Positions 1 to 64,000 of a stretch of 64,000 nt of DNA are shown in pieces (position 1 is the stretch's first letter; each line of letters starts with the position of its first letter). The translations under genes were made by a program, and so were the position numbers. The DNA lies in the NCBI RefSeq assembly GCF_029873635.1, contig NC_080419.1:74946597-75010596 (forward strand), read 5' to 3'. Source of the stretch: Malania oleifera (Eukaryota > Streptophyta > Magnoliopsida > Santalales > Ximeniaceae). The notes under the pieces were generated by a model that saw only the letters and a list, made by a program, of their open reading frames with translations, searched no databases and was not told the DNA's origin.

Positions 1-2
1 AA

Positions 3-34
<32 letters not shown>

Positions 35-48
35 GGAGTGTGTGTGTT
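3..48. repeat. (TG)n microsatellite
   Basis: Alternating TG with a short CG interruption runs from the window start to just before the first LTR retrotransposon. It is a simple sequence repeat with no coding content. Confidence 0.9.
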
Positions 49-104
49 GACATGTTGATCTTCAAGCTGATGGCTGAGGTTGCATTGGATTCTTCTGTTT
101 ATTT

Positions 105-236
105 TGTTAGCATATCTTCCTAAGTTACCCTTGTATTTTCCTAAGTTCCCCTTATAGTCTGCCTCCTTTAGCTATAAAAGGATGGCCCCTTATACAGTGT
201 TAATATGTACAATCTTGAGTTTCTCCTTTTCTAACA
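105..236 (+). repeat. 5' LTR of Copia-1
   Basis: This 132-bp terminal repeat has TG/CA ends and matches 5262-5393. It holds a TATA-like TATAAAAG near its middle, the likely element promoter. Confidence 0.95.
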
Positions 237-248
237 TGGTATCAAAGC
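237..248 (+). other. Primer binding site of Copia-1
   Basis: TGGTATCAAAGC begins at the first base after the LTR. It matches the usual plant initiator tRNA-Met site TGGTATCAGAGC with one change. Confidence 0.9.
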
Positions 249-1197
249 CTAGAATTTTTTTAAAACCTATTTTTCCTTTTCTTTGCCACTCCAACCCTCC
301 GTCTTCTACCTGTTTCCTGCAACCGCAGCCCTCTCGGTGTCCCATGCACGTAGTCTTCTCTGATAGGTCTCTGCCTCTCAGTTCGTCCTCATGTCTCCCA
401 TCTTCGGCTGGTGCATCTCCGGCTTCTTTCCGAAGGTTCTTGATTTTCCGGCAGCGTTTTTCTGGCATCACCTGAGAGATTCAAACTCTAGCGTCATCTC
501 TCTCTCCGTCAACCTATCGTCTACACAGTGCTCCATGGTTCTTGTTTCCGAATACCTCTCAGGGGTTGATGTCCTCATTGCTTCAGTTTTCTTTGCTAGA
601 TCTGCCACCGTTCCCGGTGGTCTCAACCAAGTGAGTGGTGTGCCAGCCCTTGCCGTCCGGGTCGTCTTCCCCGGCGAAAGCAGTGCCAGGTTCGTGGCAA
701 CCAAGAGGTTAAATAAAAAAAAAAAAAATTGGTTGATGATTCTACTTTCTTAAAAAGAGCGTTTTCCCCAGAAGATAATAGGATACTTAGTGGATTGTCT
801 ACTAGGGATTGAAAAGGAAGGTTCCTCAAAACTTGTTGGTTTAGAGGAAAATTGCACCAGAAACAGAATAGCAACCCCATAGGAACAGAGCAGCGCCTTC
901 TTTTTTTTTTTTTTTACTGTGCTTCCACTTTTTAAATATTGCCTTGGCACTTTTTTTTTTCTACATAACCACCAAGTGCAGGATATAGTTAACTCTGTGC
1001 ATCATGTGATGCCTCACCTCTCAGTCCCGTATTCAAATCTCTCTGGCAGCATTCTTTCTCTGACAAAGCATCATTTTTTTTAGGCGTGGTTTCTTTGAGA
1101 CTCGTCTCCCTGAGTGCTCGTCTCTCCCAAATTTGTCTCTTTGATTCCGTTAAATTGCTCTTTGCTCTACATCAGTTAGTCTTATCCATTTTTTTTA
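249..1197 (+). other. Untranslated leader of Copia-1
   Basis: About 950 bp separate the primer site from the gag homology. The stretch is pyrimidine-rich, with an A-run near 717-728 and T-runs near 901-916 and 951-960. I see no gene in it. The homopolymer runs suggest old internal insertions or slippage. Confidence 0.6.
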
Positions 1198-2190
1198 TTG
1201 GCTTCTTTAACTGATGTTGCACACCCCATAAAGATTGTTTTAAATGGCTCTAACTACAATGCTTGGGCTCAACAAATGTCAGTTTTTTTTATTGGTCCAC
1301 GATTATGGCGTTTTGTCATTGGCACAAAACCAAAACCCACCATAACTGCCATGCAATCCATAGAGAAGTTTGATGAGGCTCTTGATGAATGAGAAAGTAC
1401 TCACTGTAAGATCCTTTCCTAGTTTATTAATACATCAGTTCCTACTATTCAGAGTCTACTTCCTAAGTTTCGTAATGCCAAACTTGCCTAGGATTTTTTG
1501 GTAAAACGATACAACTGTGGCAGTGATGATGCTCTCAAGTTTCAATTGGAAACTAGGCTTTCTCAAATGCGTCAGGGACCTGGACAATCTATTGCCGCAT
1601 TTCAGGCTCAAGTTAGTGGCATTTGGGATCAAATTTCTCACGTTGACCCTGCTTTTTTTGATGAACAGTCAATTAAGCTTTTTGCTGCCTATCAGGATCA
1701 TCATTAGTTCCTATACTTTATGATGCATATCCAGGATGAATTTGAGAATACTCAAGCTTCTTTGTTACACCAATCTCCTCTTCCTACACTTGAGGTTGCT
1801 CTTGCGGAGCTCATTTCTGAGGAGACACGACAATAGACTTGTCGGGTTCATTCTACAGATATGGTCTTGGCTACTACTCAGACTAGCTCCTCTACTCCTA
1901 TTGCAACTGTTACTGCTTCTAAACTACCCCGTTTCCATGGCCAATGCCACTATTGTAAGGAAGACGGTCACCGTATTTTCGATTGTCCTAAGAAGAAGGC
2001 CAAGGATGCTAGGGATGCTCTCAAGGCTAAGACATCTTCCTCTTCCAGGCCTGTTGCTATTGTCTCCACCAGCTGCTCAGTTTCTGCACCTCCTTTGTCA
2101 TCTCTTTCTGTAGTTGAGTTTGAGGCAATTATCACCCAAGTTCTATCCTGCACTTCTACTGTCTTATCAGTCTCCACAGGTACCTCTACA
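1198..2190 (+). pseudogene. Copia-1 gag remnant
   Basis: Read in a single frame, this region gives a Copia gag. An N-terminal block contains LNGSNYNAW and is followed by a UBN2-like middle region and a CCHC zinc knuckle (CHYCKEDGHRIFDC) near 1945-1990. The expected ATG is lost: the sequence reads ATTGGCTTC, so an extra T splits the start codon. At least four in-frame stops interrupt the reading frame (for example at 1390, 1705 and 1834). The zinc knuckle keeps all four metal ligands. The protein would have packaged element RNA in virus-like particles. The frame is lost around 2190, where protease begins. Confidence 0.85.
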
Positions 2191-2192
2191 CC

Positions 2193-3768
2193 TTGGTTAT
2201 TGACTCTGCCTGTTGCAATCATATGACCTTTGATTCCTCTTTAGTGATGCATAAGCAGTCTTTAAATCTTGTTCCCTTAATTTATACTACTGATGGTTCG
2301 CATATGTCTATTAATCATCTTGGTCATGTTTCTACTCCTACTTTTTCTGTACCTAACACATATGTTGTGCCTAACTTGTCTCTTAATCTCCTTTCTGTTG
2401 GTCAACTTGTTGAAAGTGGTTTGATCTTAACCTTTTCTCACAAAGGTTGTGATGTGCAGGATCTGAAGATGGGCCAGCTTGTTGGGATCGGGCGTAAAGT
2501 TGATTGCCTTTTCGATCTTACATCTCTGCATTTGCCTCGTTCCTGTTCTCCTCCGTCTCTTTCTGCTGTAGTGTCTTCCAGTGTTTAGCATAATTGTCTC
2601 GGTTATACCTCGTTGTCTCATGTTTAGTCTTTAGCTTCTAGTGGTTGCTTAGGAAATGTTAAATTTGAACATTTTGATTGTATGCCTTGTCAACTTGGGA
2701 AACGGAAAGCTTTACCTTTTAATGAAAGTAATTCTTTGTCTTCTGCACCTTTTGATTTGGTTCATTATGATATTTAGGGACCTACTCTTGTCCTTACTAA
2801 GGGCGGGTCTCATTACTTTGTCATTTTTATCAATGATTACTCTCGGTATACATGGATTTATCTTTTACATGATCACACTGGGTTACTTAATGCTTTTTGT
2901 GACTTTTAGTAGATGATTAAAACTCAGTTTGATCGCACCATTAAAGTCTTTCATCCGAATAATGCCCTGGAATATACTTCTACCCCTTTCATTGAAGAAC
3001 TTTGAGAGGCTAGCACCTTATCCCATCGACCCTATTCCTCCACCTCCCAACAGAATGGTCGTGTAGAATGTAAGCATCGTCACATTCTTGACACTGTTCG
3101 CTCTCAACTCTTCTCTGCATCCCTCCCAGAATCCTTTTGGGGTGAAGTTGCTCTTACTGCTGTTTACACTATTAATTGGGTTCCAACCCCTACTCTTTCC
3201 AATAAATCCCCATATGAGGCTCTCTATGGAAAGGTACCTGATTATTCCCTTCTTAAAGTATTTAGTTGTGCTTGCTTTGTTTTGCTCCCACCTCATGAAC
3301 ATACCAAACTTGAACCTCGCTCTCGTCTCTATTGCTTTCTTGGTTATGGCATTGAACATAAGGGATATCGGTGCTACGACCCCATAGCCAAGCATTTTCG
3401 AGTCTCTCAGCATGTTCAGTTTTGGGAATACAAAATGTTCACTAGTATCTCTCCATTTTCTTCTGATTGTCCCTCATACTCTCCCATTTTCACTAATCCT
3501 GCCATAGATCCCTCTCCCACTTTCTCTTCTAATTCAGGTTATGACAGCTCATCAGGTGATCCTTCCGTGTCTGCCGCTCCCAAACCTAGCCCGTTTGATG
3601 ATCATGCCATCGCTTCCACTCCGCCTGAGTCCTATGATTTGGATGTTTGTCATTCTAGTTAGGTAAGGGCACCTCCTACCTATCTTAGTGATTATCACTA
3701 TTTTTCTACTTTTGACTCCCTTCACGAGCCTCGCAGTTATCGCGAAGCTTGTTCTATTCCTGTTTGGA
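2193..3768 (+). pseudogene. Copia-1 protease and integrase remnant
   Basis: The frame shifts by one relative to gag. The protease is recognisable from VIDSACCNHMT near 2196-2230; the Ala in DSA is found in some Copia lineages and need not be a mutation. Integrase follows, with a GPTLVLTKGGSHYF block near 2780 and an SQQNGRVE-like block near 3050. A proline- and serine-rich linker (about 3440-3660) leads to reverse transcriptase. Several stops break the frame (2586, 2776, 2908, 3003, 3660). The product would have cut the polyprotein and inserted element cDNA. Confidence 0.85.
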
Positions 3769-5248
3769 ATGTCTGAAGAACTTGACGCACTTCACAAAAC
3801 TCATACTTGGGACCTGGTTGATCTGCCTCTTGGTAAGACTGTAGTTGGGAACAAATGGGGGTATAAACGGAAAACAAACTCTGATGGTTCTGAAGTAAGA
3901 CTTAAAGCTCGTTTAGTGGCAAAAGGCTTTACTCAGGAATATGACATTCATTATAAGGAGACATTTGCCCCTGTTGCTCGTATTACCTCTGTTTGCTCCT
4001 TTTTGGTTGTTGCCTCTGCTCGAAGATGGCCTTTATTTCAGATGGATGTCAAGAATGCCTTCTTACATGGTGATTTGGCTGAGGAGGTATATATGCAGCC
4101 CCCTCCTGGGTATCATCATTCTCCTGGTAAGGTCTGTCATCTTCGTCGTGCTTTATATGGGCTTAAGCAAGCTCCCTGTGCTTGGTTTGCCAAGTTTAGC
4201 TCCACTATTGCACAACTTGGGTTTGCTTCTAGCCCCTATGATTCAGCCCTTTTTACCCGTCACACTGCTGTTGGCATCACTATTCTACTACTTTATGTTG
4301 ACGATATGATCATTACTGGTGATGATACTTCTAGTATTCATGAGCTTAAGCAATTTCTGTGTCAGCAATTTGAGATGAAAAACCTCGGTTCTCTTCGCTA
4401 CTTCCTTGGCTTAGAAGTGTCCCCTACCTCTGATGGCTACTCCTTGACCCAAGGCAAATATGCCTTTGATCTTCTCACACATGCTGGTCTCACCGATTGT
4501 AAGATAACTGATAGTCCACTGGAGCCCAACATCAAGCTTCGTCCTACTGATGGGAAGCTCCTTCCCGATGCCACTTGTTACCGCCAACTTGTTGAGAGCT
4601 TGATTTATCTCACTATCACTCGACCAGACATTGCCTATGCAGTGCATCTTGTTAGCTAGTTTATGTCGGCTCCTCGTTCCATTCACTATGCAGCTGTTCT
4701 TCGCATCTTACGATATGTAAAGGGCACATTATTTCATGGACTTTTTTTTTTCCTCTTCCTCATCCTTGATGTTACAAGTTTATTCAGATGCTGATTGGGC
4801 AGGGGACCCTACTGATTGTCGGTCTACCACTGGTTTTCTTTTTTTACTTGGTGACTCTCTTATCTCTTGAAGGAGCAAAAAGCAAACAGTTGTTGCTCGC
4901 TCTAGCACTGAGGCTGAGTATCATGCTCTCACTGATACTACTTCTGAACTTCTTTGGCTTTGTTGGCTTCTTCAAGATATGGGTATTCCTCAGCCCTTGA
5001 GCACTTCACTTTATTGTGACAATCATAGTGCTGTCCAGATTGCTCACAACGATGTTTTTCATGAACGCATCAAACACATCGAAATCTACTGTCATTTTGT
5101 GCGTCATCATCTTCAGGACGGGACACTTCGCCTCTTGTCAGTTCCTTCAGCTGATCAGTTGGCTGATATCTTCATGAAAGCTCATCCACCTAGTCGTCAT
5201 CGTGGTTTGGTCTGCAAACTCCAGATGACATTTTCGATACCACCTTGA
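3769..5248 (+). pseudogene. Copia-1 reverse transcriptase / RNase H remnant
   Basis: A third frame starts near MSEELDALHKTHTW at 3769. The reverse transcriptase is unusually well preserved. It has LVAKGFTQ, then QMDVKNAFLHG near 4040, LYGLKQAP near 4155 and the catalytic LLYVDD near 4290. This frame runs open to a stop at 4657, where TAG follows HLVS. A second frame change occurs in the T-run at 4741-4752. RNase H continues with STEAEYHALT and LYCDNHSAVQIAHN and ends at a TGA at 5246. The enzyme would have copied element RNA in the cytoplasm. The breaks rule out function. Confidence 0.88.
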
Positions 5249-5252
5249 GTTT

Positions 5253-5261
5253 GAGAAGGGA
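5253..5261 (+). other. Polypurine tract of Copia-1
   Basis: GAGAAGGGA ends exactly at the first base of the right LTR, the position expected for the plus-strand primer. Confidence 0.8.
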
Positions 5262-5393
5262 TGTTAGCATATCTTCCTAAGTTACCCTTGTATTTTCCTA
5301 AGTTCCGCTTATAGTCTGCCTCCTTTAGCTATAAAAGGATGGCCCCTTGTATAGTGTTAATATATACAATCTTGAGTTTCTCCTTTTCTAACA
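5262..5393 (+). repeat. 3' LTR of Copia-1
   Basis: This 132-bp repeat matches the left LTR with about four substitutions and is followed directly by the TATTT duplication. Confidence 0.95.
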
Positions 5394-5398
5394 TATTT

Positions 5399-7037
5399 AA
5401 TAACTATTAATCGCCTTTTTATGTGTTAAAAATAATATTAAATTATTAAAATTTACATAACTGTAAATCGTTTGTTGAGTATATATATATATATACACTT
5501 CCCACGGTGGAAATGACTGGTTTCATTATTTCTAAACCTTTTGTTTTTACCAATTAGGATTTACAATTATTGTCAAATTGATTGTCATAGATTACATTAA
5601 CTAATGTCTCATCTTGATCCATTAGTTTTAGAATCGATGAGATGAGTTGTTACTATTATTATCAATGCAATGCTTCTATGTCACTGTAATTTCTATATTC
5701 TTAGTCCATGTAATTTGAACTAAATGCAACATTTACTAATTAATTATCATCTCACGTTATGCTAAACCATTTAATCCTAAAAGAATTACAAGTTATAGTG
5801 TGCCATTCTTAATTTCATTTTAGACTTTGCTATTGTACGTATTTATTTTCCGAGCATAGTATTATGTTTGTTCATTTATAGCTAATTTAATATTCATGGA
5901 ATAAAAAATAAGAAAATTTTGGGTTGTATACGAGAAGTCTCATAAATATAATTAGGGTAACAGCAAATTGTGGAAAGTACAACTTCGAAAATTTCTCCAT
6001 ACTTCACAATATTTTCTCTAGGCTTATTTTATAAACCAAATTTGTTAAATTATTAAAACTTACAATAATACCTTTATTAAAAACAAAAATTGCTAAAGAA
6101 GTTTGCAGCACCATTTTGGTAGTGAATAATATGAAAACCTTTAAAAACTTTCAAGGACATGGAGGGGGGACACCATTCAATCAGAACAAAAAATTAATGA
6201 CTAGCTTTGCCCTATAAACTGATAATTAAATGGGTACACATTGGCTTGTGAATGTATATATATATAAGAGCTACTTTTAATATTATTAATGTTTTTTTTT
6301 TTTTTTGTCATTGCTAGACATATAATTAATGTTGTTGTTCAAGTTGTTGGCTAGCTTAATTATGTGTGTAAATGTTGTAGCTAGCTTGCAACTTCAACTT
6401 CCAGTTGGGCTCCAGTTTTGTATTTAGAAGCTAATTAAATTAATTAATTTCCATATATATAACTAAGAACCTATACATTCCATTTTTCCCTTTCAAATAA
6501 AATGATTGAACCAATAAATTAATCAATAATTATATTGATGTTAATGATGTAATAAATAATAAGTAATTATCTTCATTATTTCATCAAGTAACTTTCAATG
6601 CATACACAGTAATTAATCAATTAACTAATTATACCTATATGTAGGTAGGTAGCTTGCTAGCTCACTCCCTCCAAATTAATTAAGACAGTGAGCATGAACT
6701 TCTATATATGTTAATGGAGTTCTCGAATTCTAATCTTGACCAAAGATGCAAAATAAGAGCGTATCAATATTCATTGCCTCGTTGATAAGCTTCCCCACTA
6801 TTAAATCCACACACATGCGAGAGGGAAAAAAAAGTTGTCCTTAATTACCACGAATTAGCTAACAAGAAGTTAGTTTAATGATGAAGTTGACTTCAACATA
6901 TGGGAGAATAAGTTAACTATCGGGTTGTTCATAAGTACATATATATTGTAACAATTGTACTGATCTATACCGCACTGTTCTACACTTTTACCAGTAGTAG
7001 TAATACGCAGTACTAATTGTGTTTGTGTGCAAATGAC
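5399..7037. other. AT-rich intergenic stretch
   Basis: No coding homology is seen on either strand. The stretch contains short TA runs (about 5480-5494 and 6257-6266) and a T-run near 6293-6306. I see nothing else in it. Confidence 0.6.
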
Positions 7038-7162
7038 TGTGTGTGTGTGTATGCGTGTGTATGTGCATGCGCGTGTGTGTGCGTGTGTGCTTGTGTATGT
7101 GCATGTGTGTGTGTGTGTGTGTGCGTGTGCGTGTGTGTGCATGTATGTGCGTGCATGTATTT
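7038..7162. repeat. Long imperfect (TG)n microsatellite
   Basis: About 125 bp of TG dinucleotides, interspersed with GC, AT and TA steps. The long His/Thr-rich minus-strand reading frame here is an artefact of the repeat. Confidence 0.9.
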
Positions 7163-8513
7163 GTAGAAGTATTATAATTTAGAAGAGAATATGATTTTTA
7201 CATGTGGATTATAATTTGTCCTTTCAGATGTCGAAAAGTTTGGTTTGGTAATATATTCATGGAAGGAATTTCTAAAACTAGTATGTTATTTACTCCTATT
7301 ATAAGATTATTGTTGTTATTGATTGTGAATTTGATTCCCAAGATGCTTTTCTTTGTATTATGTGAAAGTCATCATAAAAAATCTCATTTTATGAAATATG
7401 TTTATTCTATTTATAAATATTAGTCATTTGCATGTCATTTTGTTTAGAGATAACATTAGGAGACTACTAATTGTATAACAAGAAAGCGACCACTTATGTT
7501 TCTTCCTAAATCACTTGCAATTGCATGAAGTGCAAGATCATGATCTACTTTTTCATTTTGTTCATACTTCTCATGAGCACATGTTGTGTGCATAGGATAT
7601 GCACACAACTGCAAGCATTTGCTCTTCACCCAAGTACTCAGCTAGTATCCTATATATATACAAATATTGAAGGATTAGAAAATAGGGATCTTTGCAACAT
7701 TATAGATCTGAAGTATGGGAAAGAGGGAGAGGGAGTGAATCTCTAAATTACCTTGACCAAGTTGGCAAGCTTAATATGAGATTGGATTGGGAGTAGATGG
7801 TGAGATAATGGTAAAAGCTACATATCCACAAAGTTGCTACTAACCTATTTCATCTTAAATGGGATTAGAACACCTAATTAATTTCTTTCATTGCACTATT
7901 CCCTTTACTCATTCATTATATGCATGTGTTCATTGAAGTTTAGACCCGTTCAAGAATGGTTACTATACATTCATGTCTTATCTTACATGTGTGACAAATC
8001 AATTAATATTCAATTGATTATTAGTCATACTATGTACATTAATAATCAATTGAACATGTTAATTATTTGTTTCATTTATGATTAGTGATTTTCTTATTTC
8101 AACCATTCTTGAATTGTTCAAAGTGGACAGTTTAGGAAGTTGTATTTACATTGTTGTCATAGTTCACGCATTGTTCATTGTCATTACATATTTCGAAAAC
8201 GTCTCTACTTATGCTCTCTAGGCGCATAGTGGAGTGTCGTGACAATTTGTTAGTGATGAAAAACTAGTAACATGTTCACTTCCCCTATCTCATGTATTTG
8301 GAGAGTCATGGGGAGATGCTACTGAAATTTAGAATGACTATGATCAAGGAATTTGAGCGATTGACTGCAATGTAAATGCAACATTCCTTAATGGGATATG
8401 ATTTGTACCGTATAGACAAAAGGTGGTTGATTTTAGGATTCATGATGCATGCCTCATAAACATTTTGAGATTATAATTAACATCATTTACTTGAACATGT
8501 TATATGGTAATAA
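7163..8513. other. AT-rich spacer upstream of the CACTA coding region
   Basis: No reliable gene is seen. The CACTA 5' terminal inverted repeat should lie here or just upstream, but I could not identify a convincing CACTAC end. Confidence 0.5.
8011..8052. repeat. 13-bp perfect inverted repeat
   Basis: CAATTGATTATTA (8011-8023) faces its exact reverse complement at 8040-8052 across a 16-nt loop. It may be a subterminal repeat of the neighbouring CACTA element or a chance AT-rich hairpin. Confidence 0.5.
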
Positions 8514-8669
8514 ATGAACGTGGATAAGAGTTGGATGAGAGCTCAGGGTAGGTTTCTGCATGAATATGTGAAAGGGGTACATGATTTCATAGAGTTTGCA
8601 TGTCCTCGTGCAGACAAATCTAGTAGAATAAGGTGTTCTTGCAAGAAATACCAAAACATAACATTTTGA
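8514..8669 (+). pseudogene. CACTA transposase-associated domain (N-terminal exon)
   Basis: A 51-codon frame opens at ATG 8514 with MNVDKSWM. It holds VHDFIEFACPRADKSSRIRC and CSCKK, the signature of the Transpos_assoc family, which normally precedes Tnp2. A TGA at 8667 cuts it off. The same frame continues past it through an Asp/Glu-rich stretch (8769-8800) into the next block at 8844, so the stops are secondary damage and not the true end. Homologues continue with HIDLV at this point, which is also readable here. Confidence 0.75.
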
Positions 8670-8843
8670 CACATTGATTTGGTTCAAACACATTTGTTAG
8701 ACAATGGAATGGACAAAATCTACACAACATAGGAGATTCACGATGAAAATTACACATTTTTGAGTGATGATGATGATGATGAAGATGAAGATGAGGGGGC
8801 AAATATAGTAGGTGACGATACACGTTTAAAAGGGTTAATCTAA

Positions 8844-10020
8844 ATGTTAGGTGACTTGCAAAGGGAGATTACAGTGTACATGGAGGATGTCAATGTGTCG
8901 TGTACTAGTGTTGAATCTACTTCAGTACGTACCATACCTTGTGATCTTAGTCAATTAAAAAACCTCAGTAAACCATTTGCTAATCTTGTGAGGGATGCAC
9001 GGGTGCTCCTATATCTAAACTGTAAAAAGTTCTCAAAATTGGAGTTCTTGATAAAGTTGCTCCATGCAAGGACAATGCATGGGTTATCTCAGAGCGCATT
9101 CAACATGCATTTAAGCCTCATTAAGGCGGCACTGCCTGATAATGAAACACTTCCAAAGTATTTTTCAGAGGTGAAGACATACATGCATGAATTAGGTCTC
9201 GGTTACACTCTAATACATGTGAGTAGGTATGATTGGCCACTTTTTTATGGTGAATTCGAAAAATGTGAATGAGTGTCCAGAATGTGGTGAACCGATGAAT
9301 AAAATTAATCAGAGGAAGGGTAAAAAGATCCCCTAAAAAATTTTGCGATATTGTCCATTAATACCAAGGCTTCAAAGATTATACATTTACAGACATACTG
9401 CTGCAGATATGAGATGACATAAAAAGAAACGTCTTCAAGAGGAAAACACCCTTAGCCATCCAGCAGACTTGGAAGCTTGGGCCAAGTTTTATAAAATGCA
9501 TCCATGGTTTTCTAGTGATCCGTGCAACATCAAGCTTGGCCTTGCTTCAGATGGTTTCAATACTTTCAGTAACATGAACAACCCGTATAGCATGTGGTCA
9601 GTTATGATGATGTCATACATGTCACCATGGTGATGTATGAAAGAACTCTTCATTTACATGTCTCTGCTTATTCATGGACCGAGGGTACCTGGTAATGATA
9701 TTGATGTTTACTTGAGGCCATTAATTGATGAATTGAAAGAACTATGCGAAAAGGGAGTGGATACATTTGATGTGGAAGCTGGGACAACATTTTGGATGCA
9801 TGATGCACTATTGTGGACAATTAATGATTTCCCCGCCTATGACAATCTATCCGACTGGAGCACCAAATGTTACTTAGCATGCCCAGTGTGTAATAAGGAT
9901 GTTAGGTCCTTATCCTTGAAGCATGGATACAAGTTCTACGACCTGGACATCCTTGGAGGACTCGTGGTGTTAAAAGTTTTAATGGAAAACCTGAACAAAG
10001 GTTGCATCCAAACCAACTAA
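8844..10020 (+). pseudogene. CACTA Tnp2 transposase, N-terminal and catalytic part
   Basis: The first part (8844-9272) has KFSKLEFLIKLLHA and LGLGYTLIHV, matching the Tnp2 N-terminus. After a frame change, a cysteine pair (ECPECGEP near 9270) is followed by GLASDGFNTF near 9540, which carries a conserved Asp of the catalytic domain. The 9637-10020 block has GNDIDVYLRPLIDELKEL, FWMHDALLWTINDFPAYDNL and LACPVCN, diagnostic of Transposase_21. Stops at 9272, 9337, 9633 and elsewhere and at least one frame change make it inactive. Homology stops abruptly after LHPNQL near 10030, where foreign sequence begins, and resumes at about 12241. Confidence 0.85.
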
Positions 10021-10030
10021 GTAGGAGTTG

Positions 10031-12240
10031 GAATTGGGTATTTAAGATTTATTCCTAGGTTTAGTTAATTCAACAGTAGTATTTCACAACCTAGGTCTAT
10101 CTACCCAAATGCGCAGCTAAGTATAATATGCAGAATTTAAATCATACGCATCATTCACACAATAACATACACATGAGGTAAATATAAAGTGCAAAAATAT
10201 AAACAGGCACACGATATGTTATCGGGGTTCTTCCAACTATGCTTATGTCCCTGCCTCTAGCTCGCAAGCCCGAGGATTCCACTAAAGGCTCACTTAACGA
10301 GTGGAGAGGTCTCGATTACAACCAGGTCAATTAGCACAGGGCTGAACTTGACCTTTACAATCAGGTCAAGTAGCGGGGCTGACCTCAACCTATACCTTAA
10401 CAGGATGGTGCACCTAGATTTCCTAACCGGATCTCAGCCAATATGGGACTATGTCAAAGGGCTAGTCTCCCTCTTCAGGCTCGAGCCTGGAAATACAATA
10501 GTATGTTCACAATCAATGAAATTGGTACAGTGATTATGCTTTCATGTAAAGAAGATGTGTACCCAATTATGCGCAATCATATACACCACCAATAATATAT
10601 AATAAGTAAGCTCAGTGTGGTCTAATCTATTAACTCTCAAATATATTTGTTATCGATGTAATTGGTGCGTGAGAGTGTAAAAATATATGATCTTTGTGTC
10701 ACAAGATGTTCAATCTAAATGCTCAAACAAAGATATCAATCAAGTCTCAAATATTCCAATCAGTAGAATATCTTAATCGTGTAAATATCAAATGATATAT
10801 ATGTTTGGTTTGTAAAAGATATTTAATCTTTGTATTCATCAAATGATATGAAAGTCAATGAATATTACAACAGAGATCAATATCACATAAACAAATATCT
10901 TTTCAAAGGTATGTCAAGATAAATTTCTCAAAACATTTGGAAATGTTTTGAAAGAGTTTTTACAATCCAAAAACAAATACAAACTTCACAAGATATTGCA
11001 ACGAGTATTCAATACTCAGAAGTTTGATGGAAGTCTTCTTAGGAGAGACTTACTAACAAAGTCCCCTAAGAATACTTGGGTTGGCTCTCAATAAAAATCG
11101 TCACAATCAATCACAACACATAGGAGAGCAACCCTTCTCAACACTCAAATCAACTTACAAATGATTTTCAACAATATGAGAAGGTAAGATTGAGTGTATA
11201 GGGCTAGAAATGAGTATTATGAATTTTGGAAATTTTAGAGAATTTCTCGTAATCAAGATTGCTAATCCCTTGCTAATTATTCCAAATGAGGGGGTATATA
11301 TAGACTTCCCCATAAATATAACCATTAGGAACATGGTTGGAATAACTAGGAAAGTTTTAACAATATTTAATTAATTTAACCTCGTTTAAAAAAGTTAACC
11401 ACGGTAAAAAAAATGGGTCCAACCCGAAAGTACTGGTCGACCAGGACAAGTTTGGTCGACCAAAGATCTTGGGGTTCGGTCAATCAGGCCAAAAATGAAC
11501 TGCTGAGGTCGGTCGACCAGACATGTATGTATGAGGCAATTTTTCCAAATTAGCGAGGTTCGGTCGACTAGGACTAGAATGAACTAGACTGATCGGTCAA
11601 CCAGACTATTAAGTTCCCACACGTGGGAACTCGATCGACCAAGTTGGTGGTATACAAATTTCTCTCGGTCGACCAAGAAGTCAAACTGTTGACTTTAAGG
11701 GGGTTCGGTTGACCAGGATCAAATGAGCTTCAGAAGCTCGGTCGACCAGACTGTGGTCAAACGATTGACCCAGACCGAGTTTGGTTGACCGAGAGCAAAA
11801 TGAACTGCACAAGTCGATCGACCGAATGTGCACATTTTGTGCATTTCGGTCATGTTTCATTTCACAATCACCCTATTAAAGTGTCTAACACATATAAATG
11901 CATTAGTGAGTGTCATAGGGTCATTTCTACGTTTTTTTGAAGACACCAAAAAAATTCAGTGTCGGTCGACGTTCCCTAAGGTCCAACTACGATCTTGAGC
12001 TTATCCTTTTTAGTTTGAGCTTACCTATTGTATCATGCAGGTAGTGCATATGATTATTACAAGCTAAGCTACCCTATTTACTATTACAGACCCTTAAAGA
12101 ATAATGAAATTAAATACAACATAAATTGGGTCTTCAACTTCAATTCCTTGTGCCATCATTATGATCTACCAATCAGTATACTTGCACATAAACTCGGCAG
12201 ACATTAAATACCTAAGTATTTTTCATAATCAAAATAGGGT
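10031..12240. other. 2.2-kb insertion splitting the CACTA transposase
   Basis: Tnp2 homology stops near 10030 and resumes near 12241, so about 2.2 kb was inserted. The insert lacks any coding homology I recognise. Its left part has a GC-richer patch (10200-10560) of the kind seen in long Copia LTRs, and its right half contains a dispersed palindrome array. A solo LTR of a long-LTR element in minus orientation is the best guess. I could not define TG/CA ends or a clean target duplication. Confidence 0.5.
11434..11824. repeat. Dispersed array of GGTCGACC palindromes
   Basis: About twelve copies of GGTCGACC or one- to two-base variants (GGTCAACC, GATCGACC, GGTTGACC, GGTCAATC) recur every 18-50 bp in non-identical sequence. 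Start points are roughly 11435, 11454, 11478, 11511, 11562, 11595, 11632, 11667, 11707, 11740, 11783 and 11814. The flanks often read TTCGG before and AGG or AGA after. The motif is its own reverse complement. Its role is unknown. Confidence 0.75.
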
Positions 12241-13499
12241 ATGACCCATAAGGTCAACAATAGGGAAGATATATTAAACCAGCTCAAGTTGATAAGAAAT
12301 GTGAAATTTGGGAAAGCACTAAGAAGTAGAAAAAGGAAACATGCTGAAAATGAGTTAAATTGGACAAAGAAAAGCATCTTCTTCAAGTTGTCATATTGGA
12401 AAGATCTTCTACTATGCCACAATTTGGATGTTATGTACATTGAGAAGAACATTTGTGAGAATGTCATTAGTACATTGTTGGATATAAATAGGAAGATAAA
12501 GGACAATGCAAATGTTGGCCAAGATATGGAAGATATGGGAATATGACCTAAGTCGCACCTAATTCGTGATGCAGACAAGCTTTTCATGCCATCAACATGT
12601 TACATATTTTCGGAGGATGAAAAAAAATAATTTTTCGAATGGTTGAAATCATTGAAGTTCCCTAATGGATATGCATCCAAGATATCTCGATGCATAAGCA
12701 CAAAGGAAGGGAAAATGTTAGGAATGAAAAGCCATAACTATCATGTCCTACTGTAATGGGTTCTATCTATTTTCCTTCATGGACACTTGATTGAAGATGT
12801 TCGCTTGGTGCTGATTAAGTTGGGAAACTTTTTTCGACAATTATGCTGCAAGAAATTGAGCATAAACATACTTGAACAGTTAGAGGAAGACATTGTAATC
12901 ATACTATGCAAGGTAGAGAAAGTATTTCCACTAGAATTCTTCGAGGTGATGGTCCACTTAACCGTCCATTTATCAAGGGAGGCCATAATTGCAAGATTGG
13001 TGCAATATCGTTCGATATATCCTATTGAAAGGTAAATTATAAAGAACCAACAATGTTCACATGGTTTCATCGCTTTCTTCGTACGTAGAAGCCACTAATG
13101 CTATGTAAAATGCACAGGTTCTTGTCAACTTTGAAGGGTTATATGCACAATAAGGCACAACCAAAAGGTTTAATCATTGAGACATACATTGACAATGAAT
13201 GTCTTTTATTTTGCTCAATGTATCTACATGATATTGACACAAGATTCACTCGTGAGGAGCGAAATGTAGACGTTCATAGTAATGCTGAAGATGATGAACC
13301 CATGAGCTATGTATTTCGAGCAAATTTTTGGCCGTTCAGTGGATGGGTTTATGATTTCATTGATATGGAGGACCTACAAAAGGTGCATTTTTACATCCTC
13401 AATAATTGTGATAAAATTGTTCCATATATTGAGTACGTGGTTCCTCTAAATCCATACTTTGCATTGTATATACATATGCATATAGATATACTTAGTTGA
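12241..13499 (+). pseudogene. CACTA Tnp2 C-terminal part with DUF4218
   Basis: After the insertion the transposase resumes with LNWTKKSIFF and HNLDVMYIEKNICENV, near-universal in plant Tnp2. DUF4218 follows: FPLEFFEVMVHLTVHL near 12930, then QYRSIYPIER. A GT-AG intron (13032-13117, 86 bp) splits an Arg codon; the next exon continues FLSTLKGYMHNKAQPKG with the conserved cysteine segment ECLLFCSMYL. Stops at 12544, 12628 and 12756 break the first exon. A second donor near 13430 leads to an exon starting near 13528. The preserved splice sites show it was a normal multi-exon gene. Confidence 0.85.
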
Positions 13500-13527
13500 C
13501 ATTAACATGTACTATTGTTGCATATAG

Positions 13528-14412
13528 TGAATATAATGTTGAATTTCTAGACCAAAATGAAAGGGATGTTCATGAAAGGTATATAAGGAATTTGTCAATT
13601 GGTTTGAGAGCCGTGTAAGTAACAAATTTTATGTGAGGTCGAAGCAACGTACAATTTCAATATTGACGGTTTACTTATCTAAAGTTCTTTTTAATTAATA
13701 GATGAAAGTCATGTATATAATAAATAATCAACGGCAAGTGAAGATTTGTATGTGTTGGCATGTGGCCCTGATTACTGAGTTAACCGCTATAGTGGTTGCA
13801 TTGTCAATGGAATAAGATTTCATAAGAAGTACGTCGAACTACATAGAAGAACCCAAAATTGTGGGGTTGTTGTGCTAGGCACAGAAGGAGATAAGGATAT
13901 TGACTGCTTTGGTATCTTGGATGACATTATTGAGATGAACTATGGAGCCAATAGACTCGTTTACTTGTTCAAGTGTGCCTGGTGGGACATTAGCAATAAA
14001 AAAAAGTGGGCTAAACATGGATGTCTACTTTACCAATGTCAATTTTAGTACGACATGGTATCATAATGACCCTTTTGTGCTAGTAATGCAGGCACAACAT
14101 GTGTTCTACCTTAAGGACACAAAATTGAAGGGTGAATGGCATGTGGCCCAAAAAATTCCTCCCCGAGGTTTGTATGATATTATAGAAGTCCCGGATGGGG
14201 AGAAAAGTATCAGCGAGGACGTTTTCCAAGAAGATGAGTCATCTGTCAGTGCAGCAACTCAATCTGATTTCAATGTTGTCAAGGAAGGAGCTAATCATGT
14301 ACAATTTAATAGGGTTGGTTCCATTGCAGAACACTTAGGGACTGCTGACATTGGAACTGACCCTTTTGTACATGTTGACTTCATCAACAAAGATGAAACT
14401 ATGGTCGAGTAG
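13528..14412 (+). pseudogene. CACTA DUF4216-containing C-terminal region
   Basis: An exon near 13528-13617 reads into the linker before DUF4216. The DUF4216 core begins near 13858 in one frame (VVVLGTEGDKDIDCFGIL, then IIEMNYGANRLVYLFKC) and moves to a second frame at the A-run around 13998-14005. It continues as FVLVMQAQHVFYLKDTKLKG and WHVAQKIPPRGLYDI up to about 14190. The slippage-prone A-run is the likely site of the frameshift. An acidic tail with no recognised domain ends at TAG 14410. Confidence 0.8.
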
Positions 14413-15064
14413 TGAGGAGGAAGACATACTTTAAAGTGAGGATGATACCGATATTGAGGATGTATAGGGGTTAAGCATGTTATGTTGTCACCATGTATCT
14501 GATATGTGTAAATAACTAAAAATATATTTACTATGCATCCATTTATATGCAATCTTCTTATATTTACTTGTGTCTAATACTACAAATATAACACCAGGAG
14601 GTTATCGATTTGTTCGGCCTAGGTTCTCTAGTACGACATCCCACAAGGATGCAACATCCTCGAGAAAATTGGAGCACATTGGTGCTGATTCGGCACCATT
14701 TGAGCCCTTGGGAACCCATCCCGACATTCATCCATTAGCTGGGGATCAGACCTAAGGTGAGTTGCCCACCCTTATAAGCAGCGTTGCTAAGATTATGAGT
14801 ATTTAATTTTTTTTTTTTAATATATTGATTGTCTTACATGTGTATCTATAATGAATCCTTGAACTTTTTTTAGCATCGACCTCAAAAACATAAACAACGA
14901 GATCAAGTGGTGGTCTAGTAAAGAACACCACGCCCCGTAGGCACCTATAGTGGACACACCAATGGATTAGGATCGAGATTTTATCAGGCTAGACAGCACC
15001 ATTGGGTGATTGGTGCTCATCCTGGAAACGGGAGTTCGGAATTACATGCCAATAATTTGCTCTA

Positions 15065-15436
15065 GTCACCTGGTTCACTTGGCCAAAGGTGACTGAGGAG
15101 CAGCGTTTGGTTCTCTACGCGCGCATCTTGGTACGTTTTCCAACTAGTTCTATTACTTTTAATATATTGCACTGTTTACTGTCTAACATTCTATATGTAT
15201 TTCATATATAGGATTCTTTTGATATTGACATTCTCATCAACCCTAATGTCAAAAAGGCGGTGCACACGAACTTGTGCGCTCAATTTAAGACATATCGCAA
15301 CAAAATGCATGGACATTTTAAGGCGATGGGAGAAGAGGTTGAACGACACCCATTCGATATGATCTCCCATGAAGATTGGGACCTGGTGTGTCAACATTTT
15401 CGTGACCCTCACTATCAAGTGATGTGGTTAGATTAG
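15065..15436 (+). pseudogene. CACTA second product, Transposase_24-like
   Basis: A short exon ends at 15130 (TEEQRLVLYARIL). It is followed by an 81-bp GT-AG intron (15131-15211) and an exon starting DSFDIDILINPNVKKAV. That exon contains TYRNKMHGHFKAMG and HEDWDLVCQHF, the pattern of the Ptta/En-Spm family protein that follows Tnp2 in plant CACTA elements. Upstream (14570-15060) the same product is poorly readable. It ends at TAG 15434. The reading is partial and broken, but both splice sites are clean. Confidence 0.7.
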
Positions 15437-15649
15437 AACTATTTTTTTGTATTAATGTGGATTATTATCTCATTAAATCTTTTTTGTTGGGTATCTGCCA
15501 AATAAATGTTGAGAACCGCAGTAGATTAGATGCGACGCATTGTGGTGGGTTGAAGTTATTTGTGCATCATCGAGTGATAATTTCTATTAAACAATCTGAG
15601 TATTACATTACAAGTGTTATTTGTCACGATGTCCCAAGAGTGAGGGTGC

Positions 15650-16690
15650 CATAGGGTGGGCAAAATAAAAATGATAGGTTTATTTTCATGAAAAATGGAT
15701 GTTGGAGTTGCCACTAACCTTTTGGGATGTGGTTAGAACACATGATTACCACCCAATTAAGGGTAGAATCTGTATGCGTTACCATGATAAGGATCGGGAG
15801 TTCAGTTATGTGAGGGGAAGGTACTAGCACCTCCTACACACCCGCTCTATGAACGGTATCTAATTAATTGAAGACTATCCCACATTAAATTTGATAACCT
15901 TTTATTTTACTCTCTTTGAACAATTTGCAGAACATCAATAAATCACACAATTATTCAAAAAAAAAAAAAAAAAACAATTGCATGGTATACTTATAATAAT
16001 ATATCCCTCAAAACTAGGGCACGTGAAGCTTAAAAAAAAGCTCATGCCCTTTTTTTAAAAAATCATAGGAAAAAAATTGAGAAAATATTTCATGAAAATA
16101 ACTCCCAAATTTTGTTTCCAAAAATTTATAGAATTTTTCTAAGTATTAAATAATATTTTCAAAATTTCCTAGGAGGTTTTGGGAATTATTTGGGATGAAA
16201 AGTGTGCAAAAATAATTTTTTGACCTCAAAAATGTTTTTTTGATTTTTCTCCGATTTTTCTATTTTTTTTTTAATTTTTACATATCTTTCCAAAAATTTT
16301 AATTAAATAAATAATATAATACAAAAAAATAAATAACGAAAATAGAAGAATCAGTTCAGAACCGATTTAGAAAAGTCAACCGATTTGCATAGAACTGGAT
16401 CAAGTCAAAGATTAGGCCACGTATCGCCTTCCGGATGAGGCCACATAGCCCTGATATTATATATATGATAAATAACTCTTCAGGTGTGACGTCATAACAA
16501 AGTATGGAGGCAACGTGTCGGCCGACAAAAGGGGTGAAGAGGAGTGACCCGGATCACTGTCATGGCTAGATCATGACCATCACTTGGAAACATAGATTGG
16601 ACGGCTAAAGATTGGTGTGTGTGGATCAGTGATGTGGCATGATCCACACCGTTCCCGAGAAACACAGATCGAAGGGCTGGGGATTCAGGT
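15650..16690. other. LTR-like debris
   Basis: The stretch from 15690 to 15850 includes GGGGAAGGTACTAGCACC, a phrase I associate with LTRs of large plant Gypsy elements. It is followed by A-runs, T-runs and a GC-richer tail near 16370-16690. There is no coding homology. The assignment rests on recollection of a common plant repeat and is weak. Confidence 0.3.
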
Positions 16691-17111
16691 TTTTTTCTTT
16701 ATATATTTTACATTTTTGTAAAAAAAAATCACATTATATAAAATTTAAAAGACGAAGATTTTGTTTAATTCATAAAATATTTATTCACATGAATAAATTT
16801 CAATTAAATATGTTAGTTACAATTAGTTATACAAAAAGTTATGTTATTAATAGAAAATAAATAATAATATAAAACTTTTTATGAGTTTATAATAAGAAAT
16901 AGAGAATGAATAACTATTCCGAAATTTTATCATGAGATTGTTTATTCGTTTTTCATTACATGATGAATGAAATATATAATAAGGAATATTTAAGGTACAA
17001 TTATTACTTATATTTTCAATTTTTTTCACTATATCCCTCTTATTTTAAGAAATGATTCTTCTACTAAATTAAATATAAGGTAAGTATCTGCCCCCCCTCC
17101 GCCCCCGTCCC
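16691..17111. other. AT-rich spacer
   Basis: No gene or recognisable element is seen here. Confidence 0.5.
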
Positions 17112-17300
17112 GAGGGTGGCTCACGCAGTAAACTCAAAACTCTTTTGGTTAAATGGTTAGGGTTCGAGTTTTGGAGGCTTCCATTTTCTATTTAAGATAA
17201 TACCTTTATATTTAAGTGAAGAAGGATAGAGGGGTACATGGGTCCATTATCCCGGTGGATTAGTTGAGTGTCCAAAAGACCTCGGGCACCATCATTTCAA
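17112..17300 (+). mobile_element. tRNA-derived SINE upstream of DEFL1
   Basis: An A-box-like TGGCTCACGCAGT (17117-17129) and a B-box-like GGGTTCGAGTT (17160-17170) are about 30 bp apart, the spacing of a Pol III internal promoter. The body ends in GGATTAGTTGAGTGTCC and CTCGGGCACCATC, shared with the SINE-like sequences upstream of DEFL2 and DEFL3. It lies about 135 bp upstream of the DEFL1 TATA box and marks the left edge of the tandem array. Confidence 0.65.
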
Positions 17301-17434
17301 ATACATATATCTAAGGTGAGTATGGTGTATTTTCCCAAAATGAATAAAGTTTTATTTTGGGCCCAATCTTTAAAGTGTTCCATCAATTTCATCTTTTTCA
17401 TTAATGGCATATTTTAATTAGATGCAAAGACAAT

Positions 17435-17442
17435 TATAAATA
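17435..17442 (+). promoter_or_regulatory. TATA box of DEFL1
   Basis: TATAAATA lies 91 bp upstream of the ATG and is identical in position and sequence in all three DEFL copies. A purine-rich leader of AAGA/GGAG steps occupies the last 50 bp before the start codon. Confidence 0.7.
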
Positions 17443-17532
17443 GTTTCATATAGTGGGCATTAGTAACTCGATCATTCATCAATAAACGAAAGATACAAGG
17501 AGAAGAGGAGAGGCAAGAAGAGAAGAGAAAAG

Positions 17533-18226
17533 ATGGCTAAACTTTTATTCGCTCCTATTTTCTTTTCCATCCTTGTTTTCTCAGGTTTGTTCCATTATCT
17601 CTCTCTATTTTTTTGCCTTTAATGTAGTTATTGAATGAAAAATATGTTGGGTGGTCTTGGGCCTTCTTAACCCCAAAAACTAGCTCATGGGGTGAGACTT
17701 TCCCTCACACTTAATAACTGACCACCAGTCCCTTCCACAACCGATGTGAGATAATCCTAACAATCTCCCCCTCACACATCGGGGTCTCCCCCGGCATGAC
17801 ACACTAGGGAGAATGTTGGTGAATCAAGCTCTGATACCAGTGTTGGGTGGTCTTGGGCCTTCTCAACCCCAAAAGCTAGTTCATGCTGTAAGACTTTCCC
17901 TCACACTTAATAACTGACCACCAGTTCCTTCCACCACCAATGTGGAATAACCCTAACAAAATAAGCGGACAATCCATTTGAATTAAAATTTTCTTATTTG
18001 TATTCAAAAGCTAGACTTACTATTGATGTCTTTTGTTGTAGCTCTAGTGATGATAGAACCAAGTATGGCTCAACCAAAAAACTGTCACCTTTCCTTCACA
18101 AATGAAAAGTGTAATCCAGTAGTATGTCGGCTAAAGTGCGCAGCGGAGTACCAAGGTCGGGCTACAGGAAGCTGCCAAATGGATAATAAGCTGCAGTATC
18201 CAGTGTGCGTCTGCACTTGCCTTTGA
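17533..18226 (+). CDS. Defensin-like secreted cysteine-rich peptide, copy 1 (DEFL1)
   Basis: Two exons: 17533-17584 and 18042-18226, joined by a phase-1 GT-AG intron. The product has 78 residues. Residues 1-27 form a signal peptide: a lysine, a hydrophobic core and a cleavage site after SMA. The mature 51 residues hold eight cysteines spaced C-x8-C-x4-C-x3-C-x11-C-x10-C-x-C-x-C. The CxxxC plus CxC arrangement fits the cysteine-stabilised alpha-beta fold of plant defensin-like (DEFL/LCR) peptides, and a signal-peptide exon followed by a mature-peptide exon is typical of them. It probably acts in the apoplast, as an antimicrobial or signal peptide; target unknown. It differs from copy 2 at about 12 residues, ten of them in the mature part. 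Its intron alone carries a TRIM insertion. The exon-2 frame is open a little upstream into the intron, but the acceptor TTGTTGTAG at 18041 is clear. Confidence 0.88.
17645..17958 (-). mobile_element. TRIM element in the DEFL1 intron
   Basis: Two 118-bp direct repeats (17645-17762 and 17841-17958), both TGTTGG...CTAACA, flank only 78 bp. On the minus strand the internal part starts, one base from the LTR, with TGGTATCAGAGC (plus 17828-17839), the tRNA-Met primer site, and ends with purine-rich GAGGGGGAGAT (17763-17773). The flanks are AAATA at 17640-17644 and 17959-17963. The DEFL2 and DEFL3 introns have the uninterrupted site with a single AAATA. This is the definition of a terminal-repeat retrotransposon in miniature. 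The two repeats differ at about 12 of 118 positions, so it is not recent. It has no coding capacity. Confidence 0.92.
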
Positions 18227-18261
18227 TGCCTTTTGTTCCAATTTCCATTAACAAAGCAGCA

Positions 18262-18267
18262 AATAAA
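18262..18267 (+). terminator. Polyadenylation signal of DEFL1
   Basis: AATAAA lies 36 bp after the stop codon and is conserved at the same place in the other copies. Confidence 0.5.
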
Positions 18268-18439
18268 ATTAAACTAATTTGAGGTGTGTTCCTTATTAAT
18301 ATTATTATCGTTACATGGTTAAAATACACCGATATTTCTCGAATTAGATCCCTTAGAACATCGAACGATCTTTATTTGTTGCAATCCTATTTTCACAAAC
18401 AATAAAATAAAGAAAAGTAAAAAAAAGTTGGGATCCATC

Positions 18440-18560
18440 TGAATGATGGCACGAGTCGCTACCAAGTACCGACCATGTGCATCATAAAGTTATGAGTTCG
18501 GGAATATAGTTACACACTTTAAGAATGTATTGAGTCAATAGTACCCTCGGAGATACCAAT
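18440..18560 (+). mobile_element. SINE-like fragment downstream of DEFL1
   Basis: A TGGCACGAGTCG stretch (A-box-like) and GAGTTCGGGAAT (B-box-like, 18493-18504) are about 40 bp apart. The same sequence occurs downstream of DEFL2 and DEFL3, where about 100 extra bases separate the two boxes. Its identity as a SINE is inferred only from the box-like motifs. Confidence 0.35.
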
Positions 18561-18674
18561 TAACTTGCCAACAATATAAGGTTGTTCTTGCCCCCACAAC
18601 ATGGTGCAATGAAAAGGCATCAGCAATTAAAAAAGAATATCGAGGATTCAATTTCAAGTAGATACACTCACAGA

Positions 18675-19000
18675 ACCAACGATACATGTAAATGGTAAGA
18701 GTTTATTCTGTGAGCCAGCGGGGGCCGTGAATGGTGAGAGTTCACTCTGTGAGTCAGCTGTTAGGATTAGAGGAACCCATAGCTGGGTTCGATACACTTG
18801 GGTGAACATCAACTTGACCCAAAAGCTTAAGTCTATTGAGTCTTGGGCCCAACCATATATATAAGCACCCATCATCCACTCAATTTTTCCAATGTGGGAC
18901 AAACTCACAAGTGGAATTCTCAATAATAGCGGGGACCGTGGATGGTAAGAGTTCTCTGTGAGCCATCAAGGACTGTAGATGGTAATGGAGATGTGTCCCA
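18675..19000. repeat. Degenerate ~40-bp tandem repeat, interrupted
   Basis: Units built around ATGGTAAGAGTT...CTGTGAG occur at about 18675-18716, 18717-18757, 18929-18967 and, most degenerate, 18968-19000. A 165-bp sequence with LTR-like features sits between the second and third. This block is absent from units 1 and 2. Confidence 0.6.
18759..18925 (+). mobile_element. Possible small solo LTR
   Basis: It starts TGTTAGGATTAG, ends near CTCAATA and contains TATATATAAG followed by CCAATGTGGGAC. It splits a tandem repeat. The candidate duplication (TCAGC versus ATAGC) matches at only three of five bases, so the ends are uncertain. Confidence 0.35.
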
Positions 19001-20366
19001 GAAGTTAGGTTGACCGAACGTCTAACTAATGCACAGAAGTCGTATTCGCATCCGAACTTTACCTTGATCAGCGAAAGCTGGGGGCAGAGGACGCTGCTCC
19101 GTAGATTTGCTGCCGCACCAGGGGGTCTAAAGAGTTCGTTGGTGGCCGTAATTCCTATATAATCAAAAAATAAAAAAAATAAAAAAAATATAGGTCGTTC
19201 TTGAAATAAGCAACCATTTCTTTTAGGTGTGAAAAGTACTTTGGTTAAAAAAAAAAATATGACAATGACCCTGTTTTCCAAAAAAATATTTTCAAACTAA
19301 GAATAGCATACAATTTTCAATGCCTTACAAACATTTTGATTTAAAATCAATAGATAAAATAAAAGGTGGAATTGTGAAAAGTAATAAATGACCACAATGG
19401 TAAAAAGAAAAGAAGAATGTAAAGAAAATGACCCAATTAATTATTCATTTACGGCCTGGCCATGTCAATGCCAACTCAATAGGACAAGATAAATAAAGGG
19501 TATACTAAGTACATCCCAAATATTTAAAGTTTCAACGTTTTCCTTCAACTGCACATTAAATAAGTCTTAGACTTAATTAAAAGATGGCTCCAAAACACAA
19601 AATTTATTATTTTGTAGACTCCTCAAGCTCAAAAAGCAAAATAAAATACTCATGATGATTTTTATTTATTTAAAAATAATTAAATGAGCTCAAAATGAAT
19701 GAGAATTAGTTTAATGCAATGGAATTGAATTTACATAGATTTTGTATGTAAAAATAAAATTAAATCGAGTTGAATCAAATCAAAGTATTCTTTATAATTT
19801 TATAATTTTACAATTTTACAACATAAATTTTCATTTCATTTCATTTCACTATTAATCTATTTCATTTCTTGCAAATCAAACATTATATTAGTTTATTTAA
19901 ACTTTCCATTCAAATTTTTATTCACTTGATCTCTATCATGCTCCTAAGACATATTCTGGTAACGATATTATTTATATTTAGATTTTGTCAAACTTAACTA
20001 AATGGTCATTAGTTCCTTTTTAACATTTAAGTTAACTTTTATTCTTTAGATAGTTAGACCTTCTGTAAATTTTTTTGTAGCTAAGTATACAAAGTTCCTT
20101 GCTTAGAATTAAATGTAGGTTGTGTTGATGCGCCCACGAGTTTACTAGAATAAATTATATCTAGACGAAAGTTAAAAGAAAAAATTTTAATGTACTGTAT
20201 GATATAATTATTCTCTCGAAAGAAAACCACTTGAGTAAAAATGAAACTTTTTTGCATACAAATGCTATGGAAAATTGTTTAACGTAATCTCATGCATCCA
20301 TATATTTTCCTTGATAAATGCATGATTAAGAAACTTGACGGTGAATGGTATGTTTAACTATTTGTT

Positions 20367-20397
<31 letters not shown>

Positions 20398-20760
20398 GTA
20401 ATAATAATTTGCAATTTTTTCTCATTATCTTTATCCCTTCATCTTTTTTTTTTAATTATATTTTAATATAACATTGTTTACATTCAATTGTATCCCCAAT
20501 CAATTCGATTAAAATTTGAGAATTTATCAATTAATTGTGTAAATAATAGATAAAAAAAAAATTCTTGAGAACAATTAACTAGCGCATGTGGTACGCAAGA
20601 ATGGAGTGAATTGGAGAATGGAATAGAATGATCATTCACATTCCACTGTCACATTGGAATAGAATGAACATTCTCATTCTCCATTCCAAGAATGTAACTT
20701 GAGTTCCAAAAACATAGTCTAATCTAAAAGCTCATTCAATTACTAATCACTCAAGATAAA
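19001..20760. other. DEFL1 downstream spacer, part of unit 0
   Basis: There is no gene. From about 19200 the sequence matches 31190-32290 of unit 1, including the C/G/A pattern around 19450 and the GAATG/CATTC fold-back region at 20600-20690. A (TAA)n tract lies at 20371-20408. Similarity to unit 1 stops near 20690. Confidence 0.7.
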
Positions 20761-22273
20761 ATAATCTAGAGGATATTGTGAACAAGAAACTGTGTATTAA
20801 GGATTGTTGGTTAAATAATAATTGGAACTCTAATTTATTATTGGAATTGGTTGGTGCCAATAAAACAATGGAAATTTTGTATCAGGTGCTGACTAGAAAA
20901 AGTAAGTGGGATATTTTCGTCTGGAAGCCTACCCCTGACTGTAATTTTTCTACAAAAACGGCTTGGGAGGCAGTGAGGAGCAGAAGTGATAATTTTGTGT
21001 AGAATGACTGGTTTTTACATTCTTTATTGTCCAGAAGAATCTCAATGTGTTTATGGAGAGTCTGGTTTAAATGTTTGGCTGTAGATGGTAGAATTCAGGC
21101 CAAAGGAATACCAATGGTTTCAGCTTGTGATTGCTGTGTACAAAGAAGTCAGGAAAACATTGATCATATTCTTTCTTTAGGCGAGGTGACTTCAGAGGTT
21201 TGGTGTCGGGCTAGTGTGGTGTTGGGGATTCCTTTCCAAAGATCCCTTCCCTGGAAAAACAAAATGACAAATTGGTTCCACTATGTTCGAAAATCATCTA
21301 TTAAAGGTATTTTAATCGGGTTGATTTCGTGTTTGATTACATGGTGCCTTTGGAATCAAAGATGTAAAGCGAGAATGGAAGGAGATTATCAAAGTGCAGA
21401 TCAAATGTGGAGAAGTATTCGATTCTGAGTTAGTTTTATAGCTGAGAATACTAATTCTTTTCAAAAATTGAAGAAGTCGAGCATTATGATTTTGAACGAA
21501 TTTCAAATTAAGCATCAGGGAGTTTGCGATAGACCTGGAAAAATTATTTCATGGGTTAAACCTCGAGCAGGGTGGATAAAACTTAATTGTCATAGAAGGT
21601 GTATGGGCAATCCGGGTACTTCAGGAGGTGGAGGAATTATTCAGGATTGTCATGACATAGGAAAAACAGTTTTTTCAAGATATTTTGGCAATGATACGAA
21701 TAATAATTAAAAGCAATCAGGGAAGAAATTCGTTTGTACAAACGATTGCATTATTTTAATGTGATTATTGAAAATGACTCGCGAATTGTAATTGATTGGC
21801 TTTAGAAAGGTATATGTACTTTGTGTTATCTTTGGGATTTTGGTGAGGATCTCATGGTGAACCTAGAAAGAGTGAACGTCATGGTGATACATCAATATAG
21901 GGAATGCAATAGTGTGGCTGATTTTCTTATTAAAGAAGGAGAAATAGGAAAAAATGTAATCTACGAAAAACAACACCTTCTATCATGTTATCTGAAAGGT
22001 ATTTTTCAGATGGATAGGTGGGGTCTCACTTCCGTTTGTCATTAGTTTAACCATCGAGTTTTGTTTGGTGAATTTTGATTTTTTTATGGTTGTTTTGTGT
22101 ATCTATCTTCTTTGTTAGTTTTGTTTAGCTTTATTGTCTTGATTTGGTTGGTTACTGGTGTTGTTTCTGGAAGGGTTTAATTTTATTTTTTTGTAATCTT
22201 CCTTTTGCTTGTCTTGTAACCATGGTATTCCTCCGTCAAAAGTGAGAGTTTATTAACAAATAAATGGAGGCAC
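20761..22273 (+). mobile_element. 5'-truncated L1-type LINE, 3' part
   Basis: A broken frame encodes the reverse transcriptase zinc-binding domain (SRRISMCLWRVWFKCLAVDGRIQAKG near 21030-21100, Cys pair CDCC) and then an RNase H-like domain (KLNCHRRCMGNPGTSGGGGI near 21575, VIHQYRECNSVADFL near 21880). Stops and frame changes occur at 21001, 21426 and 21709. The 3' untranslated end has the characteristic GGTATTCCTCCGTCAAAAG and is cut by Copia-2 at 22274; its last few bases and A-tail resume at 27115-27150. Related 3' ends occur at 49045-49275 and 62736-63690. Confidence 0.85.
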
Positions 22274-22633
22274 TGTTCTGCCGGGCACCCCACTTGTGCC
22301 AAACACCAATACTACAACTATTGTTATTGAATATATAAGAAATTAAAGCAATACAGAAACCAATAATAAAGCAATAAAAAGAACAAGACAAGAAATTTAC
22401 GAGGTTCGGTATAGAATTACCTACGTCCTTGGGCGCCGATGATCAATCCACTACTTCTTGACAAAGTACAACTTTAAGGTGTGTTTTACAAATGAAGAGT
22501 TGAGCTCTTTATATAGCTCAACCTCAAGTTTAAAAAACACTTTTCTCCAATGTGGGACAAATAATATAAAAAATTCAAAACGACCTTTTATACTAATGTG
22601 GAAGTATTCTACCAATGTGGGACAAAAACAACA
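22274..22633 (-). repeat. 3' LTR of Copia-2 (left on the + strand)
   Basis: This 360-bp terminal repeat matches 26755-27114. It contains two CCAATGTGGGAC motifs near 22549 and 22613. Confidence 0.93.
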
Positions 22634-22720
22634 AATCTCCACCTTAACGATAAATTCAACAAATTTTTCAGTCACTAACATTTTCTGGAGTTCCACATCA
22701 TTGGCGCCTTCCAAAATTAT

Positions 22721-25700
22721 TCAGACTTGTAGGATATTGATCAAGTCCAAACAATGTTTGAACTTGATTGTCGTCACAATCTTGGTCAACATATCTACGG
22801 GATTTTTAGTTGTAGCAATCTTCTGAAGAAGTATCTTCCCTCCATCAATAATATCCCGCATAAAATGAAACAGAACGTCGATATGCTTCGTTCGTCTATG
22901 GTAGACTTGGTTCTTTGCCAAGTGAATAACACTCTGGTTATCACAGAATACAACCGTGTGCTTCTGAACAACTCCCAAATTTTCAAGTAAACCCTGCAAC
23001 CAAATAGCTTCCTTAACAGCCTTTGAAACTGCCATGTACTCTGCTTCTGTTGTAGACAAAGCAATGGTAGATTGTAAAGTAGACCTTCAACTCACTAGAA
23101 CATTAGCAAATGTAAAAATATATCCAGTAGTTGATCAACGTTTATCCAAATCACCTGCAAAATCCGAATCCACATATCCAATAACACGTTGATCAATAGT
23201 ATTACTTTTCTCAAATACTATACCAATATCAATCGTATTCATAATATATCTCAAAATCCATTTCACAGCTTGCCAATGTCCTTTACCTGGATCATGCATA
23301 TACCTGCTCACCATACTAACAGCTTGTGAAATATTAAGTCTAGTACAAACCATTGCATACATCAGACTACCAACTACATTTGCATAAGGAATTGATTTTG
23401 ACTGCTCAGACATGCCAAAACTCTGTACTACCTTCTTCAAATACTATTTCTGAGACAAACTAACTTTTCCTCTCATTCTGTCTCTGCGAATCTCTATGCC
23501 AAGTATCTTCTTTACTTCACCAAGATCGTTCATCTCAAACTCTTGATTTAACTGACTTTTCAACTTGTTGATTTCTTCCTTATTCTTTGAAGCTATCAAC
23601 ATATCATCAACATACAAGAGTAAATATATAAAAGATCCATTTTGTAGTCTGCGAAAATAAACATAATAATTATGTTTATCTCTGTTGTACTTCTGACCCA
23701 TCATAAACTGATGAAATCATTTTGGAGACTGTCTTAAACCATACAACGATTTACCTAGTTTACATACCCAATTTTCTTTTCCAACAACCTCATTATAATC
23801 AATGCCTTCCTTCTGTGCGTATCCCTTAGCTACCAATTTAGCTTTGAAGTGAACATTATTTGCATCTGAAAATCCTTCTTTCTTTACATAAACTCATTTG
23901 CAACCAATTGCTTTCTTACCCTTGGGCAGTTGGGTTAGCTCCCAAGTCTGATGAAGAGACTACATTTCTTCATCCATTGCTTTTTTCCACTTTTCTGATT
24001 CAGAGTTCCCTATTACTTCTTTGAAAGTGTAAGGAACATTATCTTCCAAAACTAGAAGTGCATAGGCCACCATATCAGTATACCGAGCAGGTTTTCGAAT
24101 TTCTCGTCTTGGCCTTTGAGAAACAATTGATTCTTGTTGCTAAGAAGATTCTCGAATTGAAATCTCCTCTTCTTGTACACTATTTTCCACTGTAACTGGA
24201 GAGTTACCTTGTGTAGTCTCATTTCTCACTGGGTTTTCCAAAATTGTCTCAACCTCCACTTGTTGTTGAGTACCACTAGTCTTCTCTTCAACTCGTGACT
24301 CCTTACGTATTGTTTTCTTCATCATCGTAAGTTCATCAAAAGTTACATCTCTACTTAAAATCATTTTTTTCGTCTCTAGACACCAAAGACAGTATCCTTT
24401 GACTCATGCACTTATCCCCAAGAATATTGCTTTCTTGGCTCTTGGATCCAACTTAGATTCTTTAACATGATAATAAGTCATAGTACCAAATATATGTAAA
24501 GAATCATAATCTCTAGTAGGCTTTCCAGACCATACATCATAGGGTGTTTTTCCCTCTATTGCAGATGATGGTAGACGATTGATGAGATGACACGCATATC
24601 TAATAGCCTCAGCCCAAAACCTTTTGTCTAACCCAACATTAGACAACATACATCGAACTTTCTCCAGCAAAGTCCAATTCATGCGCTCTACCACCCTATT
24701 CTGCTGTGGTGTATTTCAAACTGTGAAGTGTCCAACAATACCTTCATCCTGACATACCTTCATAAATGGGTCACTCGTGTATTCACTACCATTATCTGAT
24801 CTGAGCCGTTTACTCTTTTTGCTAGTTTGAGTTTCAACTAATTTTTTCCATTTAAGGAAAATATTACACACTTCATTTTTATGCTTCATAGAATACACCC
24901 AAACTTTTCTAGAAAAATCATCAACAAAAGTGACAAAATAATGCATACCACCCAACGAAGCCGTTTTTGTGGGCCCTCATACATCTGTATGGATGTAGTC
25001 TAAAATACCTTCAATCTGGTGAATTGCTGTGCCAAATTTCACTCTAGTTTGTTTTTCCAGAATGCAATGCTCATAAAATTCATGTTTGCACACCTTTGCA
25101 CCCTTTAACAAACCTCACTTAGCTAATTGTTGCAAAAATTTTTCTCCTGCATGTCTTAATCGCATATGCCATAACTTGATTGTATCTGAACCTGCATCTT
25201 TTTAAGAAACAATAGTTGTTAAGCCAATAATTGTACTACCTTGTAAATAATACAAGTTATTTTTCCTTATTCCTTTCATCACCACCAGCGCGCCTGATTT
25301 AATCTTTAAGGTTCCATCTTTCAAAGTGATAGTAAACCCTTTAGATTCTAAGGCACCCAATGAAATCAGATTCTTCTTTAGGCTTGGAACATACCTAACA
25401 TCAGTCAAGGTCTTAATAGTTCCATCTTGACATTTCAACTGTATTGATCATATTCCAATTGTTTTACAAGTATTATCATTTCCCAAAAAAACAACCCCAC
25501 CATCTAATTCTTCAAAATTAGAAAACCATTCTCTATTGGGACACATGTGATAGGAACAACCAAAATCCAAAATCCACTCACCAAAATAATGTCACGAAGA
25601 TGTTCCAACAAGAGAAAAATCTGACTCACTTCCATCATCATTGGCTATATTGACATTAGAATGTGTTTTGTCTTTATTCTTCTACTGTAATTTAGGGCAA

Positions 25701-26500
25701 TCTTTCTTCTAATGCCCTCTCTCATGACAAAAGGTGCATTTATCTTTAGCAGGTCTCCCACGAGATTTACTCCTCCCATGAGATTTACTCTTCCTTCCAA
25801 GCATACGACTCTGAGAACGTCCTCTTATTGTTAGTGCTTCTGCTATTTCCTTATGGACCCTTTGATCCTTCTTTCTGCATTCACTACTAATCAATGCAGT
25901 ACAAACAACATCATAAGCAACTTTATCTTTCCCATACAATAAAGTGGTGGTCAAATGTTCATACTCATCAGGGAGAGAATTTAGTAACAATATGGTTTTA
26001 TCCTTATCTTTCACCTTTTCATCCAAATTTAACAAATCAGCCAAAATTTTTTTGAAAGCATTTATATGGTCATTAATCGAAATACCTGGTTGATACTGGA
26101 AGCGAAACAATTTCTTTTTCAAATAGAGCCGATTTTCTGGACTCTTGGTCATAAATGTATCTTCCAAAGTCTTCCACAATTTCTTTGCAGATGCCTCCCT
26201 CATAACACAATATTTCTGATTTTTGGCAAGACACAAACGAATCGTACCGCATGCCTGACGATTAATCTTTTCCCAATTTCTGTCACCCATATCTACCGGT
26301 TTATCATCCAAAGCAATATCTAGTTCTTGTTGATACAAGATGTCCATCACCTCACATTGCCACATACCAAAATTATTAGTACCATCAAATTTCTCCACCT
26401 CAAACCGAGCATTAGCTATTGTCTTCGATGACGATGTCGAAGCCGAAGGGGTTGGAGTTCGTGTGGACAGAGTTTCTTCTACTACTGCACTAGTTTCTTC
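22721..26500 (-). pseudogene. Copia-2 gag-pol polyprotein remnant
   Basis: One reading frame runs from gag (EKFDGTNNFGMW near 26390) through a zinc knuckle (CTFCHERGH, stop, KKDC near 25715), protease, integrase (VERMNW near 24690), reverse transcriptase (LLYVDDMLIA near 23600) and RNase H (STTEAEYMAVS near 23050) without a frameshift. It is broken only by point stops, at least seven. Several have the form of TGG to TAG/TGA or CGA to TGA. The reverse transcriptase has also lost an in-frame block: GIDYNEV is followed directly by the segment before LYGLRQSPK, so the usual DVKTAFLHG catalytic region is missing. No ATG was found in frame before gag. Confidence 0.88.
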
Positions 26501-26754
26501 TATCTTCTATATATTCAATAGCAACCAACAAAGCAAAAGGCCTAGGGTGAATAGTACGTACTAACTGTGTCTACTTTGTTTTATCTTATGAAATTCCACT
26601 TTGACCAGGCCAACCTCCAGAGAGTGACTGAGCCGCAATGGTCTTTGAGCACTCGCTTTGACAATGTCTTTCTTAGACATCAAATGTGGAATCAAGGATC
26701 CTAATAGAGGAACACCTCCGTATCAACACTATTCAACCTAGCTCTGATACCAAT

Positions 26755-27114
26755 TGTTGTGTCGGGCACCCCACTTATGCCAAACACCAATATTACAACT
26801 ATTGCTATTGAATATATAAGGAATTAAAGCAATGTAGAAACCAATAATAAAGCAATAAAAAGAACAAGATAAGAAATTTATGAGGTTTGGTATAGAATTA
26901 CCTACGTCCTCGGGCACCGATGATCAATCCACTACTTCTTGACAAAGTATAACTTTGAGATGTGTTTTACAAATAAAGAGTTGAGCTCTTTATATAGTTT
27001 CAATCTACGTCTAAAAAACACTTTTCTCCAATGTGGGACAAATAATATAAAAAATTCAAAACAATCTTTTATACTAATGTGAAAGTATTCTACCAATGTG
27101 AGACAAGAACAACA
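26755..27114 (-). repeat. 5' LTR of Copia-2 (right on the + strand)
   Basis: 360 bp starting TGTTGTGTCGGGC and ending AACAACA. It is the transcriptional start LTR because the primer site adjoins its inner edge. Confidence 0.93.
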
Positions 27115-27145
27115 GGTACAACCCTCTTTTAGTTATAAAAAAAAC

Positions 27146-27766
27146 AATCATAAAATATTTAATTATTCTCTTTGAAACCATTCAAAATTAATCCTACAAG
27201 ATTTGACTTCTAATGAGGTAGCCAAAAAAAAAAAAGTGTTTTTTTGAATGAGATTTTATGGCAACTCAAAAATCAGTTCACAATTAAGCCCTTTTTTATT
27301 AAGAATTATGATACATTGTCAAATTATTATTGTATTTAATGATTTATTTGAATTCAAATTTATAATTCCTAATGCATTTCATAAAATTATATACAAAAAA
27401 AATAGAACAGCTAGCTCTATAACCAATTAAAACCTTTTGTGCACAATTTAAAGCACATATTTAATTAGTGGGCTCTTTTAAAAAATAAAATATATTCGTG
27501 ATTCAGTTTAATAATTGTCAAGATCTCTAGAATAAGAGAAAACAAACTAAGTAAATTACTATTACAATTTATTTTGTTATGTTTTAAGTTATTATTAATA
27601 ATAATATTTTATTAATAAAGTTATAAAACATGTATAATATGCTATGCTAACATATAAAATTTTGGCTACATTTACAATATATTTAATATTTTCCTTAAAT
27701 CTTATTCTGGAAAAAACTTAAAGACCCACTTGAAACTTAAAAATATTAGAGCAATAAAAAGAAAAC

Positions 27767-27807
<41 letters not shown>

Positions 27808-30013
27808 TTTTCATCTTTAGTTATGAAAATAAGGAGAATACGAAAGAAAATAAAATATGTTCCAAACTAATGAACAAAATTTTAATTTTAAGCATCATTA
27901 ACATTTGATTTTTTTTTTCTTAACTTTTAATTATATTAAAAAATTATTTTTAGTAATATTTAGCATAAGAGAAAAATCCATATATTTGTGTGTATCGATA
28001 AAAGCTTCATGAATCTACATGTTGAAAAATACATCGTTGTAAGAATTGCAAATAAATTTCATTATTTTAAAAGCATAGAAAATTATAATTTTTTAGATTA
28101 ATTTTATGTAAATTTAATAAATTTATTTCTATTGAAATTAACCAAAAAAATTTAAAAAAAAAGATTTAGAAAATTCAATATATTTATACAAAGACTGTCA
28201 ACAAGCTTATAAAATATATAGTGATACAATTTTCTTCTACATATTCCTAGCATCATATATTAATTTATTCACTATATAAATATAATTTTATACTTGAAAT
28301 AATTTTAAAATTTTGCATTAATTTCAATAAATTTTATTTTTATCACTCTTATTAATATTTCAAGGTCGACATTATTTTGGTATCCTAATTTAAATAATGC
28401 ATTATAGAGTATTATGATAGTTGGAGATTTAGTAATTATTTCCATTTAATTTAAAGTCACTAATTTAAATAATGCATTATAGAGTCTTATGATAGTTGGA
28501 GATTTAGTAATTATTTCTATTTAATTTAAAGTCAACATGAATTTAAAGACTTATTACATTCTAATTTGTTTGATGTCATTTTTAACTAAAAGGTATGATA
28601 CTACAAATGAACGCCATTAAATTTTTCAAAAATTCTAAAGTGGATGATCCATAAGATAAAATAAAATAAAATCAAATCAAATAAAATAAAACACACACAC
28701 ACACACACACATTTTTCAAAATTTTCAAATTCTTAAAAATTCATGTTAATTATGCAAAATATTTCATATAAAAATATAATAGAAAATAATATTAGATAGA
28801 TTTGAGAATATGATGTAAAGAGAGAGATAAAATTTCTTGTTGTCATTAGCGTTAATTAAGAATTAATTTAATTGGCAATGTTTTTATCAAAGGGTTAACC
28901 AATTGCAACTAATTAAAAAAATTAGAACTCAACCAATCAGAAAATTATAATTTAATCAACCAGAAATAGTAATTGAATTATTATTTTTTTTGTAATTCCT
29001 AAAATATAACAGAATTAATACTTTCTAGAAACACTGATAATAATTAAATTAAAATTTTCTGTAACTCTTATCTACATGTTTGGTATATAGGAATAGAATG
29101 GAGTGGCATGGAATGGAATTGAATTTATTATTTGATTTCTTCATTCTCTCCATTCAAAATTTCATTCCATTCTAAGCATAATTGAATTAATAATTAATTT
29201 AATTCTCAATAATATGTTTTACCGTCACCAATACTAGTTATATTAATTGTTAAATAATTAATCAAAAATAAATTTATTAGATATATTTTTTTCAAAAATA
29301 TAGAAATTTCATAAATTTATATTCAATATTTATATTGTCATAAATGGATACCATCATGCTTCAATAAATTAGCATAAATATAGATTGACCATTATAGAAA
29401 TTTTTGAATTCAAACATTTTTCATTGTGACAGAAATTAAAATATAATTTAATTTTATGAGAAAATTTTGAAAATATTATTTATTTTATAAAATTTCAATA
29501 GAACACAACTCATATAACACAAAATCGAAATTTCATATAGCGAATATTAAATACTTGGAATAAGTTGTTACATTGTCTCAAACTTAATCATACATTCGAA
29601 ACAATCAAGATAGATATGGCCAATTGGAGAGACGTAGATTGAGGACTTGATTGAGAGAATGATTCATGGAAATTAAGAGAAGGATTTAAGTGGGAGTAAA
29701 AGAGAGAGATTGCAAATGTAAAGTTATTAAAGAGATTTGTGGCAATCAACGAGAGAAGGGGAGAGCGAGGGAGAGATGTTTGTGAAAGACAACAAAAATT
29801 CTAAGAGGGTAAATATAATAATATATTTTATGGGTTAAAATGCTCTAATTAATAATATGCTCCAATAGTAATCAAGAAAACAAGAATTAAATTAATGAAA
29901 AATTAGTTTTAAATTTTAAAAATTTAAAATTATAGTAATTAGGATTTGGGGCTTGCGGGATTTTGAAGTCAATACGGATTGTTGTTAATACATAATATAC
30001 ACTGAAAAATAAT
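27146..30013. other. AT-rich spacer of unit 1
   Basis: There is no gene. It matches 49285-52225 closely. It holds a (TAA)n tract (about 27768-27807), an (AC)n tract (28691-28710), a 75-bp tandem duplication at 28386 and half of a fold-back element near 29075. Confidence 0.75.
28386..28535 (+). repeat. 75-bp direct tandem duplication
   Basis: 28386-28460 and 28461-28535 are nearly identical (TAATTTAAATAATGC...). Unit 2 has one copy, so this duplication is private to unit 1. Confidence 0.85.
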
Positions 30014-30150
30014 TGCGCCCTCACGGGCATGACACGGTGCAAAGACATCAGTAGGTAAGAAAGAGTATCGGATAGATACACTCACGGAGTCAGCGGTACC
30101 TGTGGGTTAGTCGAGCGTTCAAAGGACATCGGGCACCATCATTTCAAATA
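30014..30150 (+). mobile_element. SINE upstream of DEFL2
   Basis: An A-box-like TGACACGGTGC (about 30030-30040) is kept, but the B-box segment present in unit 2 is deleted here. The tail GGTTAGTCGAGCG...CATCGGGCACCATC matches the SINE tails of units 0 and 2. Confidence 0.5.
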
Positions 30151-30272
30151 CATATATATAAGGTGAGTATGGTATATTTTCCCAAAATGAATAAAGTTTT
30201 ATTTTGGGCCCAATCTTTAAAGTGTTCCATCTTTTTCATTAATGGCACATTCAAATTAGATGCAAAGACAAT

Positions 30273-30280
30273 TATAAATA
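30273..30280 (+). promoter_or_regulatory. TATA box of DEFL2
   Basis: TATAAATA lies 91 bp upstream of the start codon, in the same context as copies 1 and 3. Confidence 0.7.
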
Positions 30281-30370
30281 GTTTCATAGAGTGGGCATTG
30301 GTAACTCGACCATTCATCAATAAACGAAAGATACAAGGAGAAGAGGAGAGGCAAGAAGAGAAGAGAACAG

Positions 30371-30745
30371 ATGGCTAAACTTTTATTCACTCCTATTTTC
30401 TTTTCCATCCTCGTTTTCTCAGGTTTGTTCCATTATCTTTCCCAGTTTGTTTGCCTTTAATGTAGTTATTGAATGAAAAATAAGCCGACAATCCATTTGA
30501 ATTAAAATATTCTTATTTGCATTCAAAAGCTAGACTTACTATTGATGTCTTTTGTTGTAGCTCTACTGATGATAGAACCAAGCATGGCTCAACCAAAAAA
30601 ATGTAACCTTTCCTTCACAAATGAAAAGTGTAATCCAGTAACATGTCCGTTGAAGTGTGCAGCGGAGTACCAAGGTCGGGCTAAAGGAAGCTGCCAAAAG
30701 GATAATACGGTGCCGTATCTGGTGTGCGTCTGCACTTGCCTTTGA
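30371..30745 (+). CDS. Defensin-like secreted cysteine-rich peptide, copy 2 (DEFL2)
   Basis: Exons 30371-30422 and 30561-30745 join across a 138-bp phase-1 GT-AG intron (donor CAG/GTTTGT, acceptor TTGTTGTAG). The product has 78 residues: a 27-residue signal peptide ending SMA and a 51-residue mature part with the same eight-cysteine spacing as copy 1. The mature peptide is more basic than copy 1, with Lys at three positions that are Asn, Thr or Met in copy 1. It differs from copy 3 at only three residues. The intron is the ancestral empty state for the TRIM of copy 1. AATAAA signals follow at 30769 and 30781. A minus-strand reading frame over the 3' half is a shadow. Confidence 0.88.
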
Positions 30746-30786
30746 TGCCTCTTGTTCCAATTTCCATTAATAAAGCAGCAAATAAA

Positions 30787-32880
30787 ATTAAACTAATTTG
30801 AGGTGTCTTCCTTATTAATATTATCATCGTTACATGGTTAAAATATATCGAAATTTCTCGAATACGATCTTTATTTGTTGCATTCCTATTTTCACGAGCA
30901 ATAAAATAAAGAAAAGCGAAAAAAACTTGAGATCCATCCGAATGATGGCACGAGTCGCTACCCAGCACCGACCATGTTTTCCCTTACCAAGTGTGAATAC
31001 TAGCGACATAATTGTGCTACCAATTTCTATAAAGGTTAAAATTTAACCTTAATTAAAAGAGGCTGCTATGTGCATCACAAAGATATTAGTTCGGGAATAT
31101 ATTTACACGCTTTAAGAATGTATTGAGTCGATAGCACCCTTGGAGTGACTTCTCGGAGCGATAACAATTAACTTGCCAACAATATAAGGTTGCAACCATT
31201 TCTTTTAGGTGTGAAAAGTATTTCGGTTAAAAAAAATATGACAATGCCACTGTTTTTCAAAAATATTTTCAAAATAAGAATAGCATACAATTTTCAATGC
31301 CTTAGAAACATTTTGTTTTAAAATCAAAAGATAAAATAAAAGGTGGAACTGTGAAAAGTAATAAATGACTCAATTAATGATTCATTTACGGCCTGGCCAT
31401 GTCAATGAGTTGCTAAGTACAATTATGAATTAAATATTTAAAGTTTCAACGTTTTCCTTCACCTGCACATTAAATAAGCCTTAAACTTAATGCAATGGAA
31501 TTGAATTTACATATATTTGGTATGTAAAAATAAAATTAAATCGAGTTGAATCAAATCAAAGTATTCTTTATAATTTTATAATTTTACAATTTTACAACAA
31601 AAATTTTCATTTCATTTCACTATTAATCTATTTCATTTCTTGCAAATCAAACATTATATTAGTTTATTTAAACTTTCCATTCAAATTTTTATTCACTCGC
31701 TCCCTATCATGCTCCTAAGACATATTCTGATAATGATATTATTTATATTTGGATTTTGTCAAACTTAACTAAATGGTCATTAGTTCCTTTTTAACATTTA
31801 AGTTATTTTTTATTCTTTAGATAGTTAGACCTTTTGTAATTTTTTTTGTAGCTAAGTATACAAAGTTCCTTACTTAGAATTAAATGTAGGTTGTGTTGAT
31901 GCGCCCACGAGTTTACTAGAATAAATTATATTTTCCTTCATAAATCTATAATTAAGAAACTTGAAGGTGAATGGTATGTTTAACTATTTGTTTATAATAA
32001 TAATAATAAATTGCAATAATTTGCATTCATTGCAATTTTTTCTCGTAAATACCATTGTTAACATTCAATCGTATCCACGGTCAATTTGATTAAAATTTGA
32101 GGATTTCTCAATTAATTGTGTAAATACTAGACAAAAAAAACTACTTACATTTGGTACGCAAAAATCAAATGAATTAAAGAATGGAATGGAACACGAAGTG
32201 GAATAGAATGATCATTCGCATTCCACTGTCACATTGGAACGGAATGAACATTCTCATTCTCCATTTCATTCTCTTGTTTGGTATAAATAATTAATAATGA
32301 AATGAAATGCTCATCAATTTAAAATTTAAAAAAAACATTAAAATCTAATAATTTTTTTAATGAAATTAATTCTTTTAAATATGACTTTTAACTAAAGAAT
32401 AAAAACAAAGCATTCATTTATAAGGCAAACGTAGAATTTAAAAGAAAAAATTAGAGAAAATAAATTCCAACAATTCCATTCTATCAATATCACATGTTTT
32501 AAGTGCATACTAAAATTAAAAAATTACTATTCTGTTAAGAAGTTCAATAGTTTGACAAATAAAACCAACATCCACATAACAAAACTAACCAAAAATGATC
32601 TTCACCCATTCTTCTTTTTCATTATAAGCAATAGTAAAAAAAGAAAAGGTTCAGTTAGCATGCGATCTAATCCAATTTTTATTATTTTCTTGTGCCTTCT
32701 AATCATACTTAGACCTTGTATCTTCAAAAGCTCATTATTGATCTTGAATCTCAAGTCCTTAACTGATGGATCTTAAGTCGCATGACTATTCTGTTCACTA
32801 GACCTGTATAACACATCGCCGAGAAAGGTAACTATTTCATTATCTCTACAAATATTTCATCACTATCAACTCTTTTTTTT
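30787..32880. other. DEFL2 downstream spacer
   Basis: There is no gene. A SINE-like fragment lies near 30943-31190 and a fold-back GAATG/CATTC region near 32170-32275. The part between 31480 and 32628 matches unit 0 but is deleted from unit 2. Confidence 0.7.
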
Positions 32881-32988
32881 TTCTTTTTCTTCTTCAAACT
32901 CACCTTAACAAAAGTAGTTGGGACATGTGCATGGGCAACCTAGAACCCCGTATGAGAAGCATCTCCAACATCTTCACCCTCCAAATCA

Positions 32989-33590
32989 TTATTTCCTTTG
33001 GCATTTTCTTCTCTTTCCAATTCCTCTAACATCCGTAGGAGTTTCAACATCTCTTCTAGATGCACAATATTTCCCAAACATTAAAGAAAGTAAATGATAG
33101 TGTCGATAACACTTGTCCTTTAAATTATCCTGCATTCTCATTGCTCTTAAAAAAATTAAAAAAAAAATACATTGAAGGTTAATTTCATTAGTAAAAATAG
33201 ACAAAGCATTATTCGTATGAAATAAAAACATTACATGAATGTTACATAAATATCTTTAAATACTCAGCCCAAATTGACTTTTTCTGCACAATGCATTACT
33301 TGACATATCAGCCTACCCAAAACTAGTACTGCTTGGCCCATGCAACATGTCATACATAATGTTGAATTGTTGTTTCAGGGTTTTCATTCTAGATTTAATA
33401 TGAGGATCGGCTTTCAAACCTGAATTTGGCAAAGTCATTACAAGTATCCTCTCAACTGAACTATAATGACCTGATTTGAAATCACGATCAGCATCATACT
33501 TTCTGCTCTTTTGCAAATCAAGAAGAGCCTAAAATAATTTTTCATCTTTTTCTTCACCCCACAACCTTTCGTTTTTAATAGGGCCACGAG
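32989..33590 (-). pseudogene. Harbinger Myb/SANT-like protein remnant
   Basis: The block KSRKYDADRDFKSGHYSSVE, then LPNSGLKADPHIKSRMKTLK and NIMYDMLHG (33313-33516), matches the Myb/SANT-like DNA-binding partner of plant PIF/Harbinger transposases. A further exon-like block at 32989-33231 is consistent with its C-terminus, though damaged. In active elements this protein cooperates with the transposase at the element ends. Stops upstream and between the blocks break it. The copy at about 54133-54720 is similar. Confidence 0.7.
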
Positions 33591-33891
33591 TGTCTTCCAA
33601 TACCATACCCAAAAACCAATCAATACTCAAGAATACATTTAAGAAACACTAAATATAATGGATGCATCATTAAAATTCAATATAATGGATGGTATCACTA
33701 CAACCAAGATTCAAAAATACATGTCAAAAAAGAAGTCCATTCATTTGACATACATATAAGAGTAGCCTTAATCTAATTAGAGACTAAATCATTTAAGAAA
33801 CATTTAATATAGTGGATGCATCACTAAAATTCAATATAAAGAACAGTATCGCTACAACAAAGATTCAAGAATACATGCCAAACAAGTTCAT

Positions 33892-34397
33892 TCATTCATT
33901 TGATGTACATATAGTTGTTTCTACATTAATTACTACTTCAAGAAGTTCATACAACCAAACGAACTTCATTAGATGTTTTTTTCTCCACCGATTGAACATA
34001 TCAATTATCATATTATCTCTCCAAGAAGTCCATGTTTCAATTGTTGTGATTAAATAACCTTCTATGCTAGAGGATGTTAGTTGTAATATATCCAACTTGT
34101 TCTCTATTGGGTCAATTGTCATCTCTTTTCTTATGAAATTATGGAGAAGACAAGAACTCATAACAATTCAGCTTTATATTTTGATTGAATGAAAAGACGG
34201 ACTCCTAAGGATGGCCCAATGTAGCTTTAGTAGTCCAAAACACCTCTTAGTGACATTCCTAGTGGCAACATGTTTCATATTGAAAACTTTGTAAGGGCTG
34301 GTTGGTTGGTGTCCTTCCCTCCACTCATTCAAATGGTGACTTTGTCCTTCATAGGGTGCCATAAATCCTTCACAATTTTTCTACCCAGCATCAATAA
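33892..34397 (-). pseudogene. Harbinger DDE transposase, C-terminal part
   Basis: Reading down the minus strand from 34397: YYLIDAG, a stop, then FMAPYEGQSHHLNEW, FNMKHVATRNVTKRCFGLLK and ILRSPSF, followed by SSCLLHNFIRKEMTIDP at about 34130. This is the conserved DDE_Tnp_4 C-terminal region of plant Harbinger transposases. A stop after DAG and a frame change near 34170 disable it. It begins exactly where the RTE LINE tail ends. Confidence 0.82.
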
Positions 34398-35060
34398 GAT
34401 AATACAACAACAACAACAACAACAACAACAAAACCAAATCTTAAGTCCCACAAAGTAGGGTCAGCTATATGAATCCTTTTTTGCCAATTTATGCGATCAT
34501 GGACCATTTCTTTTGACAGATTCAGGGACATTAAATTCTTACTCACTATCTCCTCCCAAGTTATTTTAAGTCTACCCTACCTATTCTACTGTCCCTCACA
34601 ATAACTAACTCACTTTTCCTCATTGGCGCACTATATGGCCTACGTTGCAAGTATTCATACCATCTAAGTCATCCCTCCCTTATCTTATCTTCTATAGGAA
34701 CTGCACCTAACTTACCACGAATATTTTCATTCCTTTATTTATCTTTCAATGTTATACCACTCATCCATATAAGCATTCTCATCTCGATAATTTTAACCTT
34801 TTAGATATTATGTTTCTTCGTCACCCAACATTTTGATCCATATATCATAGCTGGTCTTGTAGTTATCATATAAAACTTCCCTTTTAATTTTAAGGGTATT
34901 CTATGATCACAAAGCATACTTGAAGCACTTCTCCATTTTACCCAATCTATTTTAACTCTATGCATTACATCATCTTCAATTTCTCCTTCAGCTTGCATAA
35001 TATATCCAAGGTATCGAAATCTACAAGTGCTATTTATTTCTTCATCATAAAGTATTACTT
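34398..35060 (-). mobile_element. RTE-type LINE, 3' part
   Basis: The minus strand reads FRYLGYIMQAEGEIEDDV and GSKCWVTKKHNI followed by EMRMLIWMSGITL, the C-terminal region of RTE-clade reverse transcriptases. It ends in a (TTG)n tail (plus (CAA)n at 34405-34431), the kind of short-repeat tail RTE elements carry in place of poly-A. Several stops are present. Its 5' part lies beyond Copia-3 at 40925-41140. It inserted into the Harbinger transposase. Confidence 0.8.
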
Positions 35061-35963
35061 TGTTGTGTGTAATTCAGCTGATTGCAAATTCTATTTTCAG
35101 ATTTTAATTAATTCCAAACAAACCACAATAACAATCTGATTTTTTGTCCAAGCATCAACCTCAATCACACATAAACTTAAACCTATTTATTTTGACGCGT
35201 GTGTGTGCAAAGTCTGATAAAAAAATATATATGTTCACCAAATAGTATTAAGCAAAAACATAAACACGCCACAATCACAACCCACAATAACACAGTTACG
35301 TGGTTTGGCCAAAAAATTAGCCTGCATACACGACAGAAACTCACCTCCAGAGACACTATATTAAATCGGAAGAAATAAATACAAGTACACACAGATTTAC
35401 CCTTTCTTGTCTTACTGGTCTCCTCTAGAAATCAGCCCAAGAATAATCTAAGAAATCCCCCCTTCACACTTGCGAAGAACCCTAGGTTTCTCCTTATATT
35501 CCTCCTTAATTTCCCTAAAAGAAACCCTCCCCAAGAAACTAAATATGAGCTTTTACCTTACCTTACCCTTGCGCGAACCTCCGTTGGAGATACCCATGCC
35601 GCACCCACCTCCTGTCGTCTCCCTCTCCCGCGCGCTATGGCTGAAGGATCTCTTGGCGGTGATGGCTTCCTTGTTGCAGGTCTCCTCTCTCAGCTGGGAA
35701 GGCTCTTGCGGCTGGTGAAGCAGAAGTCTCACTGCGGCTCTGCAAGAGTCTCTCGCGGCTGGAGCAAAGAAAACCTTCTGCGCTGCTATAAAACTGAAGA
35801 GCCTCAAACCCCCGCCCCCTGGTATTTTTTCCTTATCTATTTACAATTCATTTCATGTAAATTACATCACTGCCCCTCATAGTAAAAGAAATAACATCAG
35901 CCATTGGATCTCTCAATAAATGGACGACTTGGATTTTCTTCAGGCAAGCTTGACACTCCAACG
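35061..35963 (-). repeat. 3' LTR of Copia-3 (left on the + strand)
   Basis: 903 bp, matching 40024-40924 and the solo LTR 56226-57128. The plus-strand frame at 35470-35882 is LTR sequence and not a gene. Confidence 0.92.
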
Positions 35964-36037
35964 ATTCTCCACCTTGGCAAGCTTGTGATCCTTGCACCTC
36001 CTTAGCATCTCCTATGGCGGTTCCTGCAAAAAAAATA

Positions 36038-39000
36038 CTATAAACTTCCAAGGTTAATCAAGTTCGAACAATGTTCAAACTTGGATTTAGGTATTGCTTT
36101 AGTCATCATATTTGAAGGATTATCCTCCGTTGGAATTTTTCTTACTTCTATTTCTCCACTAGAAATAATATCTCTTACAAAATGCAGTCTAACATCTATA
36201 TGTTTGGACCTATCATGATAAACATGATTCCTAGCCAAATGAATAGTGCTTTGATTGTCACAATAAATTGTAACGGTTCCACTATACATTCCTAACTCTA
36301 GGCATAGTCCTTTTATCCATATAGCCTCCTTAAAGGCTTCAGTCATGGCAATATATTCAGCCTCCATGGTAGACAAGGCTACCACCGACTCCATGTGAGA
36401 TTTCCAACTAATAGCACTACCTAAAAAAGAAAAGATCATACCAGACAAAGACTTTCTGGTATCTAGATTTCCAGCATAGTCAGAATCTACATATCCTTTT
36501 AATCTTATTTCCCAATGCATATCCTTTTGTCAAAATATTAATCCTTCTTATTTTGTTCCAGACAAGTATTGAAAAATTTGTTTCAAAGCATGCCAATGTG
36601 GTTTTCTAGGTTTGCTCATAAATCTACTCACTTGACTTACAACATAAAATAGATCAGGTCTAGAACATATCATAGCATACATTACACTACCAACCATACT
36701 AGCATAAGGTATTCTATTAATAAACAGTGACTCATCTTTAGTTTGAGGACACTGTTTTCTAGACAATTTAACATGTTGTGCAACAGGAAAAGAAGTAGAT
36801 TTAACAGGACTCATTCCAAATCTTTTTAATACCTTTGAAATATAAGACTTTTGAGACAAGTAGAGAAGCTTTTTATTCCTTTCTCTAGTTATTTCCATAC
36901 CAAGTATTCTTTTAACAGGTCCTAAATCTTTCATTTCAAATTCAGATTTAAGCATGCACTTAACTTGATGTAACATATCCATGTCTCCACAAGCAACCAA
37001 CATGTCATCAACATATAATAGCAAATATATATGACATTTATCACATGATTTAAAATAAACATAGCCATCATAATTGCTTCTACAGAAATCATTTTGAATC
37101 ATGTAAGAATCAAATCGTTTATACCATTGTCTAGGTGATTGTTTCAACCCATATAAAGATTTCTTTAATAAACATGCATGATTTTTATTCATTTTCATAT
37201 CAAAGCCCGTGGGAGGTTGCATATAAATTGTTTCTTCTAAAGTACCATGCAAGAAAGCAGTTTTAACAACAAGTTGTTCCAAATGCAAGTCATGTATAGC
37301 AATAAAAGATAATAGAATTCTAATTGAACTATGCCTCACAACAGGGGAAAATATTTCATTCTACCCCTTCCCTTTGTGTAAATCCCTTAGCCACTAACCT
37401 AACTTTATACCTAGGTGATTCAACTCCAGGGATTCCCTCTTTCCTCTTAAAGATCCACTTGAATCCTATGAGTTTCTGTTTTTCCGGTCTAGGTACCATC
37501 ACCCATGTTTTATTCTTGTTTAGAGACTCCATTTCTTCTTGCATTACAAGAATCCATTTTTCAGCCTCTTTACTATCCATGGCCTCTCTAAAAGTCTTAA
37601 GCTGCACCTCAATTTCTGTTTCAACAGAAAGAGCAAAAGCTGTCATATCAGCTTTCCTATACCTTTGAGGAGGTCTTATAACCCTCATCTCCTTATCCCG
37701 TGCTAAAAGGTAAGTTTTACTTAATTCAGAAGTTTCTGTTTCTAAGTTTTGCTCCTCAAAATCAGTAGTATCTGTTTCTAAATGGCTATAAGAAGTGGAG
37801 GGTTGCTCTACCTCAAACTGCGGGTCACTAGTATCAAAGTGCCTAACACTTTCATCTGAATTTTCTGGTTTTCCCCCTATTTTAGTTTCATTAAAAACTA
37901 CATACTTGCTAATAATATATTTTTGTTTTCCAGGTTCCACAACCCAGAGCTTATAGCCTTTAACCCCCTCTGGGTATCCCACAAAAATGCATTTAATATC
38001 CTCAGGCTCTAATTTATCAGTTCTAATGTGGGCATAGGCTACGCACCCAAAAACTTTTAAACCCTGATAATCAGCAGGCTTACCCGACCAGATTTCTTGA
38101 GAGGTTTTATAATTTAAAGCTGTGGAATGACACCTATTAATAACGTATACAGTAGTGGTCACTGCCTCTGCCCAAAAGGTCTTGGGTAGACCTGAAGTGG
38201 CTAACATGCATCTTACCCTTTCCAAAATAGTCCTATTCATCCTTTCAACTAATCCATTCTGTTGGAGAGTATCCCTAACAATCCTATGTCTAGCTATGCC
38301 CTCAGCTTTACAAAATTCAGAAAATCCATTAGATAAGTATTCTAATCCATCATCTATTCTCAGTGTTTTAACTTTTCTGCCAACTTGATTTTCAACTAAG
38401 GTTTTCCATTCTTTAAACTTTTCAAAAGTTTCACTTTTATGTTTTAGAATATAAACCCATACTTTCCTAAAAAAATCATCTATAATTGACAGAAAATACC
38501 AAGAACCACCATGAGAACTAACCGTAGCAGGCCCTCACAAATCTGAATGTATGTAATCAAGAGTCTGTTTCATGGTGTGAGTGGAATTCTTAAAACTAAC
38601 CCTAGTAGACTTACCCAAGACACACTCCTCACAGAATGACAATTCCTCAAGTTTCCTATCTCCAAGGAGCCCCTGTTTCTCCAACTCCTTTAGGCCCTAT
38701 TGGCTAACATGTCCTAGCCTTCTATGCCACAAGGAAACCTAATTTTCTACCCTATGATTGATAGGTGAAGTCTCACCAATCACTGTCTTTCCTACCAAGG
38801 TGTACAGCCCATTCTTTAACACCCCTTTTATCACTACCAGTGAACCTCTACAAACTCTTAGGCTACCTCCTTCAGACTTAAACATGTACCCTGTCTTATC
38901 TAAGCTACCAGGAGAAATCAAGTTTCTCTTCAGCTCAGGTATGTACCTCACATCTCTTAGCACTCTTTCAATCCCATCATGCATTAGAAGTCTAACAGTC

Positions 39001-39998
39001 CCAATACCCTGTATTTTACATGACTTATTGTTTCCTAGGATAACATGACCTCCTTCTAAGCATGTAAATGACTCAAACCAGTTTTTCAATGGACACATGT
39101 GGAACGAACATCCTGAATCTAATATCCATTCTTTTCCCGAATCTCTATCAGAGACATTCAACACTTCCACACTATCATACACATATAAAACTACAGTTGC
39201 CTTACCCTTTGATTTAGAGGTTGCGGCATTTGCACCATTTTTCCTCTCATGGTAGTCCCTCTTAAAATGTCCTTTCTTGTGACATGAAAAACACTTTAGT
39301 GCTTTGCTCTTACACTTTGATCTAGACCTTTTGTCTTTTCCTTTCTTGTTCCTCTTTTTAGACCTACCTCTCACATTTAACCCTTCCCCTGACCCTGATT
39401 TAGACTCAAACTTAGTGTGCAATTCCCTAGACTGCAAAATGGCTTGCACATCTTCTAAAGTCAGCCTCTCTCTCCCATACATCATAGTTTCTTTAATATT
39501 GTCATATGTGGAGTCAAGAGAACTCAATAAAAGAATTGTCTGGTCTTCTTCATCTATACTAATATTAATATTTGCAAGATCCAAAAGAATTTTATTAAAT
39601 TCATCTAAATGTTCATCAATTGATGTTCCAGGGGTCGTTTTAAAGGTGTAGAGTCTAGTCTTCTTATGGAGTCTCTTTGCTAGGGATTTTGTCATGTACA
39701 AACTCTCTAGTTTTGACCAAACTCCAACAGTCGTATCCTCATTGGCAACTTCCCTAAGCACTTTGTCTCCTAGGGACAAGATAATGGCACTATGTGCCTT
39801 TTGAAGGATTTCGGGCTTCACTTTATCGGTGGAGGGAAAACTTGGTTTCCCCTCTTATGAAGTGGAAGCCCCTTTCTTTTCTCCAAGAAGAGCCTCCTCA
39901 AGCCCCTGCTGTACCAAGATGGCACGCATCTTAATCCTCCATAAACTAAAGTCATTTTTTCTAGTAAATTTTTCTATTTCAAACCTAGCGGTCCCCAT
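36038..39998 (-). pseudogene. Copia-3 gag-pol polyprotein remnant
   Basis: The frame starts MGTARFEIEKFTRKNDFSLW at about 39998 and holds gag, a zinc knuckle (CFSCHKKGHFKRDYHERK near 39280, with the last Cys replaced by Tyr), protease (WILDSGCSFHMCP), integrase (VERMNRTILERV region near 38240), reverse transcriptase (VVKTAFLHG near 37270, LLLYVDDMLVA near 37020) and RNase H ([26 protein letters not shown]). It ends at 36038. An in-frame TAA at about 39855 follows the gag N-terminus, more stops lie near 38736 and in the integrase, and one frameshift lies near 37345. Of the four Copia elements here it is the closest to intact. Confidence 0.88.
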
Positions 39999-40023
39999 CA
40001 CATAGACATACTCTGATACCACT

Positions 40024-40924
40024 TGTTGTGTGTAATTCAACTGATTGCTAATTCTATTTTTAGATTTTAATTAATTCCAAACAAACCACAATAACAATCT
40101 GATTTTTTGTCCAAGCATCAACCACAAACACACATAAACTTAAACCTGTTTATTTTGACGTGTGTGTGTGCAAATTCTGATAAAGAAAAATATATGTTCA
40201 CCTAATAATATTCAGCAAAAACATAAACACACCATAATCACAACCCACAAGAACACATTTACGTGGTTCGGCCAAAAAATTAGCCTACATCCACGGCAGA
40301 AACTCACCTCCAGAGACACTATTAAATCGGCGGAAATAAATACAAGTACACACAGATTTACCCTTTCTTGTCTTACCAGTCTCCTCTAGAAATCAGCCCA
40401 AGAGTAATCTAAGAAATCCCCCCTTCGCACCTGCGAAGAACCCTAGGTTTCTCCCTATATTCCTCCCTGATTTCTCTAAAAGAAACCCTCCCCAAGAAAC
40501 TAAATATGAGCTTTTACCTTGCCTTACCCTTGCGCAAACTTCCGTTGGAGATACCCACGCCGCACCCACCTCCTGCCGTCTCCCTCTCCCGCGCGCTATG
40601 GCTGAAGGATCTCTTGGTGGTGATGGCTTCCTTGTTGCAGGTCTCCTCTCTCGGCTCAAAAGGCTCTCGCGGCTAGTGAAGTAGAAGTCTCGCTGCGGCT
40701 TTGCAAGAGTCTCTCCCGGCTGGAGCAAAGAAAACCTTGTGCGCTGTTGTGAAACTGAAGAGCCTTAAACCCCCGCCGCCTGCTGTTTTTTCCTTATCTA
40801 TTTACAATTCATTTCATGTAAATTACATCACTGCCCCTCATAGTAAAAGAAATAACATCAGCTATTGGATTTCTCAATAAATGGACGGCTTGGATTTCCT
40901 TCAGGCAAGCTTGACACACCAACA
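40024..40924 (-). repeat. 5' LTR of Copia-3 (right on the + strand)
   Basis: 901 bp, starting TGTTGTGTGTAA and ending CCAACA. It is adjacent to the primer site. Confidence 0.92.
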
Positions 40925-41140
40925 TTACTAAAATTACATTTCATATATTTTGTCTTATTTCTACTTATCCTAAAGCCTTTAGATTCCAAAGCTTCTCTCC
41001 ATAATTTTAATTCAGCCTCTACTCTGTCCCTAGTTTCATCAATTAATACAATATCACCTACAAACAACATACACCAATTGATATTTTGTGTAAGTATATG
41101 GTAAAGCTTTATCACTAATTGTATATACTTGCTACTTACC
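40925..41140 (-). mobile_element. RTE-type LINE, 5'-truncated start
   Basis: The minus strand reads SKYIQLVIKLYHILTQ, then NWCMLFVGDIVLIDETRDRV and ALESKGFRISRNKTKYM, the RTE reverse transcriptase around its catalytic motif. The usual ADD motif reads VGD here, so a key Asp is lost. The element is 5'-truncated at the Harbinger junction near 41140 and continues at 35060 on the other side of Copia-3. Confidence 0.8.
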
Positions 41141-41717
41141 ATGTGAGACTTTTAATCCATTCCTCCTACTCACTGCATCTCGAAGAATTCTACCATCAAC
41201 AATCAAGTGTTCCCAACTAGGCAATATGTAAATGAATTGCATATCTAGAGAAAATGTGGAAATTCTTGTGTGTTTGAGGAAAAGTAAGTAAAATAAGTTA
41301 GATTCTTTTAATGAAATTATGAATGTATTTATGGAAAAAATATGCATGTATAGATACCTTGAGCCACTTCCACCTCCCATCTTTTGAGTTTGCTAGTACT
41401 GGCTTTGGCTTCTTAAGTAACTCTTTTTGTAAGCATATAATGACGCTTAAGATATTATTGAAATTCCGACTAATAGTTTCATTCAACCGCAGAAAATCTT
41501 TTTTTATTACCCTATACTTTAGATGATGACCAATAATATGAAAAAACATAGCCACTTGTTTATCCACCAATATATTTTTTGTGTCTTTTAATCTACCTAA
41601 ACTTTGGAGCATGGAACATAATTCGGTAAAAACTTGTCTATTCATTCTAAGTTGCGTTGTGCAAATCGTCACTCTCATATGCTGGGCGGTAGATGTTCTT
41701 TTTAAATAGAAATCCAT
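41141..41717 (-). pseudogene. Harbinger transposase, N-terminal part
   Basis: The minus-strand exon 41717-41358 reads MNRQVFTELCSML, then NILVDKQVAMFFHIIGHH and NETISRNFNNIL, ending SKDGRWKWLK at a GT donor. The next exon is damaged: its first 91 bp, present in unit 2, are deleted here, so it resumes at FSLDMQFIYILPSWEH and runs to VSRRNGLKVSHGK near 41141. The following YYLIDAG lies at 34397 beyond the nested insertions. The catalytic region of the first Asp is missing. Confidence 0.82.
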
Positions 41718-43342
41718 GATATACCTTTCACTTAGAGAATTTTTTTTGTATGTAACTTCTTTACAAATGGGATGTAAAATGGTACCACCAAGATATTACA
41801 CATTGCATGTTTTTTGTATATGTCTCTATTGCTACCAAATTATCCTGTCTTATCAAAAGGTATTGATCTATATTTAAATGTGCTATAACCGCAATAGATA
41901 CACCCGAAAGAAAAATTTATAAATATAAATCCATCAGGAGGGAAAAAAGTACAAGCATTAAGTGAATAGAAATTTAATCAATGACACTGAAGAAGACCAA
42001 AATATACTTTTTTAAACAAATAGAAAATATAAGAATGCAATCAAAGAATCAGTCTCACTTTTATAGGCAAATTAATTGGAAATAGAATTATGGTGTTGGG
42101 GTTATTTGGAAGCATATGGGCACATCACAAAAACACTCCTTGCCTCTGTTATTTGCAAGCATACCCTAGTCAGTGAAATAAGTTTGCTTCTAATGCATAA
42201 CTCCAAACCTATTTTCTAGATTTTGGGTTAACGAAATATCCTTGCATGGGAATATAGGTGAAAAAGGGGACCAATCACACCTTCACTGATCAAGCGTGGA
42301 TCTTAAAAATTTTGACAAATGTAAGAGTTCTCCAAATGTGAACAGCATGTAAATCACAACAACTTATTTTTTTATAATGCAAAGACTAGTTGCAAAGGGA
42401 AAATGCTCACTAGATATGTTTTGAGCTTCAATTTGCCAAGGAATCTCTTGAGCTTCATTGCAAGAGCTTTTACTGGGATAGAGTAAGTTCTTATCGTATG
42501 CAGGTACACTTCAGTTGGAGGCTACTGCTTTACAAAACCTTCAGATGAACTAATACAACATGTTTATCCCTCCAACTAAAGTCATAAAAACCGTTGGGGA
42601 CAAAGGTTTGATTAGCTTCTTGGAAAAGTTTACGATTTCCTCATAAGGAGGTTTGGGAATTACAAAAACTAATGATGGTTCATTGTTCGTAGTAGAATCT
42701 ATAGTTGGCAACAATTCCAAAATTTACTAATGCAAACACTTGGAAGTAAAAGTTGATATCCAACAATTGAATTAAAATTCCAACAGTAAGAAAATAGAAA
42801 GACAGATAAAGAATACAAAGGGATTAAAGAGAGAACAAGAATGATGAATTTCAGGGTTTATACTTATATCCCAAAAGAGAATTCAAATATGAAATTATTT
42901 TATGGAAATAAGTACCTGTGCAAGAACCTCAATAGAAGTTTTCATTAAGCAATGGAAAAATTTAGAATCTTGGCCTTTAATCTCTCTTGAAACCTTTTAA
43001 TCTTTACCCTTCATTAGTCTAAAAGGCAACCTGCTAGTGATGAGATTACTTTAAAATGGTATAGAAAAAAAAAACTACATAAAAATTTCAAAGGACTAAA
43101 ACTCCTAAAACAAATAAATAGCTATACTTGCATAATAGCGTGAATAATACCCCACCAGCCAACCTCAACAGCAAATACTGCAACAATAGTGCAAATAGTA
43201 AATTTTGGTTCAACTTGGCCTTCATTTTAGACTTGGATGCTTTTGTGGCACTTCTTCTAATCTTTTGTCTCAATACTTGAGCACACTTTACAACTCTTTC
43301 TTAAATCATATATACCAAATTTGAAAAACGTCTACCTATACA
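41718..43342. other. Spacer with possible gene fragments
   Basis: There is no firm gene. A minus-strand stretch at about 42560-42725 reads like coding sequence (SLVFVIPKPPYEEIVNF). Another, at 43088-43273, encodes a basic segment followed by a hydrophobic helix. Both are conserved in unit 2, but I do not recognise either. Confidence 0.4.
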
Positions 43343-43347
43343 CTAAT

Positions 43348-43675
43348 TCATGGGTGGAGAGGAACGCTCAGTCACTGATTGTGACTAAAACTCAGTGAGA
43401 ATAAATGCACAATAACAATATATTTCAATCTCAAAATGGATATAGGGAACTTCAAAGTAAAACTCTCTCTCACGCTCATTGGCTTTACACTCTCAACACA
43501 CTACATCCTTCATTGCACACACACACATCTATTTATAGTAAATCATATAACAATATAATCAACAATGGTGGGAATTTAACTTCACTGGAGGTGGGCTAGT
43601 AGGTGGAGTAGGTTGCCTGCCAATCTCCAATGTCAACAGAAACGGCTCCCGACGAGTCAAGTTTAATTTTCAACA
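43348..43675 (-). repeat. 3' LTR of Copia-4 (left on the + strand)
   Basis: 328 bp, ending TTCAACA. The first bases read TCATGGG, where unit 2 has the intact TGATGGG. Confidence 0.92.
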
Positions 43676-43689
43676 TCCCCCTTTAAACT

Positions 43690-46600
43690 TGACTCTCCTA
43701 ACTTTGCCATTTCGAGCATTGTCTTTAGTCTTACAAAAATATCATGCCTAAGCGGCTTCATGAAAATGTCAGCAATCTAATCATACGTTCTGCAAGATAT
43801 CAACTCCACTTCTTTATTCTTGATATGCTCCCTGATAAAATGATACCGAGTATCAATATGTTTGCTTCTTTCATAGTAAACTGGATTTTTCGCAAGTGCA
43901 ATCGCTGATTGGTTGTCGATGTAGATGTCTGTGGGGTTATCTTGAAGAAATCTCAGATACTTCAGTACATTCATAATCCATATATCATGACAAACAGCTG
44001 AGCTAGCAGCAACATACTCAGCTTAACATGATGACAACGTTGCGATGGGTTGCTTCTTCGAAGACCATGTAAACGTTGTATCTCCCATGAAAAATGTGAA
44101 TCTCGTCGTGTTTTTTCTTTCATCAAGATCTCTTCCCCAATCGCTATTTGAATAGCTGATAAGTTTGCAATCACCTCTCGATGAATAGAACATACCATCG
44201 GTGACGGTACCCTTGACATATCGGAGTATCCTTTTCACTGCATTAAGGTGGGACTGGTCATGAGTCTCCATGTACCTGCTGACATGTCCAACTCCATAGA
44301 GTATATCTGGTCTGGTGCACATCAAATACCTCAAGCTTCCAACCAGACTCTTGAAATATGTGGGGTCAACATCTCCTTCCTCATTCTTTCTCAATTCCAA
44401 TCCAGTTCCAACCGGAGTTGTCATAACATTGCATTTGTCCATCCCAAACTTCTTCAATACTTTTTTTGCATAGTGGCTCTGGGAGATGAAGATTCCCTTC
44501 TCGCTTTGCACGACTTCTATGCCAAGGAAGTGAGCCATCTGGCCAATATATGTCATTTCAAATTCTTTGACCATGCTCCTCTTGAAAGTGGCAAACATCT
44601 TTGAATTGTTGTCGGTGAAGATCAGATCATCAACATATAGGCAGGCTATCAGCATGCTTCCATATGTCTCCATCTTTATGTATAGCGCATGCTCATAGGG
44701 GCACTTCTCAAATCCATTCATCTGGAAGTAGTCATCAATCCTCATGTTCCACGCAAAAGGTGCCTGCTTCAAGTCATAGAATGTTTTCTTCAACTTGTAC
44801 ACTCTATCTTCTTTGCCCTTCTTCACATATCCAGGTGGTTGATCGATATAAATCTCTTCTTCAAGAAAACCGTTCAGAAATTCTTATTTCACGTTCAGCT
44901 AGTAAATCTTGCATCCATTTTGTGCTGAAAGTGAAATTAGTAATCTAATGATTTCAAACCTAGCAACCGGGGCAAAAATTTCTCCATAATCAATCCCTTC
45001 TTTCTTCTTGTAGCCTTTGGCAACAAGTCTTGCTTTGTATCTCTGAACTTCTCCTTGAGCGTTCTTCTTGGTCTTGTAGACCCATTTCACACCAATGGTT
45101 TTGTGGCCCTTCGGGAGATTTGTCAACTCCCAAGTCTTGTTCTTCTCAATGGATTGAATCTCCTTATCCATCGCTTTTCTCTATTTGTGTTCTTTGTTAG
45201 CTTCCTCAAAGCTAATCGGGTCCCTGGTCAACAATAGACAGTATAGAGTAACATACTCTTCTATTGGTTCTGTAGTTTCATATAAGTCAGCCAGATTTCG
45301 AGCTCCTTTAGGTCTCATGTCTGAGATTTCATGCTCTATTGGTGATGAAACTTCATTGCTCTGTGGTGAACCATGTGGAGGTGTCTGCAGCTCGAGAACT
45401 TGTGGTTCGATAACCATTTCTTTTGTCTGTGTTGGTTCTTCCCTTCAAGTGTCAATTCTGCATCTTTTGAACATTCATCCTGGTCCTATTTCCAGGATTC
45501 ATTTTCTTCAAAGATGACATCCCGACTGTGAAAGACTTTCTTATTGATGTGATTGTAGAGTCGATATACCATGGTGCTATCGCTGTATCCAACGAGGATA
45601 CACTTCTCTCCTTTATCATCCAGTTTTGTCCTTCTTGCTTTGAGGATCTTGGCGTAGGCTATGGAGCCAAACACCCTAAGATGACTTACACTAGCTTTGT
45701 GAGTACTCTAGGCTTCATATGGTGTTTTGTATCAAGACTCTTTGTAGGACACCGATTGAGCAGATAGACTGCACATAACACTACTTCTGCCCAAAAACTC
45801 TTGGGCACATTCTTATCCTTTAACATGCTTCTGGTCATGTTAAGGATTGTGCGGTTCTTCTTTTCGACTACACCATTTAACTGGGGAGTGTAGGTCAGAG
45901 TGAACTGTGTTTGAATCCCTTGTTGCCTTAGGAATTCCAGGAAAGCTTCATCTTTGTACTCTCCTCCTTGGTCTGACCGGAGTGACTTGATGCGATAGCC
46001 ACTCTGTTTTTCCACAAGAGCTTTGAACTCTTTGAACTTATCGAATACCTCTGACTTCCTTTTCAGGAAGTAGACTCGGGTCTTCTTGCTGTAGTCATCA
46101 ATGAAGGTTAGGAAGTATCAATTCTGTCCACTTCAAAATGGTCTTAGTGGACCACACATGTCTGTGTGTATTAGCTAGAAAGGCATGGTAGATCTCCAAT
46201 CGGATTATTTTCCAAAGCAGTTTCTATGTTGCTTGCTCAGAATACAGCTTTCACATATTACATTTGTATGGTGGATATTGGGTAAGCCTTTCACCATTTT
46301 CTTGCTTCCTAATTGTTTCAAACTTTCAAAATTAAGATGTTTATATCTTAGATGCCGTAGCCAGTCTTTGATGATAGCGCTCAAACACCTTGGCGTATCA
46401 TGTTGGATGGCAAGTGGAAAAATTCGATTCTTTGCCATTTGAACTCGAGTAATAATCTTTCCTCCAGCGTCTATTATCACCATCTGCTTATCACTGAGGC
46501 TAATTGGGTAGCCTCTCTCCACGAGCTGTCCGAGACTAAGTATATTAGTCTTCATGACTAGCACATAGTAGACGTTGGAGATGTAAGCATGATCTCCAAA

Positions 46601-47808
46601 CTTTAGTTTGATATCAAAACATCTCCTCTCCCTCGGACTGGGATTTTAAAATTATCGCCAAAAGAGATCTCCCCCTAAACTTTCTCATCAAGTTCAAAGA
46701 ATAAGTTCTTTCTACCAGTCATATGGTTGCTGGCTCCAGAATCAAGGTACCAAAAGCTTTGGTCCTGGGGAGTTGAATTGTGTGCCATCAGCATCAACAA
46801 TTCTCCATCTGCATGTTCAGTTTCGACAAGGTTAGCCTCCTCGCTAACCTTTTCTTGTTGTTGCCCCCAACATTCATTGCTATAGTGTCTGTACTTGTAA
46901 TAATTATAGCATTGAATGTTTCTTTTGTCTACGTTTGGACGGTTATTGTATCCCCCTCTTCTTCCTTGTCCTCTACCTCGTGGAACATAGTTCTTTTGAT
47001 TGCATCCTTCTCTAGTGGGACCTCTTCTGCCTCAGCCACCTTCTTTGGAGTTAAAATTTCCATAATTTCTTCCACGAAATCCTCGGTCTCGTCCTCTTCC
47101 TTGCTGTGACATCCCCCCTTTGTCGTATCTATCCGCAGTGAGGGACAACTCTGTTTGGAGAGCTTGCTCTAGTACTTTCTCATCACTTCTTCTGTTGACT
47201 TTCTGCTCATGGGTTTGGAGTAAGCCCACAAGTTCTTCTACGGACATTGTTTCCAAATCTTTTGTTTCTTCCAAGGTCGCGGCTATATAATCATATTTTG
47301 GATCTAAAGATCACAAAATTTTCTCACAAATTCTCTCATCATTGAGTGTCTCTCCATTTCTTCTCAATTGATTTGATACTACTATAACTCTTGTATAGTA
47401 GTCAGCAATAAATTTAGTAGATTTCATTTTTAAAGATTCGAACTCACCTCGTAATGTTTGAAGACGAATCTTTTTCACTTTGACTACACCTTTGTGTGTT
47501 CGATGGAGAGAGTCCCAAACTTTTTTGGATGTCTTGGCGGAGGTGATGATTTCAAAAGTGGCCTCATCAAGGCCTTGGTAGATTATAGACTTCGCTTTGC
47601 AATCCTTCTTTCGATCAGCTCACAAGGTCGTTCTTTGAACATCGGACATAGCTGCTTCAGCTTCTTTTGATGGCCTTTCTCTGTACATATCTTCAACAAT
47701 GTCCATGACATCCTGAGCACCTAGTAGGGCTCTCATTTCAATAGACTAGTTGTCATAATTCTCCTGGCTCAATTTTGGAATGATCGCTTGGGTAGTACCG
47801 TTAGCCAT
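43690..47808 (-). pseudogene. Copia-4 gag-pol polyprotein remnant
   Basis: An ATG at 47808 opens MANGTTQAIIPKLSQENYDN, a standard Copia gag start. UBN2 follows, with VKKIRLQTLRGEFESLKMK. The zinc knuckle near 46900 has lost its second Cys to Tyr and its Gly to Arg. Next come protease (WYLDSGASNHMTG near 46745), integrase (SLRSDQGGEYKDEAFLEF near 45960), reverse transcriptase (FYDLKQAPFAW near 44770, [11 protein letters not shown] near 44640) and RNase H (YIDNQSAIALAKNPVYYERS near 43900). In-frame stops and frame changes are scattered, for example near 47745, 47323, 46675 and 45177. Confidence 0.87.
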
Positions 47809-48436
47809 TGAATTTAATATATAAAAATAGAGGAATGGGGACTGATTTTGGAGAATCCAATACCACCAATATGTTCAGAAGGATGAAAAACCTTAGGAAC
47901 CAGTTTTGGGTTGCAAAGAACCGGTCCAAAAATCAGTGAACCAACTATAGGGATTTTCGAGTGGTTTTTAAACTGGCCGATTCAACTTAACGGCCGTTAA
48001 ATGGCGTTATGCTTACCGTTAGTCCACGTGACAGTCTCTACGCAAGCCGCGTGTTGGCGGCTAGGACACGAGTCAGAAGCGGGTGGGGTCTCGAGTACGA
48101 ATCCGGTTTGCGGGTAGCTTATTCGGGTCGCGGGTTGCTAGCCGAGTCAGGTCTCACCAAGCGGGCAAGGAAGATGCATGGGCACATGTCACCGGCGGCC
48201 GGAGTCTTCGTCGGCGCATGCAGCGCCTCGGAAAGGCACTACAAACATCTGAGGTGCGTGTGAGCGCATGCAAAACCTACCAAAGTTCGTTTGAGATGTG
48301 GTTTCCACCGTCGGAATCGTCTCGAGTCGAATTTCACAATGGTAGACTCAATTTTTGATTTTGAGCAACTTCAAATCTGAGAGATATGTTCGTCTTGTTT
48401 GACAGATTTCAGCGTTCCTAGATGCCCTGATACCAC

Positions 48437-48764
48437 TTATGGGTAGAGAGGAACACTCAGTCACTGGTTGTGACTAAAACTCAGTGAGAATAAATGCACA
48501 ATAACAATATATTTCAATCTCAAAATAGATACAGAGAACTTCAAATTAAAACCCTCTCTCACGCTCACTGGTTTTACACTCTCAACACACCGCATCCTTC
48601 ATTGCACACACACACATCTATTTATAGTAAATCATACAACAATATAATCAACAATGGTGGGAATTAAACTTCAACGGAGGTGGGCTGGTAAGCGGAGTAG
48701 GTTGCCTGCCAATCTCCAATGTCAACAGAAACGACTGCCGACGAGTCAAGTTTAATTTTCAACA
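48437..48764 (-). repeat. 5' LTR of Copia-4 (right on the + strand)
   Basis: 328 bp; starts TTATGGG where TG is expected. The leader between it and gag (47809-48436) is GC-rich and holds a palindrome TTAACGGCCGTTAA near 47988-48001. Confidence 0.92.
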
Positions 48765-48769
48765 CTAAT

Positions 48770-49044
48770 TACATTTGTAGTTATTCGAAACCAATTCTTA
48801 ATAAAAAATAACTAACATAAGGAAACAAACTAATGTTTAGGAAATTCTTTGTGTGCGCATAAGAAAAACTAACAATTGACTGGAAGTGAAACAACTGTCA
48901 TTTACTTCCTTTTGCTCTTCAACTTTCTTATAGCCTCAACAATTTTATAAAAAATAAAAAATTTAAATTTAAATAAAAAAAATCAACTGCACATCCCTTA
49001 CCTATCATCTCATGAATATAGTATGATTTAGCAACATATCCATC
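48770..49044. other. Spacer between Copia-4 and the L1 3' end
   Basis: There is no gene. It is equivalent to 62436-62710. Compared with unit 2, about 725 bp of L1 sequence is missing at the CATC junction (about 49041). Confidence 0.7.
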
Positions 49045-49284
49045 AACTCTAGAGTTTTGTTTGGTGTATTTTGATTTGTTTTTTGTTGTGTTTATATTTT
49101 TATCTTCTTTGTTAGTTATGTTTGGTTTTGTTGTCCTGATTTGATTGGTGGTGTTGTTTTTTTGGGAAGGTTTTTCTGTAATCTCTCTTTGCTTATTTCG
49201 TAACTACGGTATTCCTCCGCCAAAAGTAAGGGTATATTAATAAATAAATAGAGGTACTGCCCTCTTTTAGTAATAAAAAAAACT
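49045..49284 (+). mobile_element. L1 LINE 3' terminal remnant
   Basis: This is the 3' untranslated end of the L1 at 20761-22273, with GTTTTGTTTGGTG, GGTATTCCTCCGCCAAAAG and GAGGTACTGCCCTCTTTT followed by an A-tail. It is an empty site for Copia-2. Confidence 0.8.
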
Positions 49285-52231
49285 TACGAAAGTTATAATA
49301 ATTAATTATTCTCTTTGAAACCATTCAAAATTAATCATACAAGATTTGACTTCTAATGAGGTACCCCAAAAAAAAGTGTTTTTTTGTATGAGATTTTATG
49401 GTAACTCAAAAATCAGTTCAGAATTAAGCCCTTTTTTATTAAGAATTATGATACATTGTCAAATTATTATTGCATTTAATGATTTATTTGAATTCAAATT
49501 TATAATTCCTAATGCATTTCATAAAATTATATACAGAAAAGCAGAATAGCTGGCTCAATAACCAATTAAAACCTTTCTTGCACAATTTAAAGTACATATT
49601 TAATTATTGCGCTCTTTTAAAAAATTAAAACATATTCGCGATTCAGTTTAATGTTTTGAATTACCAAGACACATAATTGTCAATATCTCTAGAATAAGAG
49701 AAAACAAACTATGTAAATTACTATTACAATTTATTTTGTTATGTTTCAAGTTATTATTAATAATAATATTTTATTAATAAAGTTATAAAACATGTATAAT
49801 ATGCTATGCTAACATATAAAATTTTTGCTACATTTTCAATATATTTAATATTTTCCTTGAATCTAGTTCTAGAAAAAACTTAAAGACCCCACTTGAAACT
49901 TAAAAATATTAGAGCAATAAAAAGAAAACACAAAAAATAATAATAATAATTTTTCATCTTTAGTTATGAAAATAAGGAGAATAAGAAAGAAAATAAAATA
50001 CATACCAAACTAATGAACAAAATTTTAATTTTAAGCATCATTAACATTTGATTTTTTTTCTGAACTTTTAATTATATTAAAAAATTATTTTTAGTAATAT
50101 TGAGCGTAAGAGAAAAATACATATATTTGTGTGTGTATCGATAAAAGCTTCATGAATCTACATGTTGAAAAATACATCGTTGTAAAAATTGCATATAAAT
50201 TTCATTATTTTAAATGCACAGCAAATTATAATTTTTTAGATTAATTATATGTAAATTAAATAAATTTATTTCTATTGAAATTAACAAAAAAAAAAAGATT
50301 TAGAAAATTCAATATATTTATACAAAGACTGTCAACGTGCTTATAAAATATATAGTGATACAATTTTCTTTTATGTATTGCTATCATCATATATTAATTT
50401 TAAAACATTCTCAGTGTGAACTTGAATATGATTTAAATATTTTTAAATTTCATATAAAGAAAACTAACATTTTATTTCATTAAAAATTCAAACACATAAT
50501 TTTGGTATGCTTTTTAAAAATTTTTCTAATGGAATACAATTTATTCACTATATAAATATAATTTTATACTTGAAATAATTTTAAAATCTTGCATTAATTT
50601 CAATAAATTTTATTTTTATCACTCTTATTAATATTTCAAGGTCGACATTATTTTGGTATCCTAATTTAAATAATGCAGTATAGAGTCTTATGATAGTTGG
50701 AGATTTAGTAATTATTTCTTTTTAATTTAAAGTCAACATGAATTTAAACACAACTTATTACATTCTAATTTGTTTGATGTCGTTTTTAACTAAAAAGTAT
50801 GATACTACAAATTAACGCCATTAAATTTTTAAAAAATTCTAAAGTGGATGATCCATAAGATAAAATAAAGTAAAATAAAATAAAACACACACACACACAC
50901 ACACATTTTTCAAAATTTTCAAATTCTTCAAAATTCATGTTAATTATGCAAAATATTTCATATAAAAATATAATAGAAAATAATATTAGATAGATTCGAG
51001 AATATGATGTAAAGAGAGATAAAATTTCTTGTTGTCATTAGCGTTAATTAAGAATTAATTTAATTGGCAATGTTTTTATCAAAGGGTTAACCAATTGCAA
51101 CTAATTAAAAAAATTAGAAATCAACCAATTAGAACATTATAATTTAATCAATCAGAAATAGTAATTGAATTAAATTTTTTTTTTTGTAATTCCTAAAATA
51201 TTACAGAATTAATACTTTCTAGAAACACTAATAATAATTAAATTAAAATTTTCTGTAACTCTTATCCACATGTTTGGTATATAGGAATAGAATGGAGTGG
51301 CATGGAATGGAATTGAATTTATTATTTGATTTCTTCATTCTCTCCATTCAAAATTTCATTCCATTCGATTCCCGATCCATTTCATTTCGCAAACCAAACA
51401 TGGCATAAGCATAATTGAATTAATAATTAATTTAATTCTCAATAATATGTTTTACTGTCACCAATACTAGTTATATTAATTGTTAAATAATTAATCAAAA
51501 ATAAATTTATTAGATATATTTTTTTCCAAAATATAGAAATTTCATAAATTGATATTCAATATTTATATTGTCATAAATGGATACCATCATGCTTCAATAA
51601 ATTAGCATAAATATAGATTGATCATTATAGAAATTTTTGAATTCAAACATTTTTCACTGTGACAAAAATTAAATTATAAATAAATTTTATGAGAAAATTT
51701 TGAAAATATTATTTATTTTATAAAATTTCAATAGAACACAACTCATATAACACAAAATCGAAATTTCATATAGCAAATATTAAATACTTGGAATAAGTTG
51801 TTACATTATCTCAAACTCAATCATACATACGAAACAATCAAGATAGATATGACTAATTCACTTGATTGAGAGAAGGATTCATGGAAATGATTAAGAGAAG
51901 GATTTAAGTGGGAGCAAAAGAGCGAGATTGCAAATTTAAAGCTATTAAAGAGATTTGTGGCAATCAACGAGAGAAGGGGAGAGGGAGGGAGAGATGTTTG
52001 TGAAAGACAACCAAAATTCTAAGAGGGTAAAAATAATAATATATTTTATGGGTTAAAATGCTCTAATTAATAATATGCTCCAATCGTAATCAAGAAAACA
52101 AGAATTAAATTAATTAAAAATTAGTTTTAAATTTTAAAAATTTAAAATTATAATAATTAGGATTTGGGGTTTGCGGGATTTTGAAGTCAATACGGATTGT
52201 TGTTAATACATAATATAGACTGAAAAATAAT
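49285..52231. other. AT-rich spacer of unit 2
   Basis: There is no gene. It matches 27146-30013. It has about 142 bp (50400-50542) that unit 1 lacks and an (AC)n tract at about 50884-50906. Confidence 0.75.
51269..51402. mobile_element. Small fold-back (MITE-like) element
   Basis: CATGTTTGG (51269-51277) and CCAAACATG (51394-51402) are perfect inverted ends of a 134-bp sequence rich in GGAATGGAAT and CATTCCATTC. The unit 1 copy near 29075 has lost 39 bp, including the right end. The superfamily is not identifiable. Confidence 0.5.
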
Positions 52232-52380
52232 TCCGCCCTCACGGGCATGGCACGGTGCAAAGACATCAGTAAGTAACAAGGAGTATCGGAGATTCAATTT
52301 CAGGTAGATACACTTATGGAATTAGCGGTACCTGTGGATTAGTCGAGTGTCCAAAAGACCTCGGGCACCATCATTTCAAA
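52232..52380 (+). mobile_element. SINE upstream of DEFL3
   Basis: An A-box-like TGGCACGGTGC (52248-52258) and a B-box-like GATTCAATTTC (52291-52301) are followed by GGATTAGTCGAGTGTCC and CTCGGGCACCATC. The head differs from that of the unit 0 SINE, while the tail is the same. Confidence 0.6.
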
Positions 52381-52512
52381 TACATATAAATACTCACTTA
52401 AGGTAAGTATGGTGTATTTTCCCAAAATGAATAAAGTTTTATTTTGGGCCCAATCTTTAAAGTGTTCCATCTTTTTCATTAATGGCACATTCAAATTAGA
52501 TGCAAAGACAAT

Positions 52513-52520
52513 TATAAATA
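52513..52520 (+). promoter_or_regulatory. TATA box of DEFL3
   Basis: TATAAATA lies 91 bp upstream of the ATG, as in the other two copies. Confidence 0.7.
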
Positions 52521-52610
52521 GTTTCATAGAGTGGGCATTGGTAACTCGACCATTCATCAATAAACGAAAGATACAAGGAGAAGAGGAGAGGCAAGAAGAG
52601 AAGAGAATAG

Positions 52611-52985
52611 ATGGCTAAACTTTTATTCACTCCTATTTTCTTTTCCATCCTCGTTTTCTCAGGTTTGTTCCATTATCTTTCATTGTTTGTCTGCCTTTAA
52701 TGTAGTTATTGAATGAAAAATAAGCCAACAATCCATTTGAATTAAAATTTTCTTATTTGCATTCAAAAGCTAGACTTACTATTGATGTCTTTTGTTGTAG
52801 CTCTACTGATGATGGAACCAAGCATGGCTCAACCAAAAAAATGTAACCTTTCCTTCACAAATGAAAAGTGTAATCCAGTAACATGTCCGTTGAAGTGTGC
52901 AGCGGAGTACCAAGGTCGGGCTAAAGGAAGCTGCCAAAAGGATAATACGCTACCGTATCTGGTGTGCGTCTGCACTTGCGTTTGA
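52611..52985 (+). CDS. Defensin-like secreted cysteine-rich peptide, copy 3 (DEFL3)
   Basis: Exons 52611-52662 and 52801-52985 join across a 138-bp phase-1 GT-AG intron. The 78-residue product has a 27-residue signal peptide and a mature part with eight cysteines in the same spacing as the other copies. It differs from DEFL2 by Ile to Met in the signal peptide, Val to Leu before PYLVC, and a final Val in place of Leu. Promoter, leader, intron and AATAAA signals (53009, 53021) are all conserved. Nothing in the sequence argues against function. Confidence 0.88.
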
Positions 52986-53026
52986 TGCCTCTTGTTCCAA
53001 TTTCCATTAATAAAGCAACAAATAAA

Positions 53027-54132
53027 ATTAAACTAATTTGAGGTGTCTTCCTTATTAATATTATTATTGTTACATGGTTAAAATACACCAAAATTTCTCG
53101 AATACGATCTTTATTTGTTGCAATCCTATTTTCACGAGCAATAAAATAAAGAAAAGCGAAAAAAACTTGAGATCCATCCGAATGATGGCACAAGTTGCTA
53201 CCCAGTACCGACCATGTTTTCCCTTATCAAATTTGAATACTAGCGACATAATTGTGCTACCAATTTTTATAAAGGTTAAAATTTAACCTTAATTAAAAGA
53301 GGCTGCTATGTGCATCACAAAGATATGAGTTCGGGAATATAGTTACACGCTTTAAGAATGTATTGAGTCAATAGCACCCTCGGAGTGACTTCTCAGAGTG
53401 ATAACAATTAACTTGCCAAAAATATAAGGTTGCAACCATTTCTTTTAGGTGTGAAAAGTATTTTGGTTAAAAAAAAAATATGACAATGACACTGCTTTTC
53501 AAAAATATTTTCAAAATAAGAATAGCATACAATTTTCAATGCCTTAGAAACATTTTGCTTTAAAATCAACAGATAAAATAAAAGGTTGTATTGTGAAAAG
53601 TAATAAATGACCATAACGGTAAAAATAAAAGAAGAATGTAAAGAAAATTAACCCAATTAATGATTCAATGCCAACTCAAAAGGACAAGAGAAATAAAGGG
53701 AATAATAAGTGCATCCCAAATATTTAAAGTTTCAAATTGACACGTTTTTCTTCAACTGCACATTAAATAAGCCAATTAATGAGCAATAGTTAAAAAAAAA
53801 AAGGGTTAAGTTAACATGCGATCTAATCCAATTTTTATCATTTCTTTGTGCCTTCTGATCATACTTAGACCTTGTATCTTCAAAAGCCCATTATTGATCT
53901 TCAATCTCAATTCCTTAACTGATGGATCTTAAGTCGCACGACTATTCCGTTCACTAACACATCGCCGAGAAAGGTAACTATTTCATTATCTCTACAAATG
54001 TTTCATCACTATCAACTCTTTTTTTTCTTTTTCTTCTTCAAACTCACCTCAACAAAAGTAGTTGGGACATGTGCATGGGGAACCCAGAACCCAATATGAG
54101 AAGCATCTCCAACATCTTCACCCTCCAAATCA
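53027..54132. other. DEFL3 downstream spacer
   Basis: There is no gene. The SINE-like fragment (about 53183-53415) is conserved. At 53773-53783 about 1138 bp present in unit 1 are missing. Confidence 0.7.
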
Positions 54133-54730
54133 TTATTTCCTTTGGCATTTTCTTCTCTTTCCAATTCCTCTAAAATCTGTCGGAGTTTCAACATCTCTTC
54201 TAGATGCACAATATTTCCCAAACATTAAAGAAAGTAAATGATAGTGTGGATAACACTTGTCCTTTAAATTATCCAGCATTCTCATTGCTCTTAAAAAAAT
54301 AAAAATAAAAATACATTGAAGGTTAATTTCATTAGTAAAAATAAACAAAACATTATTCGTTTGAAATAAAAACATTACATGAATGTTACATAAATATCTT
54401 TAAATACTCAGCCCAAATTGACTTTTTCTGCAACAACGCATTACTTGACTTATCAGCCTACCCAAAACTAGTACTGCTTGGCCCATGCAACATATCATAC
54501 ATAATGTTGAATTGTTGTTTCAGGGTTTTCATTTTAGATTTAATATGAGGATCGGCTTTCAAACCTGAATTTGGCAAGTCATTACAAGTATGCTCTCAAC
54601 TGAACTATAATGACCTGATTTGAAATCACGATCAGCATCATACTTTCTGCTCTTTTGCAAATCAAGAAGAGCCTAAAATAATTTTTCATATTTTTCTTCA
54701 ACCCACAACCTTTCGTTTTTACTAGGGCCA
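54133..54730 (-). pseudogene. Harbinger Myb/SANT-like remnant, unit 2
   Basis: This is the unit 2 counterpart of 32989-33590, with the same KSRKYDADRDFKSG and MKTLKQQFNIMYDM phrases. Single-base losses (for example near 54577) add frame changes. Confidence 0.65.
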
Positions 54731-55036
54731 CGAGTGTCTTCCAATACCATACCTAAAAAACCAATCAATACTCAAGAATACATTTAAGAAACACTAAATA
54801 TAATGGATGCATCATTAAAATTCAATATAATGGATGGTATCACTACAACCAAGATTCAAAAATACATGTCAAAAAAGAAGTCCATTCATTTGACATACAT
54901 ATAAGAATAGCCTTAATCTAATTAGAGACTAAATCATTTAAGAAACATTTAATATAGTGGATGCATCACTAAAATTCAATATAATGAATAGTATCGCTAC
55001 AACAAAGATTCAAGAATACATGCCAAACAAGTTCAT

Positions 55037-55547
55037 TCATTCATTTGATGTACATATAGTTGTTTCTACATTAATTACTAATTCAAGAAGTTCATACAAC
55101 CAAACGAACTTCATTAGATATTTTTTTCTCCACTGATTGAACATATCAATTATCATATTATCTCTCCAAAAAGTCCATGTTTCAATTGTTGTGATTAAAT
55201 AACCTTCTATGCTAGAGGATGTTAGTTGTAATATATCCAACTTGTTCTCTATTGGGTCAATTGTCATCTCTTTTCTTATGAAATTATGGAGAAGACAAGA
55301 ACTCATAACAATTCAGCTTTATATTTTGATTGGATGAAAAGACGGACTCCTAAGGATGGCCCAATGTAGCTTTAGTAGTCCAAAACACCTCTTAGTGACA
55401 TTCCTAGTGGCAACATGTTTCATATTGAAAACTTTGTAAGGGGTGGTTGGTTGGTGTCCTTCCCTCCACTCATTCAAATGGTATCTTTGTACTTCATAGG
55501 GTGCGATAAATCTTTCACAATTTTTCTACCGAGCATCAATAAGATAA
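55037..55547 (-). pseudogene. Harbinger DDE transposase C-terminal part, unit 2
   Basis: It contains SSCLLHNFIRKEMTIDP (ending near 55306) and, upstream, the FNMKHVATRNVTK block. It is equivalent to 33892-34397 and ends at the RTE tail. Confidence 0.78.
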
Positions 55548-56225
55548 TACAACAACAACAACAACAAAACCAAATCTTAAGTCCCACAAAGTAGGGTCAA
55601 CTATATGAATCCTTTTTTGCCAATTTATGCGATCATGGACCATTTCTTTTGACAGATTCAGGGACATTAAATCCTTACTCAGTATCTCCTCCCAAGTTAT
55701 TTTAAGTCTACCCCTACCTCTTCTACTGTCCCCCACAGTAACTAACTCACTTTTCCTCACTAGCGCACTATGTGGCCTACGTTGCAAGTGTTCATACCAT
55801 CTAAGTCATCCCTCCCTTATCTTATCTTCTATAGGAACTACACCTAACTTACCACGAATATTTTCATTCCTTTATTTATCTTTCAATGTTATATCACTCA
55901 TCCATCTAAGCATTCTCATCTCGATAATTTTAACCTTTTAGATATTATGTTTCTTCGTCACCCAACATTTTGATCCATATATCATAGCTGGTCTTGTAGT
56001 TATCATATAAAACTTCCCTTTTAATTTTAAGGGTATTCTATGATCACAAAGCATAATTGAAGCACTTCTCCATTTTACCCAATCTATTTTAACTCTATGC
56101 ATTACATCATCTTCAATTTCTCCTTCAGCTTGCATAATATATCCAAGGTATCGAAATCTACAAGTGCTATTTATTTCTTCATCATCAAGTATTACTTTGT
56201 CTCCAATATTCCTCTTACCATTACT
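55548..56225 (-). mobile_element. RTE-type LINE 3' part, unit 2
   Basis: It is equivalent to 34398-35060, with a shorter (CAA)n tail (55550-55567). It keeps about 28 bp next to the LTR that unit 1 has lost, so the reading NIGDKVILDDEEINS is continuous here. Confidence 0.8.
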
Positions 56226-57128
56226 TGGTTTGTGTAATTTAGCTGATTGCTAATTCTATTTTCAGATTTTAATTAATTCCAAACAAACCACAATAACAAT
56301 CTAATTTTTTGTCCAATCATCAACCAGAATCACACCTAAACTTAAACCTATTTATTTTGACGCGAGTGTGTGCAAAGTCTGATCAAGAAAAATATATGTT
56401 CACCAAATAATATTCAGCAAAAACAAAAACACGCCACAATCACAACCCACAAGAACACATTTACGTGTTTCAGCCCAAAAATTAGCCTACATCCACTGCA
56501 GAAACTCACCTCTAGAGACACTTCATTAAATCAGCGAAAATAAATACAAGTACACACAGATTTACCCTTTCTTGTCTTACCGATCTCCTCTAGAAATCAG
56601 CCCAAGAATAATCCAAGAAATCCCCCCTTCGCACCAGCGAAGAACCCTAGGTTTCTCCCTATATTCCTCCCTGATTTCTCTAAAAGAAACCCTCCCCAAG
56701 AAACTAAATATGAGCTTTTACCTTGCCTTACCCTTGCGCGAACCTCCGTTGCAGATACCCACGCCGCACCCACCTCCTACCGTCTCCCTCTCTCGCGCGC
56801 TACTGCTGAAGGATCTCTTGGCGGTGATGGCTTCCTCGTTGCAGGTCTCCTCTCTCGATTGGGAAGGTTCTCGTGGCTGGAGAAGTAGAAGTCTCGCTGC
56901 GGCTCTGCAAGAGTCTCTCGCGGCTGGAGCAAAGAAAACCTTGTGCGCTGCTATAAAACTGAAGAGCCGCAAACCCCTGCCACCTGCTGTTTATTCCTTA
57001 TCTATTTACAATTCATTTCATGTAAATTACATCACTGCCCCTCATAGTAAAAGAAATAACATCAGCCATTGGATTTCTCAATAAATGGGCTGCTTGGATT
57101 TCCTTCAGGCAAGCTTGACACTCCAACA
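56226..57128 (-). repeat. Solo LTR of Copia-3
   Basis: A single 903-bp LTR stands at the position of full-length Copia-3 in unit 1. It is flanked by a perfect TTACT duplication (56221-56225, 57129-57133). This is the product of recombination between the two LTRs of one element. The 170-codon plus-strand frame inside it (56572-57084) is LTR sequence. Its first bases read TGGTTTGTG where unit 1 has TGTTGTGTG. Confidence 0.95.
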
Positions 57129-57346
57129 TTACTAAAATTACATTTCGTATATTTTATCTTATTTGTACTTATCCTAAAGCCTTTAGATTCCAAAGTTTCT
57201 TTCCATAATTTTAACTTAGCCTCTACTCTGACCCTAGTTTCATCAATTAATACAATATCACCTACAAACAACATACACCAATTGATATTTTGTGTAAGTA
57301 TATGGTATAGCTTTATCACAAATTGTATGTACTTGCTACTTACCAT
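57129..57346 (-). mobile_element. RTE-type LINE start, unit 2
   Basis: It is equivalent to 40925-41140, with NWCMLFVGDIVLIDETRV and the same substitution in the catalytic motif. Confidence 0.78.
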
Positions 57347-58022
57347 GTTAGACTTTTAATCCATTCCTCCTACTCACTGCATCTCGAAGAATTCTACCAT
57401 CAACAACCAAGTGTTCCCAACTAGGCAATATGTAAATGAATTGCATATCTAGAGAACATGTGGCCAAGACATTAGTAGTTATTTCCCCTTTTCTTGTCCT
57501 ATACCTAGTTTTATCCTGTACAAGTACCCTCACTCTTATGTATGTCCCATTTAAAGCTCTGAGGAAATTCTTGTGTGTTTGAGGAAAAGTAAGTAAAATA
57601 AGTTAGATTCTTTTAATGAAATTATGAATGTATTTATGGAAAAAATATGCATGTATAGATACCTTGAGCCACTTCCACCTCCCATCTTTTGAGTTTGCTA
57701 GTACTGGCTCTGGCTTCTTAAGTAACTCTCTTTGTAACCATATAATGACGCTCAAGATATTATTGAAATTCTGACTAATAGTTTCATTCAATCGCAGAAA
57801 ATCTTTTTTTATTACCCTATAATTTTGATGATGACCAATAATATGCAAAAACATAGCCACTTGTTTATCCACCAATATATTTTTTGTGTCTTTTAATCTA
57901 CCTAAACTTTGGAGCATGGAACATAATTCGGTAAAAACTTGTCTATTCATTCTAAGTTGCGTTGTGCAAATCGTCACTCTCATATGCTGGGCGGTAGATG
58001 TTCTTTTTAAATAGAAATCCAT
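57347..58022 (-). pseudogene. Harbinger transposase N-terminal part, unit 2
   Basis: Exon 58022 down to about 57663 matches 41717-41358. The next exon is complete here: after acceptor CCTCAG it starts at 57558 with ALNGTYIRVRVLVQDKTRYR and runs to VDGRILRDAVSRRNGLKV. Plant Harbinger transposases have DGT at this point, so the first catalytic Asp is replaced by Asn. A stop follows LKV. No function is expected. Confidence 0.82.
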
Positions 58023-59594
58023 GATATACCTTTCACTTAGAGAATTTTTTTTGTATGTAACTTCTTTACAAATGGGATGTAAAATGGTACCACCAAGATA
58101 TTACACATTGCATGTTTTTTGTATATGTCTCTATTGCTACCAACTTATCCTGTCTTATGCTATAACCGCAATAGATACACATGAAAGAAAAATTTACAAA
58201 TATAAATCCATCATGAGGGAAAAAAGTACAAGCATTAAGTGAACAGAAATTTAATCAATGACACTGAAGAAGACCAAAATATACTTTTTTAAACAAATAG
58301 AAAATATAAGAATGCAATCAAAGAATCAGTCTCACTTTTATAGGCAAATTAATTGGAAATAGATTTATGGTGTTGGGGTTATTTGGAAGCATATTGGCAT
58401 ATCACAAAAAAACTCCTTGCCTCTGTTATTTGCAAGCATACCCTAGTCAGTGAAATAAGTTAGCTTCTAATGCATAACTCCAAACCTATTTTCTAGATTT
58501 TGGGTTAACGAAATATCCTTGCATGGGAATATAGGCGAAAAAGGGGACCAATCACACCTTCACTCATACAAATGTAAGAGTTCTCCAAATGTGAACAGCA
58601 CGTAAATCACAACAACTTATTTTTTTATAATGCAAAGATTAGTTGCAAAGGGAAAATGCTCACTAGATATGTTTTGAGCTTCAGTTTGCCAAGGAATCTA
58701 GTGTGCTTCATTGCAAGAGCTTTTACTTGGATAGAGTAAGTTCTTATCGTATGCAGGTACACTTCAGTTGGAGGCTGCTGCTTTACAAAACCTTCAGATG
58801 AACTAATACAACATGTTTATCGCTCCAACTAAAGTCATAAAACTGTTGGGGACAAAGGTTTGATTAGCTTCTTCGAAAAGTTTACGATTTCCTCATAAGG
58901 AGGTTTAGGAATTACAAAAACTAATGATGGTTCATTGTTCGCAGTAGAATCTATAGTTGGCAACAATTCCAAAATTTACTAATGCAAACACTTGGAAGTA
59001 AAAGTTGATATCCAACAATTGAATTAAAATTGCAACAGTAAGAAAACAGAAAGACAGATAAAGAATACAAAGGGATTAAAGAGAGAACAAGAATGATGAA
59101 TTTCAGGGTTTATACTTATATCCCAAAAGAGAATTCAAATATGAAATTATTTTATGGAAATAAGTACCTGTGCAAGAACCTCAATAGAAGTTTTCATTAA
59201 GCAATGGAAAAATTTAGAATCTTAGCCTTTAATCTCTCTTGAAACCTTTTAATCTTTACCCTTCATTCATCTAAAAGGTAACGTGCTAGTCATGAGATTA
59301 CTTTAAAATGGTATAGAGAAAAAAAACTACATAAAAATTTCAAAGGACTAAAACTCCTAAAACAAATAAATAGCTATACTTGCATAATAGCATGAATAAT
59401 ACCCCACCAGCCAACCTCAATAGCAAATACTGCAATAATAGTGCAAATAGTAAATTTTGGTTCAACTTGGCCTTCATTTTAGACTTGGATGCTCTGTTGG
59501 CACTTCTTCTAATCTTTTGTCTCAATACTTGAGCACAGTTTACAACTCTTTCTTAAATCATATATACCAAATTTGAAAAACGTCTACCTATGCA
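58023..59594. other. Spacer equivalent to 41718-43342
   Basis: There is no firm gene. It contains the same two minus-strand coding-like stretches (about 58810-58975 and 59340-59525) as unit 1. Confidence 0.5.
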
Positions 59595-59599
59595 CTAAT

Positions 59600-62430
59600 T
59601 GATGGGTGGAGAGGAACGCTCAGTCACTGGTTGTGACTGAAATTCAGTGAGAATAAATGCACAATAACAATATATTTCAATCTCAAAATGGATATAAAGA
59701 ACTTCAAATCAAAACTCTCTCTCACGCTCACTGGCTTTACACTCTCAACACACCGCATCCTTCATTGCACACACACACATCTATTTATAGTAAATCATAC
59801 AACAATATAATCAACAATGGTGGGAATTTAACTTCAATGGAGGTGGGCTGGTAGGTGGAGTAGGTTGCCTGCCAATCTCCAATGTCAACAGAAACGGCTG
59901 CCGACGAGTCAAGTTTAATTTTCAACATCCCCCCTTAAACTTGGCTCTCCTTAATTTGTCATTTCGAGCATTGTCTTTAGTATTGCAAAAATATCATGCC
60001 TAAGTGGCTTCGTGAAAATGTCAGCAATCTGATCATACGTTCTGCAAGATATCAACTCCACTTCTTTATTCTTGATATGTTCCCTGATAAAATGATACCG
60101 AGTATCCATATGTTTGCTTCTTTCATGGTAAACTGGATTTTTCGCAAGTGCAATCGCTGATCGGTTGTCGATGTAGACTTTTGTGGGGTTATCTTGAAAG
60201 AATTCTAGATACTTCAGTACATTCCTAATTCATATACCATGACAAACAGCTGAGCTGGTAGCAACATACTCAGCTTAAAATGATGACAACGTTGCGATGG
60301 GTTGCTTCTTCGAAAACCATGTAAACGCTGTAACTCCCATGAAAAATGTGAATCCCATTGTGTTTTTTCTTTCATCAAGATCTCTTCCCCAATCGCTATC
60401 TGAATAGCCAATAAGTTTGCAATCACCTCTCGATGAATAGAACATACCATCAATGATGGTACCCTTGACATATCGGAGTATCATTTTCACTGCATTAAGG
60501 TGGGACTGCTCATGAGTCTCCATGTACCTGCTAACATGTCCAACTCCATAGAGTATATCTGGTTTGGTGCACATCAAATACCTCAAGCTTCCAACCAGAC
60601 TCTTGAAATATGTGGGGTCAACATCTCCTTCCTTATTCTTTCTCAATTCCAATCCAGTTTCAACTGAAGTTGTCATAGGATTGCATTTGTCCATCCCAAA
60701 CTTCTTCTGTACTTCTTTTGCATAGTGACCCTGGGAGATGAAGATTCTCTTCTCGCTTTGCACGACTTCTATGCCAAGGAAGTGAGCCATCTGGCCAATA
60801 TCTGTCATTTCGAATTTTTTGACCATGCTCCTCTTGAAAGTGGCATACATCTCTGGATTGTTGTCGGTGAAGATCAGATCATCAACATATAGGCGGGCTA
60901 TCAGCATGCTTCCATATGTCTCCATCTTTATGTATAGTGCATGCTCATAGGGACACTTCTCAAATCCATTCCTCTGGAAGTAGTCATCAATCCTCATGTT
61001 CCACGCAAGAGGTGCATGCTTCAAGTCATAGAGTGCTTTCTTCAACTTGTACACTCTATCTTCATTGCCCTTCTTCACATATCCAAGTGGTTGATCGATA
61101 TAAATCTCTTCTTCAAGAAAACCGTTCAGAAATTCTTATTTCACGTTCAGCTGGTAAATCTTGCATCCATTTTGTGCTGAAAGTGAAATTAGTAATCTAA
61201 TGGTTTCAAGTCTAGCAACCAGGGAAAAACTTTCTCCATAACCAATCCTTTCTTTCTGCTTGTAGCCTTTGGCAACAAGTCTTGCTTTGTATCTCTGAAC
61301 TTCTCCTTGAGTGTTCTTCTTGGTCTTGTAGACCCATTTCCCACCAATGGTTTTGCGGCCCTTCGGGAGATTCGTCAACTCCCAAGTCTTGTTCTTCTCA
61401 ACGGATTGAATCTCCTCATCCATCGCTTTTCTCCATTTGTCTTCTTTGTTAGTTTCCTCAAAGCTAACCGGGTCCCCGGTCAACAACAGACAGTATAGAG
61501 TAACATACTCTTCTATTGGTTCTGTAGTTTCATATAAGTCAGCCAGATTTCGAGCTCCTCTAGGTCTCATGTCTGAGATTTCACGCTCTATTGGTGATAG
61601 AGCTTCATTCCTCTATGGTGAACCATGTGGAGGTGTCTGCAGCTCGAGAACTTGTGGTTCAATAGTCACTTCTCTTGTCTGTGTTGGTTCTTCTCCTTCA
61701 AGTGTCAATTCTGCATCTTTTGAACATTCATCTTGGTCCCATTTCCAGGATTCATTTTCTTCAAAGATGACATCCCGACTGTGAAAGACTTTCTGGTCGG
61801 GTCAGGTCTCATCAAGCGAGCGAGGAAGACACGTGCGGAGCGCGTGGGCACATGTCGCCGGCGGCCAGAGTCTTCGTCGGCGCGTGCATCGCCTCGAAAT
61901 GGCACTACAAACGTCTGAGGTGCGTGTGAGCGCGTGCAAAACCTACCGAAGTCCGTTTGAGATGTGGTTTCCACCGTCGGAATCGTCTCGAGTCGAATTT
62001 CACAATGGTAGACTCAATTTTTTATTTTGAGCAACTTCAAATCTAAGAGATCTGTTCGTCTTGTTTGACAGATTTCAGCGTTGCTAGACGCCTTAATACC
62101 ACTGATAGGTAGAGAGGAACACTCGGTCATTGGTTGTGACTAAAACTCGGTGAGAATAAATGCACAATAACAATATATTTCAATCTCAAAATGGATATAA
62201 AGAACTTCAAATCAAAACTCTCTCTCACGCTCACTGGCTTTACACTCTCAACACACCGCATCCTTCATTGCACACACACACATCTATTTATAGTAAATCA
62301 TACAACAATATAATCAACAATGGTGGGAATTAAACTTCAACGGAGGTGGGCTGGTAAGCGGAGTAGGTTGCCTGCCAATCTCCAATGTCAACAGAAACGA
62401 CTGCCGACGAGTCAAGTTTAACTTTCAACA
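59600..62430 (-). mobile_element. Copia-4, internally deleted copy
   Basis: 328-bp LTRs (59600-59927 and 62103-62430) and the CTAAT duplication (59595-59599, 62431-62435) are the same as Copia-4 in unit 1. About 2586 bp between unit 1 positions 45540 and 48130 (gag, protease, most of integrase) are missing at a junction near 61793. LTR starts read TGAT, showing the intact terminus. Confidence 0.94.
59990..61790 (-). pseudogene. Copia-4 reverse transcriptase / RNase H remnant, unit 2
   Basis: It retains [20 protein letters not shown] near 61380, a reverse transcriptase frame 61078-60275 with [12 protein letters not shown], and an RNase H remnant. Gag to integrase are deleted. A stop lies between the two reverse transcriptase halves near 61136. 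Confidence 0.85.
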
Positions 62431-62435
62431 CTAAT

Positions 62436-62735
62436 TACATTTGTAGTTATCCGAAACCAATTCTTAATAAAAAATAACTAACATAAGGAAACAAACTAAT
62501 GTTCAAGTAATTCTTTGTGTGCGTATAAGAAAAACTAACAATTGGCTGGAAGTGAAACAACTGTCATTTACTTCCTTTTGCTCTTCAACTTTCTTATAGG
62601 CTCAACAATTTTATAAAAAATAAAAAATTTAAATTTAAATAAAAAAAATCAACTGCACATCCCTTACCTGCCATCTCATGAATATAATATGATTTAGAAC
62701 ATATCCATCATATGTATTCTATCAATTTATAGAAC
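62436..62735. other. Spacer before the L1 fragment
   Basis: There is no gene. It is equivalent to 48770-49041. Confidence 0.6.
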
Positions 62736-63690
62736 ATGGTTACATTGTTTAATTATCTCAATTCCATTTGTTTTGCTGGTTTTGGTAAAAGGAAGGATGC
62801 TCATGCTTTGTGGATAAATGTAGTTTTTGCAGTTTTATGAGGCTTATGAATTGAAAGAAATGCTCATATATTTATTTACAAAAATCTGCACAAATCTTTA
62901 TGGTGGGAGAACATTCAAATTTGGCATTGCTTAAGTGTGCTTTTGCTGGTTGTTTTAAAGGAGTGAGGTTTTTAGATATCTAATGGGATTGGTGGGCTTT
63001 GTTAGTATGATTGTTTTAGTTTTGTTTCATAAGGAGGTTTAGGAATTACAATAACTAATGATGGTTCACTTTCCCAGTATCCCAGAATCATTGTAGATTC
63101 AATGAGGGAAGGAATTCATTTGTGTAAATGTTTGCATTATTTTAATGTGATTATTGAAAGTGACTCGCGAATTGTAATTAATTGACTTCAAAAAGGTAGA
63201 CATACTTTGTGATATCTTTGGGATTTTTAGGAGGAGCTCTTGGTAGAGTTAGAAGGAGTGAACGTCATGGTGATGCATCAATATAGGGAAGGCAATAGTG
63301 TGGCTGATTTTCTTGCTAAAGAAGGAGAAATGGGAAACAATGTAATTTATGAAGAACAACACCTTCTATCACATTATCTGAAAGGTATTTTTTGGATGGA
63401 TAGGTGGGGTCTCATTTCTGTTTGTCATTAGTTCAACTCTAGAGTTTTGTTTGGTGTATTTTGATTTGGTTTTGGTTGTTGTGTTTATGTTTTTATCTTC
63501 TTTGTTAGTTATGTTTGGTTTTGTTGTCCTGATTTGATTGGTGGTGTTGTTTTTTTGGGAAAGTTTTTCTGTAATCTCTCTTTGCTTATCTCGTAACCAC
63601 GGTATTCCTCTGCCAAAAGTAAGGTTATATTAATAAATAAATAGAGGTACCGCCCTCTTTTAGTAATTAAAAAAAAAATCGCGAAAGTTA
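62736..63690 (+). mobile_element. L1 LINE fragment with RNase H-like end
   Basis: The left part (62800-62900) reads HALWINVVFAVL, stop, GL, stop, IERNAHIF, like the region after the zinc-binding domain of one class of plant L1. From about 63115 it reads as an L1 RNase H-like C-terminus (NVIIESDSRIVI, VMHQYREGNSVADFLAKEGE), stop at 63429, then the standard 3' end and A-tail. This fragment is about 725 bp longer than its unit 1 counterpart. Confidence 0.75.
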
Positions 63691-64000
63691 TAATAATTAA
63701 TTATTCTCTTTGAAACCATTCAAAATTAATCATACAAGATTTGACTTCTAATGAGGTACCCCAAAAAAAAGTGTTTTTTTTGTATGAGATTTTATAATAA
63801 CTCAAAAATCAGTTCAAAATTAAGCCCTTTTTTATTAAGAATTATGATACATTGTCAAATTATTATTGCATTTAATGATTTATTTGAATTCAAATTTATA
63901 ATTCCTAATGCATTTCATAAAATTATATACAGAAAAGAAGAATAGCTGGCTCTATAACCAATTAAAACCTTTTGTGCACAATTTAAAGCACATATTTAAT
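63691..64000. other. Start of duplicon unit 3
   Basis: The last 310 bp match 27150-27460 and 49290-49600 almost base for base. The array continues beyond the window. Confidence 0.85.

Follow-up and report, generated by a model that had tools for sequence, protein, structure and literature searches.

A single-locus tandem array of small secreted-type cysteine-rich peptide genes in Malania oleifera, very probably of the PCP-A/LCR-like DEFL type

DEFL peptides are easily overlooked in annotation, and members of this class serve pollen-pistil recognition or defence. For the PCP-A/DEFL/LCR class of A. thaliana, the cysteine arrangement is given as CX(5-12)CX(4-8)CXXXCX(9-16)CX(3-14)CXCX(0-5)C in the available part of PMC9856046 (Table 2), where A. 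lyrata and B. oleracea variants are also published. The available text of PMC8460643 further describes nine PDFL genes of Arabidopsis, each with a small intron, whose six-cysteine peptides inhibit fungi. Here, we describe three genes found in a 64,000-nucleotide window (the whole stretch of DNA analysed) of contig NC_080419.1 of Malania oleifera. These small secreted-type peptide genes, standing in a near-identical tandem row, are real and add a new, though rather ordinary, branch to a well-known family; as a tandem array, they very probably code for secreted cysteine-rich DEFL peptides of a PCP-A/LCR-like type.

All three window genes lie on the forward strand (copy 1, 17533-18226; copy 2, 30371-30745; copy 3, 52611-52985), and each combines a 52-nt exon 1, a phase-1 GT..AG intron and a 78-residue product, an architecture already recognized in the first-pass annotation. 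In copy 1, exon 1 (17533..17584) supplies the start codon together with the bulk of the signal peptide, while exon 2 (18042..18226) holds the end of the signal peptide, the 51-aa mature peptide (18071-18223) and the stop. The two exons occupy 30371..30422 and 30561..30745 in copy 2 (mature peptide 30590-30742), and 52611..52662 and 52801..52985 in copy 3 (mature peptide 52830-52982). An intron length of 138 bp, initially ascribed to all three genes, holds for copy 2 (30423..30560, phase 1) and copy 3 (52663..52800, phase 1) but not for copy 1, whose intron, lengthened by the insertion of a 314-bp TRIM retrotransposon, measures 457 bp. Judged by inspection, the leader has the expected 27 residues in all three genes, being hydrophobic and ending in S-M-A followed by Q, and the mature peptide comprises the 51 residues after it; such a peptide would be secreted. 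A forward-strand TATA box precedes each gene: TATAAATA at 17435..17442 in copy 1, with the start codon 98 bases further on, and its counterparts at 30273..30280 and 52513..52520 in copies 2 and 3. The box is identical across six aligned copies, and the earlier claim of a common TATA box and leader was correct. The transcript leader is GA-rich, and the proximal promoter is unusually conserved among the array copies, which may be co-regulated.

The insert in the copy 1 intron (17645..17958, antisense, minus strand) carries two 118-bp LTRs, identical at 106 of 118 positions, AAATA on both sides and a primer-binding site that we take to be of the iMet type. A ribozyme-bearing retrozyme was also considered for this small LTR element; the absence of Rfam matches at the gathering threshold counts against it, hammerhead families being included in Rfam. 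According to the available text of PMC4717578, TRIMs are defined by terminal direct repeats, a target-site duplication (TSD) of 4-6 bp, a length below 1,000 bp and the lack of retrotransposon proteins. With its 314 bp, its LTR pair and AAATA as TSD, the insert falls within this definition, and it has no room to encode retrotransposon proteins. It also resembles the TRIMs described in that text in its short LTRs, 5-bp target duplication, intronic position and high copy.

The eight-cysteine spacing 8-4-3-11-10-1-1, anticipated before our analysis, was present in each of the three window genes, and all five intact peptides of the array fit the patterns of all three species as published in the available part of PMC9856046. 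In the six-frame ORFs of the window, the A. thaliana pattern occurred three times, against none in 30 sequences generated by a first-order Markov model trained on the window. Since each gene fits the pattern, these occurrences are the three genes themselves, and the pattern in them is not due to chance. A similar cysteine pattern, run over the window, picked up the three genes and one simple-repeat frame at 7020. The suggestion that the terminal CxCxC marks a distinct subgroup does not hold on spacing alone, because the gaps after CxC published for the three species (0-5, 1-8 or 1-6 residues, PMC9856046, available part) include a spacing of one residue. Three other SLR1-BP-type frames in the genome end in C-x-C-x3-C, unlike the array genes.

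Among Pfam profiles, PF07333 (SLR1-BP) was the best, with sub-threshold E-values from 5e-4 to 3.4e-3: the five intact peptides scored 20.8, 18.5, 18.2, 18.2 and 18.9 bits, all under the gathering cut-off of 22.7 bits. PF00304 (Gamma-thionin, cut-off 25.1 bits) gave no match at E<=10 for copies 1-3, nor at E<=1 for copies 4 and 6; it did match the three other SLR1-BP-type frames, below the cut-off. A weak match to PF10868 (Defensin_like) was seen for copy 1 (11 bits, cut-off 25.1, E 0.75), and NCBIfam had no match for either copy 1 or copy 2. Neither copy 2 nor an alignment combining the five array peptides with the three other frames drew a match from the protein databases; this absence says little, because only 1 and 8 candidates, respectively, shared words. 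Two lactate dehydrogenase rows from a search of solved-structure sequences (E 0.16-0.17) were taken as chance, and the sole literature match for defensin-like together with CXCXC was centipede venom. The predicted fold consists of a helix and two strands; plant defensins rank first among its neighbours, including the antimicrobial HsAFP1, Ah-AMP1 and RsAFP2, with weak Z. Overall, the cysteine pattern lying inside the PCP-A/DEFL/LCR ranges, the sub-threshold SLR1-BP profile and the weak fold ranking support the defensin-like reading. In such a peptide, a putative CS-alpha-beta fold would have a helix packed on a beta hairpin, and disulfides would link the C-x3-C of the helix to the C-x-C of the last strand. 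In plant defensins, the bond order is 1-8, 2-5, 3-6 and 4-7.

The array was first described as having three copies; these are real genes, but the array continues past 52985. Further copies lie ~8, 29 and 49 kb past the window end, giving six chromosomal copies across ~96 kb, at a single locus and on the same strand, plus one on the unplaced contig C144. No other close relatives were found in the 1.49-Gb genome. Among the weak genome matches (E up to 10), five are exon 1 of intact genes and one (L028) is copy 5, while at two others (L029, E 2.7; L030, E 8.1) there is no frame with at least five cysteines at the match. A partial SLR1-BP match was also recorded (L010), and a MatK search returned many nuclear plastid fragments.

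The proposed location inside a duplicon was supported and extended to tandem copying of 14-22 kb blocks, the flanks of the array copies repeating over kilobases. Copy 2 belongs to a unit at 27114..49251 (~22.1 kb, with an arbitrary cut point) and copy 3 to one at 49252..63644 (~14.4 kb); the next unit begins at ~63645 and extends out of the window. Copy 1 sits in a portion (17252..20685) of a unit that is older and more diverged, and whose matches to the other two are patchy. Remnants of transposons, copia among them, abound in the blocks, and ARAGORN found no tRNA. That nearly all the surroundings are dead transposon proved partly true: among the window's 20 longest ATG ORFs (at least 124 aa), to which this figure is confined, 12 matched transposon-related Pfam families, but 8 had no match at E<=0.001. 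As the sequence shows, the array grew by tandem duplication of 14-22 kb blocks carrying the gene together with transposon remnants.

The same remnants could suggest that the peptide gene is the cargo of a transposon spreading it rather than a passenger of block duplication. Such a view is scarcely credible, given that the six placed copies share one locus, one strand and flanks repeating over kilobases, and that no dispersed copy was found except on the short contig C144. It is also very improbable that the true product is a shorter, unspliced peptide of 66 residues initiated at an ATG shortly before exon 2. Each of the three window copies does have an ORF of this kind (18026-18226, 30545-30745 and 52785-52985), but the TATA box, leader, exon 1 with its hydrophobic signal sequence and the exact phase-1 GT..AG intron are kept in all five intact copies, and the Arabidopsis PdfL genes likewise have a small coding-sequence intron in all nine cases (PMC8460643, available text). 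Another reading is a dying family, in which dispensable copies drift neutrally as recent passengers of block duplication. The mature region varies at the rate of flanking non-coding DNA, copy 1 has a retrotransposon in its intron, copy 4 has A instead of G at the exon position directly preceding the donor site, the C144 copy bears a 1-bp frameshift in exon 1, and copy 5 is disrupted. Nevertheless, we regard decay as improbable, with five of the seven copies intact, none of these five having lost a cysteine, and the proximal promoter conserved; moreover, the disruption of copy 5 may be a sequencing error, because indel frequency rises toward an assembly gap. The cysteine frame is fixed and the loops between drift. 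Positive selection in the mature peptide is unsupported by this non-coding level of variability and by pairwise dN/dS of ~0.72 (copy 1 vs copy 2) and ~0.58 (copy 1 vs copy 3).

If the array indeed encodes DEFL peptides of the PCP-A/LCR-like type, the likeliest role, which we favour tentatively by analogy with PCP-A and LURE peptides, is that of a ligand acting outside the cell in reproductive tissue. A possible, though rather doubtful, alternative is that the same genes produce secreted basic antimicrobial peptides for defence, as might be expected from the net charge of +3 to +4 and from HsAFP1, Ah-AMP1 and RsAFP2 being among the top structural rows. The gamma-core, defined as GxC-x3-9-C, is nonetheless missed by one residue, the loop being x10 in all five intact peptides, and the window copies lack the PF00304 match at E<=10 that the three other SLR1-BP-type frames show below threshold. 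Arabidopsis PDFL peptides do inhibit fungi but have six cysteines (PMC8460643, available text). Returning to reproductive ligands, one might imagine a lineage-specific, single-locus set ending in CxCxC, with a conserved common promoter and renewal by ~20-kb block duplication in transposon-rich chromatin, forming a recognition cluster of the LURE-like or pollen-coat kind in which the C-terminal disulfide frame has been tightened; this full scenario is speculative and, as a whole, unlikely. In any case, a single-locus array with a mapped duplication unit and an intronic TRIM offers a clean case for tests of cluster growth, and a copy possibly broken by assembly error warns that gene counts in such clusters depend on assembly quality.

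Finally, we compare the array with known systems. Classical plant defensins (PF00304; HsAFP1, RsAFP2, NaD1) share the predicted helix and hairpin and are the top structural neighbours, but the array peptides differ in their longer loop before C-x-C, their weak Z and, in the window copies, the missing profile match. The AtLURE1 (CRP810_1) cluster of Arabidopsis, as presented in the available text of PMC3525529, is alike in being composed of tandem near-identical secreted DEFL genes with one broken member and in lacking a sign of positive selection; its peptides, however, have six cysteines with a terminal CXC, against eight in ours. Attractants of the AtLURE1 type are expressed in synergids and draw pollen tubes. 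In the SLR1-BP-type frames of the same genome, the last cysteine comes three residues after C-x-C, whereas in the array peptides it comes after one. While scoring under the curated PF07333 cut-off, the array peptides resemble the PCP-A/DEFL/LCR class, as described in the available part of PMC9856046, in size, hydrophobic leader, eight cysteines, C-x3-C and terminal C-x-C.

The three defensin-like (DEFL) genes of the window lie where the first-pass annotation placed them, and each, when spliced at GT..AG, yields a 78-residue product: copy 1 from exons 17533-17584 and 18042-18226, copy 2 from 30371-30422 and 30561-30745, and copy 3 from 52611-52662 and 52801-52985. Exon 1 is 52 nt long in all three; thus, the intron is in phase 1. 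As annotated, the copies have in common a TATA box (TATAAATA, 98 bases upstream of the start codon), a GA-rich leader and the cysteine spacing 8-4-3-11-10-1-1. The annotated intron length of 138 bp holds for copies 2 and 3, but in copy 1 the intron measures 457 bp. The published PCP-A/DEFL/LCR pattern (a class of plant cysteine-rich peptides) had three matches in six-frame ORFs of the window and none in 30 first-order Markov sequences, and a similar cysteine pattern was found in copies 1-3 and one simple-repeat frame at 7020.

The extra DNA in the copy 1 intron amounts to 314 bp (17645-17958), with AAATA on either side. Two 118-bp terminal repeats, identical at 106/118 positions, enclose 78 bp that on the minus strand contain TGGTATCAGAGC, starting one base past the terminal repeat; we take this sequence to be an initiator-Met-tRNA primer-binding site. 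The insert fits the TRIM definition given in the available portion of PMC4717578. A genome search with it returned at least 49 matches from the best 40 of 814 first-look candidates; therefore, the TRIM family is high-copy. Matches overlap or adjoin at C12:33.98 Mb, C9:42.76 and 79.54 Mb and C4:76.80 Mb, which suggests TRIMs in tandem arrays.

Self-comparison of the window revealed blocks, each carrying one peptide gene and transposon remnants, recurring in order on a single strand. As position 27114 corresponds to 49252 and again to 63645, block lengths are ~22.1 kb for copy 2 and ~14.4 kb for copy 3. In window-extended coordinates, block matches of at least 600 bp reach ~119.3 kb, interrupted at ~95.2-105.8 kb around an assembly gap; no such matches were found in pieces past ~119.3 kb (to 133.9 kb) or in the 20 kb upstream of the window. 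Block identity is mostly 90-96%, the noisy copy 5 stretch excepted. Searches of the genome (1.49 Gb, 510 contigs; window at C3:74946597-75010596) with copy 1 (19/19 candidates scored) and copy 2 (15/15), which score the best candidates only, ignore introns and may be escaped by distant copies, gave six strong exon-2 matches: copies 1-3, copies 4 and 6 further on C3 (gene starts at 72.1 and 112.8 kb), and a copy on C144, an unplaced 24-kb contig. BLAST of the gene region against neighbouring sequence placed copy 5 at ~93.1-94.4 kb. The remaining matches to copy 2 (E up to 10) fell on the first exon of each intact gene (five matches), on a stretch of copy 5 and at two sites that show no cysteine-rich frame.

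Among the window's 20 longest ATG ORFs, 12 matched transposon-related Pfam families and eight had no match. Within 35060-40926 of the copy 2 block, direct repeats of ~905 bp (93% identical) enclose a copia element with gag and pol pieces at 36548-39695 on the minus strand; at the corresponding place in the copy 3 block (56220-57130) there is one ~905-bp copia repeat, as a solo LTR would look. Pieces of tnp2 transposase, DUF4218 and DUF4216 at 9637-14412 on the plus strand presumably belong to a CACTA-type transposon. About 7.6 kb past the last block, an open frame (minus strand, 3026-3421 of the fetched piece L017) that weakly matches the RCC1 repeat (14.3 bits against a cut-off of 22) is possibly an ordinary gene adjoining the array. 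MatK-like plastid fragments are dispersed over nuclear contigs (at least 50 matches, 83 candidates scored).

Copies 1, 2, 3, 4 and 6 are intact. Copy 4 carries A instead of the last exonic G ahead of its donor GT, a change that may make splicing weaker. A single base is deleted from exon 1 of the C144 copy, and ~15 kb of other DNA separates its 3' flank directly past the stop codon; this contig (L020-L022), which holds one more array block together with its gene, may be a haplotype, a missing copy or a misassembly. Copy 5 contains many small indels. Towards a run of 100 N (L014 1331-1430, C3:75041831-75041930), its gap openings per piece of 316 to 504 aligned positions climb through 1, 1, 3, 7, 6, 5, 12, 18, then 25, 18 and 31, compared with 0 to 4 at copies 4, 6 and C144. 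Given this climb, erroneous reads at the end of a contig are the probable cause of the damage, and the copy 5 side of the gap is likely unpolished. Five pieces beyond the gap did not match the window.

Across the intact copies, variable sites number 22/153 in the mature region (51 residues after the 27-residue leader), 12/138 in the intron and 25/200 in the first 200 bp downstream; mature-region variability does not differ significantly from either (p 0.15 and 0.64, respectively). Pairwise dN/dS of the mature region is ~0.72 for copies 1 and 2 and ~0.58 for copies 1 and 3. The cysteines are unchanged in all five, with silent changes in two cysteine codons. Coding differences from the consensus sum to 32 positions over the copies; with an equal number of changes per copy placed at random (20,000 runs), all cysteines were kept in 5.9% of runs, stops avoided in 38% and both in 2.7%, figures that overstate the case for constraint, as the two broken copies were left out and shared differences counted separately. 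In copies 2, 3, 4 and 6, the 150 bp upstream of the start codon hold 2/150 variable sites, whereas the flanks, -300 to -151 together with +1 to +200, hold 28/334 (p 0.0018, Fisher test). These flanks were picked with the counts already known, and the intron (7/138) stayed outside the test. Such low upstream variation fits a shared promoter under constraint.

As to function, the consulted parts of PMC9856046 and PMC5217362 describe PCP-A/LCR members as pollen-coat or anther peptides in Brassicaceae. In that family, 9/12 pollen-coat peptides tested have positively selected sites. The available text of PMC3525529 describes AtLURE1 as a cluster of genes in tandem, five of them functional and one a pseudogene, that shows no positive selection. 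By analogy, we tentatively regard the array peptides as putative reproductive ligands, a judgement we hold at slightly less than even confidence. Fungal inhibition is also among DEFL peptide activities, according to the accessible part of PMC8460643, and this speaks for putative defence molecules, a reading we hold to be somewhat less likely.

In the proposed check by cysteine-motif and profile search, each of the five intact copies had SLR1-BP (PF07333) as its best Pfam profile, scoring 18.2-20.8 bits, below the cut-off of 22.7, and a genome search with SLR1-BP (6 candidates scored, 4 matches, E<=10) had no array copy among the matches listed. These were a partial match (L010) and three other eight-cysteine frames, two on C9 and one on C1 (L007, L008 and L009), which as peptides scored 23.0 to 24.2 bits, over the cut-off. 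The three species patterns in the portion of PMC9856046 containing Table 2 all fit 5/5 array peptides and 3/3 other frames. The annotation had suggested that the terminal CxCxC may mark a distinct subgroup; since the array peptides fit all three published patterns, spacing alone does not support this suggestion, and the feature sets the array apart from L007-L009 without placing it outside the PCP-A/DEFL/LCR class. Both groups share C-x4-C-x3-C, whereas L007-L009 end in C-x-C-x3-C and the array peptides have two fewer residues ahead of the last cysteine, a gap between cysteines 1 and 2 that is two or three residues shorter, and gaps between cysteines 4 and 5 and between 5 and 6 that are two and five residues longer, respectively.
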